DNA from: Tribonema minus
Lineage: Eukaryota > Sar > Xanthophyceae > Tribonematales > Tribonemataceae
DNA length: 64,000 nucleotides
Assembly (NCBI GenBank): GCA_017506865.1
Contig: JAFCMP010000468.1
Coordinates: forward strand, 1 to 64,000
Direction of reading: 5' to 3'
The notes beneath the pieces are model-generated. The model did no database searches, had not been told where the DNA came from, and saw nothing but the letters and a program-made list of their open reading frames with translations. Positions 1-64,000 of the stretch are shown piece by piece. Each line of letters starts with the position of its first letter. The stretch's first letter is position 1. The position numbers were made by a program, and so were the translations under genes.

Positions 1-2
1 GT

Positions 3-1943
3 GGCAGCAGCAGAGCAACTGGAGACGGACGCGCAGCGCACAAACGCAAGAGGGTACAGAATGACGGTTGGTCAATTTCCGATCAAACAGGCGAAGGGGA
101 GCACACGGGCGGGCAAAGTGCAGTCAAGCGCTCTAGAACAGGTCATAACAGTCTGGAACAGCAACGTCTGATGCTAGACGACGAAGCTGGAGGTGGAGGC
201 AGTGCGGACCCGGAGTACAAGTGCAACTTATGCGACCTCGTGGTGAAGAAGGGCATGTCGCTGCTCTCGTTACAGCAGAGGTTAAACGCCCACATCGCGG
301 CGAAGCACCAGCGCGAACACCACAGTGGGACAGCAACAACGTTCCTGGAGCGCTCCGACCTCAGCACCTCGCACTTGCAAACCATCTACACCGAGTGTGC
401 CTTGTGCAAAAACCTGTTTCATGCCAACAAGACATTCAGAGTGGACAGCAGCGATGCCAGCGCGGGCAAGCACTGCCGCAACTGCAGGCCTATCACTTCA
501 CCCGCTGCAGTGGCGGCAACATTGTCAACAACAGCATCAGCAGCACCGCTAGCACCTGATGCATCGACGGCAACAGCTACCACGTCGCTGCCACAGCAGC
601 AACCGGCGTGCACACCCATCAGCAACCCCTACGCAAAGGGACCAGCGCACGCGCAGCAGGCACCTGCTGCTCAGGCTGGTGGCAGCAGCTCCTCCGGCAG
701 CTCAAAGAGGCCGGAACGCGGGGGCAGCAGTGCTACACGAGGGGGTCGGGGTCGCAGTGGAGGGCGCGGACGTGGCAATGGTGGACGCGTTCGCAGCGGC
801 AGCAATGATGCAGACATCAGCAGTAGCAGAGCGACTAGCGGCAGCAGAACCGGAGGCGGCAGCAGCAGCGGTGCCGGCGGCGGCAGTGCAGCCGGTCCTA
901 AGGACAGCGGCGCTGGCAACGGCCGCAGCAGTGATGCCAGCAGCCGCAGCGGCGGTGCTAGCAACAGCGGCAGTGGCGCGCGAACTCAAAACGGCCGCGG
1001 TGGCCGTGGCAGCGGTCGCAGCAGCGACAGCGGCGGACGAGGCTGTGGTCGTGGCGGCCGCGGCGGCGGCGGAGGGGGCCCCAGAGCGGCAGGTGCGGCG
1101 ACAGCAGCGGCAGCGCCAGGCCCTGCAGGCGCAGCAGGTGGGGCAGGTGGGCTTTTCACGTGGACCATCTCAACCCCCGCAGTCGCAGCAGTGCTTGACA
1201 GCATCAGCCTCGATGAGCTGTGCAAGCTGCAGTTCGCGACAACTAGAAGCCTTGCTAGACCACGCAATCGTCGCTATGTGGGAGCTGCACTGGAGAACGC
1301 AGCAACACATCTGTTGGCACACACAATGACGATGTTCGTCAATGCGGCGCGGGAGCCAGATTCCGCAGGGCGGGTGCAGCGACTGCAAAGATCCACGATT
1401 CTACACCACCTCATGCCATCACTCATCACCTCCACCGATGGCGCACCTGGCATCACTCGCTCCGACAGAATCAGAATGTTGGCACGCGGTGAGCTTGACC
1501 GGTTGGTGCCAGCGCTCCTCGCACACGCGCGTGCGCACCGGCGCTGGCGCGCGCGCCAGCAAACGGAGGCAGCGATCAACGCCTACGTCCTACAGTGCAT
1601 GGGCACACGGGGGGGGCTACAGCAGGCAGCGCGTTTCCTTCAGCCCAAAACGGTGGCGATACCTGATGATGACTGCTTTGCCGCCATGCAGTCCAAACAC
1701 CCCCCCGCTGCGCCAGGGGAACAACTCCATGAGCTATCCAGCATGGTTAATCAGCTTGTGGCGAAAGCAGCCGACATGCCAGCAGAACTCAGCCTGTTAC
1801 AGGGGGAGGGAATTGAGCCAGAGACGGTTGCCAAGCTCATCCAGCGAGCAAGCCCTTACAGTGGAGCAGGCCCATCGGGGCTGCGCTACAGCCACCTGCA
1901 GGATGCGGCATTATGCGCTACGCACAAGCTGGGGACGGCATGA
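3..1943 (+). pseudogene. LINE polyprotein, N-terminal part (zinc fingers, RG-rich region, start of RT)
   Basis: The frame is open from base 3; the first ATG at 171 is probably internal. Counting from that ATG, a C2H2-like finger starts at about residue 18 (CNLC, later HIAAKH) and a second Cys/His cluster (CALC, then HCRNC) follows around residue 75. Such N-terminal fingers give target-DNA specificity in RLE-type LINEs. Residues about 160-340 are Gly/Ser/Arg-rich with RG and SG runs, like RNA-binding tails. The segment ends with the motif GPSGLRYSHLQD, typical of the first RT block in this group. The frame then stops and homology continues in another frame from about 1930. Confidence 0.75.
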
Positions 1944-2900
1944 GTTTGCTGCTGTCCTCACACGGTGGCTTCAGACCGTTATGCGGGAGGCTGCGCGGCT
2001 GCCGGATGCCTTCTGGCAGTTGCATGGCGCGGGGCGCCTGACGCCACTTGCAGAACAACAGGAAGATGGTACAGCTAAGCAGCGGCCGATCGTTTGCGGC
2101 GAGGTGCTGCAGCGACTATGCACTTCGGTGTACGTGGCAGACCGCAAAGACTTCCTGGCGGAGCTCCTTGAGCCAGACGGGCAGTATGGGGTAGCCGTCT
2201 CAGCAGGAGCGGAGAAAGCGGCCATGGCCGGCAAACTCGCGTATGAGCTCGGTCACTGGCAGTTCATGCTGGACCTCAAGAATGCCTTCAACATGGTGTT
2301 CGTCCTGGCGGCAGCGGAAGGGTAGCAGCACAGCTGCCGGACTTCCTCGACTACTTCATCGGCACATACGTTCGCACTCGGCCACGCCTGCTGTTCCAGC
2401 ACGTCGACGGCTCCACGCGCATCATCATGTCTCAGCGCGGGTTTAAGCAGCGGGACCCCGCGGCACCGATGCTCTTCTGCGGCGCCATTGCTCAGTGCTT
2501 GAAACGGTTCAATGAGGCGGCGGCCGCGCAGCGCGCGCGGAGGCGGATGGGCGCCTACATGGACGATGCCAACGTCCGAACAGGCGCTTGCACGCTGACT
2601 CGGGATGACATACAGGCGGTGGCGCAGCTCAAACGACACTTTGCAGAGGTGGGGCTGGAGCTAAACCTCACCAAGTCACGCGCGCTGCCTGGCAGGGGGC
2701 ATGTGGTGACAGACCACGAGCGGCAACTGCTGCAGCAGCTGGGCGTTCAGCTAGTGGGGGATACGGATGAAAATCAGAACCGTGGAGCTGTGTTGCTGGG
2801 GGTGCCGGTGGGCCACAGCAGCTTGTGGACGCATGGCTGCGCAGGGAAGCGGGTGCAGGCGGGGCAGGGGCTCGATTTGCACAGCGATGCGCGCGCCTGA
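1930..2900 (+). pseudogene. LINE reverse transcriptase core
   Basis: Two frames carry the RT blocks in order. The first, to 2325, has RPIVCGEVLQRL and the motif-A block FMLDLKNAFN, containing the first catalytic Asp. The second, from about 2315 to 2900, has the motif-B block GFKQRDPAAP and motif C, AYMDDAN, with the catalytic Asp pair. Motif B normally reads QGDP; here it is QRDP, a likely damaging change. The frame changes near 2315-2325 and near 2825. The function would be target-primed reverse transcription of the element RNA. Confidence 0.8.
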
Positions 2901-5191
2901 CATCTCCGAGGGCTATGTTCAGGTTACTGCGCTACTGCGTGGTGCCTCGCATGACGTACTGCCTGCGCACCATTCCCACTACGCAGACAGCGCCAGCCGC
3001 CAAGGAGTGGGATCGGGTCACGCAGTGGGTGCTTGAGCACTCAATGGGCCTGCAGCCACCAGGCCAGACCTGGCGCCAGTTTGAGCAAAGTGGGGCCCAC
3101 TTCCATCTGGCAGCGCACGGCCCAGCCTTACAGCAAGCGCGACTCCCAACACGGCATGGCGGCCTTGGCATTACCCTCGCCTGCGACATCGCTGATGCTG
3201 CGTATGTGGCGGGCACGTTGCAAGCGCTGCAACCAGCACTCTCTGGATGGGCGGGGGTGCTGCAGCAGGCGGCTCCTCAAGCGGCTGCAGACAACGCTGC
3301 TGAGGATGCGGCAACACAAGCGGCACCGGCAGCAGCGGCAGCAGCACCCGCACCAGCAGCATCAGCAGCGGCAACTGTTACAGCGGCAGCGGCGGTTGCC
3401 AGTGGAGGCGCGACCACTCCGGCAGCGGCAACTGCATCAGCGGCTGGCCGCGCTTATGGCGCAGCCATTCCGGCAACACACGACGCAGCTGCCGCTGGAT
3501 CAGGGGCCGCGGCGGCAGCACAGGCGGCACCAGCGGCAGCAGCAGCAGTGGCGGCGCACGGCGCAACTACTCCGGCGGCAGCAGCAGCGGCGGCAGCAGC
3601 AGCTGCTCCAGCATCAGAGGCTGCTGCAGCAGCGGCAGCACATGTTGCACCTCAAGTGGCCTTGGCGGCATCACTAACTGCAGCATCAACAGCAGCGGCT
3701 GCGGGCATAGGCAACACAGCTGCTACAGGCCCTACTAGCCTAAGGGCTGCTGCAGCACCTGCAACAGGAGCAGCGTCGGCAGGCGGCGCCGCAACCGTGC
3801 CGGCTGCGACAGCGGCAATGGCGGTGGCAGCGGGCAATGCGGCAGGTGCTGCACCAACACCTGCGGCAGCAGCAACACCACTGGCAGCAGCAGCAACGGC
3901 AGGCGGCGCAGCTGCAGCACCAGCGCACGCAGCAGCGGCAGCCGTCAATGCAGGCGCTGCGCGATCCACACCAGCAATGCTACAAGGCGCAGCAGCAGCA
4001 GAGGTGGCGCGCCTGCCCCTCATGCGGACGATCGCCACAGCTGCCACATCTCTACGTGCAGCAACAGGTGACAAGCTGGAACATATACTGCCACCAGCGC
4101 TAACGCCACTGCAGCAGCAACCACCTACGCAGCAGCCGCCGCTGCGGCCAACAGCAGGTGGTGGCACTGGTGCGGATGCTGCTTGCGTACTTGACACCAG
4201 TGCTCTGCAGTTGCAGTGTAGCCTGAAGCGCCCCAATCAGAGTGCGCTTGCAGATGCCGTCGCTACCGAGCTTGCAGATAAGGTGGAGGCGGACCTGCAA
4301 CAGCTGCCGCAGGGCACGCAACGCACGCAAGCACTTGCTCGATTCCGGTCGCAGCGCCACATGCACTCGATCGGCATGGCATTCCTCAACGAGCCCATGT
4401 ACTCCACAACGGCTTCGTTCGATGGCCTATCCTGGCAGCTGGCCGTCAAACGCGCCATCGGAGTAGAGGAGCAGACGGCAGGCTGCAAGCTGTGCGGGAA
4501 GTCGCCGGGCGGCACCCTGCATGCACGGCTGTGTCAAGCGCCACGCGTCAAGGCGCACGACACCATCGTCCACAATAGCGTCAAGAGGGCCACGCAGCGC
4601 ATCCTGCGGCAATACCTCAAAACGGGACTGGTGGACGAGGACTACACGCCGTTTCTGGGGTCCGCCGGGCCGCCGGGGAGTCGCAGGATGGACATCGTGC
4701 TGCCTGCCGACGCCTTCCCGGTGACTGGCTACGACGACCCGACACGCCACCTACCGCTCATGGTGGACGTTACCTGCTTCGAGGCACAGGTGGCGTCGCG
4801 GGCGGCGAAGACTGCAGCAGACCCCGAGCGATGCTGCCGCGACCAAGAGGCCGCCAAGACTACCCACTATTCTGGTCATTATGATCAGAATTGCTACAAA
4901 CTTGCCACTTTGGCAATAGGGTCATTTGGCAGCATCGGGGAGCAGGGGCGGAAGCTGCTGGAGGCTGTGGCGACGGAGTATGCCAGCAGGATGTCAGTGC
5001 CCGGAGGAGCGCGCCCTAAAGCTCTCAAGGGCATCGCCCTGGCGCGCTTACGCTCGGCACTGTCGGCAGCGCTCCACATGGCGTACTCTGGCCGTGTCAT
5101 GACACACATGGCAGAATCCAGGGGGGGGGGGCACATGGAGGAGGACGTAGGGGAGGACCCCGAGATGCCATTTGGCGGCGGCGGTGTTTGA
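2825..5191 (+). pseudogene. LINE C-terminal part: thumb, Ala-rich linker, CCHC knuckle, restriction-like nuclease
   Basis: The first roughly 140 codons are RT thumb/connection-like sequence. Bases about 3250-4050 encode a low-complexity block dominated by Ala with some Pro, Thr and Gly, built from GCA/GCG repeats. After it comes a CCHC knuckle CKLCGKSPGGTLHARLC (about 4486-4536), then a nuclease-like core with RRMDIVLP (about 4684) and LPLMVDVTCFEAQ (about 4753). These fit the spaced acidic residues of the PD-(D/E)XK fold used by RLE-type LINEs to nick target DNA. The frame ends at TGA 5189-5191. The Ala-rich block is unusual for the family and may be a repeat expansion. Confidence 0.75.
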
Positions 5192-5640
5192 GTGGTTGTC
5201 GTTGCGACACTTTCAGACTGTCATACGACATGTAGATTCCTTACAGCTAGATGCCAATCATCTGGGCTTTTTCGCGCCCTGAGCGAGAATTAATAAAAAG
5301 TACCGGTGACCAACATGATACATTAGTGCTGACTCATCGGATGCTAAATCTGAAGATTTATCTTCAGCTAGCATGCTATGGGTGAATCCCATGACCCAAC
5401 ACACTCTCCGGTAATTAAAGCTTCACAACAATTGAGCTACAACTAGAATGTTATATCAAAAGGGCATGCATTGCAATGCAATGCCATGGTGCCTCGCTCA
5501 GCCCATGCAGCGTCGCCTGACGACCGAGGCGCTGCGGTTTCGCTGCCGCGTGCTGACCGCAAAGTGAGTCAGGATGGGCCTGCAGCGTAAAAAACTGCAA
5601 CGTAATTATAACCAGACAGAACGTACATGACATGAACGCG
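5192..5640 (+). other. LINE 3' flank: AATAAA and a stem-loop, then AT-richer spacer
   Basis: AATAAA occurs at 5292-5297. A stem-loop follows at 5341-5374: outer arms ATGCTA/TAGCAT and inner arms TGAAGAT/ATCTTCA around a TT loop. The stem-loop could be the element's 3' terminal structure or a transcript end. No poly(A) or simple-repeat tail and no target-site duplication could be recognised. No gene is seen up to 5640. Confidence 0.4.
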
Positions 5641-5641
5641 C

Positions 5642-5672
5642 ACTTCAACTTTGCATGAAACGCGCACTTCAA
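5642..5672 (+). promoter_or_regulatory. Paired ACTTCAAC motif upstream of the Derlin gene
   Basis: Two direct copies of ACTTCAAC lie about 23 bp apart, roughly 110-140 bp before the Derlin ATG at 5782. The same motif forms an inverted pair in the divergent promoter at 61634-61811. A promoter role is inference from position and recurrence. Confidence 0.3.
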
Positions 5673-5781
5673 CATCGACACGTGGCAAGTGTGCAGGTGA
5701 GAGCCTCTGTTGCCTCTGAAGCCGTACTGCTGTCGTGGCTGTCCCTGGCAGAGGGCGCTAGTACAGATACGGAACGCCGCA

Positions 5782-8700
5782 ATGAGAGGTCCATTGCTGG
5801 CAGTGGTGCTGGCAGCAGCAGCGTCACTCGCGCAAGGGCATTTGCAGTCAGCGACGCATACATCACGGCGGCGAGCCAGTCACTGGTGTTTGCGGCAGCG
5901 GCAGCGCAGCTGCCTTGTGAGAAGCCTGGCAGAGGTTACTCTCGAGGTTGCTGGACAGAGAGGGCACAGCGAAGTGAGCAGCGCTGCGGGGTCTCAGGCT
6001 GTCTTGGAAAGGTTGCGAGGGGGGGGACTCTCTGTTGGCGCTGGCGCTGCTGCTGTGGCGTTGAGAGGTGGTGCCGATGACGAGGATGACGAGTTCGACG
6101 AAGACATCGCCGACGAGGTGAGCTGAACTATTTCAATCAAGAGATGTGTGCGCCAGCAGTCGTCATCGATCTGCTACTCACGTGCGATTGCTGACTCCAT
6201 ACTGACATGTTGGCAGCCGGGTGCTGCCCACTGTAGCAACGTAGCTGACTTCATTCCAATGATTCTATGCCGCAATCATTCAGCACCATGGTGCAGAGAG
6301 CGAATGCAGCATGGAGAAAGTACGCCTAACTTCAAGTTTACCATTCAAGCGTCCTGACCACAAGTGCTTAAAGTGTCCAGGGCAATGCAGCCGACAGCCC
6401 CAGTCTTGCTCTGCACAAGCTGCTCCGTGCACATGCCCACTCATTGCCTGCGGTTGCCGCAAGTCAGTGAGCAACGCGCCCTTTGCATCGGTCGCCGCAC
6501 TCCAAGCGCGTGACCGATGCCTGCTTTTCGCAGTCTTTCGCAGGCAAGCAGCGTTGATGTGTTTGAATTACAGGTCAATGATCCGCCTGACCTCCTGCTG
6601 CGAAGAAACCAGCCATTGGGTTGTCAGGCGCCCGGTCGAGGAGGCTGCCTTCCTGTATGGTGAAATGTAGCCATCGAGAGAACGCTGTTGGCAGTGTCGC
6701 CGACAAACGTCGACACTTGTGCTTGCGAACGCGTCAAGAAAGCTACTCTCCCTTGTGGCTCAGTCTGCTTAAGTTTTTGCAAGCGCGTCAGCTTTAGGCT
6801 GTGCAGCCAGCAAAGCAAACCTTGAGCTCCTCCGGCGTGAGCGGCTAACCCCCAACCTAACCCTAATCCTAACCCTAAGCTGGTACTGCAGTATGAGGAT
6901 GGGAGTGTCAAGCATAGGTTCTCACGCTTCCACAGCAGAGCTCGCCTGATGGCTCAGTGGCAGCAGGCGTGTTCATGGTGCGCCGTGACTGGGCCATGTG
7001 ACTGTGCTTGACGGGCAAGCAATGGCTGCGGAAAACGCTCTGTTGTAGATGCACTACCTCAGAGCGTGTACTTTTTCCCATAAACCTGCATCGCCAGGCC
7101 GCCGCAAGTGTGTTCAATGCACGCCGTTCTACGCTTCAAAACGCATTACATTACATTGCAGCATTTGCGCCATCAAGCCGTTGTGCTTGGCACGCCCTGC
7201 GTCAAATGTTATGCGCACTTGAGGTTAGGGCTAATGTTGTGAGGGTGGGCCATTTGAAGGAGGGTCATTTGAAGTCGGAGCACTCATGCAGAGACAGTTT
7301 CTCGTCCACTGTGTGCAACGCAGCCGCGTCCAAGCGTGGTGTCATCGCGCGCAGTGCTCATTGCAGCCCCTTGCTCACCGCCGCTGGCAGCCCCGTGCAT
7401 GCGCTGAATGCGTCACGTCAGATGAGAGGAATAGCTCCCCTCTACAGGGGGCCAGTGCGGTGTACAACGCACATGAGTGCAGCGTTGTGGCAATGCAGCA
7501 CTGCTCAGCCTGAAAGGCGACACACGCTGCTGCATTGAATGTTGCCCGTTTCACTGAACTGAAGCATTATGACTCATGCACGGAAATTTTATGAGGAGAC
7601 GATCATTGTTGCCCATCGCAAGCCATGGGAGACCCTGGTCACACCTGCAGGCACAGTAAGTCGCAGCAACTGTGGCCTCGAATGTGGCAGCACAGTGTGT
7701 AACCCCATGCAAGTGGCAAAGCACGTGCACACGCAGGCGATTCATCACTTACAGTTGAGGTTAGCACGAGCCGCCGCGCGAACGTCCGTGGGGGTCCGCT
7801 TCAACAGCACACCCACGGCAGAAAGCGCGCAATGGCGCCACCTTCTGCAGGCGCATCGCGCAAGGGTCCATTTGCGCGCAGGCAGCACGCTCATCGCTGC
7901 TGACGCTGTCAGAATTGCGTCAGCACACGGTAGTTGACGCTGCAGCACCGCCAGCGGTCCGCGCACACGGCGCTGCCGGTGTCAAGCGCGGCAGGCGCGG
8001 CTCCCGCAGGTGCACGCGGCGCTGCCGTCCTTGCAGTTACCGTCGCTGCTGCGCTCGGCAACGTAACGCATACATACATACATATACATACATACTACCG
8101 CATCGTCTTCTGCTGAGTGTCGCGCTCATAAACTGGATCACTCAACTCGACAGTCCATTCGTGGGTGAGCAGCAGACCCATCGCTGCGTCAACATGTGTC
8201 ATATCAATAATCGAAGATGCGCGGCGTTGCGGCGCACCCGATATCATGCGGCGCGGCAAGCGCTGCCACCGCCCTCTTGCTCGGGGTCGCACTGTGTGGC
8301 GTCATGGATGACGAGGCGAGGGTTAGGGGTTAGGCTTAGGCGTAGGGTCAGGCCAGCGGCGCAGGGACCACTGCGACGCCGCTCTTGCTGCTGAGCGTCG
8401 CCACTCCGCCACCTCAAGCCGAGCTGCGCGCGCTGGAATCAGGTCTGCACGCACGTGTCACATGATGGCCGGCCTCTGTGCGGTCGGTGTTCCTAAAGTC
8501 TTAATCAACATTCGCCTTGGCTGCCGCCTGCCGAGCTGGCGCTCTCTCGGCCCATGCGCAGTCTCGCTGTGCCGCCTTTTAGGTAGACGGCGCCTCAGCT
8601 GTACCCCTTGCATCAAACTCCCCCCCCCCCACCGTGACCCCCCGCGCTGCGCCCCCAACTAGCCCTCCCCGCCAACCCTGATATATGGGCCACCGCCCCT

Positions 8701-11393
8701 GTTCGATGCTACCTTTCTGCTCTTTCCTCCATACCCCTCCCCTTCGCGCAGACGGTGCTGCTTTCAATGCTACTACCCCCAATTGCTACTGGCGCCCATG
8801 CCCCCCCCCCCCCATCTGACGCTGCCCCCCCCCCCCCCCCCTCCCACCTCTTGTACAGGACTTCGAGGAGGGGGCCGTCGGCAACCGCATCGGGCAGCTG
8901 TGGGCGCGCACGCCGTACCTCACCAAGCGCTTCTTCTACGTGAGCTTTGCGCTCACGGCGTACGCGTTCGTCTTCAACAAGAACGCGTGGCCCAAGCTCC
9001 TGGACCTCGAGTGGGACAAGGTCTTGCGCGGGCAGATCTGGAGGGTCGCGGCGACGTTCTTCTGCTTCGGCGCGCTGGGCATGAACTGCATCATCTCCAT
9101 GTGAGCGGAGGGCAGCGCTCAACGTATGACTAGCCGTAGGAAGAGACTGCATGGTTATTCAGGCGCAAAGCGATGCGACGTGCGTATATAGGCATATGAG
9201 TGGGCATGATCTGCATCATCTCCATGTGAGCGCAGGCCAGTGCTGGTCGTGTGTGTGGGGGGCGAATGAGCTGGGCCCTGACCGCGTCATTTCAAGTGCG
9301 CGTCTAGCGGGACGAGTGCATTGCGGTTGCATGCAGGTTCTGCGGGCGCGGATCAATTCTCGACGTTCTTCTGCTTCGGCGCGCAGGATTTGAAACTGCA
9401 TCATATCCATGTGAGCGGAGGGCAGCGCTCAACGTATGACTAGCCGTAGGAAGAGACTGCATGGCTGGTCAGGCGCAAAGCGATGCACAGTGCGTGTGTC
9501 GGCATGTGAGCTGGGCCAGAATTGCATCGCCATGTCCTGAGAGCGCAGTGCTCGACATGCGTGCAGCCATAGGAGCGCATGCATTGAGACTGCATACTTT
9601 TGCATGCGCAAGCCTGGCGGCATTGTAGGGCATTTCCTGTCCATCCATATCTATGGATCACGAGGGCTCCACATCACACCTGGTGCATGCAAACATTGAT
9701 CTTACAAGCATGCCTCTTACTGACCTGGCTGGAGCCTTGATGCGGTCAGAGGTAGGACAATCATGGGCTTTTTTATTCAGTGAACTGCTTTGTGGCATCG
9801 AACCAAGCAGGTGTGCCCCCCGCTCCCCCCCCCCCCTTCACCACCTCGTATGCGCTCTTGCAGCTCAGTATGTATTTGCAAGCTTCGGTATCATCCTTCA
9901 AGCCAATGTTCAACTTGAACTACACAACCTCAAAACTGCACTACGTGGCCCCGCACAGCACCGCGCTCGTCGAAGCCTATACCGCTCGCACCGCCGTCTC
10001 CTCTACTGCAGCTGCGCGTGAACTTCAGACCGGCCCATTGCAGTCATCTCCAGGGTAACTCGAAGATCCGCATTCCTCACCCTCAGAAAGTCAAGACGCT
10101 CATGTTGGCCGCGGCGCCCCCCTCCCCCTCGCGCGCCTGCCGCGCAGGTACTTTGTGTGGACGTACATGGGCGAGCTGGAGCGCATGTACTTCAAGCGCC
10201 CGCAGGACTTTGCCATGCTCATGGGGTTCGGCGCGCTGTGCCTGCTCGTCTTCACGTCGCTCATGGGCATCCACGGGCAGTTCCTGGGGCACAGGTATGT
10301 ATGCATCTGCTTGCGCGCTATGTACCTACATGCCACCATGCTCACAGCTCATTGTAACTGCGCTCATGAGCGTCCACCGGCAGTTCCTGGGGCACAGATG
10401 CGCGTGTGGAAGCACCTGGTGCTTCACACATACCACCGTGTGCTTATGGGGTTCGGGAGCGCTGCGCCTGAACATGCTTATAACATTGGTGCTCAGGTTG
10501 CTCAGTGGCATTCACGAGCGCAGTTCCTGGGGCACAGGTATGTGTGTATCTGCAGTGCTTTGAGCGCTACCTACATGCCACCATGCTCATGGCTCATCTT
10601 CGCGCCGGTCATGGGCGTCGACGGGCAGTTGGGCACAGGGGCCATGCGTATTCTGGGCATCATCCTCCGCACGCAGCTGCTGCTGCTGCTGCTGCTGCCG
10701 CCGCTGCTGCCACTGCTGTGCTGCTGCTGCCACTGCCGCCGCCGCTGCTGCTGTCACTCCCTCCGTGTAGCGGAGCTGTTCATTTGCAGTTAACTACTGC
10801 ATGTCGTGCTGCCATTCCGGCCTGCCAGCGTGCCCACTGATCCCCCGCAACGCGCCGCCGCTGCTGCCACCGCTGCTGCGCGCGCAGCTTGAGCTGCTAC
10901 CTGGTGTACATCTGGAGCCGGGAGTATGAGGGGGTGGAGGTCAACGTCAACGACATGTTCTCGCTCAAGGCGGAGCTGCTGCCGTGGTTCTTCGTCGCAC
11001 AGGTGGGGGGTCGCCCTCCTTGAAGTCCAGTACATGGTGGGGCGTCCTTCCTTCTTCTTTACGTTCACGGCATGAGCAATTCGGATCGGTCGCTCGCCAT
11101 AGTATTCGACACCTTGCGCGCATGCCCGCCAGTCCTGCCGAACGGCGCAGTCGCGCACGCTGTGTAGTCAGTCACATGCCAGTGGTTCTTTGTGGCACGG
11201 GCAGGCAGCGCTCTCTGGTGATTTCAACCGCGCCGCACGCGTGAGCGAGCGCGTTTCGCTGCGTCAGACATGGTGATCGCATCATTGCCATGTGGTCGCG
11301 TTCAATCGTGCGCAAATAACTCGTCACGAGTGTACACGTATCTGCCGCACATATGGACTGCTCAGGGCGCTGGCGCTGGCCACAAGCGCTGAG

Positions 11394-11437
<44 letters not shown>

Positions 11438-13397
11438 CGCGCACTCGCGTCCATGCTGCAGACGGCCGCTTGGCGCGAAGCGCGTCTCGCTCAGTGCTGC
11501 GAGCGTTGTGTGGCATGCGATTGTGACACGGATGAGATTCTCCGTCAATTGACTGTGTAATTTGAGGCTCCCTGATAGTACATAGCCTACAAAGGTCTCA
11601 CTCGCTTTGTGTCAAGGGCGTGCGTGCATGTTGGCATCTGTCTCTTGGCCTCATACCTGCGCTCTGTTCAACCACTGCCTGCCGCCGCTCGTCCGCCGCA
11701 GACGCTGGTGCTGGAGGGCGAGGTGCCGCTGCTCGACCTGCTGGGCATCTTTGTGGGGTACCTGTACATGCAGTTAAAGATCAGGTGCGCGCGAACTTTG
11801 AGCGCAGATAATGCACGCGCGCATCGCGCACAACTCGCCACTCGACTGTGCACGTCATGATGGTCGCGGCAGCTTTCGAGAGCCGATGTGCTCACATGTG
11901 CCGCTTGCGTACTTTGCAGTGGACATTGCACGCTGCGGCGCACAAGTGTGTTGAAGTGTTTCGCACGAAGTGTTAACGTTCGTCAAGGGTATTCCCAACG
12001 CAGCAGTGGGACTGTGCTGCTATGGCAGCAGCATGCATGTCTGCAATGGTGTTGCAACTCAGGCGACGCGAGCTTTTCAAGTTGCGTACCTTCAGCGGAC
12101 AGCGGTGTCAGCGCGTGTCACTCAAAACTCTCTACTCGTGCCATTCTAACTGACCTTGTTGTGCTGCACATGTGCTGGCCGCGCACTCTTGCACTCACAG
12201 CAGCGCTGACCTATGTATTCCGCTCGCCATCTCACTGCGCCTTTTTTTCCCGCACAGGAAGCTGATCAAGGCGCCAGAGTTCGTCACGCAGTTTTTCAAG
12301 CTACCCGCAATCGCCAAGGTGAGCCACGCTGCTCGCCATCCGTGCCAAGGATGAGGGTAAAGGTTAGGGGCAGAGGTTGGGGGTTGTGGTTAGGGTTAGA
12401 GTTGGTAGGTTGGGCACGTTAGCGCGACCTCCTCGCGTGTCGTAGTGCAGGGCACACCCGACAGACACAGCAGGTTGCTCACGCCGTTGCATCAATGTGA
12501 TGCAAACGACGTGCTGCATCTTACTTCACGCATGACCCTTGCCCTAACCGTAACCCCAAACCCAAAACTGCCACAGCGCGCCAGGCTTTCGCGCGGGTTC
12601 AGCCGAGTGCATCTGGGCGGGACACTTGCGTACTGGAGTGCACCATAGATGCTGTAGTGTACCTCAGCAGTGCAGTCCATGTTTGAGCGCTGGAGAGAGG
12701 TTGGGCCTTGCCAGGCGGGGGAGCAGCTCCGTGGCATCTCTGGTCGCTGCTGCAGCACACTCTGGTACCAATCTCGCACTCAGAGAGACGGGAGGCACTT
12801 TTTAGAGAATCTTCCTGATGCAGCGTTTGCGGCCGCGCTTGGCAGCCAGGGACACCTACTACACGCGCCTGTGGTGCTACTGGAGGTTGGGGACTGATGG
12901 TACTCTGTCAGAGCCTTCCGTTCCGCTGCCGCCGTACTGCGCCGCCACCGTTGCGCAGTGAGGCAGCGGGCAGGCTGGAACGCTGAGACTTAGGCCTACC
13001 CCCACTCAAGCCTCAGGACAATATAGGAGCGGTCACGGTTCAACAGCGATGAGACTGGCGGGATGAACGCGCTCTTATATCATGACCCCCCCCTGTATGC
13101 CGCAGTGGAGTCATCAGACAGACTGCGACCCATGCATGGATGTCACCCTAGATCACGTGTGTGCGTGATGTACCCTGAGCCCACCCACAACAGCACTTCA
13201 CCGCGCTCACACGCGTTCGCGCCGCACGCCCCCCCCCCCCCCCCCCTTGTGCGCAGGACTACAAGCGATTCGAGCGCGAGTTCGGCGTGGAGAATGCGGG
13301 GTTCGACGCCGCAGCAGCGGGCGTCGACGCGGACGCCTCAGAAGACTCAGAAGGGGACTCATCTGCTGAAGAGTCGGGCGAGCACAGCGAAGAATGA
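5782..13397 (+). CDS. DER1: Derlin (DER1 family) with N-terminal plastid-type targeting extension
   Basis: Seven exons keep phase throughout: 5782-6117, 8859-9100, 10148-10294, 10888-11002, 11702-11784, 12258-12318 and 13257-13397, giving 374 residues. Exon 1 encodes a signal peptide (MRGPLLAVVLAAAASLAQG), an Arg/Ser/Ala-rich stretch poor in acids, and an acidic linker. Exons 2-6 are a clear Derlin: the WR pair at about residues 173-174 (GQIWR), YIWSR in exon 4, and GIFVG at about 295-299, the GxxxG of this rhomboid pseudoprotease family. The tail is acidic and Ser-rich. Derlins form the ERAD retrotranslocation channel. Ordinary ER Derlins lack a cleavable bipartite leader, so this resembles the symbiont-derived Derlin (SELMA, periplastid membrane) of red complex plastids. 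The targeting claim rests on exon 1 joining exon 2 across a 2.7-kb intron; the phases match (0/0), but an extra exon in between is not excluded. Confidence 0.88.
6845..6880. repeat. Interstitial telomeric repeat (CCCTAA), Derlin intron 1
   Basis: Several CCCTAA-type units with one-base variants, inside the first Derlin intron. Confidence 0.8.
8318..8350. repeat. Degenerate TTAGGG repeat, Derlin intron 1
   Basis: Runs such as GGTTAGGGGTTAGG with drifted units, inside the first Derlin intron. Confidence 0.6.
9046..9500 (+). repeat. Decayed duplicates of the Derlin exon 2/intron 2 junction
   Basis: The exon 2 end with its donor (about 9050-9180) recurs at 9358-9500, offset about 309 bp. Both carry CGACGTTCTTCTGCTTCGGC, the CATGTGAGCGGAGGG donor region and the downstream intron sequence. 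A shorter copy around the donor lies at about 9195-9240. The copies have lost the reading frame, so they read as duplicated and decaying junctions rather than used exons. Confidence 0.8.
10262..10640 (+). repeat. Decayed tandem duplicates of the Derlin exon 3/intron 3 junction
   Basis: The exon 3 end (GGGCAGTTCCTGGGGCACAG then GTATGT) recurs as degraded copies around 10365-10400, 10508-10545 and 10605-10635. One copy also keeps a drifted version of the preceding exon sequence (ATGGGGTTCGGGAGCGCTG at about 10446). The copy at 10508-10545 keeps a good donor, so it could serve as a cryptic splice site. Confidence 0.8.
11394..11434. repeat. (CTG)n microsatellite in Derlin intron 4
   Basis: About 13 uninterrupted CTG units. 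A shorter, interrupted CTG tract lies at about 10676-10735 in intron 3. Confidence 0.9.
12355..12405. repeat. Degenerate TTAGGG repeat just after Derlin exon 6
   Basis: Drifted TTAGGG units begin about 37 bp after the exon 6 donor. A CCCTAACC-type remnant lies farther along the same intron at about 12540-12566. Confidence 0.65.
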
Positions 13398-14821
13398 TGA
13401 GCGCCGCTGCGCCTTGCCGCCATCTCGCTGCATCGCCTGTGCAGCCGCTGCGGGTTGTCGCTGCGCACAAGCACACGCCGCGGATCGCGGTGGCACGCAG
13501 CGCTGCCGGCGGCGCTCGCGCTGCGTCGCTACTGCTGCTGCTGCTGCTGCTGCCTCAGTGCGGGGGGCGGCACGGCGGCAGCGGCGGCGGCGGCAATGGC
13601 GTCAGCGGCAATGGCGTCAGCGGTAGGCGCGCAGCGGCGGCTGCGGCGACAGCACTTCTCACCCCCCCGTTGCGGCTGCGCAATGGTGGCGCAGCGGCGG
13701 CAGCATGGCGATTGCGGTCGCGTTCCTGCAAGCCCCCTGATGTGGTGCTGGTGGCACCACACACTATGCGGGATGTGCCCTCCGCCCCCCCCCCCCCCCC
13801 CCTTGCGGGATGCCACACCCATTGTAGGGCGCACCTCAGATGCGCTGAGTGAGGTGTTTGCGGGGCCTGCTGCACCCCGGTCCACCGGCCTTGTGTCTGG
13901 GGGGCGGGGATGCACGTGTGCGCGCTAATCATGTACAAGATATTGTGAACTTTGTTCAGTGAAATTCGGTGGGAGCTCGTGTGCTGCAACCCACCGTTGA
14001 TGTCAAAGTGCTGCGCTGCAACGGTTATGTCTGTATGGACTGTGCTCCTTGTGCGTGTGGCGTTGAATGCAATGGCGCGCGTCATGCTTGCGCCTTGTGC
14101 AACGACGGACAGGTAAAACGTGTTGTAAGCCTTATGTTTAAACTGATGGCCATCCAGCGCTTTGCCGTGTGTGCTTCTAAAACCCTTGCTCGCATGTCTT
14201 GAAAACGTTTTTTTTTTACAAGGCATGTGCGCAGCGTTGCAGGTGCGGAGCAGTGCTGCAGGACCAAGAGATCGCACAACCAGATTCACATACTAGTGAT
14301 GACACTGACGAAAATTTCCAGCAGATGATACAACCTTCGTAGTTGGGTCATTTGGCATGCATGCTCGCATCTGCTGGATGCCAATGCAACGCCAGCATGG
14401 TGGTTTCCGTGTCAGCCAAGCCAGTGGCTCCAAATGACACAGCAATCAGAGCGTGTGTTCGACTCTGCTTGCAATTCTCCGTTGCACCATACTTGTTGCG
14501 GGACATGTCCATGACATCAAAGTGCGCACGGTACTGTGGGTGTGGATACATCTAGTAGCTCTCTCGAGAGACCTAACCCTAATCAAACCCTAATCCTAAC
14601 GTCAAATGATGTTTTGCACTTGCAGCAACAACGTCGTTGACTACAGGCCAGGGAGTCGTGCTACAGGAGCAGTCACCAAAAGCATATCATTGCTGATCAC
14701 TCGCTTAGGCGATCTGCCTCTTTCGCAGAGAAACCGGGCAGCACGCACATTTTGGCTTCTTGTTTCAAGCCGGATCCGACTCGGAAGGAGGGAGGGAGCT
14801 TTTTAGCAGCAGCGATCAAGG
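13398..14821. other. Intergenic: CTG tract, C-run, telomeric repeat; no gene seen
   Basis: Holds a CTG tract (about 13530-13553), a run of about 20 C (about 13783-13802) and CCCTAA repeats at 14570-14602. The open frames here are short, GC-driven and low-complexity, without splice-supported coding structure. The region should contain the Derlin 3' UTR and the promoter of the next gene, but no clear TATA or poly(A) signal was picked out. Confidence 0.5.
14570..14602. repeat. Interstitial telomeric repeat upstream of the 120-residue gene
   Basis: CCTAACCCTAATC-type units about 220 bp before the ATG at 14822. Confidence 0.7.
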
Positions 14822-17800
14822 ATGGATCCTGCTATCGCACGAAGGAACAGTTCCAGTTCCGCCTCACCTTATCTCACTGACGTCTACCATGACGCTGCTG
14901 GAGGTGAGTGTCCGAGAGCGATTTTGATGGGTTTGTTCATCGTGATCATGATCATCCTCGTCGGTGTTATAATAGCGCGTACTACAGTCTACCAACTGCT
15001 GCCAGAGTCAGCGAGGCTATTTTTCCAACTCGAGGTGCACTATTTGCACGCCGCGCTGGCACTCTAGCGCGCGTCCCTATCCGCAGCGCATGCTACTTCA
15101 ACTTGCCTGTTGGAAAGCGCGAAGCGCGCTGCCTCTCTGGTTGTCTCAGTGCGGATCTGGATGTCATCGCCACCCCGTTGATGTCGCATATATGGGCTTG
15201 CGCTACGCCTGAAGAAAACAGCTGCCCGGTAAAACCCGGTCTGGATAGGTTCCCTTGAATGCTTTAGTTCAAGCCAAGTTATAGTACAGAGTTTGATATG
15301 ATGAGTCAACACTGTGATGGTCCGAGCGCACCATTATTCGCGATGAAGGTGCACAATTTGTACGTCCTTTGGCTAGATTGGAGTCAGTCACCACTGTGCT
15401 CTGTAGCTCCGTCCTTGGGACACGAGAAGTAATTCATGAAAACTTCAGCAGCATGCTGGCATCACATGCCACTGTGCACAGCTCCAGTGACTGGGCAATG
15501 CGCAGCTTTCTTCTGCGCATCTGGTATATCTCAGCATGGAGTAGCTGATTGCACAATCGCAGCAGAAAGGTCAGTGCTGACATCCCGGCAAGGGCATCAG
15601 CAGCAGCACTCAGGGGCACTGCTGACGCCAACGATGTGTCAAATACTCACCAACGTGTTCACGTCGCGCGCGCTGCGCAGCCGCCGCCCGTGCTGGTGGA
15701 TTTCTGCAGCCAAGTGTCGTCCACATTTGTGATTTTTGCCGAGTAATTACTGGAAGTGTCGCATCGCCGCGCTTTCAACACAAGTTTATGTCGCCCACGC
15801 ACCACAATTTTGAACCCAGCTGCTCGTTTTATGGATTTAATTCATCTCACAAAGTGTGGAATTCACAGCAGCTCGCAATTCATGAACCTGACATAAATGA
15901 CATACACGACATGAAGTGTGCCCCCGACCACTCGGTATGTAGATGAGGCTCCATTGGCACTTTCCGGTGACGTGCTGTAAGGTGCAGCAGGCGTCTAAGT
16001 AGTGTGGTCCCACCAGTGTTTCGGCCGCAGACTCGCTCGTGCGGCAGGCGTGCAATCCCTTGACGAAGAGCCTTCTTCTTCGCAGGAGTGATATACTTCT
16101 TCATGGCGCGACGAGCTGCGCTTGGCCGTCAACTTGAAGTTGTGCAGTAGCGGACTTCAAAACCGCCACATGTTCGTTGGCGCATGCTGTGAGTGCGATG
16201 TGAGCGAGTGACAGCGGCACGGCCGGCTCTCTTGTGCGACGTCCCCGCGTCCTCCTCTCTTCGGCTTTTACATCGTGTTCTCGTATCGTTCGCGCGTCTC
16301 ACTCGTGCCTGCGACTGTGCGACGCAGACGTGGAGAAGCCGACGGGAAATCTGACGGTGGGCGAATGCCTGCGGTTGGCCAAGGTCCTCACGGACCACAC
16401 GCAGCTGCCCGCCAGTTGCAGGTGCGTGCGTTGCAAACTTCTACATTTATTGTTTAAGGAAACGAATCAAAAGATCGTAGAGCTCTAGGTGACAAAGGAT
16501 GGTTAGCCGCAAGTGCCTTCCGCCAACAATGTTTATACTTGCATTTATTTGAGTCTATGCGCTGAAGCGTGTGCTTCATGCAGAATGAATAAAGATGTGT
16601 ACATACTTCAAAGTATCACGCGTGCCAAACCTGAAGTAGAAGTATATTCATGGTCCTCCTGTTAGGGTTAGGGTTAGGATAAGGGGCACCTGTCTGCGCA
16701 CGAGCAACCTGCCTCACGTTTGCACAGACTACTTACCCTACGCTGCAGAGCAGCGATTGGAGTGGCGTGGGCAGACTCTTCAGTTCAATATGTGATTGAG
16801 CCAATGCCGATGCACACCATTCACGCCTCCCAGAAGGACCAGTACCACAGTTGGCGGTACCTGCGGCAGACCCGAGCGCACACACATAACAACGATAGCG
16901 CCTGCTGGTTGCAATAGTGCCTGCTGATCACACGTGGGCAAACGACACAACATGACACCATAATAATGTGATTTTTGCGTTGCATCAGCCCTACGGCTCA
17001 AGCCGTTGCTTTTCTCAAACAACACCCATGTCGACGCCGCTTCATCAGCCAGGAAGGTCAAGTCCATTGCTTCAACGGACCAGCGTGTATGCATCCAATC
17101 AACCAGTCCACGGTCACCGGAGGAAGTTCAACAACCAGGACATGAAAACCCATGCATATCAGCAGCAGTGCTCATCAGCGCTCGCAACGCATGCCCCCCC
17201 CCCCCCCCCTCCGCGCGTCCGCTGTTTTGGCAGGGCGTACATTGAGAAGCAGACGGCCGTCCAGAAGGCGTACGAGGGCGCCGGCGGCAACATGGTGAGC
17301 GCTGCTGTAGCGAGCATTGAGCCGTACCTACCCACCCGTACGCACCCCTAACCCTCACCCCAACCCTGCGTACGTGCGTGAGACGCTCATTTCGAGGCCG
17401 AAGCTGACGCCAGGGCGAGCGCTGCCATCAGCAGTTGACGTTGCACGAGCCGTCAGTCACAGCGCTGGGCGCGCGCGCGCTGTCGCAACGAGCGCCATGT
17501 ACACTGCCCATTGCTGCAGCCAAGGCGGATACCGTAGCGCGTGCGATGCGCTCCTGGCGTGACGGCGGTTTCGCTGCAACTGCCCCTCACTCCCACGCTG
17601 TGACAGGAAGTGTGTTGACCGGTGCGGGAAAGCTCGTGATGCGCATGCTATCTGAGACATGCCCGCTCAGCAGATATTGCAGTTGCACGCATAGACCGCA
17701 TTGAGTGCTGCTGCCAGCCCTCCCCGCAGTCTCTCCGGCTCCGACATGCGCAACAGCACGCGCGCTGCCGTCGTCATCGACCCTCCGCAGCGCTGGCTCC

Positions 17801-18131
17801 AACGTGCGCAGCGCACCTCACGCCAGCGCACCTCTCGCGCCGCGCACCCGCCGCTGCTGCTGACGGCGACGCTCGTGCGGCGCGCGCTGATGCCCCTCGC
17901 GCGGCGCACTATTGTTCCATGTGACCCGCGCGCACAACACTACGCGCTTACATCGTCGTTGTTGCCTATCGTGCTCTTTCTGCTGCTGCTGCTGCTGCTG
18001 CTCAGGCGGCGCGCGCCGTCATCGCCAAGCACGCCTCGCGCGGCGGCACCGGCCTCACGCACGCGCAGCTGCAGCGGCGCTGGACGTCGCGCCGCGACCC
18101 GCTCGAGAAGAAGAAGTCCGGCAGCAAGTGA
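14822..18131 (+). CDS. Unrecognised 120-residue basic protein, four exons
   Basis: Exons 14822-14903, 16328-16421, 17234-17294 and 18006-18131 join in phase (1, 2, 0) into 121 codons including the stop. The protein starts MDPAIARRNSSSSASPYLTD, continues through the exon 2 helix-like stretch TVGECLRLAKVLTDH and AYIEKQTAVQKAYEG in exon 3, and ends in a very basic tail, RRWTSRRDPLEKKKSGSK. No transmembrane segment or signal peptide is seen in the spliced product. The family is not recognised; a small basic organellar or nucleic-acid-binding subunit is possible but unsupported. Matching phases at three junctions and strong donors (GTGAGT, GTGCGT, GTGAGC) make the model likely. Confidence 0.65.
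16660..16685. repeat. Interstitial TTAGGG repeat, intron 2 of the 120-residue gene
   Basis: GTTAGGGTTAGGGTTAGG, about 240 bp after the exon 2 donor. A weaker CCCTAACCCTCACCCC stretch lies at about 17347-17368, about 53 bp after exon 3. Confidence 0.8.
17720..17800 (+). repeat. Decayed duplicate of exon 4 start of the 120-residue gene
   Basis: After a CCCCGCAG acceptor-like site, the sequence GCGCGCTGCCGTCGTCATCG resembles the exon 4 start GCGCGCGCCGTCATCGCC at about 18010. It lies in the intron just before exon 4. It could be an alternative exon, but it does not continue the exon 4 reading frame well. Confidence 0.45.
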
Positions 18132-19335
18132 ACTCAAACCTGAGAGGTCTGGCGGCAGCGAACTTCATGTTGCAGACTGGCGGCGAGGGGCTGCATGCGC
18201 GGCGGCACGGGCTAAGGGGCCAGTAGGTTCACAGCGGGCAGCTGCATTTGAGCGGCAGGGGGGCGGGGCGAGGGGGGGGGGGGCAAGGGCCACATGAAGT
18301 CCAAGAATATCGGTGCGCCGAAGAGTGCGTGCCAGGCGGCGACGTGGTTTGGTGTGCGAGACAGAGGGGGCACGCGCACACGAGCGGATGATTGTCGTCC
18401 ACAGGTGCGAGGGGGAAGCACCATGCTGCGTTGCTATCGTAAGGGGTCTCGGGGGGGGGGGGGGGGGGGGTAAAGCGGGCAGCTATCCTCACCGAGGCAG
18501 CTTTGTGGATTACTTGTAGAGGCGCGGCTTCCGCTGGCAAGAAGGCCATGAGAAAGAGAGAGGGGGGTTGGGGGACTCGGGATACAGGGCCAGGAGACGC
18601 TCAGGTTTCTATGCGGTAAGAGCATCCGCGCACGGGAGCGACGGGAGTGGGGCGTGCGGTGCGCTGCAACACGAGCTGATGCCTCGGCGCGTTTATACGC
18701 GTGCGCGCCAGTGTTGGGGAGGGGCGGGGGTTGTGTTAGTGTGCGCGTACATACATTGAACATTGGTATAGAGCTGGGCGGGGGGAGGGGAGCGGGGAAT
18801 TCAGTGTGTGGGGGGGTTTAGAATAACGGATCTACCCCCTTGTGTGTTACTGTCCCTCAAGTAAATAGCAACGCAGAGGCGGCACCTATCGGGTGCAGGA
18901 GCATGCCTGCTGCATTCTTTGCTCTGTCTCCGCCGTCAGTACACCTGGTGTCTTTTGTACTGGTGTTGTGCTGGTCGTCTGTACTAAGCAGTCATGCATC
19001 TATGCATTTTAAGGCTTACACGGCCTCATGCATGTGTGCATCAATTTTCATCGCATCGCGCGTCGTCTCGAGCATCACACAGGCTAGCCGCTGGCTGTTT
19101 CAGTCACGCGCATTGTAGCTGTGGAGGCTTTGGTGCAGGCCTGTCATACATACATGCCGTCTGCTGCCAATACACCCTCAGATCCCAGTGCTGTGGGACT
19201 GCGCAGCACAAAAAGAGACACCTGCGGTGCTGGTGCTGCAGAGCGACTTCTGCAATGCACAGTAAGCGCGCCAGAAGCTTGTGCGTCACTGTGAGGAGGG
19301 CGACTTCACAAATATCGCATCAAAAGTACCCCTTG
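18132..19335. other. Intergenic: long G-runs; no gene seen
   Basis: Holds G-rich stretches at about 18268-18285 and 18450-18470 (about 20 G in a row) and smaller ones near 18780-18815. Several groups of G4 runs could form quadruplexes on the plus strand. Open frames here are short and unsupported. Confidence 0.5.
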
Positions 19336-19339
19336 GAAT

Positions 19340-19500
19340 TCCGCGCTAGTGCATCAGCGCTCAGCACACGTCAGCGCACAATGTGTCTCAACGCTCAATG
19401 TGTCAGTGCTCAGTGCATCAGCACTCCATGCACGATGCAGTGCTCAGCAAGTCAGTGCTCAGCGCAACAGCATTCAGCGCATCGTCGCGCGTCGTCGCCG
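19340..19500. repeat. Degenerate minisatellite of CAGCGCTCAG/GTCAGTGCTC-like units
   Basis: About a dozen imperfect 9-12-bp units based on (CA/GT)CAGTGCTCAG. A similar repeat lies in every unit of the 25.6-52 kb array (for example 26440-26650), so this is a genome-level repeat type rather than an array-specific one. Confidence 0.65.
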
Positions 19501-20439
19501 CAGCGGCGGCGGCGCGCGGCAGCAACACCAGCTCTCCCCTGTGCGCGCCCTGTAGGCAGTCGCAGCAGTGCCAGAAGCAGTGGCGCGCGGCCGACACTCG
19601 TGCGCTGAGCAGCTACTACTGCTAGTTGCAAAGAAGTGTATTTTGAAGTTTATTGCTGAGTGCAAGTGCCCCCTTTGTGATGGACTGTATGCTCGGAATC
19701 GAGCGGACTCACCGCATGCCTCATAAATGCACCCTTCGCGCAGCATATTATCGTGTTGAGGTTTGCATTCCTGGTTGCCAAATACACCCCAAATACGCCG
19801 TATTCGTGTGGCCAAACGTTTTCGTGCACCCGTTGTTGCCCCGCAACAGCCGCGCCATGGAGGTGCTGCTCCCACTGGGAAGCACCGCGCGTGTTAGCGG
19901 CTGCTCAAACATGATGGATTGCAGAGTGACTTGAAGCACTCTAGTGCGCTCCATCGCGCCAAGAGCTGGGCACACAAGTTTACGATAGCAAAAGGGGCAT
20001 TCCTCCGCCTATAAGTCAGTTCTCAGGGGGACCCCTGTAGGACCGCGTTTGCGCGCTGCTTAACATGTATGTACTTCAAAGTTGTCTGTGGCATGCAGGA
20101 AGAAGAAGCGACAGTTATCACGCAGGACCTTCGGACAGCACCGGCATACCTGGTATGCAACAAGCCTTTGGTGCGTCTGATCTATTACCATCATGGCCAT
20201 GATAGCTGCAGCATAAGCACTCAGCAAAAGGGTCATGAAAACAGTGCGCATATCATACTTCTATGTGACATATGTGCGACCAGCGCTTGTGACTCAGAAA
20301 AGGAACACGCACTCAGTAGAAATCCCAGCAATAGAGTAGATGGGGCAAAATTGTGCATTGATTGCGTCACGTGTAGGGCTATCTATGCCCGGTGCAGTTG
20401 CGCCAATGCCAAGACACTATACTGGCTGCGCTGGTCAAG

Positions 20440-21140
20440 CACCAGCACGGACAGGCTGCTCATGACGCAGGAGGCATCGCTGCCGCCAACGACCGCCGCC
20501 GACGACGTCCGGGCAGCCAAGTGCCCATGCGCGGCGGCGGCGGCAGCAGAGCCGGCGGCTGCAGCGCAAGCTGCTGACGGGGGGGATGGCGGCAGCATGT
20601 GCGCTGTTGCGCGCGTGCAGGCAGTGATCGAGGGCTGCGTGGCGCGACCTGACCCGACCCCCTGCCTCATTTCCTGATGAGGATGGTCAGCCACCGCCGC
20701 TGCTGCCGCCGTGCGTTGATGCGGGCGGCGGCAGTTGCAGAGGGGGCTGCAGGGGTTCTGATAGAACTGCGAGGGGGCTGCCATGGGCTGGCTGAAATGG
20801 CGCTGCTACTGTACATGCGCTGCGGAAGGTGAAGTTGCACTCGGCGTGCCAGCAAGCCATGCCGCCCTGCCGCTCAGTCAGCATTTGAAGATGATGGTGG
20901 CATTGCTGACGTTGTTGTTGCACTGGTGTTGCCGTCGGCATATGGTGTGTTGGAGTCAACCGGGGTCCCAGCTGCAGGCGTCCTGAAGCGCATGGCGCCA
21001 GACTGGAGGCGCTGGCAGAAAGACGTCAAGCACGCAGGCCACGCACAAAACGGGCGCACAGACGACAGTGTCAGTATGCAACAGGGCCGATGCCAGAGTG
21101 CAACATCAGAACGCTCTTCAGCGCCCCGGCTGTGACATGT
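20440..21140 (+). other. Coding-like stretch, unrecognised, no complete model
   Basis: Two blocks read like protein: an Ala/Asp-rich one (about 20440-20680, including TTAADDVRAAKCPC) and a second at about 20877-21090 reading DDGGIADVVVALVLPSAYG and then LKRMAPDWRRWQKDVKHAG. They are in different frames with no splice pair linking them convincingly. This could be exons of a gene or the remains of one. No family is recognised. Confidence 0.25.
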
Positions 21141-22566
21141 GCACTGATGCATACATGCGCGGACATATCTATACATGCCCCCGCTGGCTATAGCTGGCGT
21201 ATTACTTCAAAAACCAAAGTACACGGTGTTCCCAAATGCAAGACACTCTGCGGCGTGATCCTGCCAGTGACTGTCGTCTACACGTCGTGGCACATGTGAC
21301 TCCTGATGATGTCCTTTACAGTGTGCTTCACGTATACGTGAAGATGGTCATTATCCCTCATGCCACGAAACGATGGCGCACCCGACGTTTGGCCTGCTCC
21401 AGCCACTTGAAGTTGTACGACTTGCCTGTAGGCCGTGCATCGCAGAAGCTGCTTTCACGTTGCTGATGGAATGGAGGAGTCTCGTGTTGTTGCTTTGCTT
21501 TTTACTGCGCCAAGCCATCCAAGCAGGGCAGCACGCAGGAACTTGGTGCTTGCCAGAAGACGCTGAATTGTTCAAGTAGATTCTGTGCAAGTGGTGCCGA
21601 TGTAGCTGGTGCGGTACCCCCGCGTCGGATACTCCGTAGCTCGCCATGACACGCATGCGCGCATGCGGGTTGCAGGGGAAGTGGCTGCGCGGAAGTTAGC
21701 ATGAGTGAGGGTGGTGAGCATACAATAACTTGAAGTGTACGCTTTCATGACACAAGCCATAGGCAACAGGCCGGAACCACAAGCACAGGCATGCATTGCA
21801 CGTCATGCCTAATGATGTATATGGTGGCGCAGCGCTACAAAAGCAGGCATTCTGACAGAGGTACACGGTGACACACATGCAGCTATCCAAAGTGTGGCCA
21901 CCGATCCCCACCTACACTACACCTAAAGGTATCGGCGGCACTGACTAGCGCACCTACGTCTATGGCCTGGAGTGACCGCCACACCTTGTCTATGCCTGTG
22001 CCACCACAACAAGAATCGGCATAAATTGCTGCTGCCCATCGCCCATCTGATCTTAAAATGCGACACACAAAATATATGAAAGCACTGTTTTATTGCCACT
22101 AGCGCGCAGGAAGAGAAGGGGGCCCGGTGCAGTCTGGGATATGCCCGGAGGCCAGAATCGGAGCACGACATGCCGTGACCTTTTACCTACAGGCCGCCAC
22201 TACTGACACCCCGCAGCAGGGCCGGCCAGGATCATGAAAAAAGCTCCCGGCCGACTCACCGGGGACACAAACATACGACGCCGAGCGCCCGAACGAGCAT
22301 ACAGCACCGCAGTAGCATTCCCGGCAGCGCAAGCGCTGCAGACAACAAAGCAAGTGAAGTTGCGAGATCGCGCGAGAGCTGTTGCGCGCTCCCTTCTCTC
22401 AGCACCCCACACCCCGGGTCGTGGCTTGGATGCAGTCCCGGCACAGCCTCGCTCGGCCAGTAGCCAGATTGTGGCGCACCCTGTCGCCGACTGAGCCTGT
22501 TGAGCAGCCGCCCCCACGTGCGTCTTCCGGGGCATGCTGGCTTTCACCAGTTCGTCGAATGCAGCG
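21141..22566. other. No gene seen
   Basis: About 1.4 kb without supported coding sequence, repeat array or recognisable RNA gene. It carries several TTGAAGT/ACTTCAA 7-mers (near 21204, 21408 and 21730). Confidence 0.4.
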
Positions 22567-24300
22567 ATGAGCGCCTATCAACTGCCCCCCAAACCCTCGT
22601 ATGCCCCTGCTACTCTCTTCCCGCGGGCACGTCATCGAGAACGTAGTGCGCACGCAAGCAGGGCGTTGCCTCTCTCTAGGCATGCACGGTGCCCGCCTTG
22701 CTACTGCAAGGTTGAACTCTTAGATCTAACTTGACTTGCCTGCAGGCCCCGCGTACGATGCTGATGGAAGTGTTGAGGACTCTGGCTGCGATCTCCCTCG
22801 TGCTTGACCGTGTGCGTCTTGGCCTCGTATGTGCCTGCCCCTCCGCGGCGAGCTGTCGGCGTGCTTTGAGCTGCACAAGCGCGAGTGTGACTCTTAGCTT
22901 CTCTAGGAGATCTCGAACATGCGCGAGGCGAGGCTTCGGTGTTCTCAGCTTCTACATGGTAGGATCTCGAATACACCGCGAATACGCTTTCTTCAGCCCA
23001 ACCAACACTAAAGGCGCAAAAATGAAGACGCTCAGCTGCTCTGAGGGAAGTGTGTTGCGTGAACCGCCTCAGACCGTCCTCGATTGTCAAAAAAACATGC
23101 CTTCAAGAAGCTCGAACTTTCGATGCAGAATAAATGTCACACGGAACAAAAGTGGGTGGACGTGAGGGTCAAGCTGCTGCAAGAAACTATCAACGCAGAG
23201 ACTCAGGTAGATGCCAAGCTCAATGAATCCAGCACTTCGTTTATTTGGGTCTGCGGCATATGCATACAACATACATCCCTTGTAAAAAAAACGTTTATTC
23301 TCTCAACCTTTTGAAGTTGAAGTTGAAGTGGCGCTATTCAAAAGTATCTGCAGTGCGAAGCTCGGTGCGGCTGTACGAAGCGCGCAGCTATTGACATGTG
23401 AAGAGCAATGCTTGATGCAGGCGCGCCCAAGACGCGCCAGGAGAAGCTCGAAGGTGCTCCTGCGCTCAATGCTTCCCACGAGCAAGATGTGAGCCGCCTT
23501 CGCGACGGTGCGTCTTCTGCTGGAGCTGTCCTCAAATCGTCAGCAGCTCTTGACTTGGAGCGAATGGGTGCTGGCGGGCTACCTCACGCTGCTAAGAGAA
23601 GCAAAACGGAGGGCGAGCAGCGCAGCCCAGCACCCGGCAGCGCCGCTCCACGTTCCGGGGACGCTGTGGTGGAGGCACCGGCAGCGCGTGCTGCTGATAC
23701 TGCTGACGAGGAGCATGATAGCTCAGAGGCGACCGCGCCCGCAAAAAACGAGCCAAAGTACCAGGAGTGCTTGCTCAGTCACACCACCAGCAGCTGCAGC
23801 AGCAACAGCCACATAGCGGCCACGAAATGAATGATATAGCAAACATCTCAAAGAAGAAGAAGAAGAAGAAGAAGAAGTCGAAGCCGCCGCCCCCGTCACC
23901 TTCACCGACGCTGGCGCTGCAATCGCAGACACAGCAGAAGCAGGTCCTGCAGCAACAGAACATTCTCAGGCAGACCCACCCCGTCCCAGCGGCATCCGCA
24001 TCAAAGAGGAAGATCAGTGCAGCGCTGCCCCAGATGCTGCAGAACGGCAAGACCGGCGCAGCTGACGGCGATGCATCCGGCCTGCCGCTGGAGGCACCGC
24101 GCTCAACTGTTGCAGGGGAGAACTGGCGTGCACGCATCTACCACCAAGAAGTGAAATCGGTGCTGCAGCGCAGGAAACGTTACGCTTGCTCGAGCAAGGC
24201 GCCGCGCTGGACAGCAAGAGGTGCACGACGCGTTCTTGGCGCTCATACGCAAGGACATGTGACATGGCCCGAAGGGTGCTCCCACAAATAAACTGCAAGG
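22567..24300 (+). CDS. Provisional upstream exons of the Smr-domain gene (low confidence)
   Basis: Possible start at ATG 22567 (MSAYQLPPKPSYAPATLFPR). A second piece follows a TGCAG acceptor at about 22747 (PAYDADGSVEDSGCDLP), and a third lies at about 23072-23207 (LSKKHAFKKLELSMQNKC, ending ETINAETQ before GTAGAT). These three could join in phase. Further on, 23540-23760 reads as a nuclear-type acidic/Ala-rich tract (AAKRSKTEGEQRSPAPG) and 23850-24140 holds a nine-Lys run followed by Pro/Gln-rich sequence. The links among the later blocks and to the Smr exon at 24840 are not resolved. A weak candidate for the DxHG box of the Smr fold is RHDFHHL at about 24311. Confidence 0.3.
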
Positions 24301-24839
24301 GCAAACCCCGGCGGCACGACTTCCACCACCTGTGGCCTACCGGTTGCCAAGGTGGGTGCTCCTTCACAGCATCACAGCGATTGTATGAAGTGTGTCATGG
24401 ACAGACTGCCGCATTCAAGTGTACCAGATGGCATGAAACCACACTGCAGATTTGCATCATTTCACAGGTCGATGTAGTGTAATGCGAGACATTGAAGCTT
24501 TCAACTGGAAGTGCACGCAGTTTTGCAGCATTGGGATGTGCCGTATTGCATCAAGTTAAAAGTGGTTACATCAGCCAGAACAAGCAGTTGCTCTGCCCTT
24601 ATAGAATTGCGGGCTGTGCTTGTTGACAGAGCAGAGCGCAGCACATGTTGCCATGGGCCTGGTGTCCCCATCTAGCACATCAATGTGAACGCATCATTCG
24701 ATACAGTGTGCCTCAGGCATTGGTTTGCACAGAAGACAGCTTTTCAGCGCACAACCATTCCATGCGATTGTATCATACAGCCATGCCTCACGGATTTCAC
24801 CCACCGCCGTGTCATGCAATGTGTGTACAATGGCTGCAG

Positions 24840-25343
24840 CTGTTGCTGATGGAGACAATCGAGCCGCAGGTAGTGGAGCACGGCAGAGTGCACCTTGTGA
24901 CTGGGCAAGGCCTCCACAGCGCCCGGGCCAGACCAAAGAGTCGCCCGGTGGTGCTCGCGCACTTCACGGAACACCCGCTGGGTTTCACCGCCACAAGCAC
25001 CGACCCAGGCACGGTATACATCGACGCGGGAAGTGCTTGGAGAGACGAGGCCGCGCGGCGGCATGTAGCCACCGTCGCACAAACCGCCAGGGAGCGGATT
25101 CTCGACGCAGCGGAGGCCGAGTACCCTCACAGCCGCTTCGGTTACGCGTGGCTCAACAAGATCGATCTGCGCGTGCGCGGCCCCTCGGTGCCGCCGCCGT
25201 ATGCCGGGCCAGTTCCTGCAGCGGGCTTGTACAGCGGCACTGGCCCAGGTGTGCGGCGACGCCCGACGCTTTCCGTGCCAGCGGCGCCCCGCTTCGCCCC
25301 TCCCGTGCTCACGCCTCCGGGCATGGGCGTACATAGCATCTAG
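24840..25343 (+). CDS. Smr-type domain, terminal exon
   Basis: After a GGCTGCAG acceptor the frame runs LLLMETIEPQVVEHGRVHLV, then TGQGLHSARARPKSRPVVLA, then a segment ending in TVYIDAG. This fits the C-terminal half of the Smr (small MutS-related) fold: the (I/V)xTGxGxHS loop, the basic x(R/K)PxV helix, and the final strand. Smr domains bind nucleic acid and many are endonucleases. The N-terminal half with the LDxHG box must lie in an upstream exon that was not securely placed. The domain is followed by a helix-rich Ala/Arg segment and a Pro/Gly-rich tail ending at TAG 25341-25343. Confidence 0.65.
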   Translation: MLLMETIEPQVVEHGRVHLVTGQGLHSARARPKSRPVVLAHFTEHPLGFTATSTDPGTVYIDAGSAWRDEAARRHVATVAQTARERILDAAEAEYPHSRFGYAWLNKIDLRVRGPSVPPPYAGPVPAAGLYSGTGPGVRRRPTLSVPAAPRFAPPVLTPPGMGVHSI

Positions 25344-26439
25344 AGTAGTGCACACCATGCATGCGCGTTGAGGAATTTTGTACCAGTAGCGGGTATGGTT
25401 AGGGCAGATGGATGCTCTGATTAGAGTTTCGGAGACAATAGTGCATCTGTGTGTGTAGCGTTTTGCAGACACGAATTAAATCTTGCACGGCGGCAACACG
25501 CCACCGCATTCTTGCGACCGACCCAGTGAACATCCGCACAGTGCATCTCCCAGCTTATTCCTCGTGCATGCAGATGGTACCAGTCAATACATTTTTCATG
25601 CGCGATATGCAGGTTGTTGTGCATGATCATGATGTCGTGCGCTCTGTTATGTTCCTGGTCTTTATGTAACTTCCCTTGCTTGTACATTGGGCATTTGTGG
25701 CCTTGTGAGCAAGTAAGTGTTGACGATGAACAGCTACCTTGCCACTTGGCAGTTAGCCACTTGGCAGTTACAGTCATCTATCAAACTTGAATAGTTTCAC
25801 AGCATGCCTGGTGTTTTTCGGAAACCAGAATCATCACAACTTGCAGGAGAGCAGGCTTCGGGCCTGCCAGCGGTCTCCATCTTGAGCGGTCATCGCCAAA
25901 AAATGTAGATGCATGCATTGGTGCCAGCATATCAACAAATTTGACACTTCAAGCTCTTTCTCTGTGGCTCAAAGCTCTGTGATTATCCTACAAAATATGC
26001 GGATGCCCAAACTGCCTGCACCACCATGCAATGACCGTGTCATGAGACCTGGAGGTGCCAAAAGACGCGCTGGAACAGAAGCCCAAACAGTGCCATAATG
26101 TGCATGTCACACAACAGCAAAGAACGAAAAACGTCCTTGCATGATGACGGCCACCATAGCACTTCAAACGCAGCGGTGCGCTGAGGCAGCGCAGCCGCGG
26201 CAGACCACCGCTTCGCAATCTCTACAGTACAGCAATTGTTGTGGCCAGGGCCGCTCCTGAACACCTGAGAACGGCTCCGTGCCTGATCAAGTGCTGCACG
26301 CGCACCGCCTCAAAGTTTAGCGCGTGCCCCGTCTGTGCGCAGCGCGTTCCCTATGTGCGGGTAACTGCCACCATGCCGTCGTCAAAAATCGTGATGTGAC
26401 ATGCGCGCAGTCGTCAAAAATTGTGATGTGGCATACGCG

Positions 26440-26650
26440 CGGTCGTCGCGCGCATCAGCGGAGCTCAGCGCGTCAGTGCTCCGTGCATCGGCGTGTCGGC
26501 GTTCTAACGCGCCATGGCGTGCAGTCAGTGCTCAGCTTGTCAGCGCTCCGTGCGTGACCACTCAGCGCGTCAGCGCTCAGCAAGTCATGGCGTGCGACGC
26601 TCAGCGCGTGCGCATACCAAAAGCGTCAGCGCTTGATGCGTCAGCGCGCT
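26440..26650. repeat. Minisatellite of GCGTCAGCGCTC-like units (unit 1)
   Basis: Imperfect 10-12-bp units. Counterparts lie at about 32150-32360, 37800-38270 (split by a 253-bp element) and 49350-49560. Confidence 0.7.
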
Positions 26651-27031
26651 GCATGCATGTGCGGCAACGAGCAAGTTTGTGTGGACCGTCAATGTTTCTG
26701 ATCCGCCCGGGCCGCTGCAGTAATTACAGGCTGACGCTGCCTGGTGTCAAAACATGACGGCATCGCTCAGCCAGAGCATGACGAGGCACACTGTGGCATC
26801 CTAGCCCGCGCACGTTGAAAGTGATCATTTCTGGTATGCCGCCCAGCCAGATCTTTCCCGCAAACGCCAGAAAAGGTGGGTCGAGCGTTGGACCGTTAAA
26901 GCCACCCCCGTGAGAGAAGGAAGGCAGCAGCGCCAGCGCTGGCGCGGCTTCATCAGTCACTCTTAGCTGCTCGAAGTCTTCAAGACACACAGCCTTCAAA
27001 GACTCGCAATCGTAGTCAGACCGGCACCACC

Positions 27032-28267
27032 ATGATGGGAGCACGCATCCTGCTCGGTTTCGCCATGGCCCTAGCCACCGCGTACAGCTGCACGACAGAG
27101 GTGTGGCAGGCCGGTGGCGTGAAGAAATGCGTTGACCCCTGCGACTACAGCAATGTCATATGGGACAGGCACGGTGAGTGCAGTGCAATCCTCGACACTT
27201 GAATCAGCCACGACAGGCCAGCGCTTTGCGTGCAGGCCTGGTGTTAACCGCGTGAAAGCATTGGTGCACCAACGCTACTGCTGTACGAACGAGACCTCGC
27301 ACTAAGCTGCGCACCACTAGTAGATTAGGCGGCTCAGCAGTGTTTGCGCTTGGCTCCCCGCGGGACTACACTGCAACAGCAAGCCGGCTCGAGCTCATGC
27401 GCTCCATCTGCCGCCGTCTGCTGCCTGCCACAGGCAACGCCATGTGCCTGCAGTACCAACTGACAACAGGCGGTCAACAGATCTGGTGAGGCGCATCTCT
27501 GCCGATAGCAATTGCTGCTTGCATTTGTAGCATTGAAGAAAGATGCTCGCTGCATGCATGTACCGTGCGTGGTAAGCTTTCAGGGTACCTATTGAATGTT
27601 GAAGCTTGGTTTCGTCAAGAGATGATCTGCATGAGCTTCAAACCACCAAGGAGGCGCTACACCAAATCATGCCTGAATACATTTGAATGCCTGTGATCAT
27701 TCATGTAGTAAGATCCCGAATTGTGTCGCAGTCCTCCAGTACTTGAGCTCTTTTGTAGACATGTCAAGGAAGCCTTCGCAGATCTACTAGTATATACATG
27801 GCGTGCTCAGTGGGTGTGCAACAGGCGGTCTACTCTTTTGTGTAAAGGTCTTCAAAGCACTGACAGCTGCTTGGCCCCGTGTGCTCCAGATGTAATGCTC
27901 TAGCCCTTGCACACGCCATTCCGCGCATACATGAAGGCCATGCATCATTGTTGTTTCAGCGCAGTGAGCCGCATCGTATGTCTGCATTGGCGTTGCAGTG
28001 CCAGGCCTCAGCACTGCTGCCCAGAGCCGCTCTAACGCCGCTGTGACACCGCTTCCGCTGTCCTGCAGCCCGTGGTCCAACATCGCGTACGACGCCGACG
28101 GTACGCCGCTGTGCATGGTCTCACAGAACAATAAGGAGCTGTGCAAGACGTCCAGCATCGCCTACGACCACGCGCACCGGCCCGTGTGCGTGTCCACAGG
28201 CGACGGCTTCAGCTGCCCCGCCGAGAGGATCAGATACAATGACGCGCACGATCCCTACTGCGCGTGA
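27032..28267 (+). CDS. Secreted ten-cysteine protein with four C-x14-C modules, array copy 1
   Basis: Exons 27032-27173, 27434-27485 and 28069-28267 join in phase (1, 2) into 131 codons, giving 130 residues. MMGARILLGFAMALATAYS is a signal peptide. The mature part has ten cysteines and four modules with exactly 14 residues between the cysteines: CDYSNVIWDRHGNAMC, CPWSNIAYDADGTPLC, CKTSSIAYDHAHRPVC and CPAERIRYNDAHDPYC. The shared core is an Ile or Val, an aromatic-Asp (or Tyr-Asn-Asp) step, and a residue close to Pro before the last Cys. The exon 2/3 junction falls exactly at the start of module 2. No known family is recognised; a secreted disulfide-rich surface or wall protein is a reasonable guess. 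ATG 27032 is followed by a second ATG at 27035. Confidence 0.8.
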
Positions 28268-30567
28268 GCGCGCATGGCGGCGGCAACAGGCTCGAAGGTG
28301 CCGCAAGACTTGGTGGCTCGCTTCGCCCCATATACTGTTGCAGTGATCGTGTGCCCGCCTCAGTGCACACTGTGAGCCTAAACAAGGCGACCTTTGTACT
28401 GTACTGGGAGCTCAAACACGACAGGCCTTACTGCAGTTGTGTGTGTCATTGCTCAGCAAATGGGCATTGTAGTAGTGGTAGAGCCGTTCAATGGTGCCAG
28501 TTCAGGGTGGAGTTCAAGTCACGATGGCAGAAGTTGCCTGAGAGGTGTGTGTGTTGCTGTAGAGTGCTGTGCCACTGTGTGGAACCAGCGGGCAACAGCC
28601 ATGGCTTTGTGGTGAGGTTGGGCTGGCAGAGCACAAACTGTACAGTTAACACTTGAGAGTCGCGAAGCCGCTACCTGTTCCATGTGAAGGGGACACTGTG
28701 TGTGCCATCTTGTTGACTGCAGGTTATGTGTTGGCCGCTTTGTGAGCATTGATGAATGACAACCATTCCATATGAACTGATGTGCATCAGCTCTTTTGTC
28801 TGAGTGTTGTTCACGTGGAGCAAGACCAGGACATCCACTGACTTGGCTGTACATAGATTGGTATTTTTGTACACGCACTTGGTGGATGTGAGACTGGTGC
28901 AAGCATTATGCAGCAGATTGAATTGTTGCGTAAGCTCTACAGGCTGCCTGAATCGACACAGCTGCGCACCTGCGAAACCATACACGTGAGGCGCATGAAA
29001 CGTCAATGTGTTGGAGGCGAATGCCATAAACTTTGCAGGTTGCATACACTCAAGTATAGACTTGACGTTGAGCTGGAATGTGCTGGAGGCGAATGCCATA
29101 AGCTTCGCAGGTTGCATACTACACCTATGCAAAGACAGTGGAGTGCATGTCGAACCAACGAGAGCTGGCGTTCAATATGATTGACCTGAATTGCTGCATG
29201 AACATCACAACAAGCCAGTCAAGCGCCCCGCCTCATCCTACCCCGTCATGTGCTCGGTACTGTCATGCCAAGCGGACAACGCCCAAAAAGGCAGGTCCCG
29301 GAATGTAGTCATGGTCAGGCACAACTTCAGATTCAGGGGGAAGGTTGGTGCACGATGGCGCGCACGCATCGTGCCTCAGCCTCCACACCAGTTTCAAGAA
29401 CCTGCTTGTTAACAAGATGCGGCGGCGTGCAGGTGCCCATGGCGTGGGGGAACACGCCGTGACGCCGCCTCCCACGCAAGCTCACCCTCGAGGGCCCTCC
29501 CCTGCCGTGCCTGTAGTAGCCCAGCGCTGACAGGGCCCCCTGGTGCACATGAGTGGGGACCGCCGCAGACTCTGCACGCGCACAGCAGAGATACAGCGTG
29601 AGCACCCAAGTACATGCTCATGCAAGGCCACATAATGAGTGCACGATGGCGATGTGCATACCCGTCAGGAGTTGAAGTGAAGTTGTATCAAGCGTTCAGC
29701 CGCTCAGCATCCAGCGAACTTCAGCGAGGTAGCGGATGAAGTGATTTCACCCACTGACTCACTCACTCACTCACCCAATGACTCACCTTTCTGTGCTCAC
29801 GCCGCACCTTCCCCCACGAGCGCGCCAACAGCGCATAGCGGGCCCAGCGTGTGCCGAACTTCACAACAGCGCGGAGCCTGCTGTGCAGAGAAGCAGAGGT
29901 GGCGCCTGCATGGCACGAGTGTGTGCGCGTCTATAACGCAAGCCTTGCTCGGTCAAGCTCTACTGTGAATAGCTTAGCAGCCAATGCTGCAGCTGTGCAC
30001 TTGTGTACACGCCAACAGCTATGTGCCGCAGCGTTGTTGCACGGCGACGCTGCTGGCGCCTTCACTGTCGTCGCCTCCGCCGCAGCCGTCCGGGCAACGC
30101 CGCTACAAGAGTGCATATGCAGCAGCCGCATGCGCCGAGTCCAATGCTGAAGGGCGCCCGCCGCGGTGGTGCTGTCAGGCGGAGCACTGCCTTGCAAGTG
30201 CGACGCCTTGAAGTTACGCCATGGCCGTGTGCCCCCCACGTCGCAAGCGTCGTGAGCGCAAACGCCGCGCTGCGTGGGCTGCCGCACATGAGCGCGCCAG
30301 GCCACGCCACGCGTGCGCCGCTTGCGTCGACAGAGAGGCTCATTTGGCGCACACGGGGGCGAAGCGCGCGAGCGCGGCGCGTGTTCCCCCGGGGCCCCGC
30401 GGAGAGCGGGTGCTGCCGCCGCCGCGGACCGCGCCGCCGCGGCGTGTCGCAGCGCCGCATTCACACGCCCTGCGATTGCTGCGCGCTGTCGACGTGGCGT
30501 CGTACAGCGCTGCCACTGCTGGGCGCGCGCGCTCACGGCGGCGACGCTCTGGCGGCGGTGCTGAGCG

Positions 30568-30571
30568 CTGC

Positions 30572-30627
<56 letters not shown>
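30568..30627. repeat. CTG microsatellite in unit 1
   Basis: About 20 CTG units with one CTA. The unit 2 counterpart is 36347-36398. After the insert, the unit 3 counterpart is 47863-47917, where an internal stretch is inverted to CAGCAG. Confidence 0.9.
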
Positions 30628-30628
<1 letters not shown>

Positions 30629-31154
30629 GCTAGCGCTGCGCGTGGTACGCGGGCTCGAAGCCCTGCGCCACGGTGCGCGCTGCGCGGCGGCGCCTGCGGC
30701 GCCCAGCTCCGCGAGCAGCGCCGTCAGCAGCGCTCTGCGCGGCCGGTCGCCCATCCAGGTGACCTGGGGCTCTGAACGGCGCGAGCCTTTTCGTTTTTAG
30801 TCATGGCACGCACAAGCCTCCGTAGATGTAGTTACTGCAAAGCCCGATCTATCGTGTGCTCAGCCCATGCGGTCCAGGACATAAGTATACAGCTTCACTT
30901 CCTGAGGCGGGAGAGGTTGAAAAAAAAGTCTCAGGGTAAGGGCTACTTAGGGTTTGGGCCAGAAACCCTTTTTGGCGCTGATTGCCAGCGTGGTGGTGTT
31001 GATGTGCTAAGCGTGGCAGCACGGCTTAATGGCAATGCAGATGTAATCCCACAGCATGCCATATACCATAATCTCAATGCAACAGAAAACATGAGGTGGT
31101 GATGTTTTAGATTCAAGCAAATGTTGAGGCAATGGTCTCTGACTTGCTTTAAGC

Positions 31155-31220
31155 GCAACTTATAAAAGAGGCTCTCTGTTCCGGGTCGCTCGCCCCCCCT
31201 TCCTTCAGGAGGGGGGTGCT
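31155..31220 (+). promoter_or_regulatory. TATAAAAG plus C6/G6 hairpin at unit end
   Basis: ACTTATAAAAGAGGC is followed by a hairpin with arms CCCCCC and GGGGGG around TTCCTTCAGGA. The pair repeats at about 36930-36995 and 48455-48520. It could be a promoter for a transcript entering the next unit, but unit 1 has no such element upstream, so it is not required by copy 1 of the gene. Confidence 0.3.
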
Positions 31221-31631
31221 TGCTTGACGTCATGCGCCCTATTGTGCTCCTGGTCTTGATGACTTCACTTGCTTGTACATTGGGCAATTGTGGCCTTGTG
31301 AGCAAGTAAGTGGTGACGATGAACGGCTACCTTGCCACTTGGCAGTTAGCTACTTGGCAGTTACAGTCAACTATCAACCAAAAGCAGTTTCATAGCATGC
31401 CTGGTGTTTGTCAGAAACCAGAATCACTACAAATCACAGCAGAGCAGGCTTCGGGCCTGCCAGCGGTCTGCATCTTGAGCGGTCATCGCCAAAAAATGTA
31501 GTGCACGCATTGGTTTCAGCGCATCAACACATTTGACGCTTCAAACTCTTTCACTGTGGCTCAAAGCTCTGTGATTATCCTACAAAATATGCGGACGCCC
31601 AAACTGCCTGCACCACCACGCAATGACCGCG

Positions 31632-31740
31632 TGCGCCCAGGTGCTCAATGCAACGCATTTCGACCTGGTGGTCAATGCAACGCATTTCGACCTGTACGAC
31701 AATACAGGGCGAAATGCGTTGCATTGAGCACCTGGGCGCA
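31632..31740. mobile_element. Short palindromic element with 31-bp perfect terminal inverted repeats
   Basis: Ends at 31632-31662 and 31710-31740 are perfect inverted repeats beginning TGCGCCCAGGTGCTCAATGC. The other units lack the insert and read straight through CAATGACCGTGTCATGAG. The flanks suggest a short target duplication (ACCGCG/ACCGTG). The interior (about 31667-31705) matches the reverse complement of the right end of the element at 37873-38125, so this is a rearranged derivative of the same family. Confidence 0.7.
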
Positions 31741-32780
31741 CCACCGTGTCATGAGACCTGGAGGTGCCAAAAGACGCGCTGGAACAGGAGCCCAAACAGT
31801 GCCATAATGTGCATCCCACACAGCAGCAAAGAACGAGAAACGTCCTTGCATGATGTCACTAAAGCGATGCAAACGCAGCGGTGTGCTGAGGCAACGCAGC
31901 CCCAGCAGACCACCGCTTCGCAATCTCTACAGTAGAGCAATTGTTGTGGCCAGGGCCGCTCGTAACCACCCAGAACGGCTCCGTGCCAGATCAGGTGCTG
32001 CACGCGCACCGCCTCTAAGTTTAGCGCGTGCCCCGTCCGACTGTGCGCAGCGCGTTCCCCATGTACGCGTAACTGCCACCATGCCGTCGTAAAAAATCGT
32101 GATGTGGCATGCACGCAGTCGTCAAAAATCGTGATGTGGCATACGCGCAGTCGTCGCGCGCATCAACGGAGCTCAGCGCGTCAGTGCTCCGTGCATCGGC
32201 GTGTCGGTGTTCTAACGCGCCATGGCGTGCAGTCACTGCTCAGCTTGTCAACGCTCCGTGCGTGACCACTCAGCGCGTCAACGCTCAGCAAGTCATGGCG
32301 TGCGACGCTCAGCGCGTGCACATACCAAAAGCGTCAGCGCTTGATGCGTCAGCGCGCTGCATGCATGTGCGGCAACGAGCAAGTTTGTGGACCGTCAATG
32401 TTTTTGATCCGCCCGGGCCGCTGTAGTAATTACAAGGCTGACGCTGCCTGGTGTCAAAACATGACGGCATCGCTCAGCCAGAGCATGACGAGACACACTG
32501 TGGCATCCTAGCCCCCGTGCGTTTGAAAGTGATCATTTCTCGTGTGCTTGAATGAAAGTGATCATTTCTCGTATGCCGCCATCAAAGCCGACCAGCCAGA
32601 TCTTTCCCGCAAACGCCAGAAAAGGTGTGTCGGCCGTTGGACCGTTAAAGCCATCCTCGTGAGAGAAGGAAGGCAGCAGCGCCAGCGCTGCGCGGCTTCA
32701 TCAGGCACTCTTAGCTGCTCGAAGTCTTCAAGGCACACACCCTTCAAAGCTAGCAATCGTAGTCAAGACCGGGCAGCATC

Positions 32781-33982
32781 ATGATAGGAGCGCTCATCCT
32801 GCTCGGTCCCTCACCACCGCGTACAGCTGCACGACAGAGGTGTAGCAGGCCGGTGGCGTGAAGAAATGCCTTGACCCCTGCGATTACAGCAATGTCATCT
32901 GGGACAGACACGGTGAGTGCAGTGTAGCTCCCGACACTTGAACGGCTACTGAGGCCAGCGCTTTGCAAAGCGCATGAATGGATTGGTAAACCTGCGCTAC
33001 TCAAGCTGTGTGCATCAGTGATGTACGAAAGAAAGATTAACGCTGCTGCGCGCCATGAATAGAGTAGGCGGCTCAGCAGCGTTTGCGCTTGGCTCCGCGG
33101 AGCTGCACTGCACCAGCAATCAGGCTCGAGCTCAAACTTTTTATTTAAATCAATTGCCGCCGTCTGCTGCCTGCCACAGGCAACGCCATGTGCCTGCAGT
33201 ACCAGCTGACAACAGGCGGTCAACAGATCTGGTGAGGCGCATCTCTGCCGATAGCCATTGCTGCTCAACGCACTGACCGGTGCATGGCTCCGTGTGCCCC
33301 GAAAAGGAGTGCTCTACCCCATGCGCACGCCACACAGCGCATACATGAACTCCAAGCATCATTGTTGTTTGTCAGCGCACATGCCCGGGGCAAGCAGTAT
33401 GGCATCGTGCTCCCGGCACCAGTGATCACGACGGGCATTGCGCCTCCTTGTGAACACAACATGATGCACTGATGTTCAACTTGCTCTCATCGGATGCAAA
33501 GTGGTAGATTTTGGTCAAGGGCTACTGAGTGTGGCTACTACTAGTAAGTATTCATGATGCATTGTATTGTTGCCCGCATTCCACCCCATGCAGCCTCACT
33601 GAATTTACAAGCGGAAGCTTCGACGGCGCCCCAGCTCCACAAGCCTCGCAAGCACGACCCTTACATAGCTACATGCCTGAGCCACATCATAGTATGCTGC
33701 ATAAGCTTTGCAGTGCCAGGCCTTCGCACCGCTGCCCAGTCCGACCCCTAACGCCACTGTGACGCCGCTCCGCTGCCCTGCAGCCCGTGGTCCAACATCG
33801 CGTACGACGCCGACGGTACGCCGCTGTGCATGGTCTCACAGAACAATCAGGAGCTCTGCAAGACGTCCAGCATCGCCTATGACCACGCGCACCGGCCCGT
33901 GTGCGTGTCCACAGGCGACGGCTTCAGCTGCCCCGCCGAGAGGATCAGATACAACGACGCGCACGACCCCTTCTGCGCGTGA
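32781..33982 (+). pseudogene. Cys-module gene, array copy 2, exon 1 ruined
   Basis: The counterpart exons are 32781-32912, 33180-33231 and 33784-33982. Exon 1 is 10 bases shorter than in the other copies, with loss inside the signal-peptide region, and the family frame also meets a TAG where other copies have TGG in EVWQAGG. Exons 2 and 3 remain open and closely match the other copies; exon 3 differs by NNQELC and DPFC. Either this copy is recently dead, or it starts elsewhere and its product is not secreted the same way. Confidence 0.75.
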
Positions 33983-36344
33983 GCGTGCCGCACGGCGGCG
34001 GCAACGTGCTCGAGGGTGCCGCAAGACTTGGTGGCTCGCTTCGCCCCATATACTGTTGCAGTGATGGTGTGCCCGCCTTTTGCGCACACTGTGAGCCTAA
34101 ACAAGGCGACCTTTGTACTGTACTGGGAGCTCAAACACGACAAGCCTTACTGCCGTGGTGCGTGTCATTGCTCAGCACATGGGCATTGTAGTAGTGGTAG
34201 AGCCGTTCATTGGTGCCAGGTCAGGGTGGAGTTCAAGTCACGATGGCAGAAGTTGCCTGAGAGGTGTGTGTTTTGCTATAGAGTGCTGTGCCGCTGTGTG
34301 GAACCAGCGGCCAACGGCTATGGCTTTGTGGTACTAGTAGGGTTGGGCTGGTGGAGCACACACTGTACAGTAAAGAAGAGAGAGGAGCGGGGCTGCCATC
34401 TGTTCATGTAAAGGGGACACTGTGCGTGCCATCATGTTGACTTGTGAGGTATATTTGACGCGTGAACGCGTTTTTCAAGCTGCCCCGTGGGTTTGCTATG
34501 CAGCTGCAGAGTGTGCAACGGCTGCGTTGTGAGCATTGGTGAATGACAACTATACTACATGAACTGATGTGCATCAGCTCTTTTGTCTGATGGATGTTCA
34601 CATTGAGCCAGACCAGGACATCCATAGACTTGGCTGTACATAGATTGGTAACTTCAGCCACGCAGATGGTGAATGTGACACGGTGCAAGCGTGATGCAGA
34701 TTGAGTTGTTACGTAAGCTCTGCAGGCTGCCTAAACCGACACAGCTGCGCACCTGGTCAAATCATGAATGTGAGGCACGTTAACCTTGAAATGTATTGGA
34801 GGCAAATGTCATGAACTTTGCAGGTTGCATACACTCGAGTATAGACTTGAAGTTAAGCTGGAATGTGCTGGAGGCGAATGCCATAAGCTTCGCAGGTTGC
34901 ATACTACACCTATGCATAGACAGCGGAGTGCATGTCGAACCAACAAGAGCTGGCATTCAACATGATTGACCTGAATTGCTGCATGAAGATCACAACAAGC
35001 CAGTCAAGCGCCCCGCCTCATCCTACCCCGTCATGTGCTCGGTACTGTCATGCCAAGCGGACAACGACCAAAAAAGCAGGTCCCGGAATGTAGTCATGGT
35101 CAGGCACAACTTCAGATTCAGGGGGAAGGTTGGTGCACGATGGCGCGCACGCATCGTGCCTCAGCCTCCACACCAGTTTCAAGAACCTGCTTGTTAACAA
35201 GATGCGGCGGCGTGCAGGTGCCCATGGCGTGGGGGAACACGCCGTGACGCCGCCTCCCACGCAAGCTCACCCTCGAGGGCCCTCCCCTGCCGTGCCTGTA
35301 GTAGCCTAGCGCTGACAGGGCCCCCTGGTGCACATGAGTGGGGACCGCCGCAGACTCTGCACGCGCACAGCAGAGATACGGCGTGAGCACCCAAGTACAT
35401 GCTCATGCAAGGCCACATAATGAGTGCACGATGGCGATGTGCGTACCCGTCAGGAGTTGAAGTGAAGTTGTATCAAGCGTTCAGCCGCTCAGCATCCAGT
35501 GAACTTCAGCGAGGTAGCGGATGAAGTGATTTCACCCACTAACTCACTCACTCACTCACTCAATGACTCACCTTTCTGTGCTCATGCCGCACCTTCCCCC
35601 ACGAGCGCAACAACAGCGCATAGCGGGCCCAGTGTGTGCCGAACTTCACAACAGCACGGAGCCTGCTGTGCAGAGAAGCAGAGGTGGCGCCTGCATGGCA
35701 CGAGCGTGTGCGCGTCTATAACGCAAGCCTTGCTCGGTCGAGCTCTACTGTGAATAGCTTAGCAGCCAATGCTGCAGCTGTGCACTTGTGTACACGCCAA
35801 CAGCTATGTGCCACAGCGTTGTTGCACGGCGACGCTGCTGGCGCCTTCACTGTCGTCGCCTCCGCCGCAGCCGTCTGGGCAACGCCGCCACAAGAGTGCA
35901 TATACAGCAACCGCATGCGCCGTGTCCATAGCTGAAGGGCGCCCGCCGCGGTGGTGCTGTCAGGCGGAGCACTGCCTTGCAAGTGCGACGCCTTGAAGCT
36001 ACGCCGCGGCCGCGTGCCCCGCGCCTCGCGAGCGACGTGAGCGCGCAAGCCGCGCTGCGTGGGCTGCCGCACATGAGCGCGCCAGGCCACGCCACGCGTG
36101 CGCCGCTTGCGTCGACAGAGAGGCTCATTTGGCGCACACAGGGGCGAAGCGCGCGAGCGCGGCGCGTGTTCCCCTCCGCGGAGAGCGGGTGCTGCGGCCG
36201 CCGCGGACCGCGCCGCCGCGGCGTATCGCAGCGCCGCATTCACACGCCCTGCGATTGCTGCGCGCTGTCGACGTGGCGCCGTTGAGCGCTGCCACTGCTG
36301 GGCGCGCGCGCTCACGGCGGCGACGCTCTGGCGGCGGTGCTGAG

Positions 36345-36398
<54 letters not shown>

Positions 36399-37872
36399 GG
36401 CGCTAGCGCTGCGCGTGGTACGCAGGCTCGAAGCCCTGCGCCACGGTGCGCGCTGCGCGGCGGCGCCTGCGGCGCCCAGCTCCGCGAGCAGCGCCGTCAG
36501 CAGCGCTCTGTGCGGCCGGTCGCCCGTCCAGGTGACCTGGGACTCTGAAGGGCGCGAGCCTTTTCGTTTTTAGTCATGGCACGCACAAGCCTCCGGAGAT
36601 GTAGTTACTGCAAAGCTTGATCTATCGTGTGCTCAGCCCATGCGGTCCAGGACATGAGTATACAGCTTCACTTCCTGAGGCGGGAGAGGTTGAAAAAAAG
36701 GTCTCAGGGTAAGGGCTACTTAGGGTTTGAGCCAGAAACCCTTTTTGGCGCTGATTGCCAGCGTGGTGGTGTTGATGTGCTAAGCGTGGCAGCACGGCTT
36801 AATGGCAATGCAGATGTAATCCCACAGCATGCCGTATACCATGATCTCAATGCAACAGAAAACATGAGGTGGTGATGTTTCAGATTCAAGCAAATGTTGA
36901 GGCAATGGTCTCTGACTTGCTTTAAGCGCAACTTATAAAAGAGGCTCTCTGTTCCGGGTCGCTCGCCCCCCCTTCCTTCAGGAGGGGGGTGCTTTCTTGA
37001 CGTCATGCGCTCTATTGTGCTCCTGGTCTTGATGTAACCTCCCTTGCTTGTACATTGGGCATTTGTGGCCTTGTGAGCAAGTAAGTGGTGACGATGAACA
37101 GCTACCTTGCCACTTGGCAGTTAGCCACTTGGCAGTTACAGTCATCTATCAAACTTAAAATAGTTTCTCAGCATGCCTGGTGTTTTTCGGAAACCAGAAT
37201 CATCACAACTTGCAGGAGAGCAGGCTTCGGGCCTGCCAGCGGTCTCCATCTTGAGCGGTCATCGTCAAAAAATGTAGATGCATGCATTGGTGCCAGCATA
37301 TCAACAAATTCGACACTTCAAGCTCTTTCTCTGTGGCTCAAAGCTCTGTGATTATCCTACAAAATATGCGGATGCCCAAACTGCCTGCACCACCATGCAA
37401 TGACCGTGTCATGAGACCTGGAGGTGCCCAAGACGCGCTGGGACAGGAGCCCAAACAGTGCCATAAGGTGCATGCCACACAACAGCAAAGAACGAAAAAC
37501 GTCCTTGCATGATGTCACTGAAGCGATGCAAACGCAGTGGTGTGCTGAGGCAGCGCAGCCACGGCAGACCACCGCTTCGCAATCTCTCCACTAGAGCCGT
37601 TGTTGTGGCCAGAGTTGCTCCTGGACACCTGAGAACGGCTCCGTGCCTGATCAAGTGCTGCACGCGCACCGCCTCAAAGTTTAGCGCGTGCCCCGTCTGT
37701 GCGCAGCGCGTTCCCTATGTGCGGGTAACTGCCACCATGCCGTCGTCAAAAATCATGATGTGGCATGCGCGCAGTCGTCAAAAATTGTGATGTGGCATAC
37801 GCGCAGTCGTCGCGCGCATCAACGGAGCTGAGCGCGTCAGTGCTCCGTGCATCGGCGTGTCGGCGTTCTAAC

Positions 37873-38125
37873 TGTAGTGAGGCAACCCTAGGTGGAGCAG
37901 TAGTTGAAGTAGGGCTTGCAGTGCGAATGCCTTTTGTGCAGTAATCAGACACGACTTTAACCTTCAACATGGCACAGCTTCTTCTGCTTCTACCTGTTTA
38001 GCCAAGCTTGCATATCAGGGTGATATTGCACTTGGGCAGGGCGCTCCGGTCCACCTCCCACGGCACCAGGCAGTGGGCATTGTCGTACAGGTTGAAATGC
38101 GTTGCATTGACCACCTGGGCGCACA
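37873..38125. mobile_element. 253-bp short mobile element in unit 3
   Basis: Units 1, 2 and 4 read TTCTAACGCGCCATGG at this place. Here the insert starts TGTAGTGAGGCAACC and ends CTGGGCGCACA, with TAAC on both sides as a likely 4-bp target duplication. TG...CA ends with a short duplication would fit a solo terminal repeat of an LTR-type element or a MITE-like element; it has no coding capacity. Its right end is shared with the element in unit 2. It looks young, since it post-dates the unit duplications. Confidence 0.65.
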
Positions 38126-38652
38126 TAACGCGCCATGGCGTGCAGTCAGTGCTCAGCTTGTCAGCGCTCCGTGCGTGACCACTCAGCGCGTCAGCGCTCA
38201 GCAAGTCATGGCGTGCGACGCTCACCGCGTGCACATACCAAAAGCGTCAGCGCTTGATGCGTCAGCGCGCTGCATGCATGTGCGGCAACGAGCAAGTTTG
38301 TGTGGACCGTCAATGTTTTTGATCCGCCCGGGCCGCTGCAGTAATTACAGGCTGACACTGCCTGGTGTCAAAACATGACGGCATCGCTCAGCCAGAGCAT
38401 GACGAGACACACTGTGGCATCCTAGCCCGCGCACGTTGAAAGTGATCATTTCTGGTATGCCGCCCAGCCAGATCTTTCCCGCAAACGCCAGAAAAGGTGG
38501 GTCGAGCGTTGGACCGTTAAAGCCACCCCCGTGAGAGAAGGAAGGCAGCAGCGCCAGCGCTGGCGCGGCTTCATCAGTCACTCTTAGCTGCTCGAAGTCT
38601 TCAAGACACACAGTCTTTAAAGACTCGCAATCGTAGTCAGACCGGCACCACC

Positions 38653-39883
38653 ATGATGGGAGCACGCATCCTGCTCGGTTTCGCCATGGCCCTAGCCACC
38701 GCGTACAGCTGCACGACAGAGGTGTGGCAGGCCGGTGGCGTGAAGAAATGCGTTGACCCCTGCGACTACAGCAATGTCATATGGGACAGGCACGGTGAGT
38801 GCAGTGCAATCTTCGACACTTGAATCGGCCACGACAGGCCAGCGCTTTGCGTGCAGGCCTGGTGTTAACCGCGTGAAAGCATTGGTGAACCAACGCTACT
38901 GCTGTACGAACGAGACCTCGCACTAAGCTGCGCACCACTAGTAGATTAGGTGGCTCAGCAGTGTTTGCGCTTGGCTCCCCGCGGGACTACACTGCAACAG
39001 CAAGCCGGCTCGAGCTCATGCTTTCCATCTGCCGCCGTCTGCTGCCTGCCACAGGCAACGCCATGTGCCTGCAGTACCAGCTGACAACAGGCGGTCAACA
39101 GATCTGGTGAGGCGCATCTTTGCCGATAGCAATTGCTGCTTGCATTTGTAGCATTGAAGAAAGATGCTCGCTGCATGCATGTACCGTGGTAAGCTTTCAG
39201 GGTACCTATTGAATGTTGAAGCTTGGTTTCGTCAAGAGATGATCTGCATGAGCTTCAAACCACCAAGGAGGCGCTCCACCAAATCATGCCTGAATACATT
39301 TTAATGCCTGTGATCATTCATGTAGTAAGCTCTTAAATTGAGTCGCAGTCCTCCAGTACTTGAGCTCTACTGTAGGCATGTCAAGGAAGCCTTCGCAGAT
39401 CTACTAGTATACACATGGCGTGCTCAGTGGGTGTGCAACAGGCGGCCTACTCTTTTGTGTAAAGGTCTTCAAAGCACTGACAGCTGCTTGGCCCCGTGTG
39501 CTCCAGATGTAATGCTCTAGCTCTTGCACACGCCATTCCGCGCATACATGAAGGCCATGCATCATTGTTGTTTCAGCGCAGTGAGCCGCATCGCATGTCT
39601 GCATTGGCTTGCAGTGCCAGGCCTCAGCACTGCTGCCCAGAGCCGCTCTAACGCCGCTGTGACGCCGCTTCCGCCGCCCTGCAGCCCGTGGTCCAACATC
39701 GCGTACGACGCCGCCGGTACGCCGCTGTGCATGGTCTCACAGAACAATAAGGAGCTGTGCAAGACGTCCAGCATCGCCTACGACCATGCGCACCGGCCCG
39801 TGTGCGTGTCCACAGGCGACGGCTTCAGCTGCCCTGCCGAGAGGATCAAGTACAACGACGCGCACGACCTTTACTGCGCCTGA
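38653..39883 (+). CDS. Secreted ten-cysteine protein with four C-x14-C modules, array copy 3
   Basis: Exons 38653-38794, 39055-39106 and 39685-39883 are in phase and give 130 residues. The protein matches copy 1 except YDAAG for YDADG in module 2 and RIKY and DLYC for RIRY and DPYC in module 4. All ten cysteines and all four spacings are kept. The splice sites match copy 1 (donors GTGAGTGC and GTGAGGCG). Confidence 0.8.
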
Positions 39884-42116
39884 GCGTGCCGCACGGCGGC
39901 GGCGACGCGCTTATGGGTGCCGCAAGCAATGGTGGCTTGCTTTGCGCCCCGTGGCCACTGTTGCAGCGACTCTGTGCCCGCCTTCTGCGTTCCGACTGCA
40001 GTACTGTGAGCTCAAACAAGCCTGGGCCTTCCGCACGGAGCGTCTGTGCAGTTCCGCTGTGTGTAATTGCTCAGCACATGCACACTGTAGTAGTGGCCTC
40101 TAGTAGTTGCAATGATAGAAGTAGCGTGCTAGTGAGATGTCAAGTCACAATGGCAGAAGTTGCCTGAGAGGTGTGTGTTTTGCTGTAGAGTGCTGTGCCG
40201 CTGTGTGACACCAGCGGGCAACAGCCATGGCTTTGTGATGAGGTTGGGCTGGCAGAGCACAAACTGTACAGTGAACACGCGAGAGTCGCGAAGCCGCCAC
40301 CTGTTCCATGTGAAGGGGACACTGTGTGTGCCATCTTGTTGGCCGCTTTGTGAGCATTGATGAATGACAACCATTCCATATGAACTGATGTGCATCAGCT
40401 CTTTTGTCTGAGTGTTGTTCACGTGGAGCAAGACCAGGACATCCACTGACTTGGCTGTACATAGATTCGTAACTTTGTACACGCACTTGGTGGATGTGAG
40501 ACTGGTGCAATCATTATGCAGCAGATTGAATTGTTGCATAAGCTCTACAGGCTGCCTGATTCGACACAGCTGCGCACCTGGTCAAATCATGAATGTGAGG
40601 CACATGAAATGTCACTGTGTTGGAGGCGAATGCCATAAACTTTGCAGGTTGCATGGGACATTGTGTATAAACTAAACGTTAAGCTGGAATGTGCTGGAGG
40701 CGAATGCCACAAGCTTCGCAGGTTGCATACTACACCTATGCAAAGACAGTGGAGTGTATGTCGAACCAACGGGAGCTGGCATTTAATATGATTGACCCGA
40801 ATTGCTGCATGAAGATCACAACAAGCCAGTCAAGCGCCCCGCCTCATCCTACCCCGTCATGTGCTCGGTACTGTCATGCCAAGCGGACAACGCCCAAAAA
40901 GGCAGGTCCCGGAATGTAGTCATGGTCAGGCACATCTTCAGATTCAGGGGGAAGGTTGGTGCACGATGGCGCGCACGCATCGTGCCTCAGCCTCCACACC
41001 AGTTTCAAGAACCTGCTTGTTGACAAGATGCGGCGGCGTGCAGGTGCCCATGGCGTGGGGGAACACGCCGTGACACCGCCTCCCACGCAAGCTCACCCTC
41101 GAGGGCCCTCCCCTGCCGTGCCTGTAGTAGCCCAGCGCTGACAGGGTCCCCTGGTGCACATGAGTGGGGACCGCCGCAGACTCTGCACGCGCACAGCAGA
41201 GATACGGCGTGAGCACCCAAGTACATGCTCATGCAAGGCCACATAATGAGTGCACGATGGCGATGTGCGTACCCGTCAGGAGTTGAAGTGAACTTGTATC
41301 AAGCGTTCAGCCGCTCAGCATCCAGTGAACTTCAGCGAGGTAGCGGATGAAGTGATTTCACCCACTAACTCACTCACTCACTCACTCAATGACTCACCTT
41401 TCTGTGCTCATGCCGCACCTTCCCCCATGAGCGCGCCAACAGCGCTTAGCGGGCCCAGCGTGTGCCGAACTTCACAACAGCGCGGAGCCTGCTGTGCAGA
41501 GAAGCAGAGCTGGAGCCTGCATGGCACGAGCGTGTGCGCGTCTATAACGCAAGCCTTGCTCGGTCGAGCTCTACTGTGAATAGCTTAGCAGCCAATCCTG
41601 CATCTGTGCACTTGTGTACACGCCAACAGCTATGTGCCACAGCGTTGTTGCACGGCGACGCTGCTGGCGCCTTCACTGTCGTCGCCTCCGCCGCAGCCGT
41701 CTGGGCAACGCCGCCACAAGAGTGCATATACAGCAACCACATGCGCCGTGTCCACAGCTGAAGGGCGCCCGCCGCGATGGTGCTGTCAGGCGGAGCACTG
41801 CCTTGCAAGTGCAACGCCTTGAAGCTACGCCGCGGCCGCGTGCCCCGCGCCTCGCGAGCGACGTGAGCGCGCAAGCCGCGCTGCGTGGGCTGCCGCACAT
41901 GAGCGCGCCAGGCCACGCCACGCGTGCGCCGCTTGCGTCGACAGAGAGGCTCATTTGGCGCACACGGGGGCGAACCGCGCGAGCGCGGCGCGTGTTCCCC
42001 TCCGCGGAGAGCGGGTGCTGCGGCCGCCGCGGACCGCGCCGCCGCGGCGTATCGCAGCGCCGCATTCACAAGCCCTGCGATTGCTGCGCGCTGTCGACGT
42101 GGCGCCATTGAGCGCT

Positions 42117-42386
42117 CCCCAAGTCAAAAAGGCCAAGACGGCGAAGCCATGGCGTCAGCCGGCGCTTGCGTCGGACGATATCCTGTTCCAGGACGAGTTA
42201 TTCAATCTTCTTTTGTCCCGTCCCGGTTTTGTTTCGACGGGCGATATGCCAGAAATTACCTTGAAGGAAGCGATACAGTTCTTCGGGGAAGCCCTCACCG
42301 ACAACTCCAAAGAATTCTGGCTCCCTGCGGCTCTGTACGACCAGCTACAGGCACTTGCCAAGAAAGCCAACAGGCTCCCCTTTTGA
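42117..42386 (+). CDS. C-terminal piece of an unrecognised protein, cut at the left junction
   Basis: The frame reads PQVKKAKTAKPWRQPALASD, then DELFNLLLSRPGFVSTGDMP, then an acidic/helical part ending KKANRLPF and a stop at 42386. It has normal amino-acid composition, unlike the low-complexity frames of the array. Its start is missing because the array sequence abuts it directly. No family is recognised. Confidence 0.45.
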   Translation, partial: PQVKKAKTAKPWRQPALASDDILFQDELFNLLLSRPGFVSTGDMPEITLKEAIQFFGEALTDNSKEFWLPAALYDQLQALAKKANRLPF

Positions 42387-42632
42387 ATGAACGCACTTTA
42401 GGGTCTATGCACTGTTGAGCTTACGCTGTTTGCAAATGTGACACGGCTTGCACTGTTGAGCTTTTGCAGCTGAATGCGCTTCTGGCCAACAGAATTGTCT
42501 CTGTGCTGTGTCGTATGCGTGCGCTGTTTGCACATATGATGCAGAGTTGCGACGAAAAAAAAATATGCAAGATAGGTCAACAGCGTTGCAGATGCCGACG
42601 ATGACCACATGACCTGCAACCAGTTTGCGGAT

Positions 42633-43035
42633 GCAGCGGGGCTACGATTACTGGGATGACATCATCGGCGAGTGCATCCAGAACCCCGGCGACATTGTGA
42701 GCGTCGTCAACGAGACCAATGAGACTCGCACCTGCTACACTCGCAATACGCTCGAGCGCCACTTCAAGGCACAGATCACATAGCGCATCGCGGAGAAGTA
42801 TGATATTACCGGCACGCAGGTCTTCGGCCCGAACCGCGAGGCCATGTCGTGGGCGCAGCTGGGCGCTCTGGGCATCGAGTACACGCCCTCTGTCTCCGAG
42901 ATGGAGGACATCGACACCGCGTGGGGGGAGCTTGATGACAAGCTCACGCCGCAGCAAGTGCAGGACAAGCTTCAGGAGCTGCAGAGCATGGCTGCAACAC
43001 CGGAGCAGATCGCCGCATGGCAAGCATCGCACTGA
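42633..43035 (+). pseudogene. Unrecognised protein-like segment, apparently broken
   Basis: Starts MQRGYDYWDDIIGECIQNPG and includes CYTRNTLERHFKAQ, then FGPNREAMSWAQLG, ending in a helical segment TPQQVQDKLQELQSM with a stop at 43035. The composition is that of a real globular protein, but the segment is not one continuous open frame. No family is recognised and the origin is unknown. Confidence 0.4.
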
Positions 43036-43069
43036 ACTGTGGTGCGCTCAAAACGACGGTTTCATGTTT

Positions 43070-43088
43070 CGAACCCTAACCCTAGCCG
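43070..43088. repeat. Short CCCTAACCCTA remnant before the beta-helix gene
   Basis: Two telomere-type units about 200 bp before the start. Confidence 0.5.
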
Positions 43089-43280
43089 TGACCTTTCCAG
43101 TGACGTAGAACTTAAGGTCGCTGTCGATCGCATGTATTGCGCAGCAGTATTTTCTCAGCCAACCCTCACAACTAGCCTACCCAAAGATGTCGAGGTGTCT
43201 CACATACAGAGTTTGAACATTGCGCAGCGTGGGATTTTCACTCGACAAATGAAGCTAAGTGACCCACAGACAGATGCCTC

Positions 43281-46200
43281 ATGCAACAACCTTTTAAGTT
43301 TTTTGTACGTCCTTTCAGAAATTTCTCCTGCCGCATCAGTGCAGCTTGTACTCGAGGCGCCATGGCCTGTGCGGTGATAGCATGGCTGATAGGAATCGTC
43401 TTGACGGTGGCTGCCGGATATGTTCCGACCAAGTGCCTCTTGGCTCCCCAGACCATGGTGGTGGACGGGCCCGCGAGCGCTGGCGCCCTGACGACTGCAG
43501 CAGCTTGTGCCAATGCAACCATTGACGTGACATGGCGAGGCGACGTGACGATCCGGCAGCAGATCGTTGTGGGTAATGGGACCACGATGCGCATGAGCGG
43601 CGCCGCATCTTCTAGTGTCATGAGAGGTCACCTCCGAGGCAGCAATCGGTTGATGGTCGTCTCTCGAGGAGCCGACGTCACGCTCGACAGCATGCACCTG
43701 ACGAACGTCAATTACTCCCGAGGAGGGGCAGTCCTTGTTGGTGAAAACGGGCGACTGACCCTGCAGTCGTGCTTCCTGTCGAACAACACCGGTTTCGTAT
43801 CCGGAGGCGCCATATCCAGTACAGGCGGCGTTGTCGTCGCGCGTGGGTCGACGTTTATCAACAACTATGTTGATGATGGTGACTATAGTAGCGGGGGTGC
43901 TATAGACCTCTCAGATGGTACTTTGATTTTGCTGTACTCGACTTTCGTGAACAACACGGCTTACTACGGTGGAGGCATCAGCGTCGATACGGCCATCGTG
44001 CGAGCCTCAACATTTTCTGGTAATCGAGCAACATGTGAGCATTGTCATGGCGGCATGTAATGAATATTGCTCGCTCACTTTTTGTGCATTTGCCGCACAT
44101 CTACTTGACAATGCTTGCGGCAGCAGGGTGAGCCCTGGATCCATGCACCGCATTGTGTCGTTGTCGCTTAGCCTACCTCAGTAGTACCTCATCAGAGGAT
44201 ATTGCTTGAGCCTCAGCTGGACGAATGCGACTGCGCCCCGTGTGTCACGAGCCCATAATCTGTACATGTGCTACCTAGTAGTACGTGCTTGCGGGTTCAG
44301 GAGGAGCCGTGTATGCTTATAGGGATGCATTTTCGTGATAATTGAACAGCATACTCTGCCTGTGTCACAGCATCAGGAGGAGCCGTGTATGCAGATGGCG
44401 ACGCCTTCTTCAGGGATTCCTTTTTTGCCGACAATGTAGCAGGTAAGTCAATGCGCGTAATCGGTTTATTTAATAATATGCCAATCTGCGTGCTCCAATC
44501 ATTACGTGTGTAGCGCAGGTTTCATCGCAGCTGCCATTCTGCGTTGTCCGATCACGAAGTGTTCCATATCAAGCGCTTTCAAATTGGTGGCTGGTCTCCA
44601 CTGAGTCTCACTGCCATGGCCACATCTCTCACCGCACATTTGCCCTGTGCGCATTGTGCAGGTGCACGAGGTGGAGCTATTTTTGGAGGTAGCCGCTCAC
44701 TGTCTGTGATGAACTCGACTGTTGAGGGAGACAAAGCAGGTAAAATCTGTGCGGTCGATCACATCTTGGTGCGTGCTTTCATGCAATGACAGTGGCCGCG
44801 GCCGTCAGGACAAAATTGACACGCGTCATCCCCATTGAGGGTCACTTTGTATTTCGCAGGTCGTACTGGAGGCGGGCTGTATGTCCACATCGGGAAGCTT
44901 ACGATAGCCGACTCCAGTCTGATCAACAACAAAGCAGGTTGGTTCTGCGTGCGTGCAGCGCTGTTAATGGTGGACGCCGGCGCGGTCCCATCCGTACTCA
45001 CAGCTGAAAAGCCTTTGCCGCGTGCAAGCTTCGGCGATATTCGCGCTGTCCTGCTCTTCGGCATGACCTGTCATACTATCGCGCTGCGATTGCAGGAAAT
45101 GGTGGAGCTATTGCCATTGGCGTCGGCATCCTGAATGTGGCAAACTCGAGGTTAACTGGCGACGCTGCAGGTGATGTCCGGACGTTTGCGGCGTGCTTGC
45201 AGCGCACATGAGCCAGCCTTACGATGATTGCCGACGTTGCGGTGTTGCTGTGCAGACGCACAAGCCGGACAAGGTGGTGCTATCCGACTGCTGACCCATG
45301 CAGAATTACTGTCGTCGTCTAGGTTCAGTGCGGCAACCTCAAGCACATCACGGAGCTCGTCAACGACTTCATTTGACTCGTATGAGTACCAACTTCCACA
45401 GTGATCGGCCAGCTTTTGAACTGCACATTCGAGGGCAACACGGCTGCTTTCGGAGGCGCGATCGCCATTCAGTGGGAGCTTCATAACTTCAATGTGAGCC
45501 AGTGTGTTTTCTCCGATAATTCTGCGTGGGCCGGCGGGGGCGGCGCCATCCTTCAGGTCGGAGAATACGACACCTTGACCATCGACGTCAACGCCGACTC
45601 GTCTTTTGAGGGCAACAGCGCGCACTGTTGCTATGCCGGCGGGATCCATATTGGTGTAGGGTCCTCATGCGTCGACGCGGATTCTGGGTATGGGACAAAC
45701 TGGTGAGTGCACATTTGATTTCACCTGCAGCAAACGCGTCGATGCGCGTGCCTCACCTGTCACATGCTCGTTGCTGTTCGCAGGCCATGCTGCGGTGCCG
45801 GCACGTATATTAGGACAGATGCGATTGGGCCCGCATGCGTGCCGTGCACCGCTGACACGGTGGACTGCACCGCAGTCGGCGCGACGCTGCTGACCCTGCC
45901 GCTTTCACCGGGCTACTGGAGAGAGAACGACGCCATGGTTCCCAGCATCATCAGGGCGTGTCCCAATCGCCAAGCTTGTGTGGGCGGCACGGGCGTCTCG
46001 GACTGGACTCAGGAGGCTGGAGTGTGGAGACTCAGTCCGGGCTGGTCGGCGGATGCGTATTGCGCTACGGGATATCAGGGACCATGTAAGTGGCACTGAC
46101 TCTTGTTGCACCTGCCGGCGATCCATACCTCACTCTTTCTTTCGTCCGCTCGTAGATTGCGCCGTGCGCGCTGACGGCTACGCGGCGGTGACGGGCTACA

Positions 46201-47456
46201 AGTGCGTGGAATGCACTTCCGGCATCGTGGGAGCCGTCGTCGTCGGCATGGTAGTCCTCTTCGCCGTCGTGGGCTTGGGTCTTTGGGTCCTGTTCGCGGC
46301 GGCATCGGGACTGGGGGAAGGCGCCGACGCCACGAGCACCTTCGCAGCCGCGAGCGGCACGCTGAAGCTAGCGCAGGCCTGCGTGATCGTCGCGAGACAC
46401 CTGCGGACCCCGGTAATCGTGATGCAAATCCTGACCCAGTTCGTCAGCATCACCGGCGTCGCCCTGCCGCTGCAGTACCTCGACTTCCTGCAGGTCATGG
46501 ACCTGATCTCGCTGGACCTGCGGTGGCTGACTTCTCCCGAGTGCGTGCTGCACCTCAGCTTCTACCAAAGACTGCTCCTGACCACGCTGGTCCCGCTGGG
46601 CATAGCCGGAGTCATATTCGCTCCGCGCGCGTACCGCTGGTGCAGGCCGCGGTCCGTCGGCGCCAAGCTGCAGCGCGTGTGCGAGCAGGACCTGCACGTT
46701 CTGCTGGTGTTCGCCTTCCTCGTCTACTCGGGCGTCTCCCTGACGATATTCCAGACCTTTGCCTGCGACAACCTCGAATACGACGGCCCAGACGGCACGT
46801 GGTACCTCCGCGCGGACTACAGAATTCAGTGCCGCACGCCGGAACATGCAGCGTATGGTATCTATGCCGCGGTCATGTTGCTGGTGTACCCGTTAGGCAT
46901 CCCTGCGGCATTTGCCTGGATGATCAGGCTGGGCGCCGCCGACGTCCGCGAGCGCTCTGCGCTGACGGCCGCAACCTCCTTCCTGCGCAAGCCGTACTCA
47001 TCTCACGCCTCCTACTGGGAGTGCGCGGAATGCTTGCGGCGGCTGCTGCTGGCGGGCCTTCTCGTCTTCATCATGCCCGGCGAGGCGGGACAGACGGCGA
47101 TGGCGTGCGTCTTCGCCGTATTCGCCGGCATGGTCTACGAGTCCGTTCGACCTCACGAGGAGACGGGCGAGGAGTGGCTTTATAGACTCGGCTACGGCAT
47201 TATTGCAGCGAGCATGCTCACTTCGCTGTTGATACAGGTCAAGTACGTCGACGAGTACAGTCAGGACGCCATTGGCAAGCTGCTCATAGCGCTCAATGTG
47301 ATATTGTTAGTCGCAGCGTTTACTCAGGCGTTCCTAGTATACCGGAAAGTCAAGACAACGGCAGGCCCCTGGGCCATACGTCAAAACTCCTGGTTAGGGC
47401 TGCGCAGGCGCGAAACGCCGCACCTACAAGAGGTCGAGCCGGCCCCCACTTCCTGA
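43281..47456 (+). CDS. Large beta-helix (Pmp-like repeat) protein with C-terminal multi-pass membrane domain
   Basis: Exons: 43281-44034 (start at ATG 43281 or, better for a signal/anchor, ATG 43362), 44371-44442, 44662-44739, 44860-44937, 45096-45170, one starting at 45256, 45402-45702, 45784-46085 and 46156-47456. Phases match everywhere except the junction between 45256 and 45402, which is unresolved. The N-terminus has a hydrophobic anchor, followed by parallel beta-helix repeats of the polymorphic-outer-membrane type (SGGAISS, SGGAIDL, RGGAIFGG, FGGAIAI). Exons 2-5 each encode one rung and are 72-78 bases long, all phase 1. A Cys-rich membrane-proximal part (CCGAGTY, CVPCTADTVDC, GYKCVECTSG) leads into about eight or nine transmembrane helices. 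Similar beta-helix/7TM-like surface proteins are, as I recall, expanded in haptophytes and stramenopiles; the function is unknown (adhesion or sensing is inferred). Confidence 0.85.
44296..44345 (+). repeat. Decayed duplicate of beta-helix gene exon 2
   Basis: TCAGGAGGAGCCGTGTATGC, the start of exon 2 at about 44373, also occurs at about 44304, followed by a drifted version of the exon and a stop. It lies in the intron just before exon 2 and appears unused. Confidence 0.7.
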
Positions 47457-47619
47457 TTTCTTTGCTGTGCGCGTTAATACATTTGTGCTTTACCCTGTGC
47501 ATGTGCGAGCTCGCGCAACAACTCTGCCGTCTTGCACGGCAATAAAATTTGATGTGTATATGCATTGTGCACACGGAGGTAGGTAGGAGATGTATGTGGT
47601 GTCATATTGCGTGCACGAG

Positions 47620-47817
47620 TCACGCGGTGTCCGCGTCGACGGCAGCATCCTCGACAGCGGCCGTGGCGGCGGCCTCAGCCGTGCGCTGCCTGTCGACCTC
47701 TTCGAGGCGCTCGATCATGTCGCGCTTCTGTCCCTTGACGTGGTCAATGTACGAGTCGCGAATGCTCTGGATACGCGAGTCCGTGAACTGCACGTTGTCG
47801 ATCTGGGTCACGTCTGG
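47620..47817 (-). CDS. C-terminal exon of an unrecognised protein, cut at the right junction
   Basis: Minus-strand frame VTQIDNVQFTDSRIQSIRDS, then a helical stretch (VKGQKRDMIERLEEVDRQ), then an Ala/Asp-rich tail with the stop at 47620. A CCCCCAG before the first codons could be an acceptor, but the array sequence begins there, so upstream exons are probably lost. The composition suggests a coiled-coil tail. No family is recognised. Confidence 0.45.
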   Translation of the reverse strand, partial: PDVTQIDNVQFTDSRIQSIRDSYIDHVKGQKRDMIERLEEVDRQRTAEAAATAAVEDAAVDADTA

Positions 47818-48525
47818 GGGCGCGCGCTCACGGCGGCGACGCTCTGGCGGCGGTGCTGAGCGCTGCTGCTGCTGCTGCTGCAGCAGCTGCTGCTGCTGCT
47901 GCTACTGCTGCTGCTGCGCTAGCGCTGCGCGTGGTACGCGGGCTCGAAGCCCTGCGCCACGGTGCGCGCTGCGCGGCGGCGCCTGCGGCGCCCAGCTGTG
48001 CAAGCAGCGCTGTCAGCAGCGCTCTGTGCGGCCGGTCGCCCGTCCAGGTGACCTGGGGCTCTGAAGGGCGCGAGCCTTTTCTTTTCTAGTCATGGCACAC
48101 ACAAGCCTCCGTAGATGTAGTTAATGCAAAGCCCGATCTATCGTGTGCTCAGCCCATGCGGTCCAGGACATGAGTATACCGTACAGCTTCACTTCCTGAG
48201 GCGGGAGAGGTTGAAAAAAATGTCTCAGGGTAAGGGCTACTGAGGGTTTGAGCCAGAAACCCTTTTTGGCGCTGATTGCCAGCGTGGTGGTGTTGATGTG
48301 CTAAGCGTCACGGTGGCAGCACGGCTTAATGGCAATGCAGATGTAATCCCACAGCATGCCGTATACCATGATCTCAATGCAACAAAAAACATGAGGTGGT
48401 GATGTTTCAGATTCAAGCAAATGTTGAGGCAATGGTCTCTGACTTGCTTTAAGCGCAACTTATAAAAGAGGCTCTCTGTTCCGGGTCGCTCGCCCCCCCT
48501 TCCTTCAGGAGGGGGGTGCTTTCTT

Positions 48526-51500
48526 GACGTCATGCGCTCTATTGTGCTCCTGGTCCTGATGTATCTTCCCTTGCTTGTACATTGGGCAATTGTGGCCTTG
48601 TGAGCAAGTAAGTGGTGACGATGAACAGCTACCTTGCCACTTGGCAGTTAGCCACTTGGCAGTTACAGTCATCTATCAATTTGAAACTTATATATAGTTT
48701 CACAGCGTGCCTGGTGTTTTTCGGAAACCAGAATCATCACAACTTGCAGGAGAGCAGGCTTCGGGCCTGCCAGCGGTCTCCATCTTGAGCGGTCATCGCC
48801 AAAAAATGTAGATACATGCATTGGTGCCAGCATATCAACAAATTCGACACTTCAAGCTCTTTCTCTGTGGCTCAAAGCTCTGTGATTATCCTACAAAGTA
48901 TGCGGATGCCCAAACTGCCTGCACCACCATGCAATGACCGTGTCATGAGACCTGGAGGTGCCCAAAGACGCGCTGGAACAGAAGCCCAAACAGTGCCATA
49001 ATGTGCATGTCACACAACAGCAAAGAACGAAAAACGTCCTTGCATGATGACGGTCACCATAGCACTTCAAACGCAAGCAGTGTGCTGAGGCAACGCAGCC
49101 GCGGCAGACCACCGCTTCGCAATCTCTACAGTACAGCAATTGTTGTGGCCAGGGCCGCTCCTGGACACCTGAGAACGGCTCCGTGCCTGATCAAGTGCTG
49201 CACGCGCACCGCCTCAAAGTTTAGCGCGTGCCCCGTCTGTGCGCAGCGCGTTCCCTATGTGCGGGTAACTGCCACCATGCCGTCGTCAAAAATCATGATG
49301 TGGCATGCGCGCAGTCGTCAAAAATTGTGATGTGGCATACGCGCAGTTGTCGCGCGCATCAACGGAGCTCAGCGCGTCAGTGCTCCGTGCATCGGCGTGT
49401 CGGCGTTCTAACGCGCCATGGCGTGCAGTCAGTGCTCAGCTTGTCAGCGCTCCGTGTGTGACCACTCAGCGCGTCAGCGCTCAGCAAGTCATGGCGTGCG
49501 ACGCTCAGCGCGTGCGCATACCAAAAGCGTCAGCGCTTGATGCGTCAGCGCGCTGCATGCATGTGCGGCAACGAGCAAGTTTGTGTGGACCGTCAATGTT
49601 TCTGATCCGCCCGGGCCGCTGCAGTAATTACAGGCTGACGCTGCCTGGTGTCAAAACATGACGGCATCGCTCAGCCAGAGCATGACAAGACACACTGTGG
49701 CATCCTAGCCTGCGCACGTTTTGAAGTGATCATTTCTGGTATGCCGCCCAGCCAGATCTTTCCCGCAAACGCCAGAAAAGGTGGGTCGAGCGTTGGACCG
49801 TTAAAGCCACCCCCGTGAGAGAAGGAAGGCAGCAGCGCCAGCGCTGGCGCGGCTTCATCAGTCACTCTTAGCAGCTCGAAGTCTTCAAGACACACAGCCT
49901 TCAAAGACTCGCAATCGTTGTCAGACCGGCACCACCATGATGGAAGCACGCATCCTGCTCGGTTTCGCCATGGCCCTCACGACCGCGTACAGCTGCACGA
50001 CAGAGGTGTGGCAGGCCGGTGGCGTGAAGAAATGCGTTGACCCCTGCGACTACAGCAATGTCATATGGGACAGGCACGGTGAGTGCAGTGCAATCTTCGA
50101 CACTTGAATCGGCCACGACAGGCCAGCGCTTTGCGTGCAGGCCTGGTGTTAACCGCGTGAAAGCATTGGTGCACCAACGCTACTGCTGTACGAACGAGAC
50201 CTCGCACTAAGCTGCGCACCACTAGTAGATTAGGCGGCTCAGCAGTGTTTGCGCTTGGCTCCGCGCGGGACTACACTGCAACAGCAAGCCGGCTCGAGCT
50301 CATGCTTTCCATCTGCCGCCGTCTGCTGCCTGCCACAGGCAACGCCATGTGCCTGCAGTACCAGCTGACAACAGGCGGTCAACAGATCTGGTGAGGCGCA
50401 TCTCTGCCGATAGCAATTGCTGCTTGCATTTGTAGCATTGAAGAAAGATGCTCGCTGCATGCATGTACCGTGGTAAGCTTTCAGGGTACCTATTGAATGT
50501 TGAAGCTTGGTTTCGTCAAGAGATGATCTGCATGAGCTTCAAACCACCAAGGAGGCGCTCCACCAAATCATGCCTGAATACATTTTAATGCCTGTGATCA
50601 TTCATGTAGTAAGCTCTTAAATTGAGTCGCAGTCCTCCAGTACTTGAGCTCTACTGTAGGCATGTCAAGGAAGCCTTCGCAGATCTACTAGTATACACAT
50701 GGCGTGCTCAGTGGGTGTGCAACAGGCGGTCTACTCTTTTGTGTAAAGGTCTTCAAAGCACTGACAGCTGCTTGGCGCCGTGTGCTCCAAATGTAATGCT
50801 CTAGCTCTTGCACACGCCATTCCGCGCATACATGAAGGCCATGCATCATTGTTGTTTCAGCGCAATGAGCCGCATCGTATGTCTGCATTGGCTTGCAGTG
50901 CCAGGCCTCAGCACTGCTGCCCAGAGCCGCTCTAACGCCGCTGTGACGCCGCTTCCGCTGTCCTGCAGCCCGTGGTCCAACATCGCGTACGACGCCGACG
51001 GTACGCCGCTGTGCATGGTCTCACAGAACAATAAGGAGCTGTGCAAGACGTCCAGCATCGCCTACGACCACGCGCACCGGCCCGTGTGCGTGTCTACAGG
51101 CGACGGCTTCAGCTGCCCCGCCGAGAGGATCAGATACAATGACGCGCACGATCCCTACTGCGCGTGAGCGCGCATGGCGGCGGCAACGTGCTCGAGGGTG
51201 CCGCAAGACTTGGTGGCTCGCTTCGCCCCATATACTGTTGCAGTGATCGTGTGCCCGCCTCTTGCGCACACTGTGAGCCTAAACAAGGCGACCTTTGTAC
51301 TGTACTGGGAGCTCAAACACGACAGGCCTTACTGCAGTTGTGTGTGTCATTGCTCAGCAAATGGGCATTGTAGTAGTGGTAGAGCCGTTCATTGGTGCCA
51401 GTTCAGGGTGGAGTTCAAGTCACGATGGCAGAAGTTGCCTGAGAGGTGTGTGTGTTGCTGTAGAGTGCTGTGCCACTGTGTGGAACCAGCGGGCAACAGC

Positions 51501-52110
51501 CATGGCTTTGTGGTGAGGTTGGGCTGGCAGAGCACAAACTGTACAGTGAACACTTGAGAGTCGCGAAGCCGCTACCTGTTCCATGTGAAGGGGACACTGT
51601 GTGTGCCATCTTGTTGACTGCAGGTTATGTGTTGGCCGCTTTGTGAGCATTGATGAATGACAACCATTCCATATGAACTGATGTGCATCAGCTCTTTTGT
51701 CTGAGTGTTGTTCATGTGGAGCAAGACCAGGATATCCACTGACTTGGCTGTACATAGATTGGTAACTTTGTACACGCACTTGGTGGATGTGAGACTGGTG
51801 CAAGCATTATGCAGCAGATTGAATTGTTGAGTAAGCTCTACAGGCTGCCTGATTCGACACAGCTGCGCACCTGGTCAAATCATGAATGTGAGGCACATGA
51901 AACGTCAATGTGTTGGAGGCGAATGCCATAAGCTTTGCAGGTTGCATAGGACACTATGTATAGACTTCACGTTGTGCAGTGCATGTCTAAACAACGAGAG
52001 CTGGCATTGATTGACGTGAATTCCTGCATGGAGATCACAAGAGGTCAGTCTCGCCCCTCATCCTGCTCAAGCACGTGCTCGGTGCTCTCATACCAAGCGG
52101 ACAACACGCA
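48526..52110 (+). repeat. Tandem array unit 4 (partial)
   Basis: Matches the first about 3.5 kb of the other units, with divergence growing after about 51950 and homology lost near 52110. It lacks the ACTCACTC block, the GC-rich block and the CTG tract. Confidence 0.85.
49937..51167 (+). CDS. Secreted ten-cysteine protein with four C-x14-C modules, array copy 4
   Basis: Exons 49937-50078, 50339-50390 and 50969-51167 are in phase and give 130 residues. It differs from copy 1 only in the signal peptide (MMEARILLGFAMALTTAYS); the mature protein is the same. Identity of the mature parts across about 23 kb suggests very recent duplication or gene conversion. Confidence 0.8.
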
Positions 52111-53370
52111 CAGAAGTCAGGTTGACCTGAGTGTGGTGGAGTGGAGTGGGTATGCACTTGATCACACACTCGACCACCTGCCGTCTCCAGGGGGAAGTTG
52201 CGATTATGACTCGAAGTTTGAGTCGTGCAAGCTTAAGGGGCAGATGTTGTCCATGCAGCATATGCAGCATACGGCACACCGCAGAAAGCCCTGCGCTGGT
52301 CGACACAGAGTGTACTGTACGCATTCAGGACACGTCATAATGATAGTTTTCTTTTATTTGAGCCTCTGGATCCTGTGCAACGCTTCGGTTCACACCCCTG
52401 CCGGCGCCGAGTGGCCCCCCGAAGTGAACCCGTGTGCCAAGATTGGCAATGACTCATCAAGTGACATTGTGCCTTGAGTTCCCTTGTTGAGGCGAAATGC
52501 GCAGGCGTCATGCGCAGCCTGCCCAACTGCCCAGCCCAAACAGCGCAAATCGGCAGTGTCTGGTGGTGGCTGTGCGCAACCTCGCTGCTGAGCGTCAGCA
52601 GACAGCAAATGGGGGGGGAGGACACTTGCACGCGGGAACTGCAGCGACAGCGCACCTCCGCAGCAAGTGGCGCGTCCTGGACATACGAGCAGCAGACTGG
52701 GTGCCCGTGGCTCTGCAGCAGTGCATCCGCAACATCACGTGGGCGGCACGACCATGCGGTGCTGCGGGAGGGCCATCGTACGTGGCGCAGTGCGGAGGTA
52801 GTCGCAAGCGGCTGATGCTGCTGCGCACGTGAAGCTGCAGCCAGGGGGCGCGGCGCAAGCCACGTCAGCCCAATACGTCGTCGACGCCAGCAGCCAACAA
52901 GCGCCATGTCGATTGACAGCACGCATCAGCGGCGCATGACCTACAGCATCTTTGACAACGCCGTCGATCATGATCATGATGATCAAGCGTGCTGCGCGCG
53001 TGGCCGTTGTCACTGCGCATCGCGGCAGCCCCCGAGGCCTGTGTCTTGGACTCTTGCCTAGTAGGGTGCGCTGCCGCTTGACGCACACGCTGTGCCCGCT
53101 GAGAACAGGTCTCGTAGCGCCGCTCACAGCCCGCTGCAGGGCCAGGCACGGCACTGATTGAGCCAAGGCGCAGCCAAGATGGACCCGCAATGCATTGTGT
53201 CTGCGGCAGCACCGATGAGGCATGTTGCTGCACACGCGTACACCCCCCCGCAGGAGCCTTGTTTTTGCGAGGGGCCAGATGGCGTACCGTCAAAAAAACA
53301 TCCGAATGCCTGGTTGTCTGACGCCTGACGTCGCTGCCGCACGAGCGCCTTTGCCAAAAAAGCGGCGGTC
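52111..53370. other. Intergenic; one weak protein-like stretch
   Basis: A plus-strand frame ending at 52832 includes RVLDIRAADWVPVALQQC and might be a scrap of a transposase-like protein, but no catalytic motif or splice support is seen. Otherwise nothing was recognised. Confidence 0.3.
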
Positions 53371-53374
53371 ACCG

Positions 53375-53765
53375 GTGCGATCAGGGCGCGCGCTGAGCGG
53401 AGATACTGCGGGCACACACGTACACCTCCCAGCGCATGCCTTGTCCGCAAGCAGCCAGGTGGCGTATCGTCGCATGCGCTGTGCGGAGCTACTGCGGGCG
53501 CGCGGCGGCGGCGCCGTTGCACACGCGTACACCGCCAGCGGACGCCTGGTTCGCGAGGCGCCGGGTGGCGTATCGTCGCATGCGCTAAATGGCGCTACTG
53601 CGGGCATGGGGCGGCTGCGCCGTTGCACACACGTACGCGTCCAGCTGACGCGTACACCGCCAGCGGACGCCTTGTCCGCGAGGTGCTGGGAGGCGTTTCG
53701 TAGCACGCACTGGGCGGCGCTACTGCGGGCGCGCGGCGGCGGCGCGCACGCGCGCGACGCGCTGC
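53375..53765 (-). repeat. Tandem repeats of the carrier gene's stop-codon region
   Basis: The block CTACTGCGGGCGCGCGGCGG, which spans the carrier stop codon on the minus strand (at 53720), recurs in drifted form at about 53382, 53487 and 53590, each followed by a CACACGTACAC-type stretch and GGTGGCGTATCGTCG. The period is about 105-130 bp, running downstream of the gene. Confidence 0.75.
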
Positions 53766-55798
53766 AGCAGCGCCGCGGACCCCTTGGCCACCTCCTCGCG
53801 CGACGCCACCAGCAGCGCGCTCTTGAGGATCGTGTGGAGCAGCTGCACAGGGGGGGGAAGGGGGAGGGGGGGGGGGGGGTGGAGCGTGTATGCGCATGAG
53901 ATTCGTGCAGCAGCGCGCTGTTGAGGTTCGTGTAGATGAGCAGCTGAGAGGGGGTGGGGGGGGTGGGGGGGTGTGGGGGGGGGGGGGGGCGTATGTGAGG
54001 ACGACGCTTCCTCATGAAAGCACATCGTCATGCTGCAGCTCCCTCACTGCATTTTTGAGACTGAGAGATGTTGTGACTGCTGGCTGTTGCACCGCTAGCA
54101 CATGCCTCAAACAATAAATTCACATGACAGCAGATTGGCCGACTCTGCTGATAGAACCCCCAGCAACACTTCAGGCCGCGGCCGAAAGTCCCGATGTGCA
54201 GACGCCACTGCCGCACTAACCCTCAATATTTCTACTTGGACAAATGCTGTGCTGATTTGAAAATTATATCTTGACACATTTCCAAAACTGACATTTAGCG
54301 CACGCTTGAAGTGAGTAGCGTGCAACACGAACCCTCCTGACTGCTGTTGCAAAAAGAGCACAGTGACAGTGACAGCATCGAGTAGTGGGGCACGAGTGCC
54401 ACGCATGCGTAGCTCCACGTGTGCCAAAGCTGCATCCAACGATTCTAGCACTTTGACTCAATGTGGTGACTCTCAGACGCACTGAACCCTTGTCCCTTTG
54501 CAGCTCAAAAAATTCCCAATACGCAAACACCTATAGACATCATGATTGCAATCTGTTCTCCGATTGTGCAGCAGAATCGGACGCACCTGCCCTCCGCACC
54601 CAGCGTAAAGCCTGCAGCAAAACCACCAGGGCAGCGCATCGAGACAGCGTCGCGTCAGCGACACCAGCAGCGAGGCCAAACACAGACAGGACATCAACAC
54701 GACAACTTCGCGTGCAAGTACTTGAAGTTGCATGCTCAGCGCGGCTGCCGCAGAGCTCAGGCAGCTGTGCACATACACACATACATATATACACATAAAT
54801 CAATCAGCAATCACCCACCCGTGCAGGCCCTCGAGCCGCGCGATGTCCGCCAAGCACTGCATCAAGTCTCCGGGGCCCTGTTCAGCCGTGCTGAGGGAGG
54901 TACGGAGACACCAAGGGGGGGGTAGGGTTAGGTTTAGGGTTAGAGTCAGGGCAGGGCGGGTTGAGAGCGCGGGTAAAAATTCCTTTAACATGTTGAAGTT
55001 CCACACAGAGCAGTTGGCACAAAGGATCTGCCAACACCTTCTTTGTGTTGAAGTGTTGCGCAGAGCAGCTGACACAAGGTGCAATGCGCCAACACATGGA
55101 ATCACCGCATCGGAGCGCACAAGCCAGCCCCCTGAGCAGTGATGCAGCACAGCGGAGTGCAGTGCACCGGCCGCATCGCAATCGCGTGCGCTGCGTAAGA
55201 ACGTGCTGCGGGATGGCACGCAGGCAGTGCGATGACGTGCGGAGGGGGGGGGAGGGAGGGGCGGGCGGGGGGGAAGCGCAGACAAGCACCCCGCCTGTTG
55301 AGGCCGGCGCTCGATCGAAGAGCAGCATCGGGAGGCGTTTGCGCGCATGCGCGGTACTGCACGAGAAGCACGTATACATACCGCTTGCGCGTCATCATGA
55401 TGACCTTGGCGCGGATCAGGGGGTACGTGACGAGCGTTGCCACGGCCTTTGCCGCGGCGGCGAGCCCAAACGCTGCTAGAGGGCCTGCGCAGGCAGCAAG
55501 GCGCCGACGAAAGCGTATTCAGCTGCAGCAATGGTACAGTCGTTTGTGTACGGCGCTGGGCAATCGACGGGAGCACCCTGCATGAGTCATATTGCAGCAG
55601 TTCAAAGGTACATTGTGTGCACTGTTGAGGTATCATTTGCTGCGGTCGGTGACATTGATGAATCCGGGAGCTCATAAGAAGCCGCATAGCGCATGTGTGT
55701 GAACATGCAGATGAAGCAGGTGTTGACGTCCCCTGAAGGCGCTGTGCAGTCTCTTTCACACACGCATACCACAACAAGCTGTAAAGGCCACACGTGAG

Positions 55799-55833
<35 letters not shown>

Positions 55834-58800
55834 CCCCCCCTGCAGCGGATGCCGCCACCTGGCCCTACCTAGCCCCAACCCCATCCCCCCCCTATACCTA
55901 TCAGGGGCGCTGAAAAGGGGGAGGGCGAGGCCCGGCGGAGACGTACTACACCATTGAAGCAAGGACTCTCAAAGGTAGAGTAATTCTGGAGGCTGCAGTG
56001 CTCACCTAGGAACTCGGCGTGATGGCCGGGGGGGCGCCCGCGGTTAACCCACCGCGCCAGGTACGCGGCTGAGGAACAAACGGCATACAGACAGGGATGG
56101 GGGGCGTTTGAGAGGCCGGCTCTCAAGCAACCTATGGTGAACCGCCCTTGCGCGGTGAGACGATGAGGGACGCGTGGCAGACACCAGAAGGCGCATGTGC
56201 GAGGGTATGACGGTTGGCCCACTGCACCAGGTACGCGGCCGAGGAGCACGCGGCGCACAGACAGGTTAAGTTAGGGTTAGGGCTAGGATTAGGGTTAGGC
56301 AGCCCTGAGTTTGAGGCCGGCGCTCATGGACACCACAGTATAGGCCACCTTCGCGCGCCGAGGGACGTGCGGCAGAATAGCAAGGGAGCACGCAAGGAAG
56401 GGTCTGATGCATACAGTACATCATCTTTTGCGTGTTGAGGAGGTGGGGGGGGGGGGGGGGGTCGTTCTTGTTCAACGGATCGTTCGGAACTCATTAATGC
56501 AATGCGGCCCATGCGCCAACAGATCTGAGAACCGACGCCGGGCATGAAACGCCACATGAATCACGGCTGCAACTTCACGCCTGAATCAAGAGGGGGGGCT
56601 CGAATGTGTCCCCGAGAAACGACTCGCCGCTGTGCAGCGCTGCACCACGTATGGACGTCACGGGCCAGCACGACTGCACACGCGACGAGAGAGGGAGGGG
56701 GGGGGGGCGTTGCGCGCGCGCACTCACCTTTGAGCGCGTCGAACGCCGTGTAGTTGATGGCGGGGTTGCACGTGAGGATCATGGACGGCAGCAGACCACG
56801 CCAGAACCCTGCGCGGCAGGCAAAGAGGCGTGATGTCGCATCTGCTGAGCGCTGACATGCGGGCCCGCGTAACCTCCCCAACACATCGAAGTACATCAGC
56901 AGCCTCTGGTTGGAGTACGGTGGAACGAGCGAAGGCGAGGCGCCGCAGCTGCTGAGCGTTGATGGCGCTGACCCACATACATACATACATACCCACTATG
57001 CATACGCGCATGCCAAGCAGGCGGCCGACCCCCAAACCAAGCCAAATTGTGTAACCGATTCTGTTGCATCAGTCACCCTGGTGTGCACCCGTAACGGTAT
57101 GTAGAGCAACAGGCTAGCGGACCACAGCTCGCTACGATGCCCCAGGCGCCTGTGTACAACCTCTCCCAAATTCAGCGACGGAGATGCCGACAGGACCATG
57201 AAAACTGGTTTCCCGATGCATGTGGCAGTTACTGGCAGTTACGCATGTGACAGTTACTCACGCGGAACGCCGCCCTCGTCGTGCAAATCCGCGACGGCAG
57301 CGGACAGGCTGGACTTCCTCCGCCCCCCCCCCGCAGGGCCCCCCACCTTGTCCCCGCCCCCCGCTCCCCCCTGCCCCCCCGATTCCTCTCTCAAACTAGT
57401 TGCAACTGGCGTTCCCCCAACTGAAACATCTTCACTATGCTGTTGCTGTTGCGGAGCGCCGTTGCCATCCCCTCCGGCATCCCCCGCCTCTACTGCCGAA
57501 GGCGTCTGCTGCGCGGTTTCACCATGCGTAACTGCCGCTTTCGACTCGCCGTCGCGGCGCGCGGGGGGCTGCGCAGGGGCGTCCGCCGTCTGCAGCCGCG
57601 TGCACACGTTGTCTGCAGCGGGGGGCACAGCGGAACAGCAGCGCTCAGCATAGACGAGCAATGATCATGCGCGCCCGCTGCGAGCGCCTGTCTCAGGCCG
57701 AGGCCGTGCGCTGCGCCACGGGGATGCGCCCGTTCCTGCACGTCGCCGAACAGGACACTATCGTTCCTGAACACTTTGCTGGGCGCGAGGAGGCGCCCGA
57801 TACTGCGCTTCACCACATGCGACGCGCATTGTTACTGGGCCATTGCGCAGAGTGCAGATACGGCGCATTGCAGGCAGCGCGCACGCGATGCGCACGCGCG
57901 CAACAGCGATACCACGCACTTTCAGGCACGCTTGTGCTGCAGATTGACCGGTCGTTGGCCAGGCAATCCTCATTGCTATGTACACACCTATGGGCAGGGT
58001 GAGTAGCATGTTGATGGCGCCCGCCAGTGCTGCCGTCAGCAGGCTCAGTGGCACCGGGACCTGCGGCAGCACAGCGATGAACATCACAAGGACAGCCGGG
58101 CGTGTGAGCTTGCAGATCACAACACGTTCCTCACGTGAAGCATTTTAAGCGACGTGTTCAACTTCCGCACTGCTCTGTATTGGAATTACTTTGCAAGACG
58201 GCAACGACGCTGTTGGTCTGCGTTAACAAGAGGTGTTTGCGTAAGGGTGTCATTGCACGTGCTGCTTCCCTCTGCAGGCCGCGCAAGCGTAACTGATGTG
58301 TGATTGGTGAGTACCAGCATGATCAGATGCTGTAAGCGCATTGATGATGACGTACGGCAGGGACGCTGACAGTGCCGCAAATGCCGCAGGGCCTGCCAAT
58401 GTGATGCACGCGTCCCAAACTTGAATTTGGGAAGTACAGCATTGTTATTCATCAATGCAATGTCACGTTATCTGGCAACAGGTGCCACCATTACTGACAG
58501 AAAGAGTACAGTATGAGAGCGACAGAGGTGAAGGACTACACTTCAACTATAACCTCAACAACACAGGCACGTCACCCCAAACAGCGCACCTTGCCGCCCT
58601 TCCAGCGCCTCTTCACCGCCGCCTGCGGCATCACACAATGCATTACAGATGCTTTCAGAGGAGTACGAACTCAACCACAAGCTAGAGAGATGCGGTACAG
58701 GACAGCAGTGGCTTAGGGTTAGAGTTAGGGTAAGGGTTAACCCTAACCCTAACCCTAACCCTAACCCTAAGTTGAGACACACCACGCAGGCCACCAAATG

Positions 58801-61633
58801 TGCCTCACTGCTGTTTGATTTCTTCGTTTGAAGGAATAGAGTTTGCCCCTTTGAGATTCTCACAACCTCACGACTTTGACACGTCCAGGTTTGCAGCCAG
58901 ATACGGGGGCAGAGCAGAGCAGATATGAACATCCAAGACACTTTGGCAGCGGTGACAACCTTTTCTAGTAGAGCGTCAGTGATATGTAGAAGCAACTCTG
59001 TTACCATAGCACATCAATGTTCATAAACCTCAAAACCTGAAATGTGAGCACTTTGCCCAACACTGGAGAAGCCAGGGAAGCAGCGCACTGTTGTGCACTG
59101 CCCACTATGCACTGTTTCAGTGAAATGTGAGCACTTTGCCCAACACTGGAGAAGCCAGGGAAGCAGCGCACTGTTGTGCACTGCCCACTATGCACTATTT
59201 CACATGCATGGTCACCAAAGCTAGCTGCAGCGGTCTGCGCGGACAAGGTGCCTCCCCTCACGACTCACACTGAGGCACATAATTGTATGCACGCCGTATG
59301 TACCTATGCCTCCAGCGCTAAAAAGCTTGCACGCAGAAGTGTTTTGACAGCTGTGGACTGCTTGAATCGTGGCCACTGGTCGCAGCAGCAGCGACCACGG
59401 TAATTGGTAGAAGGCATTTGCGGCTAACCACACCTTGTCACCTAGAGCTCCACGATCTTTTGATTCATTTCCATGTACATGACTGCATACATACCGTACC
59501 TTGAGAAAGGCGTACGCGTAGAAGTAGATGAAGCCGGAGGACAGCGCGCTCAAGACCTTCGCGTCGAGGCCGCGGAAGAGCTGCGCGGGATGTCACAGCA
59601 GCAGCGAGCAACGAGCTTCGTCATTGATACAAGCTGTCCACATGGCCTGCCTTAGTTGATGCGTGCTCGAATGACAAGAGTTGGCTGTGCATGCGGCTGA
59701 GATCAGCGCAGCAGCAGCACCAGCACCGGCAACCGCAGCGGCACCTGCAGCAGCCGGCATGTCACGGCAGCGGCGAGCAGCGAGCTGGGTCACTGATGAA
59801 AGCTGTGCGCAGGGCCGCTTGGTGTATACTTCAAAGTATTTCAGAGGTGCATACTTCAAGTCCAAGAGTTGGCTGCAGATGCGGCTGAGATCTCCACATC
59901 AGAAGCAGCAGCAGTAACAACAGCAGCGGCAGCAGCAGCGGCAGCGGCCGCAGGAGCAGCAGCAGCAGCTGCTGCAGCAGACATCCACGTGCATCTGCAA
60001 TCAACGTCTCTGCAGCAGCAGCTGCAGCAGCAGCAGCAGCAGCGGCACCGCCACCAGCGCCAGCAGCTGCAGCAGCAGCAGCAGCAGTGCGGCTACATAT
60101 GCATGTGCGATTTCCTGAGTAAGTACTGTGAAGTATGCACCGCGCCAGGCCCTTCTCTGGTGTACGCAGGAGTGGCAGCAGCACCGCCACCAGCGCCAGC
60201 AGCAGCAGCAGCAGCAGCATAGCTGTGTACCTACGCGTGTGCCATCTACCTGAGTAGGCGAGGTGAAGCACTCACCGCGCTGGGCCCTTCTCTGGTGTAT
60301 ACATCAAGCAGCGCCGCCAGCGTCCTGCTGCCCAGCACCCGCCGCACCGCCGCGTCACTCCTCTGCGAGCGCTCGACTGCGCTGCCGCCGCCGCTGCTGC
60401 CGCCGCTGCCGCCGCCGCCGCTACCGTCAGTGTCGCTGCTCCCACTGTGCGAAGCCTGCGAGACCACACCACACCGCTAGCTCAATACAGCACTTGTGAA
60501 GTATTACATTGCCCCAGCACAACGCACCATTTGAAGTATTATGTTGGCACCTTTGTCATAGTCTGCACGCCGCCACTGCTTATCACGTTCGACACGAGTT
60601 TGAGCTCAACGGCCAGTACTTGTTCGTATCAGCAGCGGCGCTCGGCACCTCAGGAGAGTGGTATTCGAGACGGTGCGTGGTGTTCAGCAACGGTGGCGGG
60701 GCGCAGCAGTGCGCGCAGGCGAACGATCAAGCGCTGCTGCAGCTCACCGCTGCCGGTGTGCAGCGCAGATGATCAGACGCTGCTTGCTGCTCACTGCTGC
60801 CAGCCTGAAGCGCTAATTACAGCAGCATTCAGTGCGGCAGCTGCGGTGCGGACCCTGTTCGTGAGCTGAAGGTATGTAGGTTAGATTGGATGACGCACAG
60901 GCAGCCCTCAATCTCACCTGCACTCGCGTCTTGGCGGTGTCCAGCGGGAAGAACCTGTGCAGCAGCGCTCAGCAACAGGGAACACACACTCTTTTGATCA
61001 AAGGTCAAGCCAGTTGCGCTTTGAGCCAGCACCAGCAATCGACACGGGGGCTATGATGCATGAGCAGCATCAACATCGTAGCAGAAGGGCATGTTCGACG
61101 CTGTGGCCAACAGGAGACGTGGGAGCCAGTACGTGCAGGCTGTTGCACAGGAGCTTGATATTACATCCACGAGAAAGCGGTGAATGTTGCCTGATGCAGC
61201 AACGCTGCGGCTACCAGCTTAGCTGCGCATTGAGCACAGCAGTAACTATTGAATAACACTTTCTACATAAGTCATGTCGCTGCGAATGTGTGCATGCGTT
61301 GTTGAGATAACATCGCCTGGTAGTCAAAACTTCACATTTAAGCGCTACATAGCAGGATGAAAGAGCTGTCAAGACGTCAAGAGCACTTGATCTGGGATCA
61401 ATTGACAGTGAACAACGCCATTGCAGCGGCAAGGAGCAGCGCAGTTACAACCGGCACCATCAATATAGCGATGGGAGGTCTTAATCTGTGACAGGTAGAC
61501 AGCCAGGCTGCGCAACGAAGTGAAGTGCGTTCTGAGTGACTGCCTGCGCGTGATTGCACATGCTGGCCACTCACAAAATGGCGGCGATGCAGCTGCCAAT
61601 ACTGCCGGCCAGCGCATCTGCCAATGCCGCCAT
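53720..61633 (-). CDS. Mitochondrial-carrier-family transporter, peroxisomal adenine-nucleotide-carrier-like
   Basis: Minus-strand exons: 61575-61633, 60918-60954, 60276-60455, 59500-59580, 57988-58060, 57262-57612, 56728-56808, 56006-56068, 55382-55472, 54819-54890 and 53720-53842. All junctions are in phase except the last: a small exon between 54819 and 53842, encoding a GxYxG-type step, is missing from the model. The three carrier repeats are visible: FFPLDTAKTRVQ in repeat 1, LPIDNVCTRLQ in repeat 2, and TYPLIRAK in repeat 3, where the usual Asp/Glu is Ile. Other hallmarks are LFRGLDAKVLSALSSGFIYF, FWRGLLPSMILTCNPAINY and QLLHTILKSALL. The NPAI box and the degenerate third signature resemble SLC25A17/PMP34-type carriers of ATP, CoA or NAD. 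Exon 6 carries an insertion of about 80 low-complexity residues before KSSLSAAVADLHDEGG, and exon 3 a Gly/Ser-rich loop. The start is at ATG 61633. Peroxisome, plastid and mitochondrion all remain possible locations. Confidence 0.88.
53898..53943 (-). repeat. Second acceptor-plus-exon copy before the last carrier exon
   Basis: On the minus strand, CCCCTCTCAG is followed by CTGCTCATCTACACGAACCT and then CAACAGCGCGCTGCTG, a drifted copy of the last exon start CTGCTCCACACGATCCTCAA. Both are preceded by C-rich tracts. It is either a decayed exon duplicate or a mutually exclusive alternative exon. Confidence 0.55.
54924..54950. repeat. TTAGGG repeat beside carrier exon 10
   Basis: GTAGGGTTAGGTTTAGGG and related units, about 35 bp from the exon edge at 54890. 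Confidence 0.7.
55799..55840. repeat. Poly(C) tract of about 34 C, then G and 7 C
   Basis: Lies in a carrier intron; on the transcribed (minus-strand) sense it is a G-run with strong quadruplex potential. Confidence 0.9.
56040..56400 (-). repeat. Tandem duplication (about 180 bp) covering carrier exon 8
   Basis: The exon 8 acceptor side (plus-strand CCAGGTACGCGGCTGAGGA at 56057) recurs as CCAGGTACGCGGCCGAGGA at 56236, with flanking matches (ACAGACAGG, GAGGCCGGC, GAGGGACG) spaced about 180 bp. The upstream copy no longer has the exon's full frame. Confidence 0.65.
56266..56300. repeat. TTAGGG repeat next to the duplicated exon 8 block
   Basis: GTTAGGGTTAGGGCTAGG and further units, within 30 bp of the decayed exon copy. 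Confidence 0.75.
58713..58770. repeat. Head-to-head telomeric array (TTAGGG)n(CCCTAA)n
   Basis: TTAGGG-type units to about 58737 meet five CCCTAA units (58741-58770) through GGGTTAACCC, forming a palindrome. It lies in a carrier intron between exons 4 and 5. Confidence 0.9.
59039..59206. repeat. 83-bp perfect tandem duplication in a carrier intron
   Basis: Two copies offset by 83 bp, from AATGTGAGCACTTTGCCC at 59041 and 59124, nearly identical and so recent. Confidence 0.85.
59800..60222. repeat. CAG-rich tract and decayed copies of carrier exon 3/intron junction
   Basis: GCAGCAGCAG arrays fill 59885-60220. The exon 3 end (plus strand CGCTGGGCCCTTCTCTGGTG at 60278) recurs as CGCCAGGCCCTTCTCTGGTG at about 60144, and more weakly as GCCGCTTGGTGTATACTTC at about 59814. 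These are the junction-duplicate pattern again. Confidence 0.7.
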
Positions 61634-61811
61634 AACGCCTGCGGGGCTCCTTCGCCTCGCGCTGCTGTTCTCACCTTGGTGCGTCTCCGTCCCAGTTCAG
61701 AACTTCAACGGCTCAACAGTTGAAGTTGATGGGTTGTTCAGGGCGACGACAGGCGCTGCGTGCGGCAGCCGCTGCTGCGCAGAGGTGAAGAAATATTAGC
61801 TGCAGGTCCCT
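61634..61811. promoter_or_regulatory. Divergent promoter between the carrier and the DDE-derived gene
   Basis: Only 178 bp separate the carrier ATG (61633, minus) from the DDE-like ATG (61812, plus). An inverted pair ACTTCAACGG...CAGTTGAAGT lies at about 61692-61725. A bidirectional promoter is inferred from the spacing. Confidence 0.45.
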
Positions 61812-62929
61812 ATGCTTTCGCCAGTCCAACAGCGAGCCGATAATGCGGAGGTTGGTAGCAGTTTGCAGAAGCTTGCCTCTCCGACGGATCGCACTGATGG
61901 AGATGCTCCCAGCATACTCAGCATGGCGGCGCTGGCGCCTGAAGATCAGCAGCAGAATGTGAAGGACCTGACCGGCTTCCCGTCTCACGAGGCTCTAATG
62001 GCTTTCGTCCAGCTTCTCAACGCCGATGGCGCATGCACCAAGCTGGCGCATCAAGCAGCGAACCGCGCCAGTGGCCACCACTGCGCTCCCGCGCCGCTGC
62101 ATCAGGTGGCAGCAGCGGCAGGCGCAGAACCAGCAGCGGATCTTGGCCTCGCAGACCAGCTGCTGCTCGTGCTGGTCGTGCTGCGGACGGGCATGCGAAC
62201 TGCCGCAGCGGCAGAGCGCTTCGGCATCCCGCACGCCGCCGCGGCGCGCCACTTCGCCGCGTGGCTCCCCTACATGCACCGCTTCCTGCGCCGGTACCTG
62301 CGCCCGCCGCGCCCCTCGGAGGTCGCTGCCGCCGCCGCGGCCTCCGGCGGCAGCGGCGGCGGCAGCGGCAGCGCGCCCGTCATCGCGGCGCTGGGCTTCC
62401 TGCACGTGCGCGTGGCGGCGCCCGCGAGCGACGCGGAGCGCGCGGAGGCGGAGGACCTGTGGCAGCCGGAGGCGCGCCGCCACGCGCTGCGCTTCCTGCT
62501 CGCGCTCTCCCCCGCCGCGGGCGCGCTGTGCTACGTCTCCGGCGCGTTCGGCGCCGCGGCGGCGCGCGTCGAGATCGTACGCGCGTCCGACTTCTCGCCG
62601 CTGCTCGCGGAGGCCGGCTATGCGCGCGGCAGCGGCCGCGTGCTGCTGTGCGGCGGCGGCGGCGACGCGCTCTCGCGCCTGAACCTCGAGCTGTCGGCGG
62701 CGGCGGGGCTGTCGGCGGAGGCGGCGGAGGCGGCGGGCGCGCGCGCGGCGCGGAGTTGAAGTTGCAGCTGGAGCGCGCCGCGGCGGCGGTGAAGCGGTGG
62801 GGGTACGTTTCGGGCGAGGTGCCGATACGCGAAACAGATCTGGCGAGCATGGCGGTGCCGGTCTGCGCGGTGCTGACGAATATGCTGAATCCGCCGTTCG
62901 CCGGCGGCGCGGTGAGCGAGTGCCCGTAG
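61812..62929 (+). CDS. DDE-transposase-derived protein (PIF/Harbinger-like), catalytic residues lost
   Basis: The frame runs from ATG 61812 to a stop at 62759; family homology then continues in another frame to 62929, so one frame change lies near 62750 (in GCG-rich sequence; real or an assembly error). Landmarks in order: DLTGFPSHEALMAFVQLLNA; a helix-turn-helix LADQLLLVLVVLRTGMRTAA and ERFGIPHAAAARHFAAW; the fold core ALRFLLALSPAAGALCYVSG, AFGAAAARVEIVRASDFSPL; and, in the second frame, AVKRWGYVSGEVPIRETDL and VCAVLTNMLNPPF. In active relatives the first Asp sits in an IxDxTE strand and the second in an (A/V)DRGF loop. Here these positions read VIAALGFLHV and VLLCGGGG, so catalysis is unlikely. 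It could be a domesticated DNA-binding protein or a decayed copy; no terminal inverted repeats were found. Confidence 0.7.
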
Positions 62930-63650
62930 CGCATTGTCGCTCAGGAGCCTGGGGGGGAGGGGAGGGGGGGGGGGGCTGCGGCGGAGCTTGGAGCGGCCCG
63001 AGACGCACAACATGTGCGGCCGCTGTGCAGTGTGAAGTTGAAGTTGCCGGTGATGACATATGCTGCAAGATATGTCATGGCTCGGCCACGCACTCCGCTG
63101 CACAGTCGCAGTGTACAGAAGTAATGTTTGAGGCATGGTGGCGATGGTTCACGGCTAGGCGTGGGTGTAAACACTCTCTGCTAAAGCGCGGCGCAGAAAG
63201 CACTGCTGTAGGTACAGGTTCTTGGCTGCAAGGGTGGCTTCTGCTGACGAGGGTTCTTTGTTTCAATGGCGGTTCTGCCCAACAACACGAGGGCGCTGCC
63301 TGCCCCACGCGTGTTTGCGGCACAAATACGAGTCTGCCACCACTGCCAGGGCACTGAGTCAAATGTTGCTGTCTGATTTACTGCGCTGCTGGTGTTCGGG
63401 CTTTGTACGCACAGCACGTCTGCGGCAGTTCAATGCCCCATGTTTCGGGTTCATTCATCGGCGTGTCTCTCCAAGCCATGCCACCCTGCACCGCACGGCA
63501 ACACTCAACCCTAACCCTAGTTGTGACATGCCCTCCAGTTGTGATAGTTTTCTGCGATCCCTGCAGCAGTGACCTTCAACCACCCTCCCTTTCTGTACAC
63601 AGGCAGAAACATGAGACGTGGCGGCGGGTGCCCACGCGTTGCTTACGGGC
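62930..63650. other. Intergenic: short G-run, telomeric remnant; no gene seen
   Basis: Holds a G-run at about 62950-62975, paired TGAAGTTGAAGTT at about 63032, and CCCTAACCCTAG at about 63508. Confidence 0.4.
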
Positions 63651-63784
63651 CATGATTCTCTCATCAGTTTTCTCGCTTTGTCAGATCAATAGCGCACCAG
63701 GCCTCAACGATCAGATAGAGGCATTGCTGCTTGTCTCAATGGATGGATTCACAACAAACCTCCATCGCAAATTTACCTTGGGAA
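63651..63784 (+). CDS. Possible first exon of a gene running off the window
   Basis: From ATG 63651 the frame reads MILSSVFSLCQ, then INSAPGLNDQIEALLLVSMD and FTTNLHRKFTLG, then a strong donor GTATGTAA at 63785. A CTTTGTCAG at 63676-63684 could instead be an acceptor, making the exon 63685-63784. The PGLND(Q/R) block is faintly like the start of fucosyltransferase-type folds, but the family is not established. The rest (63785-64000) would be intron. Confidence 0.35.
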
Positions 63785-64000
63785 GTATGTAAACGAGGTG
63801 CTTCCAATTGTCAACCTGGCCTGCCTGGTGCACATGCATGGGAATGGCGTGTACGAATTATTTTAGGAATGCTGGACAGCATCATGTCAACACTACATTG
63901 ATTCGCTCTCTAGCGGAAAGTGTCGTGTCCAGGACCGTGTTCCTTTCGAGCAGGCTGCAAGTCATCGCATACTGCACTTCAGCCCCTTCCGCTGCGGCAT

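Follow-up and report, generated by a model that had tools for sequence, protein, structure and literature searches.

A tandem family of probably secreted proteins built from C-x14-C modules and its relatives in the same genome

The locus described here carries repeated copies of what appears to be a small gene for a cysteine-rich protein, and the question it raises is whether such genes are real, whether their product belongs to a described family, and what their amplification might serve. Throughout, "the window" denotes the whole stretch of DNA analysed, 64,000 bases at positions 1-64000 of contig C468, from a genome of 158,181,000 bases on 554 contigs. With 92 exon-level matches to light-harvesting proteins in the genome, the source is a photosynthetic eukaryote. 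Antenna motifs such as AEIKHARLAM are also present, of a type characteristic of chlorophyll a/c antennae, and this setting suggests that the source is an alga whose plastid is of the red type. The GC content of the window is roughly 55-65% in 2-kb steps, and a short TAACCC array lies within it. The haptophyte Phaeocystis globosa is reported to have telomeres of CCCTAA and a GC content of 64.6% (PMC11347835), and a haptophyte is a plausible, though unproven, candidate source.

The gene was read as three exons (Table 1), and a tblastn search with the assembled protein placed matches on the plus strand at 27032-28264, 32801-33979, 38653-39880 and 49937-51164, stop codons excluded. Exon lengths in the intact window copies are 142, 52 and 199 bases, stop included. 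Intron 1 is in phase 1 and interrupts module 1 in the window copies, while intron 2, in phase 2, falls within the codon for the cysteine that opens module 2 (TG|C). The original prediction held that four copies encode the protein, which is so for those at 27032-28267, 38653-39883 and 49937-51167 but not for copy 2, which is broken; because this copy has neither a start codon nor an uninterrupted first exon, owing to its in-frame TAG, three of the four window copies are counted as intact.

Table 1. Positions in the window of the gene copies, the exons of copy 1 and the repeated units that carry them
Feature	Position	Strand	Description
Copy 1, exon 1	27032..27173	+	likely signal peptide, cysteines C20, C33 and C37, start of module 1; phase-1 donor GTGAGTGC
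Copy 1, exon 2	27434..27485	+	end of module 1 (cysteine C52) and linker; 3' end TG| within the codon of C65
Copy 1, exon 3	28069..28267	+	starts with the final base of the C65 codon; modules 2-4 and stop
Copy 2, pseudogene	32801..33982 (about)	+	no start; exon 1 interrupted by an in-frame TAG; splice sites still legible, as is exon 3
Copy 3, intact	38653..39883	+	exons 38653-38794, 39055-39106, 39685-39883
Copy 4, intact	49937..51167	+	exons 49937-50078, 50339-50390, 50969-51167
Tandem array	25630..52122	+	units of ~5.7 kb carrying the four copies; insert 42120-47813 foreign to the unit

On this three-exon reading, each intact window copy does encode the expected protein of 130 residues and ten cysteines, with a hydrophobic N-terminus that is likely to be a signal peptide as judged solely by hydropathy. 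The cysteines stand at positions 20, 33, 37, 52, 65, 80, 90, 105, 114 and 129, leaving 12, 3, 14, 12, 14, 9, 14, 8 and 14 residues between successive ones. The mature protein is acidic (12.3 kDa, pI 5.4, 12 D/E vs 8 K/R), and the hydropathy windows sampled beyond the N-terminus contained no strongly hydrophobic stretch. Between copies 1 and 4 two residues differ, and as both lie in the signal region the mature proteins are identical; copy 3 differs from copy 1 at three residues of the mature protein. The four module cores given in the original prediction are exact in copies 1 and 4, but copy 3 carries SNIAYDAAGTPLC and ERIKYNDAHDLYC. Across the window copies, the 16-residue module has a consensus of about C-x3-[NSR]-[IV]-x-[YW]-[DN]-x6-C. 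That these are repeats of one another was borne out when each of the four 14-residue modules was shuffled separately 20,000 times: the sum-of-pairs BLOSUM62 score of 89 was reached by 0 of 20,000 shuffles (mean -78, SD 20). The signal comes mainly from pairs other than modules 1 and 4, which, compared alone, show no resemblance (BLOSUM62 score -7, 0 identities).

In order to judge whether these reading frames are genes, 11 close copies were compared: four in the window, four on contig C55, and one each on contigs C515, C377 and C540, the last two of which have the same translation and carry a TAG. All 11 have the same GT donors, AG acceptors and phases, and the splice positions and phases are also common to a paralogue on contig C533 with 46% identity over exon 3. 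A codon alignment of 10 rows, in which C540 was left out and window copy 2 and C377 were included with their stop codons skipped, gave dN/dS of 0.07-0.39 in 45 of 45 pairs, although dS within the window cluster is unreliable because of probable gene conversion. Fisher p for copy 1 was 1.2e-6 against C515 and 2.4e-7 against a C55 copy (C55b), just these two pairs being tested, and between copy 1 and C515 the two introns share 64% and 47% identity. None of the ten cysteines is lost in any of the 10 aligned rows; an additional cysteine occurs in the mature part of one further C55 copy (C55d), where it adjoins the last cysteine, and in that of C515, and five of the 10 rows have one in the signal region.

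Because the splice sites and phases are conserved, dN/dS is low and the cysteines are kept, the family is, by these comparisons, one of real genes under purifying selection. Together with the tandem units, the same evidence supports the claim of a real, probably secreted, cysteine-rich and tandemly amplified repeat family. Frames that merely happen to be open in repeated, GC-rich DNA might be suspected of yielding an artefact where 240 open frames of at least 60 residues overlap the stretch and the gene model is known from the genome sequence alone, but splice sites and phases conserved down to 46% identity, purifying selection and the retention of all ten cysteines lead us to reject chance reading frames and make this account highly improbable.

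The family is also wider than first reported, as far as searches of the genome can tell, with at least 15 loci spread over nine contigs of this 158-Mb genome, including the four in the window. The others are four on C55, one on C515, two on C377 and C540 together, and one each on C533, C163, C18 and C135; the figure of 15 is a lower bound, as the search scored the best candidates. The C377 and C540 loci are perhaps one locus assembled twice. Searched with the C515 protein, exon 3 of C533 matched at E 5.5e-9 and 46% identity and a first exon on C163 at E 1.2e-4, with weaker matches on C163, C18 and C135. Further weak matches (E 0.056 to 4.05) on C3, C524, C279, C512, C90 and C146 were kept out of the locus count, and in the C146 stretch, once inspected, no module frame could be made out clearly.

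The intact close copies and C533 share a first-exon pattern comprising a likely signal peptide, a cysteine, CVDPC or CLDPC, and a module 1 split by a phase-1 intron. First exons on C163, C18 and C135 are of a similar kind, with a phase-matched GT donor and a variable spacing before CVDPC/CLDPC. The C533 protein has 134 residues, with ten cysteines after an N-terminal hydrophobic region and module spacings of 14, 14, 14 and 13. At C163 the first and last exons are of the family kind, no middle exon was recognised, and one module has a spacing of 21. The C18 and C135 loci, read without complete gene models, are longer mosaics in which a CVDPC/CLDPC-type first exon is followed by module-bearing exons with spacings of ~11-19 by manual count on the translations. 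The exact x14 spacing originally claimed is therefore a property of the close copies but not of C533, C163, C18 and C135; among the distant relatives on C18, C135 and C163, counted on translations, 14 is the commonest spacing and about 11 to 21 occur.

The structure prediction that had been proposed as a check was run with AlphaFold (AF2) on the four peptides, 95-100% identical, that exon 3 encodes in the window copies. The best model has a mean pLDDT of 69.5 and a pTM of 0.43, the five models ranging from 40.6 to 69.5, and it places a strand pair in each module, I-x-Y with P-x-C. This suggests one hairpin per module, at the low confidence of the model. We infer that disulfides would form within modules; both fold and pairing are tentative because the four input sequences are nearly identical, the scores low and the spread between models wide. 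A Foldseek search with the exon-3 model gave no match at E <= 0.001 among 118 rows at E <= 10. The top three were a Tc B-C entry followed by two from teneurins (E 0.34, 1.1 and 1.5; probability <=0.18).

The original prediction knew of no described family with this pattern, and sequence searches of Pfam, NCBIfam, PHROGs and the PDB likewise brought up no convincing match. With Pfam-A, copy 1 and six relatives or pieces had none above the curated cut-off, the best being Cyclophil_like at 15.2 bits (cut-off 27; E 0.02 in C533, 0.097 in copy 1). Other traces below the cut-off were ZirS_C (E 0.049), NCD3G (0.067), RHS (0.076), Cytochrom_B559a (0.14), DUF6970 (0.17) and hNIFK_binding (0.17), in lists taken to E 10 for copy 1 and E 1 for the six relatives or pieces, from which HMMER filters drop most matches above ~E 0.1. 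NCBIfam gave FibBindPlpA at E 0.099 in one of four members and no convincing relative, and PHROGs gave 35349 (E 0.0092), 17101 (E 0.048) and 4641 (E 0.55), each in one of four members and none convincing. Searches of PDB sequences with copy 1, a family profile (A2) and the last exon of C135 returned nothing up to E 10. A C135 unit matched two PDB proteins (E 0.00017 and 0.0018), but both were designed by computer, so they can share no ancestry with the family and the matches seem to reflect composition.

Scans with two short peptide patterns, which could miss distant relatives, confirmed no relative among 73 pattern stretches in prokaryote genome contigs or among 21 and 28 pattern stretches in viral contigs, and a tblastn search of phages with C533 came up empty at E <= 1. 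At this sensitivity, with no relative in prokaryote contigs, viral contigs or phages, a virus or bacterial source was rejected. In the literature covered, mostly outside subscription journals, no description of the module was found, including in passages of PMC11685980, and 'CX14C' was not found when sought together with a second term. As far as searched, then, the module appears to be an orphan within these libraries, and secreted disulfide-rich repeat proteins are already a known kind.

Several known folds bear some likeness to the putative hairpin repeat. The Furin-like/EGF-receptor cysteine-rich domain consists of serial short beta-hairpins with one disulfide each, preceded by a close cysteine pair to which CVDPC here may be comparable. 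Furin-like/EGF-receptor domains were nevertheless absent among the Pfam matches listed for all seven queries, and the family profile had no PDB sequence match at E <=10. The top Foldseek entries, Tc B-C and teneurin, are presumably RHS/YD-repeat proteins, and some modules here contain Y-D-x2-G. RHS repeats are not known to have a staple of paired cysteines; the Pfam trace at E 0.076 was in one of seven queries (C18) and below cut-off, and the best Foldseek match had E 0.34 and probability 0.18. These structural matches suit a predicted hairpin repeat and prove no relation. The choline-binding repeat domain C-LytA, which has repeated short hairpins with another repeat motif and is not known to have disulfides in them, stood at Foldseek ranks 46 and 47 among the best 50 of 118 (E 6.4, probability 0.06). 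In Peritrophin-A/CBM14, the segment CPxGLxFDx5C looks like CPAERIRYNDAHDPYC, but spacing and cysteine order are different, and this chitin-binding family is absent among the Pfam matches listed.

The most interesting part of the family is the way its exons meet within cysteine codons. On C135, AG acceptors lie directly 5' of the last base of a cysteine codon before module starts of the forms CPW, CPM and CPP, and TG|GT donors follow module exons; the exons near 544.3-544.6 kb and 542.7-543.0 kb have both the split-codon acceptor and the donor. Since introns in some cases split the first cysteine codon of a module (TG|C), module exons could be added in frame, and we read the C135 exon borders as probable traces of in-frame growth by exon duplication. 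The long mosaics would then have grown by duplicating exons that begin and finish within a split cysteine codon. That the family represents an undescribed algal extracellular repeat fold, with disulfide-stapled hairpins on symmetric exons whose borders fall inside the cysteine codon (TG|C), is possible but rather unlikely. If true, growth by whole modules through exon duplication would leave every staple unbroken, and one part would yield both small amplified proteins and long mosaics. Should the hairpin fold and the split-cysteine logic hold, the family would offer a clear case of an extracellular repeat protein arising and lengthening in one algal lineage, and a concrete protein to seek in the extracellular fraction of the alga.

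The amplification itself took place at the level of DNA. The repeat spacing is 5.7 or 5.9 kb, and 11.3 kb where it spans the insert in unit 3, which is broken at 42120-47813 and after which the match resumes within five bases in unit coordinates. Because introns and flanks were copied, the window copies are DNA-level duplications, and a retrocopy origin is ruled out. When a 3,601-base unit was searched against the genome (best 40 of 771 candidates), the long matches were on C468, and diverged pieces of the unit were found on C377 and C540 at 75-91% identity. A dispersed repeat near 30930-31226 is present on many contigs. Identity within the array is uneven: a tract of copy 3 at ~39870-40170 matches copies 1 and 4 at 72-81%, alongside stretches at 95-99%, and a comparison of copies 1 and 2 gives 95-97% identity for exon 3 against about 50% for much of intron 2. 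This is a patchwork such as gene conversion would leave.

Selection for diversity had been offered as one cause of the amplification, and in the window cluster the evidence does not support it, as one mature protein is common to copies 1 and 4 and dN/dS lies well below 1. That shared mature protein favours dose over diversity, and the window cluster is better accounted for either by dose or by tandem duplication that is neutral and accompanied by gene conversion. Neutrality, under which duplication and conversion produced extra copies and just one or a few matter, is a real possibility, though we think it doubtful, and is compatible with the other explanations. The whole unit was duplicated, non-coding sequence included, and the divergent tract in copy 3 is conversion-like; with one of the four window copies dead and a TAG in the C377/C540 copy, copy number may be partly neutral. 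On the other hand, three window copies are still intact, and four further open copies on C55 have dN/dS of 0.07-0.14 among themselves.

Our tentative preference, held at somewhat less than an even chance, is for a secreted disulfide-hairpin repeat protein that most likely serves as a soluble building block, structural or adhesive, in a cell coat or extracellular matrix. A likely signal peptide would export the protein from the cell, each module would fold as a short beta-hairpin with its two cysteines as the staple, linkers of 8-12 residues would string the modules into a compact, protease-resistant chain, and the tandem copies would produce it in quantity, dose being what is selected. An abundant extracellular building block is favoured over a diversifying effector because the protein is acidic, probably secreted, conserved and amplified almost unchanged, from which we infer an extracellular structural role and selection for dose. 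Nothing points directly to coat or matrix, and another extracellular role may perhaps apply.

One such role, which we regard as unlikely, is defence or competition by an antimicrobial, anti-grazer protein or protease inhibitor, whose stapled loops would display binding residues and whose copies would raise the dose. A small, cysteine-rich, probably secreted and tandemly amplified protein would suit this role, and variation is greatest in module 4 and linkers 2 and 3 (9/14, 5/9 and 4/8 positions). Typical antimicrobials are cationic, however, and this mature protein is acidic; whole-gene dN/dS gives no sign of diversifying selection, and no inhibitor family is among the three Pfam matches listed for copy 1 (E <=10). 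A secreted signal or mating factor, that is, a small disulfide-rich ligand for a receptor on neighbouring cells, is compatible with the size, likely signal peptide and soluble form of the protein but is improbable, as the number of loci and the longer multi-module relatives are more in keeping with a building block than with a specific ligand.

Copy 3 of the three-exon C-x14-C genes departs from copies 1 and 4 over one tract (39870-40170), in which its identity to both falls to 72-81%. The adjoining stretches are 95-99% identical, and this pattern suggests gene conversion into copy 3, with another copy as the putative donor.

The third of the ~5.7-kb tandem units that carry these genes is split by an insert of similar length, in which one open frame matches the Chlamydia-PMP repeat (Pfam PF02415, E 1.4e-5) and a long hydrophobic frame is also present. 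DNA related to this insert was found on many contigs at 64-88% identity (40 of the 47 candidates scored). Within the tandem units, a dispersed repeat of ~300 bases at ~30930-31226 likewise recurs on many contigs, with 72-90% identity, and GCT triplet arrays lie at the same position within the unit in three units.

Repeats, insert and open frame in and downstream of the tandem array (window coordinates)
Feature	Position	Details
GCT triplet array	30567-30628	~18-21 units; one of three tandem units
GCT triplet array	36346-36398	~18-21 units; one of three tandem units
GCT triplet array	47862-47917	~18-21 units; one of three tandem units
Insert	42120-47813	~5.7 kb; splits tandem unit 3
Interstitial telomere-like array	58738-58770	TAACCC x 5.5
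83-base unit	59038-59202	repeated twice; 98% matches
Open frame	61800-62756	HTH_Tnp_4 (DDE endonuclease) match, E 1.8e-7, above cut-off

Two other contigs of the same genome, C377 (17,689 bases) and C540, each contain one close gene copy with an in-frame TAG, that of C540 residing at the contig end. Match scores, gene structure and the in-frame stop are all common to C377 and the end of C540, as would be expected from an unmerged haplotype or an assembly duplicate.
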